Assembly: GCA_031213475.1 (NCBI GenBank)
Contig: JARUPZ010000007.1
Coordinates: 4,397,586-4,461,585, forward strand
Origin: Nereocystis luetkeana
Taxonomy: Eukaryota > Sar > Phaeophyceae > Laminariales > Laminariaceae
DNA length: 64,000 nt
Reading direction: 5' to 3'
Made by a program: the position numbers and the translations under genes. The notes below the pieces were generated by a model. The model had not been told where the DNA came from and ran no database searches. It saw nothing but the letters and a program-made list of their open reading frames with translations. Below are positions 1-64,000 of this stretch, piece by piece. The first letter of the stretch is position 1. Each line of letters opens with the position of its first letter.

Positions 1-856
1 ACGCAACGGTATTATTTTTCCTGAGCAAAACGTCCCCTCGGGGCAGACGAGGGGTGCCGCCCTCAGCAGTGTGCTTTGCGACTCGGCACGGCTTCGCCAA
101 AATGGTTGACAAGCGACACTGGCTCCTTGTTGTTACATCTACCCTCATTCCGAGAAAATTTCCCGGCCGGTCGGGGGGGTATAGAGATATACAATATACG
201 AGTACTCGTACGTACGTACCTCGATTGTTTCGGTTTTGACCGTTTTGGAACCCACAGAGAGCGACCAGAACAATGGTTGATAATTTTGGTGTCTATCAAC
301 CGTCTACGAGCAAGAGCGTAGGAACACATAGCAGAGGTACGGGTGTGATAGGATGACCATATTTCCTGCCCGTGCCGTACGACCGACTCCTTCCAATCAT
401 TGTCACTCGGACACCAGGCAGTAGAATGCCATCCCCCAATCAACGCAATGGCCGATGCTGCAGACGCCACTTTTTTTTTTATCGTCAATTATCCTCCCTC
501 GGAAGCAAAGACGTCAGGAGACAATGTCAACCAGCGCTAAAAACCGTGCGCTGTCAAGGGTGCAGGACCGTGAGTATTCCGCACCAACACCTGATAGTTT
601 GGTGTCAGTCAAGGCATGTCAAGGCAATTTTTTCTGCTTGTCGAGGGGTGAATTTGCTGTCTCCTGCTGACATGTTTGCTCGGAAGTTCCATAGGGGTCA
701 AATTTCAAGTTTACTTCAACCATCTTGTTAAAAAGCTTGGCCCAAGGTCTACACGAGGTACTACGAGTACAGCCCTTGTCACCCTCGCCGTTCGATCCGT
801 GCTGACCGCCCTTGTCTTCTTTCCATCCATGCCCTCGCCGTATCGGGTCGTCTCAG
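1..856. other. Left flank, no gene recognised
   Basis: Short overlapping open frames occur on both strands but none shows a family motif or a convincing pair of splice sites. By continuity with the exons to the right, this is probably intron or upstream sequence of the + strand gene that ends at 6896. Confidence 0.3.
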
Positions 857-894
857 GGTGCAGCAGCCCGTCGGGGGGGGATCCTTCGGCCCAG
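857..894 (+). CDS. Possible small internal exon of the left-edge gene
   Basis: A CAG acceptor-like site precedes position 857 and a consensus donor GTAAGG follows position 894. Read in the only frame that fits, it gives VQQPVGGGSFGP plus one leftover base. The next exon at 2745 begins with two bases before its first full codon, so the phases join and give an Ala codon. The support is only the donor, the phase match and a low-complexity Gly-rich translation. The upstream edge is uncertain and the exon could be spurious. Confidence 0.2.
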
Positions 895-1045
895 GTAAGG
901 CAACATTAGGGGAAAAAGTAAAGTTGTTGACTCTTTACAGCCAGTGGGGTCTACGGTACATCGAGGCTGCTGATACGTATGCACCAAGTATTCACCCAGT
1001 ACGGAAGGAACGGACGTCGGAGCCCCACGCCCACAATGGTGAAAC

Positions 1046-2263
1046 CCGGGGCTGTTAACGGATCGGGTCAAAACTAGTGGGTAAGGTCGGGTCAGGTCGG
1101 GTCAGGTCGGGTAAGGATGGCTCGACCCAACCCGTGTGAGAGTTTGAAAACCTCCTGACCCGACCCGACCCGACCCGACCCGACCCGACCCGACCCGACC
1201 CGACCCGACCCGACCCGACCCGACCCGACCCGACCCGACCCGACCCGACCCGACCCGACCCGACCCGACCCGACCCGACCCGACCCGACCCGACCCGACC
1301 CGACCCGACCCGACCCGACCTGACCCGACCCGATCCGTGATACATATAAAAAAAACGTTCTGATTCGACCCGCGGGTTGAGTCATGACCCGTGGAGAGCC
1401 CTTTTACATAAAATCACACTTTGGTTCGATATTGCTTTCTATCTTACACCCGTCGTAGTGTAATTTTTTGTGGCGCAAGGTCGAACATTCGATGCACAGG
1501 CGCAAACAGGGATAATTCGAATTAACGAATACTTCGAATGACATCAATAGTCCCGTGTGCATCGGGCGTTAGTGGGGTCGACACGTGAGAGCATCGTTTA
1601 AAGCTTGTGATGTGGCAGGGCTCTTCACGGGTCATGACTCGACTCGCGGGTCGAGTCAGAACGTTTTTTTTATATCACCAATCGGGTCGGGTCGGGTCGG
1701 GTCGGGTGGGGTCGGGTCAGGTCGGGTCGGGTCGGGTCGGGTCGGGTCGGGTCGGGTCGGGTCGGGTCGGGTCGGGTCGGGTCGGGTCGGGTCGGGTCGG
1801 GTCGGGTCGGGTCGGGTCGGGTCGGGTCGGGTCGGGTCTGGTCGGGTCGGGTCGGGTCGGGTCGGGTCGGGTCGGGTCGGGTCGGGTCGGGTCGGGTCGG
1901 GTCGGGTCGGGTCGGGTCGGGTCGGGTCGGGTCGGGTCGGGTCGGGTCGGGTCGGGTCGGGTCGGGTCGGGTCGGGTCGGGTCGGGTCGGGTCGGGTCGG
2001 GTCGGGTCGGGTCGGGTCGGGTCGGGTCGGGTCGGGTCGGGTCGGGTCGGGTCGGGTCGGGTCGGGTCGGGTCGGGTCGGGTCGGGTCGGGTCGGGTCGG
2101 GTCGGGTCGGGTCGGGTCGGGTCGGGTCGGGTCGGGTCGGGTCGGGTCGGGTTGGGTCGGGTCAGGGGCTTTTCAAACTCTCACACGGGTCGGGTCGAGT
2201 CATCCTTACCTGACCTGACCCGACCAGACCCCCGAGTTTTGATCCCACCCGTGAACAGCCGTG
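1046..2263. repeat. GGGTC/GACCC fold-back element
   Basis: The left arm (about 1046-1412) carries a long CCCGA array and the right arm (about 1612-2263) carries a much longer GGGTC array, interrupted by a few point variants. The unique borders of the arms are also inverted copies. Near 1132 and 2178 each arm has a TGTGAGAGTTTGAAAA-type segment. Near 1355 and 1660 each has the AAAAAAACGTTCTGA segment and a CGGGTCATGAC-type end. A loop of about 200 bp separates the arms. Because the unit is 5 bp, every frame is open and encodes Gly-Ser-Gly-Arg-Val repeats; these are not genes. It lies within the intron before the exon at 2745. Confidence 0.85.
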
Positions 2264-2451
2264 GTGATTTTCCGGGCGCGTTTGTAAGATGCCTTATTAC
2301 GCTACGATCTTTTTCTGTTCGCGAAGTTCAAGTTTTGCAGCGATCGGCTTAGGTGGGCTTGATCTAGGCTCTTCCAATCGCGGTGGGGTGCATATACTGA
2401 CCAAAGCAAACAAACGGTCCTGACTTGAGCAACCCAGTTCGTTTGCCCCCA

Positions 2452-2635
2452 CCAGTAGCAGTAGTAGTAGCAGTAGTAGTAGTAGTAGCAGTAATAGTAG
2501 CAGTAGCAGTAGCAGTAGCAGTAATAGTAGCAGTAGCAGTAGCAGTAGCAGTAGCAGTAGCTGTAGCTGTAGCAGTAGCAATGGCAGCAGCGGTAACAGC
2601 AACAGCAGTAGCAACAGCAGAAGCAACAGCAGAGT
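2452..2635. repeat. AGT/AGC trinucleotide microsatellite
   Basis: This is an imperfect mix of AGT and AGC triplets (CAG/TAG on the + strand), turning into CAACAG units at the right end. It lies about 110 bp upstream of the splice acceptor at 2744. Its Leu-, Ala/Thr- or Cys/Tyr-rich translations are artefacts of the repeat. Confidence 0.9.
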
Positions 2636-2744
2636 ACTGTCGTGCATGGCATGCTCCAAGCATTAACCAAACGTGCAACAACAACATCCCACACGACAAG
2701 AAACAGCGGCACTTTTTTTCGCCCATGTTTTTTTGTTTTTTCAG

Positions 2745-2890
2745 CCGTGAGTGAAGACGAAGTAATGATGCCGCACGCCTTCGAGCGGCTGTGGGGCGGG
2801 CTCGAACCCCAGGGGGAGTTCCGCACGCATATCGCGGAGGCGGTACCACAGATTACGGTGGTGCGACACCTCAACGAGAGAGGCTTTCAG
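2745..2890 (+). CDS. Penultimate exon of an unrecognised + strand gene
   Basis: A pyrimidine-rich tract ending in TTTTTTCAG precedes position 2745. The translation contains AFERLWGGLEPQGEF and AVPQITVVRHLNERGFQ, which looks like ordinary folded protein, and the third codon positions are GC-rich, unlike the surroundings. The exon ends at CAG before GCAAGG, a GC-type donor, in phase 0. The next exon at 6675 starts in phase 0, so the two join without a frameshift. I do not recognise the family. The 5' part lies to the left, probably beyond the window. An alternative is that a GT donor elsewhere is used, but no good one lies nearby. Confidence 0.55.
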
Positions 2891-5149
2891 GCAAGGCGGA
2901 GACACCGCATATAGCTTGCTGGGAACACTTGCAACAGGCCCCTTCGCGTCTCGACCGTGACGTGTTAATTTGGCTATGACCACCCTGTGGCCGGCCGGAA
3001 ATATAGGCTCCCTTTGATGTTCACATCAGACTCATTGCTACCAAAATCTTAAAAGTGCCGCGACCGGACAGAGCCGAATTCTATACGAGTATATCAGATG
3101 CACTTTCTAATTGATCAACGATTGGCAACAGTTCCATATCTGGTACCTGGTACATATTTTGGAGTTGGATGTAAAAGCAGGCCCTTTGGGGAAGGGGGTG
3201 GCAAAAACACGATGAAATCAGACGTTAAAACAGTGGGGGAAGGCGGGGAGAAGTCGGGAATTTTTTTATTGACTGTCGTGACGCGAGCCCAGGAACTGAA
3301 AGTCACTGGGAACACCTTGGCGTTGGTTCCGTGTTATTTTCACTCGAGATCCCAAGCGGTTACTATATTCACGGCCAGAGTGGTTTGAGCGAAGCGACCG
3401 GCTAATTTATACGACCACCTCGTTGCTCGCTTTGTTTACACGGCCACCTCACACGTCCACCTCAAATATGAGGCATGCCTTACTGACCCTTTTGAATTTT
3501 TGATGCTGGGTGGAGCCGGAGATCCTATAGAAAACCTGAAGCGGGAGATCTGGATGCCGTCCGATCAAAAAAGCCTCCGATTCATTTATTCATTTATGCC
3601 TGCCCTTGTAAGCAGCGCACACAGCTCACGACAGCTATAACATTCTCCACTATTTAAGGGGGACCATAGTAAATAGGATCAAATATTGTTAGTAAAGATA
3701 GCGAAAATGTATAGGTTTTTGCGTGTACCGTAGGTCCTACCTGGTACCTGGTATTTAACATGCCCCCCCGTGTAATAGCACGAGGGTACTCGACAATGAG
3801 AGAAAACGACCTACACTTTTTCCTAGAGTCAGAATGAAAAACAAACCAATGCAGTGGGGTTTCTGGACGAAATCACGAAATTACGAAAAGCGAGTTTTTT
3901 TGTCAATTGTAATTTACTTGATTTTAGTGTACCCCCCCCTGTCTGGGTCTCGAAAATAGGTAGTGGGGTGTCGGGAGTGTTTTTTTTGGTCGACCCCTGA
4001 CTAGCACGAGCTCCTAGCGAAAGCTACCCTACCAGGTATCCTATCTATATCGAGTTCTGTCTATCCTGCGTGCCTGGCTTCAGGGTCGAAACTAAGAAAC
4101 ACGCGACAAACTCGCTTCACCCCGACGTACGTTTTTGTTACTATAGACAACACCCCCTTCCCCTCCCCCGCCGACGACCACGACCCCCCCCCCCCCCCGA
4201 CCTCCTCAATCAACACGCCCTACCAACGAGACGCCTTCAACATTTTCTGCTTTGTGTGGGGGTGACACAAGCGGGCGATACGCCGTGTTCAAGTTTTTTT
4301 TTTTTCGTTTTTGTTGGTTCAGGCGAGACACAAAAGCGGGAGTGTGCCCACCAGGCCGCGACTTGCGCGACACGCGGCGGCAGCACCCCAACCCCCGCAC
4401 GATGAAGCAGAATCGTAGTCGGCCCCGGCGGGAAACGGAGGGGCCATGCAATTTTACTCGTGTGATAGAGAAGCACCAAAATCACTGAGCTATCAGTCAG
4501 GAAGCTGACCAATAGTCCGGTGGTTACGGCACTTATCTAACAAAAAATACAATCCGGGGTCGACTGGCTGCAGAGTATTGGACCCCAGATGCAACAACTC
4601 AAGGGTTGCGACCTCTTTCATATTATCCAACCGGCAATGCAGTATCTCTAAGATCAGCCTACCGCGAGGCACGGGAGGGGGGCGAGCGTCCGAGACCGGT
4701 CCGCTCACTCGATGTACCGCCCATCGTTCAGCGTTGAGCTCCTAAGCTCCCTGGCGTTGTCACATATAGACACGAAGGTCATCGCTGTGCCAGAAGGGCG
4801 AACGCGGCGATCGATGAAATCGCAATCGACGTTACACAAGACTTGGCGTTGCTGCCCGTATTGTGGCGAGTTGGGCGGGGACAGTGGCGGCGAGCGGGGT
4901 GTGTATGGTTGACAGGCCGCTGGCGGCGACGACGTTTCGCGTGTGTAACAACCATGTCGCGCCCTATATATATATATGTGCAGACGAGTCCAGCAGATGA
5001 ACGGAGAAACACTACTGTCTATGGTCAATTGAAAGCTACGTAGTCCCGGCAGCACGTTTCAAAGTTCCAGCCTTCCCAAAACCCATGAGGTGACACGTGG
5101 AGTGTCTGTTTTTCGCCGGCTGTACTGTGTTACTGGTCGCCTGCCTATC
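2891..5149. other. Intron sequence, mostly unannotated
   Basis: This is part of the 3.8-kb intron between the exons at 2745-2890 and 6675-6896. It contains one family A MITE (3653-3775), a TACCTGGTA word near 3145, a TACCAGGT near 4030, and C and T homopolymers near 4185 and 4297. I see no other gene or structured repeat. Confidence 0.4.
3653..3775. mobile_element. Family A MITE copy 1, with tandem TACCTGGTA insertion
   Basis: Decayed copy of the ~105-bp palindromic family whose ends read TTACGGGGGACCATAG. The right arm contains TACCTGGTACCTGGTA (3738-3753), where other copies have only TA (GGTCCTATTTACT). This is a double CCTGG+TA insertion. Confidence 0.75.
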
Positions 5150-5159
5150 CCCCCCCCCC

Positions 5160-5696
5160 CATATAGGTTGGGTTGGCGTCGGTTGGCAAAGACACTGTAA
5201 AACATGCCGCTCACTACGTGTGCTAGACAACCAGGGTACCGTTTTTTTTTTTGGCGGTCGCCTAAAGCTGGTTGTCGAGTTAGATCATTTGTGCAAGGTA
5301 AATAAGCTTTACTCCGAGCAAGGGAATTGATCGTATCACGTAGTGTTCAAGGTAAGACACCCAAGAGGTAGTTACATAGTACTCCCATTGCTATCTCTGG
5401 AAATGCCTACGCCGGAAATTAAAGTAACTCATTGAAGCTGTCATCCATATGCAAGTCCGCCTCACAAGCGGTTCTTAGTAGGGTGCAGCTCACCTTTCAT
5501 GCGACTCGCCAGACACCCCACGGCGCTTCGCGCTTGGTGCAAGCAATGTCTGCCTGGTCGGTGAAAACCCGACATGCTCCGTCCCGGCATTGTATGGATG
5601 CGAGGGTCTATGGTCATACGACTACGGCCATGCATGAGATCGAGTACATCTCTCCTATCGAGTACACCCCTCCCCTACCCCCCCCCCTCCTCCCTT
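5160..5696 (+). mobile_element. Family C poly-C element, near full length
   Basis: Starts at ATAGGTTGGGTTGG and runs through conserved blocks (TAGATCATTTGTGC, CTCATTGAAGCTG, GCTTCGCGCTTGGTGC, TCGGTGAAAACCCGAC). It ends at TATCGAGTACACCCC in a C-rich tail. It is followed head-to-tail by a second unit. No protein is recognisable. The block GTCGG-TGAAAAC-CCGAC can form a 5-bp stem with a 7-base loop, loosely like a tRNA T-arm. The shared 3' end, variable 5' ends and homopolymer tail suggest retrotransposition. Confidence 0.75.
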
Positions 5697-6192
5697 GATA
5701 GGTTGGGTTGGCATCGGTCGGCAACGATACTGTAAAACATGCCGCTCACTACGTGAGCTAGACAACGAGAGTACCGTTTTTTTCTTGGCGGTCGGTCACA
5801 GCTGGCGATCGGGTTAAATCATTTGTGCGGGGTGGAGAACCTTTACTCCGAACAAGGGGAACGCTCGTATCACGTACTGGTAGTGTTTATTGTCAGGCGC
5901 CCGCGAGGCAGTTACATAGTACCCCCATTGCTGTCTCTGGAAGTGGCTACACCGGAAATTAAATCTGCTCATTGAAGCTGCCATCCATATGCAAGTCCGT
6001 CTCACAAGCGATTCATAGTACGATTCAGCTCACCCTTCGTGCGACTCACCGAGCACCTCACGGTGCTTCGCGCTTGGTGCAAGCAATGTCTGCCTGGTCG
6101 GTGAAAGCCCGACGTGCTCCGTCCGGCAGGGGTGCGATGGTCTGTGGTCATACGACTGTGGCAACGCATGATATCGAGGAGACCCCCCCCCA
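5697..6192 (+). mobile_element. Family C poly-C element, second tandem unit
   Basis: Direct neighbour of the unit ending at 5696, in the same orientation and with the same block order. It ends at ATATCGAGGAGACCCC followed by a C run. The head-to-tail join occurs exactly at the poly-C tract. Confidence 0.75.
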
Positions 6193-6289
6193 CCAAAACA
6201 GCCTACTCTCGATACCACTGGAACGTACTGTCCTGCACGGTAGGGCCACGCAACCACCAACAAACAATTAATGAGACACGCCATGAAAT

Positions 6290-6660
6290 GCGATTATTGG
6301 TGGATTAATGGCACACACAATAAATGCACTGCTATTGGTTAGTACTATTGGTCAATGCTATAGGTTGGCTAATGGAACACACAATCAATGCACTGCCACT
6401 TCGGTATAGGTTAATACTATTGGTTGATTAATGCAACACACAACAATGCACTGCTATCGGTTGAGCTATTTAGTTGATTATACGAATACACGGTCAATGC
6501 AGTGATATTGGTTAGTTACATTGGATCATTTTACTGGTAATGGTTAATTATATTGGTTAATGTAGTTGGTTGGTGCTATAGGATAACGCTGTGATTGGTT
6601 AATTCTATCGGTTATAGTGCTATTGATATTAACAGTAGTCAATGCTATTGGTTGATCGAC
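6290..6660. repeat. Cluster of ATTGG(T) motifs, degenerate tandem repeat
   Basis: An AT-rich stretch in which TATTGGTTA/TTGATTAATG-like words and GCACTGCTATTGG-like words recur at irregular 15-40 bp spacing, all in one orientation. It lies directly upstream of the acceptor at 6674. ATTGG is the complement of a CCAAT box, but a degenerate satellite inside an intron is an equally good reading. Confidence 0.6.
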
Positions 6661-6674
6661 CGTACTAACGTCAG

Positions 6675-6896
6675 GTTGTGGCCGCCGGGACTGTGGACGG
6701 GCTGATGCGCGTCCTGTTCTGCGCGAAAGAAGCCACGTCCAACGGCACCGGCGCTTGGTTCCTGGCGGAACTCCTGCAAGACGAGTCGGACCTCACTCTC
6801 CAAGCCACGTTCAAGAGCAACCGCTCGGCGGTCGTGCCGGGGTTCGTCCGCGCCTTCCTGCTCCACCACATATTCACCATGGCCGAGGCGTCATGA
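6675..6896 (+). CDS. Last exon of the left-edge gene, unrecognised
   Basis: The exon follows the acceptor ACGTCAG and continues the frame of the exon ending at 2890, giving ...NERGFQ-VVAAGTVDGLMRVLF. It runs 73 codons to a TGA at 6894-6896. Visible segments include LMRVLFCAKEATSNGTG and VVPGFVRAFLLHHIFTMAEAS. The composition is GC-rich and helix-like, and there is no obvious membrane span. The absence of stop codons, the GC-rich wobble positions and the phase match make it a convincing terminal exon. I could not place it in a family. It may be the C-terminal helical domain of a larger scaffold protein, but that is a guess. Confidence 0.6.
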   Translation, partial: VVAAGTVDGLMRVLFCAKEATSNGTGAWFLAELLQDESDLTLQATFKSNRSAVVPGFVRAFLLHHIFTMAEAS

Positions 6897-7059
6897 CCTG
6901 CCATCTATCGCATAGATCTGTTACTCTGTTGGTGTGTCTGTATGTGTTCGATTAGCGGTGTGGTGCCGGCGGGCGGGGGTCGGACCTTCATCGAGCATCA
7001 GTCGGTGAATGGCTGAAGAAAGAACGGATTTAGATTGCGCCCGAGGGTAATCCCGTGCT

Positions 7060-7275
7060 TATCAAAGCAAGTTTTTGAGTTTTGTCGAAACTTCCACTCT
7101 TTCATGCTTGATTTCCAAGCAAATCAGTTCGTTTTTGGAAGTTATGGACAGGGTGGCAAACAAAAAAAATGGACGAAATATGAAGTTCCCAATTTCTCCG
7201 TTTTTTCTGAAATCTGTTCGGAAATCGAGCAAAAACCCCTCCGAAAATTTCGACAAAACTTGTTTCGATTTGCAC
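7060..7275. repeat. Imperfect inverted repeat (~215 bp)
   Basis: AAGTTTTTGAGTTTTGTCGAAACTT near 7067 is complementary, with mismatches, to the segment near 7240-7267 that reads TTTCGACAAAACTTG. It could be a decayed MITE. It lies just downstream of the gene ending at 6896. Confidence 0.5.
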
Positions 7276-7519
7276 AAGGCTCTTAGATGTAAAAAAAGAG
7301 GCGAAAGTCAGGGGATTTGGGGAATGCGGCTTAACCTTTCTGACAGAACCCGAGGTACAATAATAGTAGTGATTGGTAAGATTGATCCTTTTTGCATGTT
7401 TGCAGCTGTCGAAGAACCGCCACGGCACGGCACCACGACCCGTCCACCACCACCCTCCCGGCGTCTTTCCTTTTCGTTGACGGCCGCGGGGGGCGGAGGG
7501 GTGGAGGGGGCGCGGGGGG

Positions 7520-7625
7520 GGGGTGTACTCGATATCATGCATGGCCGGGGGTGTACTCATGCCACGCATAGTCGTATGGCCGTACACCCTCGTATGCCCA
7601 CAATGCCGGGACGGGAGGGGTCCGA
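7520..7625 (-). mobile_element. Family C, short 5'-truncated copy
   Basis: On the - strand it reads from a CCGGCATTGTGGGCATACGAGG-like block to CATGCATGATATCGAGTACA and then a C run (seen as G on +). Only about the last 100 bp of the family is present, with the conserved 3' end intact. Confidence 0.65.
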
Positions 7626-7767
7626 CAAAAACAAAAACCAATATCGCTTCAATGACAATCCGGTCGAGGTGCCGGTGAGGTGGTGGTGGACTCACCATAC
7701 CCAACCAACGCATTTTGCGCGATTTTTTCACTTATTTCCCGTGGAGCAGTTTCGCAGGGTTGGGGGG

Positions 7768-7857
7768 CCCCTTTTGGGACTACAGTCCCGTTTTGTGGAC
7801 AAACCACTCAAATCCCAAGTATGATGTCCCCAAAAAGGGACTGCGGCCCTAAACGGG
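7768..7857. mobile_element. Family B MITE copy 1
   Basis: A ~90-bp palindrome with CCCCTTTTGGGACTACAGTC on the left and GACTGCGGCCCTAAACGGG on the right, followed by TTAA. The ends (CCC...GGG) and the TTAA target are as in piggyBac-type elements. Confidence 0.75.
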
Positions 7858-7920
7858 TTAATAAGGTATTTGCACGAGGTATGTTGTGACACGAGCTGCA
7901 CATACCCGTGCTGACATATT

Positions 7921-8027
7921 ATCACGGGGGGCAATAGTAATTAGGACCAAATATTATCAGTAACAATAATAGGAAAAAACATAGATTTTCGTTGGTACCA
8001 TAGATCAGTTACTACGGTCCCCCGTAT
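7921..8027. mobile_element. Family A MITE copy 2, diverged
   Basis: Ends TATCACGGGGGGCAATAG and CTACGGTCCCCCGTATTA, with the usual AT-rich centre. Diverged from the other copies. Confidence 0.65.
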
Positions 8028-8870
8028 TATGATATTGTCCGAGCGTAGATCTGTGCTGACATGCTGAGATAGACTATCGTTGATAGATAGAGGTACCAGG
8101 TTCCAGGTAGTTCTTAGTCACATTTTTTTACCATACGCCAATGTATGCACGCTTACTTACTTTTGCGTTAGTGCCTCCGTTCAGTGGTCTGGTGGTGATC
8201 ATCGACAGGAGCGACGGTCCATGTCGGAACAAAAGCGAGACCGGTCTCTGAACTCTGAACCGATACTACTGTAGCTGTGCTTGGGTATTTCTACCGCCTT
8301 GCGTACGTATATACATATATATATATACTCCGGAGTAGATATGTATACTGGTACGTACGAGCCAGTAGCTTTGAACTTTTTACTGCCCCTTGACGGTGGC
8401 CGTTGTTGCGACCACATTCCGTACCACTATTATACAACTATACTGGTATTAATGGTGGCATACGCTACAATGTATAACAGTATCACACCGGGTGATAAGG
8501 CAGCACACCCCCTCGGACGAATTTCCTAACTGATTTTCTCGGCAACGGGGAGGGCGTACTGAATACGCCGAGCGATACGTCTATGTGTAAAGTTGTTGTC
8601 GATATAAATTCAACTTTAGCTGCTACCTGGTATAAGTGAAAATACCCCACCATTTTTTTCGCCGTGTGTGTGCCCCCCCCCCCTCCCCCCCCTTGTTTCG
8701 GATAAATCTTGCATATGTTCTACGTACGTACGTACAGGGTACTTACGTCGGGCCTGGTAGTCCGTTTGGTGCCCCCACACAGTAAGCTTTACCAGGTATA
8801 CCGTTAACAGCCCATCAATACTTCAGACAAAGGTATTCTGTGCTGCTGCATCCCCACACCAACCGCAGTA
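8028..8870. other. Intergenic, no gene seen
   Basis: Holds several TACCWGGTA-type words (8093, 8624, 8790), short TA/GTAC palindromes and C/T homopolymers near 8650-8690. No exon or further MITE is visible. Confidence 0.4.
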
Positions 8871-8992
8871 TTACGGGGGACCATATTAACTACCTGGTAG
8901 AGGACCTACGGTACACACAGAAACCTACCTGGTATATATTTAACCTATTTTTACTAACAATATGTGGTCCTATTGACTATGGCCCCCCTTAA
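8871..8992. mobile_element. Family A MITE copy 3, with two TACCTGGTA insertions
   Basis: Starts TTACGGGGGACCATA and ends GGCCCCCCTTAA. TACCTGGTA at 8891-8899 and at 8936-8944 interrupt the family consensus; other copies read AACCTATATATTTAACC where this one reads AACCTACCTGGTATATATT. It is flanked by TA and followed directly by a TATTAATA word. Confidence 0.8.
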
Positions 8993-9247
8993 TATTAATA
9001 GTAACACCGCTCGCTTTGTTTTTATAGCTCTCTACGAGAACGTACTGGTATTAAAATAGCTGTTTATCACAGTTGATCGTTCGCCACCAAATAATCTACT
9101 ACTGTAGTGTAACTAAAACACAGAGCACCACTTTTTATAGTTGTATTTAGTTCAGCAGTGCTTCCGACTTTGGCCCAGCTATGAAATCTGGGCCATGCGA
9201 GGTCTACACGGCCTTGATGCATACCCTGTACTACTAATAACATACTA

Positions 9248-9342
9248 ATACGGGGGACCATAGTTAATAGGACCTATGATATGCATAAAAACCTATATAT
9301 TTAACCATTTTTACTAACAATATTTGGTCCTATTAACTAAGG
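9248..9342. mobile_element. Family A MITE copy 4, right end lost
   Basis: Good match from ATACGGGGGACCATAG to GGTCCTATTAACTA, after which the terminal GGTCCCCCGTAA is missing. Confidence 0.75.
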
Positions 9343-9553
9343 TAGGTGGGTGCACCTGCAACTTTCTGTAAGGCCCCTCCCTGACTTGAAGGAACTCTAC
9401 AAATCAATGGGTGCTCGACAAAAAAGAAACGAAAAACGACCTATCTATACACTCATCTTCCCAGTGTCAAAACGAAAAACAAACCACCCTGCGCTGGGGT
9501 TCATGGACGAAAATACGAAAAGCTATTTTTTTTTTGTTTTCTCCGTATTGTTA

Positions 9554-9667
9554 TTACGGGAGACCATAGTTAATAGGGCCAATTTTTGTTGAGAAAAATT
9601 GTTAAATATATACCTGGTAGGTTTTTATCTGTACCACAGGTCCTATCAACTGTGGTCCCCCGGAGTA
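9554..9667. mobile_element. Family A MITE copy 5, with TACCTGGTA insertion
   Basis: Ends TTACGGGAGACCATAG and TGTGGTCCCCCGGAG. It carries TACCTGGTA at 9611-9619 (ATATATACCTGGTAGGTTT), where other copies read ATATATAGGTTT. Confidence 0.8.
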
Positions 9668-9769
9668 ATATTTTGCTTGGTTTAGGTAGCCCCACGCCCT
9701 TTGTCTGGGTCTCGAAAATAGGTATGGGTGGGGTGCCGTTTTTTTTTTTTTTGTGGACCCCTGGTTCTA

Positions 9770-9862
9770 CCCTTCTAGGACTACACAGTGCCGTTTTGGG
9801 GACAAAATGCTTGGAATGTGAGTGGTTTGTCCCCAAATCGGGACTGCAGTATACTAAAGGGG
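9770..9862. mobile_element. Family B MITE copy 2
   Basis: CCCTTCTAGGACT... with a central GGGGACAAAATGCTTGG and TTTGTCCCCAAATC pair, ending CTAAAGGGG. Abuts copy 3 head to tail. Confidence 0.75.
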
Positions 9863-9867
9863 TTTAA

Positions 9868-9956
9868 GCCTTTTAGGACTGCAGTCCCGTTTTGGGGACA
9901 AAGTACTTAGAATTTGGGTGGTTTGTTCCCAAAACGAAACTGCAGTCCAAACAGGG
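9868..9956. mobile_element. Family B MITE copy 3
   Basis: GCCTTTTAGGACTGCAGTCC to CTGCAGTCCAAACAGGG. Directly adjoins copy 2. Confidence 0.75.
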
Positions 9957-9962
9957 TTCAAG

Positions 9963-10176
9963 AGCGTTCTCTCGGCAGCGGTAAAAAGGGTGACTCAGTG
10001 CTAAAAGTTGACGTTCTATTTTCGGAACGGCTCTGTCCAGTCTTGCTGTCTCTCGACCAGACATATACATGGATCTTGAACAATAAAAAAAAAAAGTTCG
10101 GTAAATATATTGGCCAAAAAAACTTTCCCTGTTCTGGAAACGGAAAAATCGTGCGCTGAAAAAACGATCGCACCCC
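9963..10176. mobile_element. Family G element, diverged copy
   Basis: The right end GCGCTGAAAAAACGATCGCACC (10154-10175) matches the other two G copies. The left end (AGCGTTCTCTCGGCAGCGG) is diverged. It contains GGAAACGGAAAAATCG, comparable to CGAGGAAACGAGCG in the copy at 46.4 kb. Confidence 0.5.
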
Positions 10177-10267
10177 GTGCGCAGAGTAAACGAAAGCTCT
10201 TTTATACGGTACCATGGTACCAGGTATGTGTTATCACAAAAAAAAAATGGCTTTGAGAAAAAGTGCA

Positions 10268-10364
10268 CCCTTTTAGGGCAAACTGCAGGCACGTGTAGGG
10301 GACAAATTACCTGGAATTTGAGTGGTCTGTCCTAAAAACGGGACTGCAGTTTGCCATTAAAGGG
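10268..10364. mobile_element. Family B MITE copy 4 (long-arm subtype)
   Basis: CCCTTTTAGGGCAAACTGCAG on the left and CTGCAGTTTGCCATTAAAGGG on the right. The arms carry an extra GGCAAACTGCAG block, shared with the copy at 11778. Confidence 0.75.
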
Positions 10365-10480
10365 TTTAGGACCCGACGAGCATGTTCTTATGGCCCACAT
10401 CTCGAAAAATGTTGGGAAACAAAAACGAATAAGGAACGCCTTCATTAAGGCGCGTCTCACTGCCTTATTGGGTAGTTACT

Positions 10481-10592
10481 ACTGCGGGAGAACTAGAAAT
10501 CAGGACCGAATATGCTTCGAAAAAATACTAGAATATGTAGGTTTTTTGTCAATGTGCTAGGTCCTGAATACTATGCCCACCCTCGCGGAATA
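10481..10592. mobile_element. Family A MITE copy 6, highly decayed
   Basis: ACTGCGGGAGAACTAGAAATCAGGACC, an AT-rich centre with TATGTAGGTTTTTTG, then AGGTCCTGAATACTATGCCC. The family layout is recognisable despite many substitutions. Confidence 0.45.
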
Positions 10593-10599
10593 AGTTGAA

Positions 10600-11353
10600 A
10601 TATCTCTGTCAGTCAGAAACAACAATTTTTGGCCGAAAAGTGCACACTGCAGTATGTACGTATACCCCTATATTACCGCAGAACGCGTCCTTTTTTTTTC
10701 CGACGCGCTGAGTACGGTAGGGGTACGAATAAACTTTATTTTTGGAGGTTCCTGATTTTTGAGGAGCTCAAAACCTCTCTCACCCGAAAACTGATTTTTC
10801 AGGAAAAAAACTGGAAAAAAAAATACAACCCGAGGAACAAACCCTAAGCTTGTTGACACATTAATAGGCATACCACGAATAGCAGTGTGAAACACTAAAT
10901 CAAGGCATTTATGGCAGCCCTGTTGGGATTAAGGGGCTCGGTCAGTCAGAAATGTTTCGGGCCAAAATAATGCTCGTACCTCTATCGTGGTACGCCTTGT
11001 TTTTCGAGTCGATCATTTATCCAACCGATCGCGATCAACCTAACATCAATGCCCATCATCATCAACGCGTCCACTTTTTTCCTTGTTTCAGTTGATCGTT
11101 CATTCAATCATTCGATCAATCAATCAATCAATGCCCATCAATCACCAACAACCCTCGCCCATTTCACCCATTCACCGTCAACAATAAATCGTCAACGTTT
11201 TTCGTCTCGTTTTGTTGACCCGTGCCATCTTGTCTTCATTCTAATATCGGTCCCTCTCGCAGCCCGAAACTCCTCATTTTACATGAAGAAATACACATAC
11301 TACTGTACCTGGTACAACCTTAAGCAACATTATATTATTGATTGCTTCCCTCG
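10600..11353. other. Intergenic, no gene seen
   Basis: Contains poly-A/T runs, an AATC microsatellite near 11113-11131 and one TACCTGGTA near 11306. No exon is recognised. Confidence 0.4.
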
Positions 11354-11562
11354 CCTCAAAAGCGGTTCTTAGTAGGATGTAGCTCACCCTTCATGCGACT
11401 CGCCCAACACCTCACGGCGCTTCGCGCTTGGTGCAAGCAACACATCTGTCTGGTCGGTGAAAACCCGCTGCGTGCTCCGTCTCGGCAATGTAGGGATGCG
11501 AGGGTCTATGGTCATACGACTACAGCCATGCACGATATCGGGTACCGCCCCCCCCCCCCCGC
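11354..11562 (+). mobile_element. Family C, 5'-truncated copy with poly-C tail
   Basis: Begins inside the family at CTCAAAAGCGGTTCTTAGTAGG and ends at GATATCGGGTACCG followed by a run of C. About 300 bp of 5' sequence present in full copies is absent. Confidence 0.75.
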
Positions 11563-11777
11563 CCGATATCGCGGTTTGATTTCCTTTTCTTCGTGTGTGT
11601 CCAGAGCGAGCCACGGCGTGCCCCGGGCAACTCTGTATATATTACTGGAATACAGTACGGCCCCGCCAAACAACAAACAGCTAAATAATCTGAGCAAGCC
11701 TTAGAACCTTACTGTGACACCAGTATTGAGCAATCTTGAGAATAGGCTATTCCACAGGATTTGTGCAACTTTCTCAA

Positions 11778-11875
11778 CCCTTTTGGGGCAAACTGCAGTC
11801 CTGTTTAGGGGACAAACCCCACTAATTCCAAGTAGTTTGCCCCCAAAAACGGGGCTGCAGTTCGCCCTAAAAGGG
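11778..11875. mobile_element. Family B MITE copy 5 (long-arm subtype)
   Basis: TCAA target, then CCCTTTTGGGGCAAACTGCAG; the right arm CTGCAGTTCGCCCTAAAAGGG is followed by CTTGA. Same subtype as the copy at 10268. Confidence 0.75.
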
Positions 11876-12583
11876 CTTGAAACTTCCCCTCCCAAAAATG
11901 CGCCATATGTTCTTGTTATCATACTGCTGTATTAATACTCGTAGGTTATTTTTTTTTCGTGGCCCTATTATGCTGTGTGATGCCAAAAAACAACCCTCTT
12001 TTTTTTGTACGTATTGCTTGCCATACGAGCCCTTAATGAATATTGCCTGTGCGATGCTGCGCGTTGCGGCCTGGAACGGTTGCGCTACCACCCCCCTCGC
12101 CCATCTTGCTCAATGGAACAACAACAAAATCAACGCGCGTTTGGTATTAACCTATTTGTGTACCTGGTGTACCACAAGCTGCTGCCGCCACCTAGAAGGT
12201 GCTTTGGGCTTTGGTCTGCCTGTTATTTCCCCTTTGTTATTTTTCCTTGTTACTTTCTCCTTGGTTCTTTGTCTTACTCTGTTCACAAGCAGTGGTGTCT
12301 TTTGTTATTTCTTCTTTTTTCCAGCTCGTTCTTTTTCAAGTGTAGGCCACCTCGCCTGCGGGGGGGGGGGCACGACAGATTGTTTCTCTTAGATTTTGCT
12401 TTCATTTTTCTTCTTTTTCTTTTTCGACTTGTCTACCTTGTTTTGTTTTCTCTTTGATTGTTTCTTTTCGTTTCACTATTTCATAGATTGCGTATGTCGT
12501 GCCTGTCGTATCTAGTATGATGACATGGCTTTGCATTGCCCACTGCAGTTCACACTGCACACGTGGCAACGTAGTATCTCTGT

Positions 12584-12692
12584 GGCGTAGCTTTGTGACC
12601 ACAGAACTTGTATCTCTTCTAGGATGGAAGAATCGGCACGGACACTGGTTGTGCTGGATGTCGACGGGTAGAAAGAACGGTTTAATGTGAAG

Positions 12693-12724
<32 letters not shown>
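12584..12724. repeat. Family E repeat, copy 1, ending in (AC)n
   Basis: From TAGCTTTGTGACCACAG through GGCACGGACACTGG and GACGGGTAGAAAGAACGG to GTGAAGAACACACAC. Near-identical to 12980-13103; a diverged inverted copy lies at 43755-43850. Function unknown. Confidence 0.75.
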
Positions 12725-12979
12725 AAGCATTATTAGCACAAAATAAGTAATATGATGTTATACCGCTGTATCGCTACGATTGGCAATCGACCAGAAACAT
12801 GAATTCAAATTTACTAGTAGCTCGAAGACCGAGGGATCAAACGGTTACCTTTTGACACACTCGTACCCCCCCCCCCCCCCCCTGCCGATCGAGAATCCAC
12901 ATTCGCGGCGATTTTTCTTGATGTGCCACACCACACACTTTCAGTACGAGGTACAGTATAGTAAGTATTAATAGTGTCC

Positions 12980-13103
12980 ATAGCTTTGTGACCACAGAAC
13001 TTGTATCTCTTCTAGGATGGAAGAATCGGCACGGACACTGGTTGTGCTGGATGTCGACGGGTAGAAAGAACGGTTTAATGTGAAGAACACACACACACAC
13101 ACA
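12980..13103. repeat. Family E repeat, copy 2, ending in (AC)n
   Basis: Direct duplicate of 12584-12724 with a shorter AC tract, about 390 bp downstream in the same orientation. The near identity implies a recent copy. Confidence 0.75.
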
Positions 13104-13202
13104 TAGCAGCAGTAGCAGAGGCAACAAGAATATGGTACCTGGTATGTAGCAATCGCCAGCGAAGCAATATTATGTGCCAGTATGTTGTATTCTACGGACA
13201 GT

Positions 13203-13362
13203 GGGGGCCCCTCTATAGTGCGTGTATGTGACAAGCCGATAAAACCCGCACTATAGCGGGCACCCGCACTATATGAATTCGGGCCTGGATAGTGCGGGTA
13301 GGGGTACTATTCAGGGTTTTTCATAACCCTGAAGAGTGCGGATAGGGGCACTATTCGCGATA
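13203..13362. repeat. Hairpin-rich segment with TATAGTGCGGGT words
   Basis: Repeated CCCGCACTATA / TATAGTGCGGG pairs and AACCCTGAA / TTCAGGGTT pairs make several overlapping stem-loops. CCCCTCTATAGTGCG resembles the end of family F. Confidence 0.5.
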
Positions 13363-13927
13363 TCACTGAGTTTCAGCATAGGACGTAGCCAACAGCGAGG
13401 GTTACTGTTATGCAGGTGGCACCGCAGTGCATGCAATAAGTGAGGGGGGGGGGGGATAAGACGTAGTGCCTTTACGGATAGAAGCCTGCGTCCGTTCGCA
13501 GGTGAGAAGAGAGCAGCGTGTTGCAAATACTGCACACCGGTAAAAACCACGTCCTATCTACTCTGTACAGAGATGGAGGTTCGGCCCATGACATGTTACG
13601 CAACGTACGCTTAGTGTACCAAACAGGGGGCTGTGCGCACAGACCATGCTGTTGTTCCTCGTTCCACTCTGCGTTGATAGTTCCGCTTGTACATTATTAC
13701 GAAAACAATCACAAGGCTACACAACGAAACCCGAACTCACCCAACACGAAGCACGTCCGTTCACAAAGCGAATGGAACACCTTTTCAACACGACCCAGAG
13801 ACACCCCCGAGAAGAAAAGAGAGGGGGGACACTCCAAGATAAAAGAGGATAACAACAAGGATGGTATCCCCTCTCCCACGTAGAAGCGGGGGGGGGTGTC
13901 AAGCACATCCCCGGAAAAGCAGGTGGG

Positions 13928-13930
<3 letters not shown>

Positions 13931-13966
<36 letters not shown>
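13931..13966. repeat. (TC)n microsatellite
   Basis: Uninterrupted CT dinucleotides. The ORFs across it are artefacts. Confidence 0.9.
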
Positions 13967-13968
<2 letters not shown>

Positions 13969-14322
13969 GAGACGGGATCAATCAGTAAGTCGGCCATCAG
14001 CAGTCAGTCAGTCAGTGTTGTCGCCCTTACTCTTACTATTAATATACAATCACTTTTTTCGTTGCACGGCGCAATACTCACCACCTTTTGCATAGGCAGC
14101 CCTCGACCCTATCCTGTTCGTTTTTCGGCGGGTATAACCCTCTTTCTCGGGTGCTGGTATTAATAGTGGTATACGCATTCCAAGACCATCCGGTCTAAGG
14201 CCATAGCAGAGATAACACCAGGTGCATCGGCTAGTAACGAGAAAACTACTTGGAATTAGGACGTATAGTTTTTTTTCCGGCAGTAAAAGACACCTCAAGA
14301 CCATAGTATTATAATACTACTA

Positions 14323-14427
14323 TTACGAGGGACCATAGTTAGTAGGACCAAATATTGTTAGTAAAAATGGTCAAATGCATAGTTTTTTATGTGCACCATA
14401 GGTCCTATTAACTATGGTCCCCCGTAA
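14323..14427. mobile_element. Family A MITE copy 7
   Basis: TTACGAGGGACCATAGTTAG on the left and AACTATGGTCCCCCGTAA on the right, with centre AAATATTGTTAGTAAAAATGG. TA precedes the left end. Confidence 0.85.
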
Positions 14428-15285
14428 AATAGTGGAGACAAAAACATGTTTTTGGGCTTGTCAATGGGTAGTTCTGCATTGTTATGATATGACGAACATT
14501 AATCATCTAGAGCTGCTTTTAGCAGAGGGATTATTGCATTACCAGGTACGTACGAATATTATTATTTTGTTTGGCATCCACCAATCAAAATGTCCGCGTG
14601 TGTCAATCGCAAAAAATGACGAACAAACCGAAAATGAAGGCGCGAAAATGAACGACATGTATGTACCAGACCGATTTAACGCACACAAAGTCTCCTACCG
14701 ATGTAAATGAACCCAAACGTCTCTTCATCTCATCCGTCAAACAGCAACTAACTGGGCTCCCCCCCTCTAAGTTACTGCTGTTTACACCGGCTGGTTCTGG
14801 TTCATACCCCACAACATGCGACATTTATTTCGCATCATGCGCATTCGAATCCATAATTCAGAGCAGTATTTTTGTTCCATTCGTGAGTACTGGTATGTGG
14901 GCGTAACATATTCATACTATTAATACTATAATCATAATGCCATCTGGTACGATATGATATGAGACATATGTTGTCTTTCACACATACATGCATATATATG
15001 TACATACCTGATCTACAGAAGCAGTACATTGTATTCTAGTACTTATATATTTGCTCGATGCGAGAAGAACAGTAGTATGACACTCTGTTCGTCAGTATTA
15101 TTTTAGTTGGTTCGGTTGGCAAAAGGTTTCGAAGAGACAGAGACACAGGGATGTTTGCTGCAAAAACCGCATTTACATACGCGATATATGCTTACACTCT
15201 TACACAATCACGTACCAGGTATCATACAGCAGCAGCAGTAGTGCATATACACTATACAAACAGCAGCACAGCCAGTAGTATACTA
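14428..15285. other. Intergenic, no gene seen
   Basis: AT-rich, with TACCAGGTA near 14540 and 15211, TATTAATA near 14912 and short TACGTA palindromes. Open frames here lack any recognisable domain. Confidence 0.4.
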
Positions 15286-15389
15286 TTACGGGGGACCATA
15301 GTGAATAAGACCTACGGTGTACACCAAAACCTACACCTTTACTATTTTTACTAACGATATGTGGTTCTATTTCCAATGGTCCCCCGTAA
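15286..15389. mobile_element. Family A MITE copy 8
   Basis: TA-flanked TTACGGGGGACCATAG ... CCAATGGTCCCCCGTAA-TA. The centre is in the opposite orientation to copy 7. Confidence 0.85.
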
Positions 15390-16159
15390 TAGTACTAGGC
15401 ACACATCTTGGAACCTGTCTTGCGATAACGGACCCCATTGTTTAGCATCGTGTCGTATCGCACTTAAGAAACGAACGTTTGGTGGTTTAACATGCCAAAC
15501 CTTTCCGACCAGAAATAATGTCGATTATTTTGTATAAGGCGACGAGTTCAAAGCTAACATGAGAACATACTGTACTCATTCATGCCATGGGTCTTGGTAT
15601 ATCAAACCGGTGCACATCAGAGCACCCGTATTTCGACGCAACACGGACACACCGAATCAGAGCGTCGTGACCAAAGAAGACGTCGTGTATACAGAGTCCC
15701 CGGTAGTATTTTGTACATGAGACACTCCGGGAGTAGACAGGAACGGGCAGCAGGTCCAACACGTTGCAAACGCACACGCACGCACATATTCATGCATGCA
15801 GACAGATACATCGCTACTGGAGCATACGTACATTACGTAGTCGACCTACATGCATCTCTTTAGCCTCATTGTCCGCGGTTCGGTTGTTATTCTACCTGGT
15901 ACACTTACAGGGGGAACTATTCCTGGTACTGGTGTACAACAAAACTAGAAGTAGCTACCCAACACTAGGCTTTGGTTTCTGTTCACGAAATATGTGGTTC
16001 GAGAGAGTGAGGGGGTTAAAAAACACAGCCCCTAGCTTGATGCAATCCTCATCCTTGACCCCCTCTGTCCCTCTCCCCCCCCCTGCCCCTCCCATCCCCA
16101 GCCCCTGCCCCCCCCCCCCCCCCCCCCCCGCTTCCCTTTTCTCCCGCTCCCCCGAAAGA

Positions 16160-16238
16160 TCGGTGCTCCGTCTCGAAGGTGATGCGTGGTCAATAATCAC
16201 TTGACTAAGGCAAGCAACAAATGATGACCCCCCCCCCT
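16160..16238 (+). mobile_element. Family D, 5'-truncated 3' end with poly-C tail
   Basis: CGGTGCTCCGTCTCGAAGG, then GTGGTCAATAATCACTTGAC, AAGGCAAGCAACAAATGATG and a C run. Same 3' end as the copies at 32089 and 36350. Preceded by a C-rich tract. Confidence 0.7.
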
Positions 16239-16365
16239 CCCTCAGCCGCTCCCCCGCCCCGCCCCCGCTAGATTACGGGAAAAACACACACCAAACCCTC
16301 TCGAGGCCCCCCCTCCCTCTGCCTAGGTTTATCGACATACCGTATGGATGCGGGTTATCGCACAG

Positions 16366-16560
16366 GGGGTGTGTATGATCGTTTTTCAGCGCTCGATTTT
16401 GCCAGAACGGGATGGTTGGCAAAACCGAATGCCGATACCGAATAACGTGTGTTCGGAAATATCGGGTCGAGAGAGAGCCATCCGAAAATACAATGTTCGA
16501 CTTTTAGCACCCTTACCGTTGTCGAGAAAACAACGAATATATAGCGCTTAAAAACGATTC
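16366..16560. mobile_element. Family G element
   Basis: TIRs are GATCGTTTTTCAGCGCT (16377-16393) and AGCGCTTAAAAACGATTC (16543-16560). The interior shares GGTTGGCAAAACC and GGGTCGAGAGAGAGCC with the copy at 46.4 kb. No coding potential. Confidence 0.65.
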
Positions 16561-17105
16561 CATTCCTGCACGATAACTCGCGTCCTTACGGTAGCCACAC
16601 TAAGTCCTATTGAGACCCTACCCCCCCTAGTCGACATCCTCTCTGCCTACAGACTAGGCGGTTCCTTGGCCCGGCTGCCTTTCTTTCTTCGGAGCCCGTG
16701 CGGTGGTGGTGATGGTGGTGGTGGAGGTGGTGGTGGTGTTGTATCACAGGAGGGAAACCCAAGTTTTATTGCGGTGAAGAAGGAAAGACGACGCGGCCGC
16801 TTTGGCTTGTCGAGAAAGGGATATCTCGAGCGTGCTCTCGCTTGTGTTCTGTTTCCCGGCATTTTTTCTTCTTGACAATTAAAGCAAACGTTCGCTTCGA
16901 GGGTCGTCCCTTCATTTTTTCTCTCGAATTCTCGGGCTAAAATTTCCTCTATATTTGGAAACACGTCGTATGAAGACCTAGCGGCATCAGGATCAGCAGG
17001 GCCTCTAGCATCGTTCCAAGCACCGTTCTCGATAATCCGTTTTCTTCGTATTTTTCTCCCGCCAGGCCAGGCCTCTTTTGCTCGCCGTATGTATACTACG
17101 ATATA

Positions 17106-17290
17106 ACATCTTGATTGGTGGGTTCTGTCGTTGTCTCCCTTTGCCGGCCAGGGAAGTATTAGTTCGTCTATAAAGGTTAAAACACTGAGTAGCTACTACT
17201 CTGTCAGCGCTGCATTCGTGAGCTGGCTGCGTGCTGTGTGCGCCCGTTTTGTTTTCTCTCGCCTTTTTGAGGGATGATGTGGTCCCTCTC
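17106..17290. repeat. Family H repeat, copy 1
   Basis: GGTGGGTTCTGTCGTTGTCTC ... TTTTCTCTCGCCTTTTTGAG ... ATGTGGTCCCTCTCG. A diverged direct copy is at 17453-17606, with a family A MITE between them. Origin unknown. Confidence 0.6.
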
Positions 17291-17300
17291 GTTCAACTTA

Positions 17301-17406
17301 TTACGGGGGACCATAGTTAATAGGACCAAATATTGTTTGTAAAAATGGTCACATATATAGTTTTTTTATGTATACCATAGATCCTATTAATTATGGTCCC
17401 CCGGAA
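17301..17406. mobile_element. Family A MITE copy 9
   Basis: TA-TTACGGGGGACCATAG ... AATTATGGTCCCCCGGAA-TA. Sits between the two family H copies. Confidence 0.85.
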
Positions 17407-17452
17407 TAACTGGTGAATACCTGGTAATTCGGAGTATATTATCCTAGTAAAA

Positions 17453-17606
17453 AAGGCCATATCGATCACTGAGTTCTCGACAGGTGGGTTTGGTCGTTGT
17501 CTCCCTTTTCCAGTCAAGGAAATATTTGTGGCGTGGGTGACTGTGTAGTATGTGTGTGTTCGTTCCGTTCTCTTGCCTTTTTGAATGATGTGGGCTCTCG
17601 CTTTTA
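17453..17606. repeat. Family H repeat, copy 2
   Basis: GGTGGGTTTGGTCGTTGTCTC ... GTTCTCTTGCCTTTTTGAATG ... TGTGGGCTCTCG. Direct repeat of 17106-17290 with an internal deletion. Confidence 0.6.
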
Positions 17607-17965
17607 CCTATAAATGATGATGCTCCTCGTGTCATACTGACATAGGCCTCCCATTTCCTTGCCTGCATTCATCTCGTACGTAGTGGTTGCTGGCGTCCCC
17701 ATCCTTTTACTCTCCTTGCGCCAACCCCCGACAGCACAGCAGTAGCCAGAAGCAGACTCTTGTCGTAGTGCAGTAGTGGTACGTACTGGTGCTGGGACTG
17801 CAGTAATGTGGTTAAGATATGATCGTGTCGATGCGATCGTTGGATCGTTGTGGTGGTGGTGTATCACCACCAATAATATTACTTTTGCCACCCGATAGTG
17901 ATGTCCCAGTCTGACTGCAATCGAGAACCCTCTATTAATAGTACAGGCAGTACCGCAGTAGTACT

Positions 17966-18064
17966 TGCAGTAGGACCGCAGTCCCGTTCTCGGGACAAAC
18001 GATTAATACGTACGTAGAGTTTGAGTGTCTTGTCCCCAAAAAACGGGACTGCAGTGCTAAAAGG
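17966..18064. mobile_element. Family B MITE copy 6
   Basis: AGGACCGCAGTCCCGTTCTCGG ... TTGTCCCCAAAAAACGGG-ACTGCAGTGCTAAAAGG. The left terminal CCCTTTT is decayed. Confidence 0.7.
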
Positions 18065-18113
18065 TAAAGGGGTCTTCTATGACTTTGAACCAACGAGTAC
18101 GAGGTATTATCAT

Positions 18114-18206
18114 ATTTTAGGACTGCCTGCAAAAGTCCCGTTTTGGGGACAAACTAACTTGAAATTTGAGTCGATCGTCCCAAGGCGGGACTGCGGCTCT
18201 AAAAGG
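18114..18206. mobile_element. Family B MITE copy 7
   Basis: ATTTTAGGACTGCCTGC ... GTCCCGTTTTGGGGACAAAC ... GGCGGGACTGCGGCTCTAAAAGG. Confidence 0.7.
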
Positions 18207-18209
18207 TAG

Positions 18210-19404
18210 TGGTTTCATCAGTCCTGGACAGAGCTGGGACTGAACAAGCTTAATTGGCGGAACAGACGGTCGCGCTGCTGCTGCAGCCTGCAGCAGATTT
18301 TCTTTGTCTCTTTTTGCGCCGGTGGCGTGTAACGAACGACTCTGTTTTTCAGACAGATATGTATGTACGAGCGCCACATCATCGGCGTCACAGGAGGAAA
18401 ATACTCTGTGCGTGTGAGGTACACAACATGCATATGGTGACGTGTCATCGTAATAATAATACGCGAGTGGGTACACGATGGTGTGAACACTTAACTGCTA
18501 CACTTGGTACCAGGTGTGTTGGTATGTGCCGTAACGCCGTAACTATACAGAGTGCAAAACACGAAAAGCCGCACGTCGGCATGCATATCATCGCGCATGC
18601 GCATCATCGCGTAGTCGTCGTACTGCCGTTTCTGTTTCGCTTCGCACTAAAATAATAGCAGAACGAAAGGCTTTTTTTTTGTTGCCTTTTCGCGAATCTC
18701 AATTTTTTATTTCAATCTCAAGTTTAAAAAATCGTTTTGGATACAGAACGAGTGAAATATCGAAACATCGATTTTATACCAAAAAAAAAAACATCCCGTA
18801 ACAAAATCCCGTATATGGTCTTCTCGTCTCTATTTGCGGCCAGAGTTCCAACTTCCAAAATATCAAATCAGCTACCCTCTCCTAGAGAAGGCCATTCTGC
18901 ACAACCAACACCTCCTCACATTGCTGAGCCCGATAGGTGAGGAAGGTCTCTGTCAGGTAGGATTAGCGCGTTGATCCTTCGGATGGGACTAGTTGTAGAC
19001 AGCCGGAAGCTCGGTTTCGGCCGAGATATTGGGGCTCAGCCTCCGAAGGCGGCCTTCTGTCTTTGGGTGGAGTGATGGGGCGGTAGGGCGACGCAGCGCC
19101 TCACAGGCGATGTCTTTCAATAGACCAGCACCGCCACTGCTTCTCTCCGCGCGTGGTGCACTGGCGCTACGCATTCCGCTCGTTGTCCGCGTGCTGCCCC
19201 GCTTCGGTCGTCCGTGCCGTGTTGCTTTCTCTGTAGACGGAGATGTCGCGCTAGGTCTGTGTCATTTCGTTGACCGCTGTTGTCCGTGCCGACATGGGCA
19301 AGAAAAGAGAGTAGAGAACTTAGCCTCTACATCCGAGATCTTGCGTTTTTCTTGTTTCACAAGCTTGTCAGTTTGCCCCCGGAATCGCAGCACCAAGGCC
19401 AAGA
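18210..19404. promoter_or_regulatory. Upstream region of the three-RRM gene
   Basis: About 1.2 kb separates the last family B MITE from the CAG tract in the leader. It must hold the promoter and 5' UTR of the gene starting at 19473, but I see no certain TATA box or initiator. It contains T runs (18671, 18781) and one TACCAGGT (18508). The GC content rises after about 19000. Confidence 0.35.
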
Positions 19405-19459
19405 CTAATCGCAGCAGCAGCTTCAGCAGCAGCAGCAGCAGCAGCAGCCGCAGCATCAG
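19405..19459 (+). repeat. CAG triplet tract in the 5' leader
   Basis: Interrupted CAG repeats (AGCAGCAGCTTCAGCAGCAG...) end 13 bp before the start codon at 19473. If transcribed, this is a CAG-repeat 5' UTR, and its length could vary between individuals. Confidence 0.75.
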
Positions 19460-19472
19460 CCACTGACCAACC

Positions 19473-19640
19473 ATGGCGGAGCTTGCATCTTGCACGATCT
19501 ACATCAAGGGCGTCCCGACGGAGACGACGGAAGCGGACGTCCGTGACGCCTGCTCCCAGTACGGCAACATCGCGGAGGTGGCTATTCCGGAGGGAAAAGA
19601 TTTCTGCTTCGTGGAGTTCGCGGAAGAAGCCCAGGCTCAG
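19473..19640 (+). CDS. RRM gene exon 1
   Basis: Residues 1-56: start, RRM1 beta1 (IYIKGV), helix 1 (EADVRDACSQYG) and RNP1 (DFCFVEF). Ends at GCTCAG before donor GTGGGA, phase 0. Reading on past the donor gives an unrelated tail that soon stops, supporting the splice. Confidence 0.9.
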
Positions 19641-22600
19641 GTGGGATTGAAAGCGCACCATGCCCTCGCGAAGTGCACGGCAGTACGTCGCTGCGACGAG
19701 CCAGCCGCGACGATCTTACTTCCCGCGAGAACGCGAGTGTCTCCGGCTCACACGTGTCTCGATCTTTACCATTTCGCTTGTGATGCCTCCGCTCCCTCCG
19801 CGCGTCCGGTTTTTTTTTTTTGGTTTTGAGTTGAGTCCACGGCTAGTTGGCTTCCCGAACAACCGCGCCTCCCTCTCATAAGTTCAATATTCAGATTAGC
19901 CACGCAGTCTCTCGCACTCTGCCCCTGTAGTGGCGTTGGGCCCAAGGCCGCGCACTGTGCGCGACGGAGCGCGACGGATCAGCAGTCCATGCCCTGCTTT
20001 GTGTTTCGTTGCTTCGCGCCCATGGCCCCTTCGCGCTGGCGCCACACGGTCACCCGGTTCTTCCGCAGTTTCTTGCTTTTTCTTTCTCCTGTGATCTCGG
20101 TTGTTTGGTTGGTGGACACGCCTGCTCTCTCCCCCACATTTTTTTGATATATTTTTTCTCGCCTTCCTCCAGATGTGTTCCGGGTACTGCTGTTGCTGTA
20201 TGAATATTCTGCAGCAGTAGAGCGAAAAATGATCACCTCCTGTACTTTTTGAGTGGATTTCACGAGTAGATTTTGATTTTTCAAGTGCAGTGGTGTGATT
20301 TTGCCTTGTTTCGACGAGTTTTGCTCTGTGTGCGCAGAACAAATCTGGAATCTTGAGCCTCGTAGATTTTGTGGATGCTAACGCGTGCTCTGCTACTGCC
20401 TGCGTGTGCTGTGCTCTGTGCTCTTAGGCAGCAGCTGAAACGGGAGGGTTCGAGGTATGCGGGGCGCACGCTACGGTGGAGATGAGGAAGCCTCGCCGCG
20501 GCCGCCGGGAGAGGGCAACGGTGCCAGAGGGCACCAGCACGAGGTACGTGAAGGGTTAAGGGTGGCGGGATGTACAGCCGCAGACAATATTGAAAAGATA
20601 CACCAAATTGAACAACGAAAACGATACCAGGTATATAGGATGGTTTTGTCTAAAAAAGTCTTGATTTTTCCTACCAGTCCGTTTTTTTTGTTTTTTGCCG
20701 TGGCGATCGACTCCGCACGTTCTCCGCTGAATCGAGATCTGATTTTATAAGAAACTAAAAGAGTACGTCAGCTGTGAGATTATTGTATACCAGGTAGCTA
20801 CTCTACGGTGGTGTGTGTGGTATGATGATATTCCCTGAACTCGTGGTTGTGGTACAACAAAAACAGGCTGTAGTCAGTAGTTATACTGCCCCTATATGGA
20901 TGTACTGCTTTAATAATAAGTGCAACCTTGGTTTAACCATACCTGGTACCTTCTTACGTAGCAGAAACAACAAGTGTGTCGTGTAGTTGTATACTGCCGT
21001 GGCGGTACGATCTCAAATGGGCGGATTTTGCAAGGCGCCTACCCGCCTGCCTCTCTGCCTGCCTGTTCACCTAAGGCAACCACTTTCTCGCTCTGGCACC
21101 GCACCGGGCACGCTTACGTATTACTACTCATTACTTGTACAGAATACGGGGCTACAGCAGTAACTATTTCATTATTACGGAATTCCGGGGCTATAAACGG
21201 CACTACGTTTTAAACAGCCCAAGAGCCTTCCTCGTATTACAAACAAACGGTATGAAGGAACAGACCACGAAAAATCGGAACGCGTGCAACATGGACTGCG
21301 GGCGGGAGATTTTGGAGCCGACGTCACACGTCATACACACGTTTCTTCCTTTTCCGTCCTGTCGCTCCTCTTTTTCCTTTCAGCATTGACTCCGATGCCC
21401 GTAGTCCGATTGATGTCCAGATGCCGGATGATGGGTCGGTGTCCCAAGCAATTGGTCCCAAGTGTCCCAAACCAGTTGGAAGTCGGAAAAAAGTTATCTG
21501 CTTATTTGTTGGTCGCTGCGATCGGCTCCTCTTTTTCTGAACCGGAATAATGATGAAACTCGAAAACACGGAAGTGAAATAGTTTGGAGATCCGCGAAGC
21601 TCTTGGCCAATCACCGCGGCCGTGCACGACACTTTTAAAACATTCGTGAATGGAAAATGAAGAAATAGAAAAATTATTTTTGCGGAAACTCGGGATTTTT
21701 CCTCTAATTAGTGGGTTCAGCGAAAACGGCAGTGACATTATATTGATCTTGGCACGATACCTGGTTTCGGTATTAATACAGAGTACGTACATCGGATTTG
21801 TGAAGAATTGGGCAATGCTATTTGCGACAACGATGTCGTAAATTCTTATTTGCGACACCGCGTCACGTTCGCGGCGCATAACTCAAATTGGCTCCGCACC
21901 AGCAATGAATAATGTGTTGGCATGGTGCGGGGCCATCATTGAAGCTATTGCATGGCCCAAGCGGGCAATCACTCGAGGAGATATCGGGCATTCTGGTGCC
22001 CCGCAAAATGTCCAGATCGATGTCGCAAATAAGCCTACTATTTAATATATACCTGATGTATACGACACCAGTGTCGTGAATGACTCTCATTTACGACACC
22101 ACGCCATGCTCCGGCGCGGGTTTGAAAGTCACTATTAATACGATGGGCGTGTTGGCATGGTGTAGGGTTATGACTGAAGCTATCGCATAGTCAAAACGGG
22201 GCAGTACTCGAGGAGATATATGGTATATCCCGGTGCACCCCCAGAATGTTCTGGCTGGTGTCGTTTTTTATGACACCGCGCCGTGGTTGCGGCACACGCT
22301 CCCGATCGGCGACGCACTGCCAGTACGTGGTGTCTCGGCATGGCGGATGATAGGGCTATACCATTGAAGCGATCATGTAGCCAAAGCGGGCCAGTACTCG
22401 AGCATATGGTATCCTGGTACTCTTGTCAGAATATTCATAACTGGTGTCGTAAACAAGCCGCAGTTTACGACATGGCGCGACGGTCGTCGCGCGCGCCCTG
22501 TTTAGACCAGGACTACCACGGGTGTCTTAGCATGAGCCCGGACTACCACTGTACCTTGTGTTTCCACGAATACACAGATTTTGCCACGTCATCGTGAGTC

Positions 22601-25600
22601 AAAGGATTTGAAATTAGCTCGGTTATTGCTTTCCCGCTCCGTGTTCCATGTACTACTCGTAGTATGTAGTCGAACGGGCAGCGGTGGTATCGATCAAAGC
22701 GCCGGGTGCTTTGTTGACGCGTTAATTAGCATGGGCACAAATAACGGGCGCGGAAGTAATGTTGTGCATGCAGCGGTTTGTATACGGTTTTGTAGTAGTA
22801 GTAGTGGTCTGTGGATGCTAGCGAAATAGGTGGGTGTATGTCATCTACACTATCATGAGTATATCAGTAAAATTGGCCTTCTTTCCGTGCAACATCATCA
22901 CCCAGCAATCTGGTTGGTTAAATGCCCTTGAACAGCCGTTCAAAAGCACTTATCGCTCAGGCGTTTTTACCAACGCGTATCGTTCTGTCGCACAGAAATG
23001 TCTGCTCATACTTTCGAAACGCTGCGCACAGTTAGTTCTCTAGAAATATCGGTAAAGGTAAGGGCCCATCTTAACGGGGAACGCTACTTGGGAGTGAAAT
23101 TTTAATTTCAAATGAATTTTAATTTTATTTCGAAAAAAAACGTGTTTGTGTCCTATCGGGGAACAACGCACTAGTTGTCAATTAAGAACGAATTCGGAAA
23201 AAACGCACCGCGTCACACAACGCCCAGCCTACAATCAACGACGCGCGTAAACGAGAGCGAAGGTTTGCGCTGCCGCGTGCGCGCCGCCGCCAGCCTCTTT
23301 TTCTTTTTGGTCGCGCAGGATAGGAAGCTATCACTCTCAGGGTGTCTTGGGTGGACGGAGGGAGCCCTCAAGCACCACGTGCGGAACAGCAGCGGTGATG
23401 CAGCTATCGAGGTCTCGAGCGCATCCTCCGTTTTTTTGCTCGTTTGCTCGGGCTTCGTGATTGTTGGCCGATCGAGCAGGCCGAAAAATTGGGATTGCGG
23501 CCGCCATGATTACTTTTGAGGCGCCACCGCCGGGGTACGATATTCTATGGTCTGTGGGCGTGGGCGCGGCTATTGGTCCGGTCACCTCTCGTTGAGGTTC
23601 GCGTTTTATCGCCTCGATCGTGGTCGCCGAAGTGGCCAAGAATCCTCCCATACTCCACCGAAGGTGTTGACCCACCATGAACATGCTACGTCAAGACCGA
23701 GGAACTCCCAAATTCCAAATTGAAATAAAAAAAATCACACGAAAAAAGTCCCACAAGACTTTTCACTCAAATTCAATTTTTCTAATTTGCCTACTTGGTC
23801 GTTCACTCTTCGGCCGATCAGATGCAAATTAAATTAGAAAAAAAACAAAGAAATCAACTTGAAAAAATAAAAGCCCCCGTTAAGATGGGCCCTAACGAAC
23901 ACGCCCCATACATGCACAGGCGGTCGCCCACGCTACAGCTTGCCTACTGTAGTTTGCGGCATGTTCGTTGTTCGCGTTCTTTCCGACACATACTCCCGCT
24001 TGTTACTGCACCAACAGCTATCCAAAGTATCCGCACCGCAGTATTGACATATTCTAGTCGAACGTAGGGCAGATGTGGATCACGTAGTTTGTAAACAGAT
24101 TACCGTTGTTTCTCTCCGACGGTGGTGAAAAATACAATGGAAACCCACAGCGGACTGCACGAGTTCAAGGTAAGCGGCAGACACCACCGACTAATTGCTG
24201 ATTTTCGGCTTGCTTCATTTTCCAACCTGGTACATGTTTGAGTCCGATGTACTCCCTATATAGCACGCGCACCCCCCTTAAGCGCCTTGCTTACCTCACC
24301 GATTTATTTGTTTGAGATGTTTTCTCCCTGGGCACGGCATGGCCGACCCGAAACAGCATCAGCATTCAGAGTCGTAGGTGGCGAACAAAAATGCAAATCA
24401 ACCGTGCGCATCAGTCTCCCACCACTAGAGGTCCTCTTCCTCCTTTTCTGCGACCCTGATCCGATGCAATCCTTAAACCTCTTTGCCCGATGTATATTTC
24501 CGTCGCGTCCCGCTGGATTACCAGTTTTCGCACTGGAGTCTTTCCTATCCGACCTGACGTCCTTTCGATCATCAAGAGGTTTTTCTCTTGGGTCCTTCTT
24601 CATGAGTCTTGACCTTCTGGGGGGGGGGGCGCTGGATATTTCGGCCCGCTCCCGCCCTCGTTTTTTTTTCAGGGGGAATGCGACATAGTCTTCCGCCTTC
24701 TCCTGGATATCCCGCGCTTCATCTAGCGATAAGGACCTTAGCGTCGTCCCGGCGTTCTCCTTGCTATTTGACATCATATTGACAGAAACACGTCGCTGGT
24801 CCGACACCTTCCTGTCCTGCGCTGCCGGTACCGCTGGCTCGGCGGATGCACGCCATCGGAGCGATCGAGCGTAGGCCCCCCTTAGTTAGCGTCGTTGCCC
24901 TCGTGATGCTCGTCCCAGCCTTCTCCGTGCCCATACGATGTTAGAACCTGGGAGACGCTCCATGACAAGTCTGACTCGTTGTTTCGCCGCCAAACGGTTG
25001 TGCGTGCACAGAAGTACCATTGAAACTGCTGACTGTATGTTCAAAGGCCGCCTCCGTTTCGCCGTAGGTCCTGCCTATCAGATTCACTAATAGCACTGCA
25101 AAGTAATGCCTGCACGGCAGGCCACGCCGCGAAAGCTGCAAGCGAGAGCACAAGGGAAAATTACCTGGACCGAAAACAACGAGGTGGCGAACTAAGCTTG
25201 TTCGGCGAATACTCGTATTTGCACGGCGACGACGAGCTCGCTGTAGTAGGGACACCAACGATTAGTTCCTGAAAGGCCGGCAAGGAACTACATGCTGCCG
25301 TCCGAGGCATCTTCAGTGGCACACGAGTCTTGATCCAGATCGATGTCATGTGGTCCTTCGTGAGGAATGTTCAGCTTCGGTCGCGCCTAGCGGTATGATG
25401 TCAAAGTCTTTTCCCATTGAGAGGGCGCGGCGTCCCGTCGCCGTCGACGCTTCCTGTAACGATCCGCTCGGCATCGTACGCCCAAGAATCAGATACATTC
25501 TTCCGTTCGGTGTTCCTGCACGATCGAGTGGATATACACGAAACGGGATTATTAACGATAGAATGCTAGCTTCTGTTTTATTTTTGCGATCTTGGTTTGT

Positions 25601-28600
25601 TGAGCTCTGAATTATATGATAGTGAACACAATACCGCGTTAAAGTTTATGGCCCTAAGCTTATCCATTAACAAAACAAGGAAACCGATAAAGCCGGGGTT
25701 GCGGGGCCTTAAGGCAATAGCACAGTAGTTAGTTGAAAGTGATACGCAAGAGATTATAAACAAATGACGCGATTGCACGGGTTCATGCAGCAAACGACAG
25801 CAATTATCCTCTTCTCAATTGGCACGCGACTTACTTTTTGGCAGTATTGGCTCGCTCCAACGCGTTGGAGCTCTCGTTTGATGGGCGCGAAGATCGTGTC
25901 ACCCCGGTGGCTTCCCTCCACAGCTGTTCTAGGTGTTGCCAACCTGCAAAGCCAGTCGTTGGAATAAAATATGCGCACAACAGCCCACCAATACCCCATT
26001 GTGAGACCTACCGCATACCCGTTAAGAAAAGGTGAAGGGGGCGTCAGATAATCGTATACTTTCATTTATACCCAAGTGCAGCGAAAAGCGAAAACAATCT
26101 ATAACCGCTGCCTATGCAAGACGCCACAAAATGGTGAGCACAACATTGCTCACAGTATATACATATTGAATCGAAGTTGCTATTAATCGGGTTACATCGA
26201 CAGTGCTGCACCTTAGGATGTACCTTGGATGATAGGGCTACGAACACTCACCTGGCAGCCTCTATATATAAAGCATCTTGTAGAGGCGTTTAAGATTTCC
26301 CCAAAGAGCGCACAGGGATATTTTTCTTTTCTAGGGACATGTTCTTCGTCACCCCAAACATGGCCTCCGCACGCGGAGTGGACAGCATGCCTAGGGTTAA
26401 CACAGTCGGTCTGCAGCTGAACGCCCACTTTGTTTTGTTCCTTGTTGGACGAAGAGAAGGCGTACACGATTCGTGCGTGTTGAATCTTGTACACGTGCGA
26501 TGATTCGGGCTGGGACTTGACTGGAGCTCCCGGCTAGTTATTAATTCGCCAACTAAGTGACTTGACCGATTCGTTGGCTGGCTATGCATCCCTGTGTTCC
26601 TGGGTGGTGATACTGGGTGACGCCGGGAAATATACGTAATCCGTACCAGGTATGAAACAAGCCTTCGTTTAAAGAAGGGAACCGAAGTAAAAGAATAGTT
26701 GTATAGTTGGCGCCGCCACAATTAATACCTAGTCAGCAGATGATTAGCTGGCGGCTTTTAGTCAGTCAACTCACAACCCTCCCCCCCGTTGATGTTGAAG
26801 TTGTTATTGACGTACCAGGTACTGCATACTCAAACCAAGATACGGCAGCGATGGTTGCGGATTATGTCTTTTTACCTTACGTGATCAAGTCAGCCAACTA
26901 TTAATAGCGCTCACACGCGGTGTCGGCAACTAAACCGTAGTTGACATGTCAGCCACGGTGCCTTCCATAAAGGTACACGGTGCACCGCGCCTGCGTTAAC
27001 ACCAATGTGTTCAGAAGCTGCGGTTAGTTACGGATAGACCGAAAACTATCAGGCAGATCAATACGATCATCAGAGGTAAAACGTGAGAACAACCATTAAC
27101 CCCTTTAGAACCGCAGTCCCGTTTTGGGGACAAACTACTCGGAATTTGACTGGTTTGTCCCCAAAAGCGGGACTGCGGTTCTAAAAGGGTTAACAGCCTA
27201 CCTCGGGAGTAGCTGCGTGCTGCGTTTGCGAAGAGGCGGACCAATTCAGTCCAGTCCGTGGTGTCAGCTAAAGACGAAAACATTTTTTCACTACGTATTT
27301 CAAGACGTGCCACAGGCAGTACATTGGCAGCGTCCCTCCCCAGCACGTGGCGGCAGCAGACGTCATGCAAGATCTGCGTCGGTCAACAGAACCTGCATAT
27401 GGCAGACAACCAGCGTTGCCGTCGCCCGCAGAGCGGTTGGTTTCATGCCTGTCAGACTAAGCTACCCTCCAAGGAGGGTAGTAGGTCATCGACGGAGGAC
27501 AGCTCGGAAAAAGACCAGCTCGAAGGACATCAGTTCGGAGATGGAAAATCTTTGTCGGGAAAGAGCTGTAAGTCAAAGCAGGGTTTGAGGAGGGCAGGTC
27601 AAAAGAGGGTGATAGGTAGGTCATCGACAGAGGATAACTCGGAGAAGAGCAGCTCAGCGGAGGGCAGTAGCACAGAGGAGAAAAGTAGATGCAAGAAGAA
27701 AAGTTTGTCGAGGCAGGAGGGGGGGGGGGGCGAGGAGGATGGCAGCTCGAAGCAGGGTAGTGGGTCATACCAGAGGACGACTCGGAGGAGAACAGCAGCT
27801 CGGGAACGGGGAGAAAATCGGGGGTAGGTGGATGTATGTTCAGCGAAGGGGAGCAGGTTGAAGGAAGAGAGCAGGCCAGACGAGGAGGGTAATTCAGAGA
27901 TGAAGAGCAATTCAGGCGACGATGCCAGCAGCGTTTGAAGTGGCAGCAGCTCATGGAGTGGATCGAGTGAAATTTCGCTCAAGAGAGTGAAACGAGAGAA
28001 GGCAGGGGAACGATATTTGATTTTGTTGTTCACCAGGTACCAGGCCCGTCACAGCAGTCCAGCGGTTGCATCATACCTGGTACATACCACGAGACGCCCC
28101 CGGTACGATAGTAGTAGTCGTGCTGTACAATACAACTATTCCGGGGGACCGTAGTTAATAGGACCTATGGTATACATAAAAAAAACCTATATATTTAACC
28201 ATTTTTAATAACAATATTTGGTCCTATTAACTGTGGTCCCCCGTTATACCACTTTGTTGTAGTCTACCTGATACATACCTGGTACAGCAGTACGAAACGC
28301 GCGCCAGCAAGCAGCAGTGCGAAACGTGCACCAGCGAGCAGTCAAATTCCAAGATATGACGGGACAAAAATTTTCACAATTTCCAGACTCAAATGTTACT
28401 CACAGAACAGGCATGCCTATCCAGCACATGGAAAACTGTACCCACAGGTGCTGTTTGGGAGTTTCAATAACTTTAGGCAGAATGTTTGCGGAGGGAACCC
28501 CGAGCATTATAGGTGTGCCTGAAGCTTGAAGACCCAGCACCATCCGGAAACTCCAGCAGATCGTTCGCACTGACCTGCCCCACTCAAATAGTGCGGAGTC

Positions 28601-31600
28601 TCCTCGCCCAGCTACGCAACCAATTCCCGATTGGTTTGGTTGTCCTGGTCGGCGAGGCAGTCTGGTGGGTAATGTGTATTTCGCGCTCGTAGCCTATATC
28701 GTATTTTTGTGTCTACTCTTAGGTCCAGTAAAAGAGCCAGCTTGAATATTCTGACAGTGCACCAGGATCACCAGAATACCACATATCTCCTCGAGTACTG
28801 CCCCGATTTGACTATGCGATAGCTTCGAGGATATCCCTGCACCATGCGGACACGGTCATGGTAGTGCCTTTTAAACCCGCTGCGCGCGCCGGAACATGGC
28901 GTGTAGTCGTAAATAAGAGTTATTCTCCACACCGGTGTGGTATATAGGAGGCTTATTTTGCGACACCGATCTGAACGTTTAGCGGGTGGGGTGCACCAGG
29001 ACGCCTAATATCTCCTCGAGTGCTGGCCCGTTTGGGCCATGCAATAGCTTCAATGATGGCCCCGCACCATGCCAACATATCCCTGGTGGTGCGGAGCCAA
29101 TCTGAGGGATGTGCCGCGAACGTGGCGCGGTGTCGCAAATAAGAATTTACGACGCCTGTGTCGCAAATAGCATTCACTACCCTTAATAATTCATTGCACG
29201 AGGAAGATCAATTGCACGGCACTGATCATTGACTTACTGGTGCTATTAAATTGTTGGAGACGGCGGTGAGGTCGGAGGAAGAGGGGCGGAGTAGATGTAA
29301 TTTGGTGCCCACCTCCCACCGGTGTTTCAGAGGACCTGCCAGGTATACCCAGGTATACCGGTACTCGGAGGTACAGCAGTATACCTGATACGGAGTATTC
29401 GCCGTTGGTTGCTGCAGAGAACCTTATATCGTCAAGTGTCGTTCGTTTGCATGTTTGCGTCATCACTCCGGAAGGAGGCGAAGGCGCAGCAGCGGCAGCC
29501 GGCAGTGAGTTCTCGTAGAAATTAAGTGTCAATGAGATATTACGGGGGACCATAGTTAATAGGACCAAATATTGTTAGTAAAAATGGTTAAATATATAGG
29601 ATTTCATGTACACCATAGGTCCTGTTAACTAGGGTCCCCCGTAATAGATACCAGCGTTCGGGGCTCAAGAGCGGGTTCAACGTCTTGTCACGATAAAATA
29701 GTTTATTGTAGGCCTGCTGGTTAGTGCGTACATACCTCTTGTACCAGGTACTATAAGTACCAGCAAGATTTCTTACAATAAACTGGTTTTAACTTCTGAA
29801 AATGGAGATTTCGAGCTCCTTCGCAGGCGTGCTCACCCGGGAAACAGGCCAAGCATCCCCGCGCTTCTAGTAGTCCCCAGCAGCCTTTCGCAGGAGGCAT
29901 CCAAGGCCGTTTGCCGTTTCTTCAGGACACAAGTTTGACAACATTTTGGCAGACTCCAGTTTCCTCTATACATGAGTTTCGGACGCGATTTAGCCATGGG
30001 GGGCCTTTTTTTGAAACGTCGAGGTATGTTACGTATCTGGAAATCTCTTGGTGTTTGTGTTATCCGAAACTAGCAACACCGTACAAACTTCAAGTGACAC
30101 CCCTGGAGAAAATAGCGGTCGTAAGATACCTGTCAGCAAAGTGACGCAAGTGTCCTGAGAAGAGCGAGCCAAATTCGGTCGGGATCCGGGTCTAAACAAC
30201 ACGTACTGGTACGAGTAACAGATGTACGTGTCCTTATGTACGTACGCACAGAAAACTGATTTGCGGAGTTTTCTTCGGATTTCAACACCCTCCCCGAGGA
30301 GATGACCGGTGAGCTCTCTCCTCGTATCCCTATCCCCTAGCCCCTAATGCCTCTCGGTAGTCTCTCCGCACCATATACCCTAAACCCTCTTTGTAATCCC
30401 TCCGCACCTCTAAAAACCGCGGATAAAAGTCGCGGGTGATAGGATATGGCGGCTTACTGCGATGCACTGCTTGCGCAGCGAGTGTGCCCGGAGACGTCGG
30501 GACCCGCCTCAACCCTTTTAGGACTGCAGTCCCGTTTAGGGGACAAACCAGTCATTTTCCAAGTAGTTTGTCCCCAAAACGGGACTGCAGTTCTAAAAAG
30601 GTCAACCCTCTCATGACCTGAGAGATGACAGTTGACGATAACATTTGACGGTTTCCACCAGGACGGCCACTGCGTGATTTGGGGAGGATACACTATCTAG
30701 GTGTCCGAGATGCAATGCGAGGAGTCGTACGGTACTGGCGCCAAACATGGCTCTTCCTGTAACTGTGTGTGCCTACGGTTTGGCTTGTAGACGGTTGATA
30801 GCGCCAAAGTTATCAATCTTTGTTTTTGTCGCTAATCTTTACACAACCAAGGGGTTGACAAACCTCGATTGAACTCGAATATAAGTCGTGTGAGGAAGTG
30901 ATGGAAGGAAGAGATCGCGTTTCGCTCGATTGTTTTAAAATCGTTTTTGCTACCCTCGTACGTATTTATTGTTTCAGAGTTTCCTGGAGTAAGATCGATG
31001 TGCCCTCGAGTCGAGATAAGAGTAGTCTGTACTGGTTGTTTTGAAATCGCTTGTTTTTGGCTGTTCACGGGGCGCTCTCTTTCCGGGATACCTGCTGGAA
31101 TAAGAAGCATGGTAGATATATCATACGATGTCATGTTTTTATCGGATCCAGCACACAAGCACCCGCCGATATATTGTGTATCTGTGTATCAACAACGCGA
31201 AGCTTGCGAATATCAGCTTCGACAGAATCTTGCTCTTCGACCTCACGGCTGAGTTGCGTTTTTTTTTCTTCCTCAATTTGGTAAAAACAGCATCAGGTCC
31301 AGGCAGTACAATAATCGATTATTAATAGAGATGTTGCACATCGTACGTGTCCGCCGCTCCTCAAAATGAAGACGCTTGTTTCGAATAAACATTCATGCCA
31401 GGCTCTCGCCCTAAAATGCAGGACGGTTCGTCAAAAAACTTCCTGCAGACCCTTGTTGGCCAATTTCTATCGTGCACGTCGGTACAGGCCAACCCGACCC
31501 CACTCATACACCCCTATGGGAAATATTAGCTACCAGGTACATGTGACCTTCCGGAAATATGAGCTGCTTTTACACGTTTTGCGTGAAACGAGGCAGCATG

Positions 31601-34600
31601 CCGGCCAAGAAAAATGTAAAAAACTACTATTAAAATACCAGGTATTAATAGATACCTGGTATCATGTAACTTTGTTGCGTGATGGCACGAAATTGTGTCA
31701 GCTTGAGTGACTCGTGAACCGTGAACGCGCAGCGCAAGTTGGAGTTCGAACTACGCAAAAAGCGTTTTCGAATGGGGAGGAACTTGTGAATCTAGCTGTG
31801 AAAAAAAACTGTCCAAAAACACCTCGGGGAGGGGGGGGACTTAAACCGGAGTAAATCACCGCTTAAACCGGAGCAATCGCCATTGCTCCGTTCACTGCTT
31901 GTTCCCAGTCGGCTCGTAAGTGCGAGGTGTATGTACATGAAAGTTGCGATTCATTGTGCTGTACTCGAATCACACGCTATATACTCCATTAACTGTAGTG
32001 CATGAAGAAAGAAGCGGCATACGAATAGTGACGTTGGTAAGATATTGTGACCTCACGATGACAAGCACCCCTCTTATAGCCCCACTCCCCCCGCTCCGTC
32101 TCGAAAGGGATGCGTGGTCAATGGTCAAATGACTAAGGCAAGCAACAAATGAGTACGCCCCCCCCCCCCCCCCCCTACCCCTAGTTATCATAGGGTGGCG
32201 TCGGTTGGGGCAACGACACTGCTGTAGAACATGCCGCTGACGTGTTGAGCTAGACAACTAGGGCACCGTTCATATCTTGGCGGTCTGTCACAGCTGTTGG
32301 TCGATTTAGATCATTTGTGCGGGGTGGAGAACCTTTACTCCGCACAAGGGGAATGGTCGTATCATGTGGTGTTTATGGTGAGGCACCCACACTGCTGTCT
32401 CTGGAAGTGGCCGCACAGAAGCATAAATTAGTACATTGAAGTTGTTGTCCTTACGCATGTCCGCCTCACAAGCGATTCTCATTAATAGTATGATGCAACT
32501 TCCCCGTCCTGTGACTCGCCGAACACCTATCGGTGCTTCGCGCTTGGTTCAAGCAATGCCTGCCTGGTCGATGAAAACCCGACGTGTTCCGCCCCGGCAT
32601 TGTAGGGATGCGAGGGCCTTGCGTCTTGTGGTCATCCGACTACTACGTCCATGCATGATATCGAGTACCCCCCTCCCCCTTTACTCCTCCGCTCTTAACC
32701 CTTTTAGAACCGCAGTCCCGTTTTGGGGACAAACTACTCAATTTGCAAGTAGTTTGTCCCCAAAACGGGACTGCGGTTCTAAAAGGGTCAACTTTTTTTT
32801 TTTTAATTAATAGTCGTCATCCTATTAATAACAAAAGGATAGTACATTCTAAAAGGATAATACGCCTGTTGTCCTTTCATCCGCCGGAGTTCTAACGCGG
32901 TTCATTTAATTTATCTTCACGTTTAAACTTGGTTGTGACGTTGGTTTCATATTTTTATTATTTAATAGTTTTTGTTCGTAGATCTACTTGACCGTTGGTC
33001 ACATCGAAAGGTACCCATATATCATTCTGCGCACTTTCTCAAGAAACGTCCTATGTCTTCGACACAACTTTTTCATGTATAAAATTATGCCGTACCTGGT
33101 GCCAGGTATTCTTGATGTTTTGTTAATTAGAGATGGGCCACAGCCAAGTCTCTGCCACAACCGTTTTTTGGCCATGCCGCGCGAATTTTTACGAAGTTGG
33201 ACACGGATGTTCGACAGGGCGTTGCTCATGCAATATCATACACATGCAGTCCCGTCTTTTTTGTTTTTGTTTTGGTTGCTACCCGAGATATATGACCGGT
33301 GTAGCAACTCGAAAATGGAAGAAATTGACCAAAACTCCAAGAAAACATTAACAAGGCCAGCACTGTGTAATCTTGTACGTGCCCTACAAATACAGGGTTA
33401 AAAATTCAGATGGAAATTCGCTAAATTGAGCATAGCATCGCAGCAATACAACGTGTGCTAGGGAATCGTTGTTTGGTGGTATCTATCAATATATGAGTGT
33501 CGATTTGAGCGATGAAAATTACACCGAGCGCCTTCTTGTGTCTTTTTCACGTGGGCGATCAAGTTGTGACCTGTCATCTACTTAATAGAAATTACCTTCA
33601 AAGCTTCGGCAAAAAGTAGTAGGTAGTTTTGAGTAATTTTGCATTACTCGGTGACATCGACTTGGGTTCTAATTTTTCAAGGACTGCAGGTGTTGATAGC
33701 GTGTACTGAAAATTGTGCCATGGTCAGTTCTTCCAACTTTGAAGTCCTAACTCGCAAAAGTGATTGCGCTGTCGCCGGCCGACAGATTGCCATATTCTTC
33801 GCGGGCCTAGCCTATACTATCAATAACCCCTTTTAGGACTGCAGTCCCGTTTTGGGGACAAACTTAGAATTTGAGTGGTTTGTTTCCAAAACGGGGCTGC
33901 GGTCCTCCCAAGCCTTAAGTGTGTAGAAAATGTTGAACAATACCGATAATCTGATTTATACACCCAGCTATATCTCAGGTGTCTGACTCACGCCGATCGA
34001 CCGCGTCGTGTATTCCTGGTATTTTTCTGTACGTGAGCACGTTACACTGACAGACCCCACGGCAGTGTGGTGTAAGGTGTGGAGTGTGGAGCACCAGGTA
34101 GTCAGCAGCTATCAGTAAGTAAATGTTTTATGTCACGACACCAGCAATACTTGGGAAGTGCAAATATTTAAGGTGAAAACATTGCCGTGCTGATGTTTAT
34201 GGGGTTATCGTATGTATGATAACATTTCCGCGCTGATGTTTATGGGTTTATCGTATGTATGATATAGTACAGCGGTAGGGATCCCCTACAGTAGTAGTGC
34301 TGGTTGCCCGTTAAAGTGCTCGTGGAATTGCAACACACGCCGTGTGCGGAGTAGTGCCGGTTGCCGCTATAGTACTGGTATGGTTGGCTGGCTGGCGTGT
34401 ACCGGCACTAAAGAGGAAGCACTACTAAAGTATCGTGTAAATGCGATATCGGGTTATATGGTGCACCCATTGTTCATTTTGAATGGATTAGTCTGAAAGC
34501 CCTCCTCTATTTTGAACGAATTAATCTGTAAACTCTGCTTGCTACTCGACTGGATCTCCTCGGCATGGGTCCGATTCTGCGAATTCAGTCAGGAGAGGGG

Positions 34601-37600
34601 GGTGGGGGCCGCTTTCTGTTTTTCCTTTCCGTGTATTGCCTCTTTTTTATCTTGATTGTGTGGCGCCCTATTTACCAGTGTACCAGGTACCTGGTAGTTA
34701 TTTCTGCCTTTTGGAGACAACATCTGTTTTCTGAGGAAAAGGACACTCTCAACACACAGCAGTTGTGCTATCTTGTCTTGTGCCTCCACCGATACTACAC
34801 TGAACACCCAGCGTGCAAACCCAACGGGGCACGGGCATCAATCGCGGGGTCTACTGCGTCGCTTGTTCTGTGGGCTTCCCAAACCGTGTAGAGCGTCATA
34901 TATATGATGTACGTAGACTTTGACCCAGTAAGCGCGCTTTTTCCCCCCGCTTAACCCTTTTAGTACTGCAGTCCCGTTTTGGGGGCATATTACTTAAAAT
35001 TTGAGTGGTATGTCCCTAATCGGGACTGCAGTACTATTAATAAAAAAAGTTGAATGGATGTTTTACTCGTTTCTTCTCGAAATTTATACCAGGCATGCGT
35101 TATTTTCATATATATAAATACCTTCTGATACGTGTTAGGGTGCTTGAGCAAAGGCTGGGTCGTTTTTGTTTCAAGGAAGCGAATTGTGCACAACTCGTCC
35201 GACATCAGGAGGGAAAACGCTTACTTGATGGGTAAAAAGGCTATGACCTATGACAGCACGTAGTAAAGGATTATTGATAGCAGGTGCAATTCAAGGGCTT
35301 TTCTGCGACAAGCGTTCAGCAATCCGCTGCCTCGAGCTGCTGCACGCTCATATAATTCTAGACCATTGACACGGCTACAAAGTATCCTAAAGTTCAAGTG
35401 GTTAACCTCGAATTCTACTTGTTTGAGTCCTGGGTTCGAGCCCCAGGTGGGTCGGACTTTGACTTTATTTGCAAAAAAAAAAAAAAAAAGGATTCAATTG
35501 TTGAGAGCGCCTTGCAGCGTGGGTAGGCACAATTCGATGCGAGTCGACGAGGGAAGGAAAGGCTGAAATCTTCTCGCGATAAAAATGATGGCACGTACCG
35601 TAGCGGGAAGGGGGGAGAAGAGCCTGCTATGTGACCCCGGATCTGAGTTACGAGTTGGAAGGAGAGAGAGAAGGAGATGTGCGAAGATAATGAATGGGAT
35701 GAACAAAAAAAAAAAAAAAGGCTGCACTTCTCATTGTCTTCATTTTTCGTTTTTCATGGGTCACGAAGGGTTGAGTCGATTCTGTTTTTGCGGTACGGGA
35801 CGATGAGACATATGACACGAGCCTGTGGGATATGTTCACAGGTCCGAACTATGTTACGTTTACCGGGCTGAGCGTTTTCAGGGGGGTTTTCAGGGTTATG
35901 ATTTGTGTCCTCATCAGACCTGCACCCTCGTTTTCGTACTATTTTACGGGGGACCGTAGTTAACAGGACCTATGATATACATAAACACCTATATATTTAA
36001 CCATTTTTACTAACAATATTTGGTCCTGTTAACTATGGCCCCCCGTAATATTAATAGCCAATACTTGAAAATGGAGTGGGATACATGCTTCAGCACTACC
36101 AGGTATTGTATACCAGGTACCTGGTAATACTGTAGGGTTTCGAGTTACTGTAAGTGTGGGGTTAACCTTCGTTTGTAGGGGCAAATACCACTCGAAAATA
36201 GACTGGGATACATGCTTCCAGCACCATTTTATGCAAAGTTACGAGTTCGTGGGTCGGCGTTAAAAATTACCCTCTCCCTGTTCTGTAATATATTGAAAAA
36301 TCATGTTCAGCGCTCAAGTGTTGAAGCAGTCTTTGTTTGAGATCGGAAGGGTGCTCCGTCTCGAAAGCGAGGCGTTGTCAATGGTCAAACGGCTAAGGCA
36401 AGCAACAAACGAGTACGCCCCCCCCCCCCCCCCCTTCATCGGAACGCGAAAACTTGTACCGGTATATGGTGTCTGGCCTGTGCTACTCTCGCACATGGTC
36501 GTGTCTACAACTATCCTATTACCATAAATAGTCGAAGCGCCTTTTGTCGAAAGTTTGAATGTCCTTCTCGCCCCTCACTTGGAGTTATCGCCGGCATATA
36601 GTACAGCAAATATGTGCATGTGATACCGGGTATCATGATCATTGCCTGGAATCTGTGACCAGGTAAACAACACGAGGCAACGCACGAAGCACATCAGCAT
36701 AGATGGGTACTGTAAACCCAACTTTTGCCGTGATTTGGGTACGTACTCACGAACGGTAGGTGGTACTGAGTCGGAATTGTTGATGTTCAGGTTTAGTCGT
36801 AGCAGTGAGCAGTAGCCCTCGGAACACAACAGCGGGACTTTTGACACTGCTGTGGTATCTCTTCACGAATTTATATGCTGCACGTGGCACTCCAGCGGGA
36901 GCAGCAGCAGGGAGGACATAGCATCGCGCTCCCGAAATCGGCCACGTGGCACTAAATCATGACTTTTCGCCACGTGCCTGTGCAGTTACGACAGAATGAT
37001 ACTCGGTGTAGATTGCAGATATGATTATGTTTGTTGTATAGCTGTCGTTGCCGGCCGTTCATGTGCCCTCCCTGCCTCGGGTAGGGATCGGTAGGGTCGC
37101 AACTCGCAACGTCACCTTTTCGTCATTCATCAAGATGACATACTCGTACTTGTTATTACGTGCAGATAAGTCTTCACGAGTACAAAGGAGTAATGTTGGA
37201 ATTCTATCTCTCACCACATGTACCTTTTTCATCTTCATTTTCCTGGGATTCGCTAGAGGCCAGGCCCCCGTCTTCCGTTGCGGCGACAGCGTACCCTACT
37301 CGCGCGTTGAGGGACCGAACATTTGACCCCACCATGAAAGCCATAATGTGTGGTTTACATACAGCTGCTACGACGTACCAGGTATTGCATGTCCCGGCAT
37401 CAGGTATCACAGACCATTCCAAGTCATAAATCGCCCAACACTTGGCGCATTAAAAAAAAAAAACAGAAGAAAGGGCTCATGACAACGCAAACGGAGGGCA
37501 ACGAAGCAACGCGGACTGCGTACCCTTTTTGTACACCAGCCAGCGGGATTACATTATTATTAATAATTGGCTCAGGAAGGTTCTGTCAACTGGTGGTATT

Positions 37601-39619
37601 CACGGTTCTCTTGAATGCCTACTCGTACTCGTACAGCGGTCGTAGTACAGCAGTCCACTGCTGTAAACGAACGGAGTTTGTACGGTATTTAAATACCGAG
37701 CTATACGTACGGTATGTACTGTATGTAGTAGACGCAAGTTGCCACTGAAACCGTTCGCCGTTCGTGTGCTTCTCTTCCGCCGCTATCGGCAACAGCCACA
37801 GCATAGCAGCATCACGCGATCGGCGGCCAGTCAGCAACGTTAACAAGTTGACACAGAGCATGGAACAGCAGTAGCAACAGCAAGTCAGTTTGCTGTGTTT
37901 TATTCAATACGGATACGGATTACTGTCGGGTATCGGTTTGATCCCAGCAGGAACATTTTTTGTTCATGTAGTGCCGGCCAGTTTCGGCTATCGGCTCATT
38001 TTGTCCCTCCGTGGTTTGTCCGTCGTTGCCCCGGGGGGGGGGGGTCCATATTTATACGTGAAAGGCAGAGCGTGGGGGAGATGCTACAGCAGTATGGCGG
38101 TGTCTTGAGTCCCGGGAATCGCGATCAGCCTGTCCCTGTCGGAAAGAAAGGAGGAAGGGTTCAAGAGGGCCGCGACGTGTGACCGTCCATCCGCCTTTCT
38201 GTCCCAACTTTGAACGTCCATGGACTGATATAGGAACACTTTCCAAGACTACTCACGGGGAACGTTTTGTGTTCTCTTCTTACATTTTCGTACTTTTAGT
38301 ATGACCGGTTATGTGTTCACTACAGCAGTGATACCATTTCAGTAGTGCGAGTCCCTCTATAGTGCCGGTATATATGCGCCAGCCAACAACACCGGCAGTA
38401 ACGATAGCGGCAATCGGCACTAGCTAGCTACTCCGCACACGATTAATACCACACTGATTATTCCCGTCTGCGACAAACGATTTCACGGGCACCATGGCGG
38501 GCAACGGGCACCCCAGAGGGACCACTATCAATACCATTTTTTTTTCTAACCAGGTATAATACCGGTGCTATTTTTTCTTGATTTTTTCTTTCTTTCGAGG
38601 CAATAATCTGAGAAGAGGGTGAGGTTTGTTTGTCTTGTTGTGCGCTGGTATCTGTTGATTGGTACCGGTGGTGATTTGTAGTGCATGTTTTGCATGTTGT
38701 TTTTGTAATGCCGCGCCGAGCGGTGAACGGCTGGATGCGGAGGCCCAACCGCCGTAGCTGTTGAATTGATGCTGATGCCGAGCGATCACCTCCCCCCCCC
38801 CCCCCCCCCCCCCTCCAGGCTGTTTACGCTGCTGATACAGGTGGTTACTTGTGGTGTTATGTGCCACCACGCAGTATAAACAACTGGTATTTTGTAATGA
38901 ATATGTGTACTCGTAGTACTTGACGGGCGTAGTTTTTTTTTTTTTTTTTTTGTTATTTAGTTTGTGTTTTGCGGTAGCGGCTTGTTGTAAGATCAAGAGT
39001 ACACCTCTTATTTATACCTGCAGAGGAGAGCATCTGCTGTAATACATACCGTTCGTACATAGGTACCAAGGTCTACTACTTGGTACCAGGTACAACATTT
39101 GTTGGAATAGTGAGCTGATGACCAAGAGTCTATAGCGCGAGGGATTATGTGGCGACCTTTTCCCCGTTCTTGTCTCCCCTTCTCTCCATTCTCCTCCGCG
39201 TCCTGCCCTCCCCTCCATGTGCAAGAAAATCCGCCTCTAAAGCGGTTCTTAGTAGGATGCAGCTCACCCTTCATGCGACTCCCACAACACCTCACGGCGC
39301 TTCGCGCTTGGTGCAGCAATGTCTGCCTGGTCGGTGAAAACTCGACGTGCTCCTTCCCGGTATTTGTAGGGATGCGAGGGTACGACTACGGCCGTCCATG
39401 ATATTGAGTACACCCCCCCCCCGTCGGTCGGCCTCCACTTCCTCTCGTTGCTCCTCCTTCTCCCTCTTCTCCTACAGTAGTCCTCCTCCTCGCCTTTTCA
39501 CCCCTACTTTTCGTACGCTTCCTCGTTGCCTTCGTGGTTGGGAGCAGGAGGAGGAGCTTGGCTCCTCCCGGCGCCTCGCTCGGCAGCAGTTCTTTGTGAA
39601 CCCATAAATCACATGGGCA

Positions 39620-39667
<48 letters not shown>

Positions 39668-42600
39668 CAGCAGCACGCTTGGACTCATGTGAGCTCGCGA
39701 TTGATTGGCCACGGCCAAGACGTGGCATGCGCATGCCTGATCATGTGTGCGTGTGCGTGCGCGTTCACGCCCTGTGTTTTTTTGGCGCAGCAGCTGCTTC
39801 GCATGGTCTGGCTTGGCTTGGCATGGCATGGCTCTTTCTCTCCCTCCATCTGTCAGTCGGTATCGCCCTCTCTCTGTCTCTCTGTCGACCTCGCTGTTGA
39901 TTGAGCGCGGCCGACGCGAACGGATTGATTGATTGATTGATGGATTGATCGATCGGTGGGTTGATTGGTCCATCTGTGCCGACCGGTCGGAGCTAGCTAT
40001 CGGCGACAGATGTCACAAGGAGGCAAAGGGGTTACGTGATTGAAATAGAGCGGCCTGACCTACCCGCGACTGGCACGGCGATAACGGGCAGCAGAGCAGC
40101 CTATTCATAGTAGGTGGTGCTGTTGATAGTGCTACGTACGTGCGATGGATAGTGCTCTGTCCCGCGGAGGCGCGGGGCGGCTGTTCGGCCCGTCGGCTCA
40201 GCGAGCGTAAGTCGTATTCACTCTTGGTTATAGGCCCTTCAGTACTGCAGTCCTTATTTGGGGACAAACCACTCTAATTCCAAGTGTTTTGTCCCCAAAG
40301 CGGGACTACAGTCCTAAAAGGGTTGAGATGTCTACTGCACCCCGTCTACGGTATTAAAGTATTAATAGAGCAGCACCTCTGTCGTATACACTATACCAGG
40401 TAACTTGCAACTACTCCATAACTATGAGCACGTTTGGACCTGAGGGGGCTGGGAGGGTACTCATTTATTCCTTGCCTTCAGTCATTCGATCATCGACCAC
40501 GCATCCCTTTCGAGGCGGAGCACGGTTCCTACTCTGATAGGCAAATCGAACATTTGGGGCCCTCACAACGTGTTTTTCTATATATTATATACCGTGTGGA
40601 AACGTGTTCCTTATCCCCTTACCGTTCTGCCTTTGGTGTTTAGCGGAGGGGGGGGGAGGGGGCTCGATGTACTGCATGGTCGTAGTCGTACGAATAGGGC
40701 GTACTCACGTGTTGCTTGCGTCAGTCGTTTGATCACGGGTCACGGATCCCTTTCGAGACGGAGCACCGTTCCCACTCCAAATAGAGACACCCCCAACATT
40801 TCGGACGCTCAAGACGTTTTTTTTTTCCCTTCTATGGCATAGAAACCCGTTGATAGGGACGGAGGGAGTGTTCATTTATTACAATGTCAGCCGCACGAAA
40901 AATCGGGGCCGCTGGGGCATCGGGTGTGTCTAATCTTCGTTGCAAGGAGCCACTGCACGACGGCTGATTCCACTCTTGCTCTCCCTCCTGCGTGCTCACT
41001 TTTATCTCTATGTAACAGACGATTTCAGAACATAGCATACCACACGTGCCCCAATAATTTTCCGCTTTACGGTAGTCCTACAGGGTGAATGCTAGTGGCT
41101 TCTACCGGTACTCGTGTTGTGCTGCACCATATTAGCAGCAGCCTGGCGGGGTCCCGGAGGAAGTGGATTCTGGCAGTTTCACATGCCGGAGGTGGGGGGG
41201 GGGGGGGGGGGACTACGCACGTTCGTTCCCGCCGGGTGTTTGTCGTACGATTTTGTTATTCGTCTTCTATTCTTGGTATTGTACGGCGTTGTCTGCACGT
41301 GTGCGGGCATGCTGTTACTTTCGCTATGTACATGAGTATATTGGCATGGTTATGTCATGGCCATGCGTACTGATTTTCGTGGCACGTGGTCACGAATAGA
41401 CAGCTCCAGCAGACCACCACGCGCCAGCCAGCGAATGCAATATTTGTGTTGCTGAGGGCGGATGTTGCCGGGCTGGTTCCGTCTCAAAACTCGTCGGAAA
41501 GTTGCATACGTAGTGCGCTCCTCGTTTTGCTGCGAATGCTGCGAGTGCTCCTGTAATGCGACGGAAGCCTGCTTGCCGCGCTCCGACTCCCGCAGCCCGC
41601 TGCTGATGCGCCATCTCCCGCTCCTCGCTGCCTATGAACAATCTATCCGAAGTTGGTGTTATGCCCCCCCCCCCCCCCCCCCTGTTATGTTTCATGACCC
41701 AAGGGCCAGTACTCACTTTGTATGAGCTAAATAAACTGCAGGAAAATCAACCAAGGAGGCGTAAACTGCAGTGTTCAATTATTAATTGGGTCTAATTACC
41801 CCCTTCTGTGTCCCACTTTCGGGGACAAAGTACGAACTTGGAATTATACTGATGGTTTTTTTTGCAAGGGTGAAACCAGAGCAACAGAAACTGGTCCAGC
41901 TGGAGGATGGTCATACGTATACTGTTGTACAGCACTTTTCCCCCTGCTGGAGTTGTTGGTAGGTTGGTTTACTGCTGTTGCTGCTGCAGGTGTACTGACT
42001 GTACAATTTGGCACTATTTCCAAACGAAGCGCTCATGGACGGCTTCTCTTTTTTCACGATCTCCGTGCTCATCCGTCGTGTCGCGTCTTTTCCTGTCATG
42101 TCTCGTTTATCCGTGTTTTCCTCCCACAGCATCTACATCCCCACCCTTCCCGACTCGGCGGACAAGGAAGCCGTGCGCAGCCTGTTCAGTGGCCTGATCG
42201 AGGCACAGCGGTGAGCTATCGTATATGTAGTCGTATCCATCTTGGGGACTGGAAGGAGGGGAATATTCACATTCGCAATACAATGCGACGACTAGAGCAT
42301 CCCGACCACTCCATGATTTGGGGATTACGAAGGTTGACTTCCTAACCACGAAGCAAGGAGTCGTGTATCCAGTATACGACTTGGGTGCGGGCAGCATTAT
42401 CATAGTATACCCATACTGTACTGGTCGGCGCTCACCCTTCTTGTAGACGGGTGATGAACTATAGTTTTCTTTTCGGTCGCAATTCTCTGCTGAAGGGTTC
42501 AATAACCCAGATTCTATTTGGCCATGCATAACATAAGTACCCCCCCTCCCCACCCCCAGCCACACTACAACCAGGTATGGGTAGTTATTTAATACCAAGA

Positions 42601-45600
42601 AAGGTCTTGAACACCAAAAAAGGTCTTGACGCGTCCAGGAAGACGTAACCGGTCTCCTATAAATTTGCACTTTTGCGGGACCGCCTGTTGGTTCGCGTGC
42701 GCCGAGTGTATGCGTGCGCATATGCATGTACATGTCGAGTCTCCATATTTCTTGTTGTTTTTGTTTTCTTGTGTTGAGATTTTATTTTTTGTTTTTGTTT
42801 TCTTGTTTTGAGAGGGTTCTTGAACATAAGGCGCTTGCGCGGGGTTGTTAGCGGTAGTCGTCGTGCTTGACGCTGTGGCGGTAGTGTAGATAGACCCATG
42901 CTCACAGCCTCCAGCATTTTTAGCTGCCACGGTTGTTCATTTGCGGGCCAATTCTTTTGTATAACTTCGGAGATCTGATCTCTTTTGCTGTTTCCGTTTG
43001 TACGGCCTTTCATAACGTCCTTCGAAAAAAACGAAGCTTACAAAGAGCACGGTGTGAGTTGGTAGGGGCAAATGGAATGTATCGGAAATCTTCGCCAGTG
43101 CGTTTCACGCCCGTGCCCAAACCCCCGTTAATGTGAGATATGGTGGAAGTCAACCGCGGCCATGGCTTTCTCGCCCAGAGTTTCCCTCCTCGGCCCTCTG
43201 GTGGTGATGTGACGTGATATGCTACCGTTCTTAGTAGGATGCAGCTCTCACGCTTTTCATGCGACTCGCCTAACACCTCTCACGGCGCTTCCCGGTTTTG
43301 GTGCAAGCATATGTCTGCCCGGTCGGTGAAAACCGGACGTGCTCCGTCCCGTCATGGTAGGGATGCGAGGGAGGGTCTGTCGCCACAAATACGACTAAGG
43401 CCATGCATGACATGAGTACCCCCCCCCCCCCCTAGTCACCGTCCATCCGCCCGTATCTTCTGTTGAATCCCACCCATGTTGGGGAAAATCTACAGTAGTG
43501 GCTGTTAGTTTGGGTGAAGCGAGTTGCTCTATAAGTTGCACGACCGCTCAGAAATAAGGACCCCTTTCCAGTGAAGGGGGGCGAACTCGGTGATCCGGTA
43601 GGAGATCATCTGAGCCCGGAGACTTGCGGCGTCCAATCTTACGTAAAATCTCTCGATTTTGTTGGTATGCCCTCCCCCACATGCCCCCCCCCACAATAGT
43701 TGATCATCGAAACTTTCAATTTTTTTCATGTAGCAAGAAAAAAAAAATATCAGCCGTATGGTGTGTGTTTGTCCTTCAAGCGTTCTTTGTACCCGTCGAT
43801 ATGCATCATTCACAGTGTTTCGTGCTGATTCTTCATCCTAAAAAGGTACTACAATGTGCGGCGTGTTTATCGTATCGTGGCTGATTTATGCAAATACTAT
43901 AACCAGTGAGCGCGAGTTCCTAGCTAGAGTTACCCTATATCACATCCCGATATATGAATATGAAGACCGTTTGGATTCAACATATCATCTGGCAACGGCC
44001 CTTACATATACCAAGCGCGTATACCAAGCGCCAGGTATATATTTGCGGACAGATTGGTATCTCAGCTCGATGCCGGAATGATGTTTTCTGCAGTAGTATA
44101 CCAGTACGTAGACCAATTCCTGATGTGTATGTATATGTAGACGAGGGTTGCTTTCATTGACGTGCGTGGTCTCGCTCGTTATTTCGTTCGTTTGGGTTTT
44201 GCTGTCGTCGTGTGTAGGGTTGACTTGCGTCAGCGGCAAGATGGCAGCCGGTACGCCTTCGTGGAGTTCGGGGACTGCCAGCACGTGCAGGAGATCATGT
44301 CCTCGGGCCCCTTTACCTTGGACGACCAGACGGTGAGCGCTGAGTCTTGTTTCGTTTATTTTTGTCTTTTCGTTCCTAGTCTGGTCTTGCACTGGGATCC
44401 TGTTCTTGCTTTGCTGCCTTCTTTTTTTACTTCTCTGCTTTTGCATCAATCTTGGCTTGGCTTGGCTTGGCTTGCCTAGGCTCAGCTAGACTGGGATTGG
44501 CTTGTACTGGTGTAATTACTGGGTTGGGGCCATTAGGTTAAGCGGAAATATTGTTTTTTTTTCGGTTTTTTAGGTACACAGGTTGCGATATGCTAGTCTT
44601 TTCTAACGTGTTTTTCGTTTGTTTTTTACCAGAAACTGTCGTTGCAAAGAGGAAGGACGTCACGATGTCGAGCTTTTATTTCTACAGCACGTTTTACTTC
44701 TGTTACGGAACAAACGCTTGTTCTCTCGGACGGACGGACGAATAATCCCCGAACCGCGATGCTAAGCAACAGCTCGCTGGGGAAAAGAGGAAGTTGGTCA
44801 CATTCCGCTGGTGCTGTGCCTGGCTCGCCCCGTCGCTTGTGCGTGGAGAAGTGTTTACTGACGTCTCAATGGTTACCATTATGTTCCTCAATGTCAGGAC
44901 CGTTTGTTCATTGAAGTTTTATCCAATCCATCCTATGTAGGGATGGTATGCTACTGGAAAAAAGGGGCAAACGTTTACCAAGTACCTGGTAGGCGTTTCC
45001 CCCCCCCAAAAAAAAACGTGGGCGCAGTCCTTCAAGGGCTCATGGTATGGTGTCATTCTCGTACTGTTTGGTTGTGAAAAGTAACTGGCCGGCCTCTAGT
45101 AATATATGAGTCGACCCCCAAAAGCTACGTACTTTTGCCAATTGGTTGCGGACTGCGGGCCGAACACGGCTGGGTCGATTTGGTTATTGGTTTGTCTGGT
45201 TCTCTTGGGTTCTTCTCGTCGATGGGTCCGTTGAGTCGTTCGGTGATGATTTGATTGATGACGATAGTCTTACTGGGTCTCATCGATTGATTTGTTCATT
45301 CACAGCCGTCGGAAGCAAGGGTGCAGCCCTCCTGCCTGGGAAAATGAGTAGTCGGAACGGTGACTTTATTCACGGCCGGAGTGGTATGTGTTTGGGAGGC
45401 CAGTCATTTTGGGCGCGTCAATGCCTCTTTTGGCGTTGTTATACTGGATTTAATGTAGAGGGAGGTCAGCCAGTAAAGGGGTCGAAACCGTGGTCTGGTC
45501 TCCTATAAAAAAAAATCGATCGGGAGGGCTCTGTTGTTTTTCGCGTGCCTTTTTTTTTATCCAGACCAGCCTCAGCCAGGGTCGTGCCTTTTTTCCCCCT

Positions 45601-48600
45601 GTGTATCGAAGACTGCGCGGCGGGCGGCGGGTGTGATGAATGCACGTTGTCGATCGCCTTCAGAAAAGAGTACGAAGATTATCGCACTCTAAAGGCTGGC
45701 TCGACAGCTCTGCCATTGTTTCTATTCTCAACATGATGTGTAAAAGTACGAGTATTAATACCTGGTGTAAATCACGACGTTCTCTCATCCCTGCCTTCTG
45801 CTATACTTTCTTCGAGGCATGTCATGTATAGTATTTGTAACAGAGAAATGCGATTCCGACGACGAAGCAGGAAGTAACTCCGTTGTCCGTCGTGTCATGC
45901 TGTCGAGCTTGTAGAACCGCAGTTCCGTTTTGGGAAGAAAACAGTCAAATTTCAAATGGTTTGTCCCCCAAACGGGACTGCGGTTCTAAAGCATGAGTGC
46001 AAACTTCCGTGCTTGCGCGCGTCGTGGGAGATGGTTGCTTGATTGGTGTTGGTTGGCTGCTTGGTTACAACCCGAAGAGTGTGTGGCGCACCCCGCCCTC
46101 CTTTTTGTTTCCTGTTATCGTTCTACAACGTTGTTTGTTGTAGCTGCTGCTGCTGCCGCCGCCGCCGCTCTTAGATCGCGTGGCGGTCATGCTTTTCAAA
46201 AGTCCGGAGTGCGCGTTGTATTTTCCCCCCGTTTTTCTGGTCCGGTAGGGCTTTGCTGCGACCGACCGACGGGCCATTTTTGGAGTCGTGTTGATCCTTT
46301 TTCCCACTGCAGGCTTTGATATGCCTCCGATTTACAGGGGTCGGCTACAGCCTACAGCAGTACGTACTGCTGTAGAGGGGCTATCGTCAAGAACGTTTTC
46401 AGTAGTAGCGCAGGGGTGCGATGGCCTTTCATCGCTTAAAATTTTCCACAACGGAATAGGTTGCCAAAACCCAACAAGCTCTTCTTTCTCGAAAAAGAAA
46501 GAACGGGTCGAGAGAGAGCCTTCCGAAAATGTACTGGTGGACTTGCGCAGACACGCCAGTTCCGAAAATGTACTGGCGGACTTTAGCAGACACGCCCCTT
46601 TGCCGTTCTCGAGGAAACGAGCGCTGAAAAACGATCGCACCCCTCCCTGCCTGTGCGAACTCGAAACGCTCTTCACGGTAACCCTCCTTTAATAACTGCA
46701 CGCGCGTTTTTTGGGGGAGAAACTGCTCGGATTTAGTGGAGGATTCATTTTTCCAGTATTACGGGGGACCATAGTAAATAGGGCCAAATTTTGTTCGTAA
46801 AAATAGGGAAATATACAGGTGTTTGTGTATACCGTAGGTCCTATTAACTACGGGTACAAATGCTCTCCCGAGGTCTGGTGAGGTCTCGCACCTGTCACGA
46901 CCGGACCCGTTCGTCCAACCCGCTTCTCTCTCCTACTATTACGGGGTACCATAGTAAATAGGACCAAATATTGTTACTAAAAATAGGACCAAATATATAG
47001 GTTTTTGTGTATACCATAGGTCCTACTCACTCTGGTCCCCCGTAATATTACTATTAATAGTAGGTATATATGCCCGTCTGATCGCTAAGGGTAGGGGGTA
47101 GGGGGAATTATGTGTGCTATAAAACTTCCCGATCTCCCCTGGGTGTATTTGCGACCCAACTGGTACGTTTTAATACCACTTCGGAGTGCAATACAACGGG
47201 CGTTTAACCCTTCCATGACCGCAGTCCCGTTTTGGGGACATGCTACTTGAAAACAGGGTGGTTTGTCCCTAAAGTTGGACTGGGGTTAAAAAAAATAGGA
47301 AGGCTAAACGGTTGGTATTCTGTTTTTAGAGCGTCATTCTGGTACCACTTACATGCTCTTGGCTATTACAAGACTACTTGTACAACGTGGTCGGTGCACA
47401 ATCTGATGTTTTTTTGTGTGTGTTTTCTGTTGTGGTTGGAGCCGTGCTCACCAACCACATCACCTCACCAACGCACATCACCTCTCTCTGTATACCACTT
47501 GTCGCTATACCACTATGCCCCTGAAGAGAACGAGCGTTAAGCGATTAGTTCGGAGATGAAGCGCTACTTACACTTCCGACCAGAGGAGCACACCTTACCT
47601 CCCTCCTCGCTACTGCGTCCATAAACTTAGGGGGATGTCGTGTTACGTGTTCGTGGTATGCACACGATCCTTACAGATTGGAACATAGCGCACGCTCCTT
47701 GAACGAGGACTGCTCCCGGCCATACCCTCTGCCCCGCCCTAGAATTTTCCGTGCGTTTTACTCACATCGAGTGCTACAGGTACCTCTACTCTATATACGT
47801 CATACTCGTGCACGTGCAGCATTTCTTCTGTTGTGTACTCTTTCTGGTGGTAATTTGAACAAAGCACTCTAAAAGTACAGTATTACGGTGGACCATAGAA
47901 AATAGGACCACATATTGTTAGTAAAAATAGGTAAATACCTGATCTATAGGTTTTTGTGTGTACCGTAGGTCCTATTTACTATGGTCCCCCGTAATAGTAG
48001 TGGTATACCAGGCATACAGCAGTAGTGGCCACACCAATATAGTCTATAGTGCCGGTATGTGCCAGGATTAGAGCGGGTACCGGCATTATTCCGCACACGG
48101 CCACACTTGTTGATCCCACCTGTGCCAAGCGATACCACGGGCATTACAGAGGGACCCCTACTGTACCTGGGATACTGTAGTGCTACTGCGGTACGCTAAT
48201 GTGTACCAGGTATACTCTTTACCGATCGTCTCCCAAGGAGCCCCTACTTTCGGCCCCCTCCCCCTATACCATGCGCTATTCTTGGTGTACGTGATAGCAG
48301 ATACCGTCCTGTATTAATGTCGCAATAAGGAGCAGGGTTGTGCATGTTTTCCTACGGTACTAGTTTTGTAGAACATTGGCTCGAAAGTTCGTCCCAGGAA
48401 GTGGTACAGATGGGTATGTACCGCAGGCTTTCGGTAGTGCATGCCAGGTAGTGTTCAGTTTACATAGACATCGGACGCGTATATATGGTCTTGTTTCTTT
48501 TCACAGCAAGGATGGTCCTCTTTACCCCCCAGCTCCTCATCCACTTCCTTCTCCCCCTCCTCATCCTCCTCCCCTTGTCCTCGTCCTGTCCTTGCATGAA

Positions 48601-51600
48601 TCCGTCCGCCCACCCACTCCTGCATCGCCCCCATCTATCGCTGGCATCGCCCGCATCTTCGTATCCGCAGCTGGAGCTGGAGGAGCGGACGTCTGTCGCC
48701 CGGGTCCGCCCCCACCGTGAGCGCAACGAGGATGGGGGCGAGGCAAACGGTGGTGGTGGCGGCGGTGGCGGCGGCGGGCGTGGACGCAACAGGGGTCGCC
48801 GCGGAGGCGGTGGCGGCGGCGACGGGGAGTACGGCGGAGGCGGTGGCGAGAACGGGGAGGAGGGGGGCGAGGGGCGGGGACGCCGCGTGCCTCCCGTAGC
48901 GGAGCACTCTGTGTACATCAAGGGCTTCCCTGACACTACCACGGAGGATGACATCCGCGCCGAGGTGATTAGACGAGAAAAAATGTTGGGATGTGGAGGG
49001 TTGCTGGCCTCTTTATTCGAGAAAATGGTTGACACACACTGTATTCGAGACGAATAGAACTACAATAAGTCTCAACTATAAGCCAATCAGAGCAACCCTA
49101 ACCCTGACTCTAAGCCAATCATACCACATCTCGAACAAGCGGCAAGGTCTACTTGTGATGGTGTACGAAGAAAGGGAATCGTTTCATGCTTGTGCAGGTT
49201 AAAGACTACCGTAGCTCTACAGGTTAGGGTTCAGGGGATGAACAAATGGATTAGGTATATGATAATGTTGAGAACATTCGGCAAAGGGAGCTCGTTTCAT
49301 GCGTGAGTGCTCGGCAGAAACTCTTCTCGCTATATTTTCAAGGAGATCGAGCCAAATGTGAAAACAAAGGAGCACATGAAAGAGAGGAAGGACCGTTGTA
49401 CTTGTGAAGTATGTTCCTCCGGTATAAAAGTTGCTTTTACGGGGGACCATAGTAAATAGGACCTATGGTATACATAAAAACCTCTATATTCAACCATTTT
49501 TACTAACGAAATTTGGTCCTATTAACTATGGTCCCCCGTAATAGCTTTTAGGGGAATGAGCTAATGCGAGAAACGTCGTGATTCATTATCGAGACGGTGT
49601 ACTTAGTTGTGTAAATCATGTGGTGTGTGAAAGAGGGGCCAGCGGGCCAGGGCTTTGACAGACGAACACGGTAAGAAAGTGTTTCTGGGGTTTAGTTGAG
49701 AGTGTTTCGTTCAATCGTTGAGATGAGAATGTTTCGTTCACGTTGGTTGTTTTTTGTTGTTCGTGTTGGGAGGTGGATGGAGATCGGGGGTGATCGCGTT
49801 AGAAACAAACACAAGCCACTAACGTAGTTTTTCGGGTTTCCGTCGAGTGTGTATGGGTTCTGTTCGTTGTTTTTGTTGTTGTTTGCGGTGTGGGGAGGTG
49901 GATGGAGATTGAAAATACCAGGCAATATATACGTGCAAGCTACGGACAAATTTAAAAACAGTAGAATATCTGTTTGCCGGGGCATCATGCGTTTTTTTTT
50001 TTAATTGTCGGGCCGGGATAAGGTGAGAAAAGTTGCGCGCGGTCGGTTGACGGTGTGGCCAGAGAGAAGAGGTGGGGAAAAAAGGAGGGAAACTGTCGGA
50101 GCATTACGTGAGGTGCGTGTGCGTACGTACGTGGGCGATATCTTGGTTGGATAATTCTAGTTTCAGGTTCGTGAGATCGGAATAGATTGGATTACGTGCC
50201 CTTTTCATTTGTTCTTTGGGGTAGAGAGTTTCCTGATTTTAATGATCCGTTTGATATGCAAGATCTGTCGTGCTTTTGCAGGGTGGGATCTGTATGACAC
50301 AGCTCTTGTCCGCGCGCGCATGTGAGCAATGCCGCCTTAGAGGGGTGGTGGCTTATTTTCTAAGCTACCCCTCTCATGAAGAGCTCAATACCTCACCCGA
50401 AACATGACTTGGAAGATGTGGGTTCGCACAACCTGACCAACCACTGTATGCGCTATGAAGTAACCCTTTTAGAACTGCAGTCCTGTTTGGGGACGAACCG
50501 CTCAAGTTGTAAGTAGTTTGTCACCTAAAGGGGACTGCGTTCCTGAAAGGGGTAATATTAATAGTACCCCAAGACAACAATACCAATGAGAGTGTCATAC
50601 TACCTGATAAAATAATAACCGGTCAGAACAAGCGACAAAGTGCAACCGGTGCCGTCGGATGATGCATTTGTGCGCCGCCGGGTGGGATGGATCTGTATGA
50701 TTCAGCTCTCGCCCAACATCTCAACAGCCGCCGCGAACACAGGTTGTACTCGTACGTGCAATATAGATGATCTGGATACGTGATGTATCCGATTTGTGGA
50801 TGGTTTAGTTTTGGCCGAGATGAGAAGACGGTTGTTTTTCGCAAGTGTACGCTGTGAATAGTATGCCCTCTTCGTCTACACTGCTGTAAATGCACAGAAG
50901 GGAGGGAGGGAGGGGGGACGTTTCTCGGTGTCGTGACCGGGTTAACTGTTTCGTCCTGTGTCTTACGCCGTTTTGCCTGTCTACCTGTTTTTTTTCTCCT
51001 TGTTTTTCAATGAAGAACCTCGTTTTTTTTCTGTTTTTCTGTCCGGTTCATATACGTTGGGGTTGATCGGCTGTTGGCTGGTATTTGGGATTCTGTCCCG
51101 GCCCGTTGTTGCTGTCGGATCCCAATTAATAAAACTGCCGCAACTTTCATCGTCAATCTTTTGTCATATTTTTGTCGAAACCGCCCACCCTATTATAGGC
51201 TGTACGTCTTCCTCGCCTACACGCCGAGGTTTTTCGCCGGCGTGAACCCCGCTCTTCCTCTCTTTTGTTTCTCGCGTTCCTGGATTATTTCGTTCATCTG
51301 TTTTTCGTTTTTTGTTTTTTTTTTCTTCATTTCTCCCCCTTGTTGTGATCGTTGCCGTTTGCTTGCTTGTCTTGTCGCCATGTACACGATGCCTTTTTTT
51401 TTCGTTTCGGCAGTTCTCCCAGTACGGCGACATCGTGTCGGTGATCCTTCGCGTGAAGCATATCGGGGAGGACATCCGCACCTGGGCGTTTGTAGAGTAC
51501 GGCTCTACGGAGATGGTGGACCCCGCCATCGCCGGCAGCGAGAGCCTGATGCTCGGAGGAGTGCCCTGCACCGTGGAGGCTAGGAAGAGCACGCCTACCC

Positions 51601-52635
51601 CGAGGTGATGAACCCCATATATATTTTTTTGGTCTCCCTTCTCTTTTTTTTCGATCACTTTTTTCTCTTGTTTTTTTTTCAACACTTTTTGTCCGATTTT
51701 AGAGGGAAGGCGCACGTTGCTTGCACCAGTGCGGGGGAGGCGGGGTGGGAATAAGTCAGAGTCGGGGCGGTTCTGGGGTGTCTAAGGTTTCTGTATATTT
51801 CGGGTAGGCGGGGGGCTGTACTCGATAGGAGAGATGTACTCGATCTCATGCATGGCCGCAGTCGGGGAGGCGGGGGGGGGGGGGGGGGAGGGGGTATAGA
51901 TAGTGTGTCGTGTTTTTTCTTCCTGTTGCCTTCGTTCGGCTTGTTCTTCTTCTACTAAAGGAGAGACAACGGGGCTGCTGGTTTCGGGCGTTTGCTGCAT
52001 GGGCACGGCTGATGGGAAGACCGCGCAGTCCCCCTATTACGGGGGACCATAGTTAACAGGACCTATGGTATAGACAAAAACCTATATATGTACTTATTTT
52101 ACTAACAATATTTGGTGCTATTTACTATGGATCCCCGTAACAGGAGGAGTGGATGGGGGGGGGGGGGGGGGGGGGCAACCCGCGCGCAGAGCTGAACTCA
52201 TACAAAGCTACAGGAGAATTATCTGTGTGGAGGTACACACCAACAACGGTGGTCTGCTCTCGCGTGAGAGACTGCGCAGTTTTCTTTTCTGCAACGCGCG
52301 TTCAGCCAATACTGGAACCCAGCAGCCCCGTCTCACTTCTCCCTCCCTAGTATATTAATAGTTGTCGTTGCTTGGCGTTGTCTTTGCCAGTGGCGTTTGT
52401 TTTTTTTTCTCCTTTTTCGTCTTCTTTTTCTCGGTGGCTCTTGTCCTTTCGTCGTTGTTGCTCCTTGTTCTCGTGTTGTTGTTCATCTTGTGCTTCTGTC
52501 GTTGTTGGTCGTGTGTCGGCGGTGTGCAGGAGCGAGTACGGCGGAGGAGGACGCGGCCGGCGCTTCGGCGGAAGGCGTCCCCGGGGCGACAACAGGGGAG
52601 ACAACAGGGCTGACCGCAAGCGCGAGAGCTACTAG
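19473..52635 (+). CDS. Three-RRM, Gly/Arg-rich RNA-binding protein (whole gene, seven exons)
   Basis: The joined exons 19473-19640, 20428-20543, 42130-42210, 44218-44332, 48671-48964, 51414-51604 and 52530-52635 total 1,071 bases, which is 356 residues plus stop. Phases match at all six junctions. RRM1 (about residues 8-78) has RNP2 IYIKGV and RNP1 KDFCFVEF. RRM2 (about 95-172) has SIYIPTLP and RYAFVEFG. A Gly/Arg/Glu-rich linker spans about 178-232. RRM3 (about 239-316) has SVYIKGF and TWAFVEYG. The RGG-like tail (322-356) ends KRESY. The domain order resembles nucleolin-like and G3BP-like RNA-binding proteins, so binding of RNA in nucleus or granules is a reasonable inference; the specific target is unknown. 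Introns measure 787, 21586, 2007, 4338, 2449 and 925 bp and are full of transposons. The ATG at 19473 has a favourable context (ACCATGG) and follows a CAG-rich leader. Confidence 0.9.
20428..20543 (+). CDS. RRM gene exon 2
   Basis: Acceptor CTCTTAG, donor GTACGT. Residues 57-94 plus two bases: the rest of RRM1 (GGFEVCGAHATVEMRKPR) and a basic linker RRGRRERATVPEGTST. Split codon AG|C gives Ser95. Confidence 0.88.
21814..22600 (+). repeat. Left TIR of the MULE with ~200-bp sub-repeats
   Basis: Four diverged tandem units start at GTCGTAAATTC (21836), GTCGTGAATGAC (about 22072), GTCGTTTTTTATGACACC (about 22260) and GTCGTAAACAAGCC (about 22447). Units share GAAGCTATCGCATAG-like, CAAAGCGGGCCAGTACTCGAG and GTTGGCATGG blocks. 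Units 1 and 2 (to about 22260) match the right TIR; units 3 and 4 have no partner there. Repeated subunits may have been multiple transposase binding sites (inference). Confidence 0.75.
23062..23892. mobile_element. Non-autonomous PIF/Harbinger-type element nested in the MULE
   Basis: Perfect 18-bp TIRs GGGCCCATCTTAACGGGG (23062-23079) and its complement (23875-23892), flanked by the 3-bp direct repeat TAA (23059-23061 and 23893-23895). A TAA/TTA 3-bp duplication with GGG ends is typical of PIF/Harbinger. The 831-bp interior is GC-rich in the middle (about 23230-23690) and AT-rich at both sides. Open frames there (115 and 114 codons, opposite strands) show no transposase motif. The middle may be captured host sequence. 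Confidence 0.75.
24304..24807 (-). pseudogene. Charged C-terminal region of the MULE transposase (probable)
   Basis: An open frame of 167 codons rich in Lys, Arg, Asp and Ser, with segments such as LSLDEARDIQEKAEDY, LKKKRGRERAE and RRSRLMKKDPREKPLDDR. It lies just downstream, on the same strand, of the SWIM-like block, where MULE-type proteins carry a basic low-conservation tail. The first half is the more protein-like. It could instead be an independent ORF of the element. There is no intact join to the SWIM frame. Confidence 0.45.
24941..25258 (-). pseudogene. MULE transposase fragment with SWIM zinc finger
   Basis: CSRLQLSRRGLPCRHYFAVL (residues 37-56 of this frame, coding positions 25091-25150) matches the SWIM pattern CxC-xn-CxH as found in MULE and FAR1 proteins, where CSC...G(L/I)PCRH is usual. 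The second cysteine of the CxC pair is Arg here (TGC to CGC would explain it), so zinc binding is probably lost. Neighbouring frames are disrupted. Confidence 0.65.
26213..26494 (-). pseudogene. MULE transposase fragment, RAE motif region
   Basis: In the frame running 26391-26293 the translation is LGMLSTPRAEAMFGVTKNMS followed by LEKKNIPVRSLGKS. The pattern (T/S)xRAExxxxxxK, between the DDE domain and the SWIM finger, is a hallmark of MULE/FAR1-type proteins. The continuation SLNASTRCFI is in the neighbouring frame, so there is a frameshift near 26290. I could not recover the DDE catalytic residues upstream. Confidence 0.55.
27100..27189. mobile_element. Family B MITE copy 8, perfect TTAA target
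   Basis: CCCCTTTAGAACCGCAGTCC ... GGACTGCGGTTCTAAAAGGG with TTAA on both sides (27096-27099, 27190-27193). The best evidence in the window for a piggyBac-type target. Nested in the MULE. Confidence 0.9.
27258..27827 (+). other. Ser/Glu/Lys-rich open frame inside the MULE
   Basis: 189 codons. The start resembles a short Cys/His-bearing segment (CKICVGQQNLHMADNQRC) and the rest is low-complexity, with STEDSSEK, STEDNSEKSSSAEGSSTEEK and similar repeats. The DNA is a purine-rich imperfect tandem repeat with a unit of roughly 15-18 bp (27480-27960), so the open frame may be a by-product. If real, it could be a captured host exon or an accessory MULE ORF. Confidence 0.25.
28139..28246. mobile_element. 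Family A MITE copy 10
   Basis: TA-TTCCGGGGGACCGTAG ... ACTGTGGTCCCCCGTTA-TA. Nested in the MULE. Confidence 0.85.
28738..29174 (-). repeat. Right TIR of the MULE
   Basis: Reverse complement of left-TIR units 1 and 2, with about 437 bp of homology. Shared blocks include GAGGAGATAT, TGGCATGGTGCGGGGCCATC and ATTCTTATTTGCGACACCGC. It lacks a TTAATA insertion present in the left copy at 22133-22140. Confidence 0.75.
29540..29644. mobile_element. Family A MITE copy 11
   Basis: TA-TTACGGGGGACCATAG ... ACTAGGGTCCCCCGTAA-TA, near-consensus. Confidence 0.88.
29645..30508. other. Intron 2 segment, nothing recognised
   Basis: Contains TACCAGGTA (29745) and an AAACTGGTTTTAACTTCTG region. An open frame near 29911-30144 shows no domain or splice support. 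Confidence 0.35.
30513..30601. mobile_element. Family B MITE copy 9, TCAA target
   Basis: CCCTTTTAGGACTGCAGTCC ... GGACTGCAGTTCTAAAAAGG flanked by TCAA on both sides (30509-30512, 30602-30605), a one-base variant of TTAA. Confidence 0.88.
30606..32088. other. Intron 2 segment, no exon supported
   Basis: Holds TATTAATA near 31320 and a compound TACCAGGTATTAATAGATACCTGGTA region near 31637-31662. A 114-codon + frame at 31366-31710 has no recognisable domain and crosses these insertion words, so I do not call it a gene. Confidence 0.4.
32089..32176 (+). mobile_element. Family D, 3' end with poly-C tail
   Basis: GCTCCGTCTCGAAAGGGATG, GTGGTCAATGGTCAAATGAC, AAGGCAAGCAACAAATGAGTACG and a C run. 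A family C element starts directly after the tail. Confidence 0.75.
32184..32684 (+). mobile_element. Family C poly-C element, near full length
   Basis: Begins CATAGGGTGGCGTCGGTTGG and ends GATATCGAGTACCCCCCTCC. It contains ATTAATA (32481-32487), where other copies read TTCTTAGTAGG without it, and it joins a family B MITE at its 3' end. Confidence 0.75.
32699..32787. mobile_element. Family B MITE copy 10
   Basis: TTAA-CCCTTTTAGAACCGCAG ... CTGCGGTTCTAAAAGGG-TCAA. Nearly perfect palindrome. Confidence 0.88.
33837..33910. mobile_element. Family B MITE copy 11, right end decayed
   Basis: CCCCTTTTAGGACTGCAGTCC ... AACGGGGCTGCGGTCCTCCC. The right terminal CTAAAAGGG is lost. Confidence 0.75.
34277..34420. 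mobile_element. Family F element, copy 1
   Basis: Shares the core CGTGTGCGGAGTAGTGCCGG and TGGTTGGCTGGC-GTACCGGCACTA with the copies at 38351 and 48044. The ends are decayed. Confidence 0.55.
34955..35049. mobile_element. Family B MITE copy 12, with TATTAATA insertion
   Basis: TTAA-CCCTTTTAGTACTGCAG ... CGGGACTGCAGTAC, then TATTAATA (35035-35042), where other copies have the TA of CTAAAAGGG. Confidence 0.8.
35380..35490 (+). mobile_element. tRNA-like head plus A tail (SINE candidate)
   Basis: A T-arm-like hairpin CTGGG-TTCGAGC-CCCAG contains the polymerase III B box GGTTCGAGCC (35433-35442). About 40 bp upstream, AGTTCAAGTGGTTAA resembles an A box / D-arm. The acceptor stem is not recoverable and the anticodon arm is irregular, so it is not a functional tRNA. 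A short body and a run of 17-18 A follow. The layout fits a tRNA-derived SINE, but there is only one copy here. Confidence 0.4.
35944..36048. mobile_element. Family A MITE copy 12
   Basis: TTACGGGGGACCGTAGTTAA ... TTAACTATGGCCCCCCGTAA-TA, followed directly by TTAATAG. Confidence 0.85.
36061..36240. repeat. Short direct repeat with TACCWGGTA triplet
   Basis: CTTGAAAATGGAGTGGGATACATGCTT (36066-36092) recurs diverged near 36193-36217. Between the copies three TACCWGGTA words occur within 32 bp (36098-36129). Confidence 0.5.
36350..36434 (+). mobile_element. Family D, 3' end with poly-C tail
   Basis: GTGCTCCGTCTCGAAAGCGAG ... AAGGCAAGCAACAAACGAGTACG and a C run. Same truncation type as the copy at 32089. 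Confidence 0.7.
36435..38350. other. Intron 2 segment, nothing recognised
   Basis: Contains TACCAGGTA (37377), TATTAATA (37558) and a poly-G run at 38033. Open frames lack domain or splice support. Confidence 0.35.
38351..38523. mobile_element. Family F element, copy 2 (best preserved)
   Basis: Ends GTCCCTCTATAGTGCCGG and, reverse-complemented from the right, GGTCCCTCTGGGGTGCCCG. Core contains CTACTCCGCACACG. About 173 bp, no coding potential. Confidence 0.6.
39233..39424 (+). mobile_element. Family C, 5'-truncated with poly-C tail
   Basis: From CTCTAAAGCGGTTCTTAGTAGG to GATATTGAGTACACC and a C run. Confidence 0.75.
39620..39667. repeat. (AGT)n microsatellite
   Basis: About 16 uninterrupted AGT triplets. 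The flanking open frames owe their Val or Leu runs to it. Confidence 0.9.
40235..40322. mobile_element. Family B MITE copy 13
   Basis: CCCTTCAGTACTGCAGTCC ... GGGACTACAGTCCTAAAAGGG-TTGA. Confidence 0.8.
40447..40640 (-). mobile_element. Family D copy with longer 5' part
   Basis: Colinear with 58510-58710: GTACTCATTT..., ATCGACCACGCATCCCTTTCG, GGAGCAC, then a block homologous to the coding fragment at 58.6 kb. It lacks the TACCAGGTA found in that copy. Confidence 0.6.
40650..40830 (-). mobile_element. Composite family C/D fragment
   Basis: On the - strand, a D segment (CGTCTCGAAAGGGATCCGTG ... GCAACACGTGAGTACG) runs straight into a C-type end (CATGCAGTACATCGAG) and a C run. D-to-C joining suggests template switching or nested insertion. 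Confidence 0.5.
42130..42210 (+). CDS. RRM gene exon 3
   Basis: Acceptor CCCACAG, donor GTGAGC. One base completing Ser95, residues 96-121 and two bases: RRM2 beta1 (IYIPTLP) and helix 1 (KEAVRSLFSGL). Split codon CG|G gives Arg122. Confidence 0.85.
43223..43432 (+). mobile_element. Family C, 5'-truncated with poly-C tail
   Basis: From CCGTTCTTAGTAGGATGCAG to CATGACATGAGTACC and a C run. Confidence 0.75.
43755..43850. repeat. Family E repeat, copy 3 (inverted, diverged)
   Basis: ATGGTGTGTGTTTGTCC..., CGTTCTTTGTACCCGTCGATATG, CAGTGTTTCGTGCTGATTCTT match the reverse complement of 12584-12724. No CA/GT tract expansion here. Confidence 0.6.
44218..44332 (+). CDS. RRM gene exon 4
   Basis: Acceptor TGTGTAG, donor GTGAGC. 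Completes Arg122 and encodes residues 123-160: RRM2 RNP1 SRYAFVEFG and the second helix (CQHVQEIMSSGPFTL). Ends in phase 0. Confidence 0.9.
45909..45991. mobile_element. Family B MITE copy 14, ends decayed
   Basis: GTAGAACCGCAGTTCCG ... CAAACGGGACTGCGGTTCTAAA. The terminal CCCTTT/AAAGGG is lost. Confidence 0.75.
46413..46643. mobile_element. Family G element with internal duplication
   Basis: Left end GGGGTGCGATGGCCTTTCATCGC, right end (reverse complement) GGGGTGCGATCG-TTTTTCAGCGC. A TTCCGAAAATGTACTGGYGGACTT block occurs twice inside. Confidence 0.6.
46759..46854. mobile_element. Family A MITE copy 13, right end lost
   Basis: TTACGGGGGACCATAGTAAA ... GGTCCTATTAACTACGGG, then diverges. Confidence 0.75.
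46939..47045. mobile_element. Family A MITE copy 14
   Basis: TA-TTACGGGGTACCATAG ... CTCTGGTCCCCCGTAA-TA. A second TTACTATTAATAG follows. Confidence 0.85.
47208..47285. mobile_element. Family B MITE copy 15, shortened
   Basis: TTAA-CCCTTCCATGACCGCAG ... GTTGGACTGGGG-TTAA. The right arm is deleted but the TTAA flanks remain. Confidence 0.7.
47883..47994. mobile_element. Family A MITE copy 15
   Basis: TA-TTACGGTGGACCATAG ... TACTATGGTCCCCCGTAA-TA. The centre reads AAATACCTGATCTATAGG where others read AAATATATAGG, a longer TA-flanked insertion. Confidence 0.85.
48044..48156. mobile_element. Family F element, copy 3
   Basis: CTATAGTGCCGGTATGTGCC ... ATTCCGCACACGGCC ... GCATTACAGAGGGACCCC. Shorter than the copy at 38351. 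Confidence 0.55.
48671..48964 (+). CDS. RRM gene exon 5
   Basis: Acceptor ATCCGCAG, donor GTGATT, phase 0 at both ends. Residues 161-258: last RRM2 strand (LELEERTSVARVRP), a linker with a run of ten Gly, RGRNRGRRG and Glu/Gly repeats, then RRM3 beta1 and the start of helix 1 (SVYIKGFPDTTTEDDIRAE). The opposite-strand Pro/Ser frame is a shadow. Confidence 0.9.
49437..49541. mobile_element. Family A MITE copy 16
   Basis: TTACGGGGGACCATAGTAAA ... TTAACTATGGTCCCCCGTAA-TA. Confidence 0.87.
50464..50552. mobile_element. Family B MITE copy 16
   Basis: TAA-CCCTTTTAGAACTGCAG ... GGACTGCGTTCCTGAAAGGGG-TAA, followed by TATTAATA. Confidence 0.78.
51414..51604 (+). CDS. RRM gene exon 6
   Basis: Acceptor TTTCGGCAG, donor GTGATG. 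Residues 259-321 plus two bases: rest of RRM3 helix 1 (FSQYGDIVSV), RNP1 TWAFVEYGS and last strand (LGGVPCTVEARKS). Without splicing the frame stops at 51606-51608; with it, AG|G gives Arg322 and the RGG tail follows. Confidence 0.88.
51816..51853 (-). mobile_element. Family C, extreme 3' end only
   Basis: About 38 bp (CATGCATGAGATCGAGTACA ... TATCGAGTACA) followed by a short C-rich end. Strong 5' truncation. Confidence 0.55.
52037..52140. mobile_element. Family A MITE copy 17
   Basis: TA-TTACGGGGGACCATAG ... TACTATGGATCCCCGTAA. Within intron 6. Confidence 0.85.
52530..52635 (+). CDS. RRM gene exon 7 (last)
   Basis: Acceptor GTGTGCAG. Completes Arg322 and encodes 34 residues: SEYGGGGRGRRFGGRRPRG, DNRGDNRADRKRESY and TAG at 52633-52635. 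RGG-type tail, typical of proteins that bind RNA loosely and can be methylated on Arg. Confidence 0.88.
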
Positions 52636-55086
52636 CGCGACCGACCGAGCGTCAACAGCGACCGACCGGCGGACGGGACGGCTGCGGACGGTTTTTGCCG
52701 CCCGCTATCTCTGCCCGACGGCAATATAATAATGTGGTTTGTTTTGGGCAGTGTTGAAAAGGGGGGGGGGGGGGCGTCTCTAGTTGTCTGAACTCGTTGT
52801 AGTTCTAAAGTGCTTAGTAGTAGAAGTATTACGCGAAGGGTTTTATATGGTGAAGGCGAGCGGCCGGCGGAAGGCCGGGGCCAGAGCAGTATCAGGAGAA
52901 ATCGGAAGGACGGGAAAAGATGGGCGGAGATTCGGAGGGGGGGGGGGGGAGTGTCCCTGGTCGAGGAATGTGCGCGACACGACCGAGCGTGAAAACCTCG
53001 GTGGTGTGCAGTTTTTCGTGATTCGGGTGACGGTGCCGAGCAAGTGATGCTTGGAAACGGGTGAGAATGGGGGGGGGGGGGAGCCGTGGCAAATGCTAGC
53101 GTTGACTAGCGTTATATGTATGTCCGGAAACGTGAGATATGGACATGTCCAGGGTGCATAAGATTTGGCGCCGATATGTGCTAATTCTGTTTTTTGTTTT
53201 TTCGTTTTTGTTTTTCCGCGTGGGAAAATACGTACTTCGTATTGTTTTTGGGTGCCGGTGTACGCGTTTGCCTGGAGGGAGGGCGGGGGGAACGGGGTAG
53301 GGGCGGGGCAATAGTGGATGGAGTAGTCTGATACTGGGCTAGCCGGTAGAGAGGCAGGAGGGGTGGTCGAGAGGAGGGAGGAGGGGAGGTGGGAGAGGGC
53401 TGGAGAGCGTCGTGTGCCTTGACGTTCGGGCTGGCATGCTCAAGAAAGTGGGGTTTGCAAGAGGGAAGGGAGGATGAGGTATGCGCTAGCTGGGATAGAT
53501 TGGTCGTAGGGTGCAGGGGGGGTTGGTGGGTGGGTGGGTGCAAAAAATCACGTGCAGGAAGGATGAGGGATAAACTGGAAGCTAGCGTAACAAATATTTT
53601 GAGACAGAAAAAATGCGGGACACGTTGTTGGTGTTTTTGTTTTTCGCTTTGTTTGTTGATGGTGGCGGTTGGGACGCATGGCGTTGACAAGAGAGGAGGG
53701 GGAATGAGAGCGGGGAGGAGGAGGGGGGTTGGAACATCTCGAGGGAAAGAGAAGTGCGGGAAAGGCGCTCGGTCGCGGCACCACGAGAGACCACGAGTGA
53801 CTCCATGTAGGAATCTCGGTGTCGACAATTAATTGCGGCGCAATTTTTTGCGGTTGGGTTGTGCGCCGTCCTCATGTCTTCTTTTTTTTTTAGTCGTTGT
53901 CAGTGCGTGCAAACCGGCCCCCGATGCAGAGCGTGTGTGTTTATTTTTATTTTTATTTTCGGTCGTCTTTTTGTGAAGGCTGATTCCTTACTTTCCGTCG
54001 TGATTGACTTGGAATAGGCGTTTCTCGATGGGAACACGGGGGAAGCGGGGGGTCCGTCTAAAAATGCGTGGACTGCCCGCGTGCGGGCGGGGGGGAGAGA
54101 GAGGGGCAACCAAAAAGAAGTTCGGTTTGTGTTGCTGCATCTTGTTTTCTTTCGACGGCGCCACATGTTATGTGAGGGCGTGTTGTGGTTGTGCTAGGAT
54201 GTTTTGAGTAGTAGGCAGTGAGATTGGGAACAGAAAAGGGGGGAGAAGGGAACGGGAAGAAGAAAAAAAGAAAGAAGAGGAGGGAAAAAGGAGCGCAGAA
54301 GGAATATAGCTCTTTATACGTGTTTTTTTGTTTTCGTCGTGCATCTTGCGTACGTACATGCGTACGTATATATGTACGTGCTTTCTTCTTTGTGGTTTTT
54401 GAGCCGCGAAACCGCCGCATGGTTTCCGCCTTGGGCCGGAATAAAACAAGGCGTTTTTTATCTCATTTTCTCGGGTAGGTGGGTGGGGTGGAAAACATCT
54501 ATTAATACGACAAAAGGGCGTTGGTTTGCTGTTGTTTCCTTTCGGGGCGAAAGATTAGTAATTATACTATGGACTACGTACGTACTGCGATTTTTTTTGT
54601 TCATGATCGGTTGGTTTGACATGAACGAGGGACGTACTGAGAGAAAGACATTTCGTGCCCGCATTTTTTACTACCTGTCTTTTGTTACCACACTTTTTTT
54701 CTTTTTTTCTTTTGTCAAAAATGATTGTTACGGTTGTGCGATTTGCTTTATTTTTTTTTCAGCTCACGAGCTGCTTCAAAGGTAAAAGACGGAAATTCTC
54801 TCCCCAACGAATGCCGCCAGCAGCATCTACGTATTCGAATCGAATTGGACATATTTGGTATCACCCTGACCGCCATAAACAGCGGAAGAGGGTGACATGG
54901 CCGTTTTGTTATTCGAGGTTCTACGCCTGGCGCTACTAGCGGTGAAAATGTGTCCCGACCAACCACACGGGCCCTTCGACATGGTCACCGCTACCGGTAG
55001 GCGTTTATTTCCATACGTACGAACACAATTATACAAGATAGATTGCGAAAAATCGATGCTGTACTTGAACTTAAGTAGTTACCAGT
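52636..55086. other. 3' flank of the RRM gene, no gene recognised
   Basis: Contains the unplaced 3' UTR, several G runs (52759, 52936, 53070) and TG- or GGGA-rich DNA. Open frames on both strands are low-complexity and have no domain. TATTAATA occurs near 54500. Confidence 0.4.
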
Positions 55087-56005
55087 GTTTTTCGCGGGTC
55101 AGGTCAAACCTCACGGGTCGGGTCGGGTCAGACCCGACCCGACCCGACCCGCGAAATCTTGAGGCCTGTTGACTTGACCCGACCCGACCCGCGAAATCTT
55201 GAGGCCTGTTGACTTGACCCGACCCGACCCGCGAGATTTTGAAAAACTCTTGACCCGACCCGACCCGTGAGATTTGAAAATCTCCTGACCCGACCCGACC
55301 CGACCCGCGAGACTTCAACACCTTCCTGACCCGACCGACCCGCCAGCCTCCGATTGACCCGTGAGACACGGGTTTCATGCGGGTCGGGTCACCTTGACCC
55401 GCAAGACCATTTATTTTGACCAGAAGGTTCGACCCACGGATCTGGCCCGTGGATCGGCACTTCAAAACCTTATAATGTTCATGTTAGTGCCACGCAGCGA
55501 TTGATATATGACCTGGCCGTAGTGGGTATGAATGGATGTGGGCTTAGCGTATACCTGGTATGAATTTGACGGTGTTTTAATGTTTTAATGTGATACCAAA
55601 GGGGTATTATTGAGTATTGGTACGAGAGAAACCTTTCGGTGAGAGAGAGGGACGTGATTCGGGTGTCGGATCCGCGAGCCGAATGCGGCGGTCCGACCCA
55701 CGGGTCAGTAGAAAAGAACTCGCGGGTCATGCTGGCCCGGTCCGCGAGTGATCCACTTCTCGCCGGTCATGACCTGACCCGACCAGTGAGATTTTCATCA
55801 CCTCTTGACCCGACCCGACCCGACCCGTGAGATTTGAAAAACTCTTGACCCGACCTGACCCGACCCACAAGATTTGAAAACCTATTGACGCCACCCGACC
55901 CGACCCGTGAGATTTTGAACACTTCCTGACCCGACCCGACCCGACCCCTGACATTTTGAACACCACGTGACCCGACCCACGGGTCGGGTCATGACCCGCG
56001 AAAAA
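55087..56005. repeat. GACCC-based higher-order repeat with inverted ends
   Basis: Units of about 30-40 bp made of several GACCC pentamers plus CGTGAGATTTTGAAAAC-type spacers repeat in two blocks (55087-55450, 55690-56005). The outer ends TTTTTCGCGGGTCA are inverted relative to each other. Related to the fold-back at 1046-2263, which shares the GGGTCATGAC ends and the TGAGAGTTTGAAAA spacer. Confidence 0.75.
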
Positions 56006-57502
56006 GCCCTGGTAATTACGAGGCATCGCCTACTTTAGGCACTTTTTCCACACAAAAGGTCCACGCCGCTTTTTAGAGATAGACCGTGAAACGTTGCGCA
56101 CGTGTTGTTTATTTTCTTCCCGGGGACCGACTTTCTTTTTTTTTGGGGGGGGGGGGTTCTTCTCTTTCGCCGAAACTATTTAATATAAAAGGTGGTCCAA
56201 ATTTTGGCGAAAAAAGTTGAAAAAAAAAAAAAAAAAAAAAGCCTTGACGAAAAATAACGTCAGGTCAGGTGTGCACGGAGCGACTCATAGACGACGTGTG
56301 CAAAAAAATGTCTGGGACAAAACGGCATGGTCTTTGGCCGGTGACTAATTTTCCGTCGTTCAACTTGCACTATCACGGGGGGCCATAGTTAATAGGACCT
56401 ATGGTACACATAAAAACCTATATATGTATCCATTTTTACGAACACCATTTGGTCCTATTAACTATGGTCCCCCGTAATAGGCTGTATCCTTTAAAAATTT
56501 TTCGGCTGGATGCTTCGAGCAATATCCCGAAACAAAGAGTACTTGATAGGTATGTACGAGAAACAAAAAAGAATGTATGCGTCTTTCAATGCTCACACAC
56601 ACGTATAATATACGTACGTGCAACCTATTAATAGCTGACAACGAATTGCTGTGCGAAAAGCGAATGGTGCCATGCAGGCGCCGGTATTGCTGCTAAACGA
56701 AGACCACAGGTAAATTCAATGACCCCCCGTCCTCCCCACCGCGCCCTGAAAGATGATGTGAGCATGATGATACCCCACTATAAGCCCCACGGGCGCGGAC
56801 CGCAAAGTTTTGAATTGAGTCTTTCTGTTCCACTGACTTGGAAAAAAGTCCCCAATTATTGCTCTAACCACCGCTACTACTACTGTGTGTGTGGTCGTAA
56901 TACGCCATTCAATTCTATCGCCATCACTATACTGTATACAGCGGTACGGTACCGGTAGTTCCGTATCGCTTTGAGAACGTTGACGAGGAGTGGGTATAGG
57001 GTGAACAAGAGTTTGCCAAGAAGAGAGGAAGGCGGAGATAGGAAGGGAAAATGAGGTATTATCTGTTGGTTCAAAGTGATAGAAGAACTGCCACTTCGGG
57101 AATAGAAGATACCACTGCAGGTAAGTAGAATAAGAGACCTTGTCTTTTTTATAAGCGCGTCAAGGCCTCTTTCGGGCTAAATATATATATATACATACCA
57201 ATTTTAGTGTTGGAGCGGTCAGACAACGGATGAAACCGCGGTCTCTAGAAGCGATTGTCTACGAGCGATTGCCCCGGGTGGGGCCGAGTCCCCTATTATA
57301 GCTCAAGGCGCTGGGGTCCGTTGAATCCGAAAGTTGGATCAGACTGCTAGTCGTGTGTGTCGGCAAAACCTGGTCCCAAACCCGTAGAGTAACAGCTCGA
57401 AAGCACGTAATACACCAGGTACAACACTGTCGAGGGTGCCTTTCCACTTGTTCGACATCATCATTGAGGGTCACCGTGTACGAGACGAATGTCCTGATAG
57501 CT
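56006..57502. other. Intergenic
   Basis: One family A MITE (56373-56477), G and A homopolymers near 56145 and 56220, TATTAATA near 56628 and CACCAGGTA near 57414. No exon recognised. Confidence 0.4.
56373..56477. mobile_element. Family A MITE copy 18
   Basis: TA-TCACGGGGGGCCATAG ... AACTATGGTCCCCCGTAA-TA. Confidence 0.85.
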
Positions 57503-57589
57503 CTCTTAGAGCTGCAGTCCCGTTATGGGGACAAACCACTCAAATTCCAAGTAGTTTGTCCCCAAAACGGGACTGCAGTCCTAAGTGGG
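57503..57589. mobile_element. Family B MITE copy 17
   Basis: CTCTTAGAGCTGCAGTCCCG ... CGGGACTGCAGTCCTAAGTGGG-TTAG. The central GGGGACAAAC/GTTTGTCCCC pair is intact. Confidence 0.82.
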
Positions 57590-57797
57590 TTAGAATAACA
57601 GTGTTTTTTGTTTCTTGTTTTTGCTTTTTTTTAATCCTCCGGCGGATTGGTAAAAATAATGCTTGAGCTCACCACACTTCCACGTTTCCGTGTCGTGTGT
57701 CAACATCAGCACAAAAGCTGCTGCTGCTACTGGCGCTTGGGCACGTTGACCCGACCTGACTCGACCCCCGAGAGGGGCAGGTGCGGTGGAGATAGCC

Positions 57798-57823
57798 ACC
57801 CGGGAGAGTCATCTCTCCCGGGT
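57798..57823. repeat. Perfect 11-bp stem-loop
   Basis: ACCCGGGAGAG, a TCAT loop and CTCTCCCGGGT. A compact GC-rich hairpin with no U-tract, so not a bacterial-type terminator. Role unknown. Confidence 0.6.
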
Positions 57824-58132
57824 AGTGTGGGGCTTGCGCGAGCTCACTCACTAACAAAAACCGAGGCTATGAGGCCTTCCCGCCGGACTTGGTCCAGTGA
57901 CGGTCCACCCTACCCGTTCGGGCGTTGGTCCTCAGAACCACAGTGAGTGGGGCGCACTCGCTTCAAGACCATATTCTCGGGAGATAGATCGTGATGATGG
58001 TGATGTTCTCACATCAGCTCACTTCTCTGAAATCCTGCCTGTCGTCACGAAACAGGCCGCAACAAGCACGCATCTCGATGGGACAAAACAAACAAGTGCG
58101 AAATAGCGCGCACGGCAGTATCTCGAGGGAAG

Positions 58133-58500
58133 GGGGGGGGGTGTACTCGATAGGAGAGATGTACTCGGTCTCATGCATGGCCGTAGTCGTATGACCATAG
58201 ACCCTCGCATCCCTAGAATGCCGGGACGGAGAATGTATGTCGGGTTTTCACCGACAAGGCAGACATTGCTTGCACCAAGCGCGAAGCGCCGTGAGGTGTC
58301 CGGCGAGTCGCATGAAGGGTGAGCTGCATCCCACTAAGAACCGCTCGTGAGGCGGACTTGCATATGGATGACAGCTTCAATGAGTTACTTTAATTTCCGG
58401 CGTAGGCATTTCCAGAGACAGCAATGGGAGTACTATGTAACTGCCTCTTGGGTGCCTTACCTACAACACTACGTGATACGATCAATTCCCTTGTGCGTGG
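58133..58500 (-). mobile_element. Family C poly-C element, 5'-truncated
   Basis: On the - strand it runs from about ATTGATCGTATCACGTAG to TATCGAGTACACC and a C run. It abuts a poly-C tail of a family D element at 58500. Confidence 0.75.
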
Positions 58501-58501
58501 G

Positions 58502-58855
58502 GGGGGGGGGGGGGGGCGTACTCATTTGTTGATTGCCCTAGTCATTTGATCATTGACCACGCACCCCTTTCGTGGACGGAGCACCGTTTCTACTCCTAGT
58601 AGAGGCACCTCCAACAATTGGGCGCTCATTACGTTGTTTCCATATACCAGGTATTACATTGAAACTTTTTGCTGATCTTATCCCCTTCCTGTTTCGCCGC
58701 CTGTGGCCACATCTATCTCCTAGGATAGCGATCGTCTTCTCGCTGCTATCTAGTGTGTCAAACTCCTCCACGTCACATCCGTCTATTTCCCTCATCTCCT
58801 CTTCTAACACATCCCGTTCCTCCTTGCATATTAGAGTCTCGGGGGGAGAGGCTTA
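58502..58855 (-). mobile_element. Family D element with coding fragment and poly-C tail
   Basis: On the - strand, an open frame from about 58855 to 58550 reads SPPETLICKEERDVLEEEM, REIDGCDVEEFDTLDSS, EKTIAILGDRCGHRRRNRKG and ends before the D 3' end (GGTCAATGATCAAATGAC ... AACAAATGAGTACG) and a C run. Style and position suggest the C-terminal tail of a non-LTR retrotransposon protein, where ETxEHFLxxCP...ER-type sequences occur; the catalytic reverse transcriptase part is absent, so this is tentative. TACCAGGTA interrupts the frame at 58645-58653 (minus-strand TACCTGGTA). Confidence 0.4.
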
Positions 58856-59108
58856 ACAACGCACGGCATACTTTCACCATCATCGACTGATGTATTGTAC
58901 ACGGCAGCGTGACCCTTCGACACCTATCGCGCATTAAACAAAGCAGAAAAAGAAAAACAATATTTCCACACAGCGTGGTCAGTCACCGACACGAACAAGA
59001 CGCAAACGGCACCCGGGTAAAAAGGGTCAAGCCCCTAAAAAAAACGCCACCCATCATGTGAACATCGATGTGTGGCATGATAGGGGCCTCTGGCGAGGTC
59101 GAGCAAGA

Positions 59109-59178
59109 GTGAGCCTCTAACCCTCAACCTCTGCCGCCTTGATAACGGGGTGGTCGACGTTGAGGGTTAGAGGTTCAC
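59109..59178. repeat. 20-bp inverted repeat spanning a stop codon
   Basis: GTGAGCCTCTAACCCTCAAC (59109-59128) and GTTGAGGGTTAGAGGTTCAC (59159-59178) pair with one mismatch across a 30-base loop. The right arm contains the stop codon and last codons of the - strand gene ending at 59167. Confidence 0.8.
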
Positions 59179-59259
59179 GGCAACCCTGGTGACGCGCCGG
59201 AAGGAGCTGGAAAGCCGTTGCAGAATCTCTTCGGCATCTTCGACCGCCCTGGCTGCACG
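59167..59259 (-). CDS. Exon 2 of the membrane-protein gene
   Basis: 30 codons plus TAA. Preceded by a T-rich tract and GCGACAG. Strongly protein-like and GC-rich at third positions. The stop lies in the right arm of an inverted repeat. Confidence 0.55.
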   Translation of the reverse strand, partial: RAARAVEDAEEILQRLSSSFRRVTRVAVNL

Positions 59260-62035
59260 CTGTCGCGAGAAAAAAAAAACGACCGAGGGAAAAGTGGAAG
59301 AATGTCGTGACAGTCTGGACTTTGGCGGATCGGAATCAACTTTACAGAAAAACGGGGTAGGGGGCGGGGGGGGGGTGGGGGTGGAACCAGTATAGGGAGA
59401 TACCTGCCTAGGGGGTCACAGCAGCAGCACACAGCTACACGTATATACTGGGCAGGCATACGCAGCGTCGGGTACAGCAGCGGCCGTCGGTAGGAGCATA
59501 GGGGAGTAGGGATACAGCAAGTGGCGACATCGATCGCAATCTCTCACCCACCCACCCGATTGCGTCACGATCAGGGAGGTTAAAGGGGAGGGAGGGGGGG
59601 AGAGGGAATTTTGGCTGTTGAGGTTGCCTATCAGAGCGGGGGGCAGGTCAGCCGCGTACATCTGCTAGAATGGGAGACGGGGAAAGGGGGGGGGGCAGGG
59701 GGAAATGGAGGAGGGAAACCCGTCCCGTCGCAGCTTCAGTCACCTCCCCCGTGGGCGACACGGGAAACTACTGTACTATTCACGCATTTTCCGTGACGAG
59801 TAGACCAAACGTCACGTGTTTCAGCTGGTGGTACCGCCAGGTGCGATGCTGAACGCGCTCGGCAGATAGGCGGGTGCTCCATTCCGTCTCTACACAGCAG
59901 CCGGCGGCAGGACTGACTGTAGATTAAAATCGCGCAGACGACACAACAGTTTTATTACGGCGGCGGCGGCGGCGGCGGCGGGGGGGGGGGTGGGGGAGGG
60001 TGTACTCAATATCATGCATGGCCGTAGTCATATGACCATAGCCCGACGCCTACAATGCCGGGACGGTGCACGTCGGGTTTCCACCAACAAGGCAGACATT
60101 GGGGGGGGGGGGGGGGGGGTACTCGATAGGAGAAATATACTCGGTCTCATGCATGGCCGTAGTTGTATGTATGACCATAGACCCTCGCATCCCTAGAATG
60201 GCGGGACGGAGCATGTATGTCGGGTTTTCACCGACCAGGCAGACATTGCTTGCACCAAGCGCGAAGCGCCGTGAGGTGTCCGGCGAGTCGCATGAAGGGT
60301 GAGCTGCATCCTACTAAGAACCGCTTTTGAGGCGGACTTGCATACGGATGGCAGCTTCAATGATTTATTTAATTTCCGGTGTAGCCACTTCCAGAGACAG
60401 CAATGGGAGTACTATGTAACTGCCTCGTGGGTGGCTTACCATGAGCACTACGTGATACGATCAATTCCCTTGTGCGGAATAGAGGTTATTTATCTCGCAC
60501 AAATGATCTAACTCGACGACCACCTATGAGAGACCGCCAAAAAAAAGAAAGAAAAACGGTACCCTGGTTGTCTAGTTCACGTAGTGAGCGGCACGTTTTA
60601 CAGCGTCGTTTGCCAACCGACGCCAACCCAACCTATATAATAGGGGGGGGGGGGGATGCATGGCCGTAGTCGTATGACCATAGACCCTCGCCTACAATGC
60701 CGGGACGGAGCCGGTCGGGTTTTCGTCGATCAGGCAGACATTGGGGGGGGGGGGGGGGAAGTGTACTCAATATCTAGGGGGGGAGTAGTAATTTGAACCA
60801 CACGAGGGACCCAAACAACTTGGTGTACCCCCCTACCCCCCTCAGGTTCAAGACAACATACTTCGTTCTGATTACTATGTTCTCCGCGGTAATAGTGTTC
60901 ATATTACGGGGGACCATAGTAAATAGAACCAATTATTGTCAGCAAAAATTGGGAAATATGTGTTTTTTATGTGTACCGTAGGTCCTATTTACTACGGTCC
61001 CTCGTAATAGTATAAAGCAAGGCACCGTTTTTTGCCCTGACATATACGTTCATCCTTCTCTTGAGATACCACCCTACCGCAGGAAACCACCCTCGGTGAT
61101 GAAAAACATCTCATCAAGATACAAACAAGGTCAAATTTATCACCGGGGTTCTTGAGATATCACCCCCTGTGGTTAGAAGCCCTACAGTCACAGGGTGGGG
61201 GGGGGGTGTACTCGATAGGAGAGATACACTCGATCTCATGCATGGCCGTAGTCGTGTGTATGACCACAGACCCTCGCATCCCTAGAATGCTGGGACGGAG
61301 AATGTATGTCGGGTTTTCACCGACCAGGCAGACATTGCTTGCACCAAGCGCGAAGCGCCGTGAGGTGTCCGGCGAGTCGCATGAAGGGCGAGCTGCATCC
61401 TATTAATAGTAAGGATCGCTTGCGACGCGGACATGCTTATTGATGGCAGCTTCAATGAGTAGATTTAATTTCCGGTGTAGCTACGTCCAGAGACAGCAAT
61501 GGGAGTACTATGGAACTGCCTGGGTGCCTTACCATGAACACTACGTGATGCGATTATTCTCCTTGTGCGGAGTAAAGGTTCTTCACCTCGCACAAATGAT
61601 CTAACTCGACCACCAGCTGTAACCGACCGCCGAAAAATATAAAAAGCGGTACCCTGTCACTGGGGTGGGGGGGGTGGGGGCGTACTCATCTGTTGGTTGG
61701 CCTAGTGAAATGAACGCGAGCCACAAAATCCGTACGCGCCCACTGTGGCTGTAGGGCTTTTACCCAATTCGGACAACTTTACCACCCGGGGTCCACACAA
61801 ACAAATTACCCGAGGCGGTTTCTTAGGCCAAAATACGACAAAAAGCGCGGTCGGGTCTCTCGCACTTCTCGAAAAAAAGCCCAGAACTCACATATCCTGT
61901 GTAGACGCCCACAGCCGCGCACACCAGCACGAGGGGCAGGATGAATGCCAACTTGGTGGGGTCGGCAGAGCCGCAGTGGCAGTCACCGTTCGGAAACTCG
62001 TCTGCAGCCGGAAACAGATCGCGCAAACGGGGCAT
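59167..62035 (-). CDS. Probable two-exon gene, 78-residue single-pass membrane protein
   Basis: Exon 1 is 62035-61892 and exon 2 is 59259-59167. Joined in phase 0 they give 78 residues. The N-terminal part has acidic and Cys-containing MPRLRDLFPAADEFPNGDC, then a hydrophobic span of about 19 residues (KLAFILPLVLVCAAVGVYTGY). The C-terminal part, from exon 2, is an amphipathic helix-like tail (RAARAVEDAEEILQRLSSS, FRRVTRVAVNL). Donor is GTGAGT, acceptor GCGACAG. The 2.6-kb intron is filled with family C copies and a family A MITE. I do not recognise a family. Additional exons in the intron cannot be excluded, and exon 2 might belong to another gene. Confidence 0.5.
60000..60101 (-). mobile_element. 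Family C, 5'-truncated copy
   Basis: AATGTCTGCCTTGTTGGTGG ... GCATGATATTGAGTACACC and a C-rich run. The 5' end meets the poly-C tail of the next element at 60103. Confidence 0.65.
60103..60638 (-). mobile_element. Family C poly-C element, near full length
   Basis: On the - strand from ATAGGTTGGGTTGGCGTCGG to TATCGAGTACC and a C run of about 17. A complete example for defining the family. Confidence 0.78.
60653..60768 (-). mobile_element. Family C fragment(s) with G/C runs
   Basis: AATGTCTGCCTGATCGACG ... CTACGGCCATGCAT and a C run, with another GTACACTT/C-run end at 60745-60775. Two short truncated copies may be joined here. Confidence 0.55.
60904..61007. mobile_element. Family A MITE copy 19
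   Basis: TA-TTACGGGGGACCATAG ... TACTACGGTCCCTCGTAA-TA. Within the intron of the membrane-protein gene. Confidence 0.85.
61195..61660 (-). mobile_element. Family C poly-C element
   Basis: From a GGGTACCGCTTTTTATATT-like start on the - strand to TATCGAGTACACC and a C run. Contains TATTAATA at 61401-61408, where copies at 58.3 and 60.3 kb have CTACTAAGAACC without it. Confidence 0.75.
61668..61710 (-). mobile_element. Family D, extreme 3' end
   Basis: CTAGGCCAACCAACAGATGAGTACGCCCC followed by C-rich sequence. Short truncated copy. Confidence 0.5.
61892..62035 (-). CDS. Exon 1 of the membrane-protein gene
   Basis: 48 codons from ATG at 62035 to GGATAT before donor GTGAGT. Encodes the acidic N-terminus and the hydrophobic span ending VYTGY. 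The frame is open further to 61823, but the donor and the loss of protein-like character favour splicing. Confidence 0.6.
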
Positions 62036-62505
62036 GGGTTGAGAGGTAAATAACTACAGTAGTCCAAGTGAGGAAGATGGTTATCGCACTAACGGTTTCA
62101 CGTATTCTATACCCAACCAGCTATGTACATATACGTGCGACATCGCTTGCTCCACCGAGCTTCCAATTGGAGCCTGATCGCGCCACCTTTAAAACACAGC
62201 GCGGGAAGAAATATCGAGCAAACGCGACCCGGGGATAGTTAGATCACGATATATCCGCCTTTTAAGACAGATCATCTAGATTATAACCAGCCGTTATGAG
62301 ATATTGTGCAGGATCTATCTGTACAGCGCATATTACCCAGCAAACCTGTCCTACATACGGGTAGGGCTGAGTACTGGCACAGTATGTACTGGCAGTACTA
62401 TTCTACTGGAAGTAGCAACCTACTGATCGACCTCGTCAGTCTATTCGCCAGCAGTTTTCATATTCCGTACGTGGTACGTCCCAAGAAACACGCCGTATCA
62501 TACTA

Positions 62506-62610
62506 TTGCGGGGGGCCATAGTAAATAGGACCAAATATTGTTGGTAAAAATAGGGAAATATATAGGTTTTTGTGGGTACCGTAGGTCTTACTAACTATGG
62601 TCCCCCGTAA
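62506..62610. mobile_element. Family A MITE copy 20
   Basis: TA-TTGCGGGGGGCCATAG ... AACTATGGTCCCCCGTAA-TA. Intergenic between the two - strand genes; its centre reads AATATATAGGTTTTTG and lacks a CCWGG insertion, so it serves as an empty-site reference. Confidence 0.87.
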
Positions 62611-62916
62611 TACGCGACCGCACCAAATGCGTTTCGGGAGGAGAGAGTAGAGAAGAGACAGTGTACTGTTGCAGACCAGTACACTGGTTGATGTTGGTAA
62701 CAGTATAATCGCCACTGACTGAGACAGCCAGTGCCCACCCAGCCCTATACCTAGGCCATGCAGTATGAGCGGATGCCACCCTGCAACATCATGAGCCCCA
62801 AAAGATCCTACAGATCAGGGATCTATCTATCTGACGAGAAGTATCTACGTCATGAAGTGGGATGGTCTGTAGATGATCTGGCCGGGGCGCGCAAACGGTT
62901 GGACTCGCCGCTCTCT

Positions 62917-62994
62917 TCAGCCAGTATATTTTTGGCGGTGTTGGCGGCCCCACCGCACAGCCTCTTGGGCGTCCTTGAACTCCATGACGAACTC
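62917..62994 (-). CDS. Last exon of a - strand gene entering from the right
   Basis: After acceptor CCGTGCTACAG the frame reads EFVMEFKDAQEAVRWG, RQHRQKYTG and TGA (62917-62919): 25 codons. GC-rich third positions, charged helical character and a clean acceptor make it a likely terminal exon. The two other frames across it are longer but less protein-like. The rest of the gene should lie beyond 63000, partly or wholly outside the window. Family not recognised. Confidence 0.5.
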   Translation of the reverse strand, partial: EFVMEFKDAQEAVRWGRQHRQKYTG

Positions 62995-63376
62995 CTGTAG
63001 CACGGCAGCAATAAGAGAGAAGAAAAAAAAAACGGTTCAAGCAGGGGCGTCCGTGAAAAAATAGAAAACGACAAACCATAACCCCAGAGGTCGGAATGGA
63101 AAACCCGTTGCAAACGTTGTGATCACATGGTGAAAAAAAAAAGTCGAGAAAAAAAAATCCTCAAGATCATTTTTTTTCACTTGGTTCTAGTAACCCCCTC
63201 CCCCTGTCTAGCGAAAAAAAAAAAACTGGGACGGTTCATTTTTTCCCCGGGCGCCCTTGGTTCAGAAAGTAAAAAAAGGTTGCTACGTATTTATTTGGAA
63301 GCAACGCCAGGCGAGTCGACGAGGGAAAAAAGTGATTAATAACCCTCGTACGTACTATAGTGCCTCCCCCTATTTT

Positions 63377-63902
63377 ATATAGGTTGGGTTGGCGTCGGTT
63401 GGCAACGACACTGTAAAACATGCCGCTCACTACGTGAACTAGACAACCAGGGTACCGTTTTTCTTTCTTTTTTTTTTGGCGGTCGCCCACAGCTCGTTGT
63501 CGAGTTAGATCATTTGTGCGAGGTAAATAAGCTTTAATCTGCACAAGGAAATTGATCGTATCACGTAGTGTTCAAGGTAAGGCACCCAAGAGGCAGTTAC
63601 ATAGTACTCCCATTGCTGTCTCTGGAAATGCCTACAGCGGAAATTAAATTGACTCATTGAAGCTGTCGTCCATATGCAAGTCCGCCTCACGAGCGGTTCT
63701 TAGTAGGATGCAGCTCACCCTTACACCTCACGGCGCTTCGCGCTTGGTGCAAGCAATGTCTGCCTGGTCGGTGAAAACCCGACATGCTCCGTCCCGGCAT
63801 TGTAGGGGCGCGAGAGTCCATGGTCCTACGACTACGGCCATGCATGAGATCGAGTACATCTCTCTTATCGAGTACACCGCCCCCCCGCCCCCCCCCCCCC
63901 CC
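63377..63902 (+). mobile_element. Family C poly-C element, near full length
   Basis: From ATATAGGTTGGGTTGGCG to TATCGAGTACACCG and C runs interrupted by G. A ~15-bp deletion after CAGCTCACCC removes CATGCGACTCGCC. Confidence 0.78.
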
Positions 63903-63961
63903 CCCGCCAAAACGCGCGTACCGTATCTGGTGTGTGGGTGTGCGCGTCTTCATGTTTAACC

Positions 63962-63990
63962 GTGGTGGTGGTGGTGGTGGTGGTGGTGGC
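63962..63990. repeat. (GTG)n microsatellite
   Basis: About nine GTG triplets at the right edge. Confidence 0.85.
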
Positions 63991-64000
63991 GGGGGGTACT

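Follow-up and report, generated by a model that had tools for sequence, protein, structure and literature searches.

Excision of a short TA-flanked element as the probable origin of the palindrome TATTAATA in the Nereocystis luetkeana genome

The window examined here, a stretch of 64,000 nucleotides from the kelp Nereocystis luetkeana, contains both a short repeated element, designated family A, and many copies of an eight-base palindrome, TATTAATA, raising the question of whether the palindrome marks places from which the element has been excised, as an earlier note on this DNA had proposed after counting about 23 occurrences. A recount gave 24, from 8993 to 61408, and the excess was confirmed: 0.84 copies are expected under a first-order Markov model and 0.48 under a second-order model, and the Poisson probability of 24 occurrences given 0.84 is approximately 1e-26, by a statistic that disregards the location of some sites in repeats. 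Among all 256 eight-base palindromes in the window, TATTAATA ranks first, followed by ACTGCAGT (18 copies), GTACGTAC (15) and ATATATAT (13). The palindromes and the family A copies relevant to the argument are as follows.

8871..8992, family A copy; its right TA doubles as the first TA of the scar that follows at 8993
8993..9000, TATTAATA adjoining a family A right end
11930..11937, TATTAATA, presumed scar
12966..12973, TATTAATA, presumed scar
14037..14044, TATTAATA, presumed scar
14158..14165, TATTAATA, presumed scar
14918..14925, TATTAATA, presumed scar
17933..17940, TATTAATA, presumed scar, reading CTATTAATAGTAC
21771..21778, TATTAATA, presumed scar
22133..22140, TATTAATA within the left arm of an element termed a MULE in the earlier note; the other arm has CACTACCATG
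26899..26906, TATTAATA, presumed scar
29540..29644, family A, typical complete copy of 105 bp with TA on both sides
31320..31327, TATTAATA, presumed scar
31643..31650, TATTAATA with a TA in common with TACCWGGTA at 31636, followed by another TACCWGGTA at 31653
32481..32487, CATTAATAG, a degenerate scar located within a family C copy at its CTACTAAG site (second TA)
32823..32830, TATTAATA, presumed scar
35035..35042, TATTAATA within a family B copy whose opposite arm has GTAC-TA-AAAGGG
35944..36048, family A copy; its right TA doubles as the first TA of the scar that follows at 36049
36049..36056, TATTAATA adjoining a family A right end
37558..37565, TATTAATA, presumed scar
40360..40367, TATTAATA, presumed scar
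45753..45760, TATTAATA, presumed scar
47052..47059, TATTAATA, 6 bases past the right end, at 47045, of a family A copy
50556..50563, TATTAATA at the margin of a family B copy
52353..52360, TATTAATA, presumed scar
54500..54507, TATTAATA, presumed scar
56626..56633, TATTAATA, presumed scar
61401..61408, TATTAATA within a family C copy; TTAATA is missing from 5 of 6 sisters

The excess extends beyond the window. In 200 kb sampled elsewhere, TATTAATA occurred 53 times against an expected 0.91, the highest excess among 8-mers with at least 15 occurrences; in the sampled loci, it exceeded the second-order Markov expectation 49- to 58-fold; and genome-wide, 93,112 copies were found, compared with 10,689 of the control word read backward. 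The pair TATATATA/ATATATAT is likewise overrepresented in the 200-kb sample (11-fold), and two CTA-rich stretches, L005 and L009, hold 14 of the 102 sampled TATTAATA sites.

Family A is nearly palindromic and 104 to 105 bp long (exactly 105 bp in 23 of 48 paired copies), with ends TTACGGGGG...CCCCCGTAA and a consensus terminal inverted repeat (TIR) of 27 bp that is perfect; end matches with at most one mismatch number 64,137 genome-wide, against 1 for the control. Short, bounded by TIRs, uniform in length, high in copy number and too short to encode a transposase, it is a MITE. The earlier description of the family as TA flanked applies on both sides to 38 of the 48 paired copies, on one side to 9 and on neither side to 1. 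At three of the four distinct family A sites with an element-free sister, the sister has a single TA, and family A has the duplicated TA target site that is one criterion for Tc1/mariner elements. Membership in two other groups was rejected. The terminal sequence of Stowaway elements is CTCCCTCCGTT, and the consensus ends of family A are TTACGGGGG. piggyBac elements duplicate a TTAA target and restore TTAA on excision, and footprints after their excision are rare according to the available text, whereas family A is flanked by TA, with no TTAA at the junction in the sisters of the four distinct occupied sites.

Comparisons between paralogues, which covered all loci except L001 and included overlapping loci, show what was inserted at the presumed scars. 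The earlier note relied on four such comparisons, two of which are clear. At 61401, five of six family C sisters lack TTAATA, the sixth being the copy at 32481, and a laxer comparison added two further sisters without it (alignments identical in both flanks were excluded from the sister list); at 35035, the other arm of this palindromic family B copy reads GCAGTAC-TA-AAAGGG, a clear TTAATA insertion. The site at 22133, CACTA[TTAATA]CGATG against CACTACCATG, is consistent with insertion, the left match extending for only 19 bases, but 32481 carries no exact TATTAATA: it has the degenerate scar CATTAATAG at the second TA of CTACTAAG, 61401 being at the first. Among 92 six-base insertions between paralogues (alignments above 99.3% excluded), 20 fit the form TA-X-TA, and 11 of these 20 are TATTAATA. 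The table of TATTAATA insertions has 12 rows, which on reading represent about seven independent sites once double reports are dropped and C2 40312, C2 61174, L015 and L020 are taken as one inherited scar. None of 14 rows pairing an element with its sister had a scar in the sister. No allelic or orthologous pair of family A and scar was found; the sole orthologous stretch found, the 3.7-kb, 99% orthologue of L003, is a single continuous match, and by coordinates, its only difference is nine bases more in the genome.

Presumed scars and elements also have a target signature in common. Flanks ending in TAC occur at 23% of family A ends (n=111) and 16% of TATTAATA sites, compared with 2.3% of all TA dinucleotides; the figures for the control words are 2.4% for TACCWGGTA, 2.5% for TACATA/TATGTA and 2.0% for TAAATA/TATTTA, with 4.8% for TATTATA/TATAATA and 9.6% for TACWGTA. 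The preference for TAC(TA)GTA is common to family A and TATTAATA and is absent from TACCWGGTA, TACATA and TAAATA. The target profiles of the two correlate with an r of 0.96, compared with 0.69 for the best of 2,000 random draws of TA; r is still 0.96 once L005 and L009 are removed and is 0.92 outside CTA-rich surroundings (74 scars, 85 family A ends). For these profiles, as for family A pairing, the scar-context estimates, the variant scars, the TATTAA pairs and the words after TACTA, seven overlapping loci were left out.

Two repeats, families B and C, allow empty, scarred and occupied states of the same TAs to be compared. At the two TAs of family C, 158 sites are scarred, 54 carry family A and 3,922 are empty, the last count being based on a longer exact pattern and therefore on a different scale from the other two. 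The first TA accounts for 43 of 100 listed scar positions and the second for 56, the remaining one being a base off, and the 54 elements divide as 18, 35 and 1 (the 43 and the element split are hand counts), so that the choice of TA agrees between scars and elements (Fisher P 0.30). Exactly 6 bp was the length of 47 of 100 listed insertions of 1 to 25 bp at the second TA, with 4 bp and 5 bp at 9 each (classed by length). In the jointly listed stretch, 22 of 43 six-base insertions are TATTAATA; the other 21 differ from it and may be mutated scars or extra CTA units. The family B site is scarred in 285 cases and occupied by family A in 112. Its insertions, again classed by length, include a 9-bp class (30 of 100 listed) and no peak at 6 bp (4 bp, 14; 5 bp, 13; 6 bp, 9), and we suspect subfamily differences at that end; on the jointly listed contigs, which hold five of the nine six-base places, three of the five are TATTAATA. 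At both repeat sites counted, scars outnumber resident elements, by 158:54 and 285:112 in raw numbers and by approximately 1.8 and 1.6 to 1 once the element counts are raised because only 66 of the 107 family A ends in the sample keep the searched letters exactly (a hand count gave at most one mismatch in 22 of 35). The earlier suggestion that excision of the family may be as frequent as retention was of the right order, scars being the more numerous.

Four tests support the central claim of the earlier note: the genome-wide excess, paralogues that differ by TTAATA, the common target profile and the scarred and occupied TAs of two repeats. We consider TATTAATA very probably to be the footprint that family A leaves on excision, through a transposase supplied in trans followed by end joining. 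The case for family A itself as the source is strong but indirect, and the enzyme responsible would be of the Tc1/mariner type. According to this model, family A would insert at TA, preferably within TAC-TA-GTA, and duplicate the TA; transposase acting in trans would cut the element out; and end joining would leave both TAs together with two bases from each end, giving TA-TT-AA-TA. If the stagger is borrowed from Sleeping Beauty and mariner, the 3-nt 3' overhangs at the ends of family A would be TTA on both sides, and because the terminal TA is self-complementary, they could pair with an offset of one base, a one-base fill-in on each strand then producing TTAA. Such pairing is the reason that we prefer for the predominance of one product, at about even chances; that the terminal TTA programs its own repair, a single joining register yielding TATTAATA with two TAs available for reinsertion, is a more tentative and somewhat doubtful proposal.

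Other putative footprints fared differently. The partial footprints TATTATA/TATAATA, proposed in the earlier note, are in mild excess (83 against 32 under the Markov model), but the target context estimates only about 2 true scars in 83; TATTTA/TAAATA occurs 222 times against 138 expected, with an estimate of 0 in 226. Since their flanks carry little or no target signature, neither pair was counted as family A scars, and a scar of the Tc1 or Sleeping Beauty type, consisting of one overhang (+4 or +5), was rejected on these estimates, that for TATTAATA being about 90 of 101, although insertions of 4 and 5 bp do occur at the family C and family B sites. Variant scars with TTGA/TCAA (31, compared with 14 for CTAA/TTAG) might mirror variant family A ends, although mutation of old scars explains them equally well.

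The best-surviving alternative, improbable in our judgment, is that the scars derive from another, now rare TTAA...TTAA element with the same target as family A and related transposases. Being self-complementary, its 4-nt overhang would yield TTAA at every rejoining, as expected of an overhang of this kind, and scars without visible parents do exist in this genome, since TACCWGGTA (middle base A or T in 164 of 172 sites) looks like an abundant scar and has no resident family. Furthermore, over 26 ten-kb bins, scar density is uncorrelated with that of family A ends (rho 0.25, P 0.22) and correlates with TACCWGGTA (0.48) and TA content (0.44). However, a terminal-repeat scan of 370 kb (16-mers with at most three mismatches, 50 to 900 bp apart) detected no TTAA-starting family besides presumed scar pairs, and no other TA-flanked terminal-repeat family with the TAC-TA-GTA signature was found in the 350 to 370 kb sampled. 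TATTAA pairs spaced by no more than 8 kb numbered 806, and the best 8 of these were family A interiors, AT-rich sequence or scar pairs, the right end of the pair at C2 7477-7585 proving on inspection to consist of scars. For each length, 14 words were listed after TACTA; with simple repeats and family A interiors set aside, these comprised the family A end, the scar and words of low count, such as AGAACCGC and TGTAACTG of family C.

A reverse order of events, in which TTAATA is first added at a TA and family A, with true ends ACGGGGG...CCCCCGT and no duplication, then enters the middle of TATTAATA, is very unlikely; it would account for the flanks common to family A and TATTAATA and for the identical outer TATT/AATA of both, but it requires an unknown agent adding TTAATA tens of thousands of times, the family A flanks, with TA on both sides in 38 of 48 copies, look like a normal TA duplication, and for three of four distinct occupied sites with an unoccupied sister, a sister has one TA and lacks TTAATA. 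Least credible of all is a compositional or functional word (AT-rich chance, microsatellite or protein-binding palindrome), with which the share of sites in L005 and L009 and the 11-fold excess of TATATATA/ATATATAT would agree but which is opposed by the 49- to 58-fold excess of TATTAATA itself, the persistence of the profile without those stretches (0.96) and in CTA-poor surroundings (0.92), and the presence or absence of TTAATA between paralogues.

In a finished genome, DNA transposon excision easily escapes notice when what it leaves behind is either variable or seamless. Were a single MITE to leave a single predominant eight-base scar, scars and residents would become countable per site, giving a ratio of excision to retention; MITE turnover, the outcome of end joining and the age of activity would be measurable in a brown alga by sequence alone, and comparisons between individuals would gain a ready set of testable sites. 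Should TTA program repair, each excision would produce a scar that is uniform and can be counted, along with a new target, and the kelp genome would contain an almost complete record of how often one MITE family has inserted and excised.

Literature text searches for TATTAATA with footprint returned a single match, concerning a bacterial regulator; those for transposons, MITE, Tc1, mariner and genome in brown algae or kelp returned none; and none of the matches listed for MITEs or transposable elements in N. luetkeana concerned scars. The earlier note had called the palindrome exactly the product of a Tc1/Tc3-type excision: this is too strong, the product being mostly a +6 scar with TTAA and the published scars of Tc1 and Sleeping Beauty being shorter. 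As far as the available text of these reports goes, Tc1 of C. elegans is likewise cut and pasted and typically leaves a small insertion, its usual somatic scar being +4 (78%) rather than the +6 of the kelp (PMC13148408). Sleeping Beauty, which also targets TA, is excised with 3-nt 3' overhangs and end joining, and its scar is one 3-nt overhang, whereas that of the kelp has two bases from each end (PMC7827188). The bamboo element Ppmar2, in excision assays in yeast, resembles the kelp case in its TA target and in leaving one to four bases between the TAs, but its footprints are diverse and those of the kelp mostly TTAA (PMC9632168). Submariner MITEs of Pandoravirus salinus are TA flanked, like family A, with a paralogous empty site as support; they number 30 copies, and the main text of that report does not use the words excision or footprint (PMC4495683). 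The Stowaway MITEs of Triticeae, with the Tc1/mariner relative Osmar5, share with family A a short palindromic MITE structure and a TA duplication but differ from it in their ends, those of family A being TTACGGGGG (PMC1925063). Their footprints, described from one intron, vary (2 to 4 bases of one end and 1 to 2 of the other), in contrast to the one prevailing, genome-wide product in the kelp (PMC1925063). Stowaway scars are nevertheless pieces of the TIRs of both ends, reinsertion at a scarred TA has been described, and TACT...AGTA, also two bases plus two, is the closest printed product to the kelp scar (PMC1925063).

The word TATTAATA, read in the earlier note as the excision footprint of the family A MITE (TTAATA added at a TA), occurs 24 times in the window, from 8993 to 61408, where 0.84 or 0.48 copies are expected, and ranks first there among all 256 8-base palindromes. 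In 200 kb of two other contigs, it was found 53 times against 0.91 expected, the top ratio among 8-mers with at least 15 occurrences, and it was unequally divided between the two 100-kb blocks (10 versus 43). Genome-wide (465 Mb), there are 93,112 copies, compared with 10,689 of its reversed spelling, likewise an AT palindrome. Other AT palindromes did not show the equal enrichment that the note had named as grounds for abandoning its reading: the next-best ratios in the 200 kb were those of TATATATA/ATATATAT (about 11-fold) and TAATATTA (10.9-fold, 10 copies). Self-alignment of the comparison sample gave 1,002 insertion sites of 3 to 20 bp between paralogues; 92 insertions were of six bases, 20 of these had the form TA-X-TA, and 11 of the 20 were TATTAATA. 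The listed TATTAATA insertions fill 12 rows, judged by eye to be about seven independent sites. The main 7-bp class in this survey was TACCWGGTA (15 rows), and the 4-bp insertions included TACATA/TATGTA (10 rows) and TATATA (15 rows).

Copies of family A, a nearly palindromic element, were defined in the nonredundant sample by pairing the end TTACGGGGGACCATAGT with its own reverse complement. The 48 paired copies, 23 of them exactly 105 bp long, yield a consensus with a perfect terminal repeat of 27 bp, from which they diverge by a median of 17%, and 38 are flanked by TA on both sides. The 17-base end, with at most one mismatch, occurs 64,137 times in the genome (control, 1); since only 22 of the 35 window ends detected at up to three mismatches, counted by hand, lie within one mismatch, the total may be roughly 50,000 copies. 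Comparison of occupied sites with sisters (paralogous repeat copies) lacking family A gave 14 rows from 4 distinct sites, at 3 of which a sister has a single TA, the sisters of the fourth having CG or CA; no scar was seen in the sisters of these sites. In 3 of 51 family A rows (window 8993 and 36049; sample locus L003, 2520), the element shares its TA with an adjoining TATTAATA, which would fit renewed insertion at a scar or the departure of one member of a neighbouring pair of copies.

Family A and TATTAATA have a target signature in common. At the last three positions outside the TA, T, A, and C are present at 56, 58, and 57% of family A ends (n=111) and at 55, 59, and 53% of TATTAATA flanks, and flanks ending in TAC account for 23 and 16%, respectively, against 2.3% for all TAs. 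No TAC excess was seen in the flanks of TACCWGGTA (2.4%), TACATA/TATGTA (2.5%), or TAAATA/TATTTA (2.0%), and the signal at TATTATA/TATAATA (4.8%) and TACWGTA (9.6%) was weaker than that of family A and TATTAATA. With the all-TA background subtracted, the two flank profiles correlate at 0.96; flanks of TAs picked at random reached no more than 0.69 in 2,000 draws, and TAATATTA and TATATATA gave 0.36 and -0.31. Because CTA-rich repeats might mimic a shared profile, the comparison was repeated: dropping loci L005 and L009 left 88 scars and an r of 0.96, and restriction to CTA-poor surroundings gave an r of 0.92 for 74 scars and 85 family A ends, with TAC at 13% of the scars and 19% of the ends. 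Simple repeats and the family A interior aside, TACTA is followed, among the enriched words listed, by the family A end, by TTAATA, and by low-count words such as AGAACCGC of family C itself.

The same TAs are used within repeat families C and B. The empty form of family C, GCTGCATCCTACTAAGAAYCG, has 3,922 exact matches; GCTGCATCC followed after 0 to 3 bases by TATTAATA occurs 158 times, and followed by the family A end TATTACGGG 54 times (backward controls, 0 in both cases), but the patterns differ in length, so that only the scar and element counts are roughly comparable. Scars lie at the first TA in 43, at the second in 56, and one base off in 1 of the 100 places listed, and elements in 18, 35, and 1 of 54; the remaining register holds none of these scars or elements, and the two distributions over the TAs do not differ significantly (Fisher P, 0.30; hand counts). 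In family B, CTGCNGTNC directly precedes TATTAATA at 285 places (controls, 0 and 1) and TATTACGGG at 112 (control, 0). Of the 107 family A ends sampled, no more than 66 retain exact TATTACGGG, so these element counts are too low; once they are raised, scars outnumber elements by about 1.8 to 1 in family C and 1.6 to 1 in family B, with mutated scars left uncorrected. One repeat in the sample was found in all three states: occupied (L003, 427), scarred (contig C2 sample, 34517, with a less well aligned left flank), and empty (contig C1 sample, 36125). The copies compared are paralogues and thus show use of the same targets, not a change of state at one locus.

When the AC target flank serves to recognise true scars, their estimated number is about 90 of 101 for TATTAATA, 18 of 31 and 8 of 14 for the one-base variants TTGA/TCAA and TTAG/CTAA, and 0 of 226 for TATTTA/TAAATA. 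The partial footprints TATTATA/TATAATA, for which the earlier note had suggested a search, contributed only about 2 of 83. At the second TA of family C, 172 copies carry 1 to 25 extra bases; among the 100 listed, the lengths are 6 in 47, 3 in 10, 4 in 9, and 5 in 9. The stretch covered by the scar listing, which ends on contig C20, includes 43 of the 47 six-base insertions, and 22 of the 43 are TATTAATA; the remaining 21 may be scars altered by mutation or additional CTA units. Unlike at family C, the commonest insertion at the right end of family B, between ACTGCNGTNC and TAAAAGGGTT, is 9 bp rather than 6 bp among the 100 places listed (9 bp, 30; 4 bp, 14; 5 bp, 13; 6 bp, 9).

A second word, TACCWGGTA, also looks like an excision scar. 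It is present at 39 places in the window (e.g., 8926, 9611, 31636, and 36111) and at 1521 and 1591 of locus L033; TA-CCWGG-TA occurs 161 times in 333 kb against 3.5 expected, the middle base is A or T at 164 of 172 sites, and insertions are present also within family A copies. No resident element beginning CCWGG was seen in the sample. An abundant scar-like word without a visible parent lends something to the proposal that TATTAATA was left by an unseen element with the same target, as does the lack of correlation between scar and family A densities over 26 bins; the single orthologous stretch (3.7 kb, 99%) shows no visible difference in elements or scars. Given the parentless word, the uncorrelated densities, and an orthologous stretch that shows no pair of element and scar, we hold an origin of the scars from family A to be very probable, short of certain, and an unseen element to be unlikely. 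Two further words, GTACGTAC (15 in the window against about 1 to 1.5 expected) and the TACWGTA insertions of window and sample, may be further scar types.

The exact 17-base family A end is also found in three public bacterial MAG stretches, one of which, the "Flavimaricola" contig g3_MAG_00016, matches the kelp genome over 3.7 kb at 99%. In a paper on MAGs from bull kelp (Nereocystis luetkeana), names follow the same scheme, Flavimaricola, Phycisphaera, and Saprospiraceae are mentioned, and the assemblies from tissue are reported to contain DNA of the kelp host (PMC9238374); we infer that the contigs with the family A end contain kelp DNA. Family A lies in MAG loci L001 (1 to 120), L002, L003 (1 to 3700), L057, and L062, and in L001 and L057 the contig begins with it, which looks like contaminating host DNA or a misassembly caused by a high-copy repeat. 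Many places in the genome hold copies, 75 to 85% identical, of a repeat roughly 1.2 kb long (L003, 1016 to 2231); small contigs C1186, C1309, and C1459 have match scores identical to those of C20, and C384 to those of C3, which looks like haplotig duplication. Window positions 1114 to 2231 hold long arrays of the 5-base units CCCGA/TCGGG in inverted orientation.

Cutting was probably of the Tc1/mariner type, as a duplicated TA and a scar of this size suggest. If both 3' overhangs were TTA, pairing via TA offset by one base would give the prevailing TTAA; the same letters would be expected from 2-nt overhangs filled in across the break and from blunt cutting two bases inside the ends, and the present data fit all three routes. 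Among published scars, the usual somatic scar of Tc1 is +4 (PMC13148408), Sleeping Beauty has a 3-nt overhang and a 3-nt scar (PMC7827188), ZB leaves zero to three bases, with 2 to 4 bp quoted for Tc1/mariner (PMC7913693), and Ppmar2 and Osmar5 leave one to four bases (PMC9632168). A Stowaway footprint, TACT...AGTA (PMC1925063), has the two-plus-two layout seen in TATTAATA.
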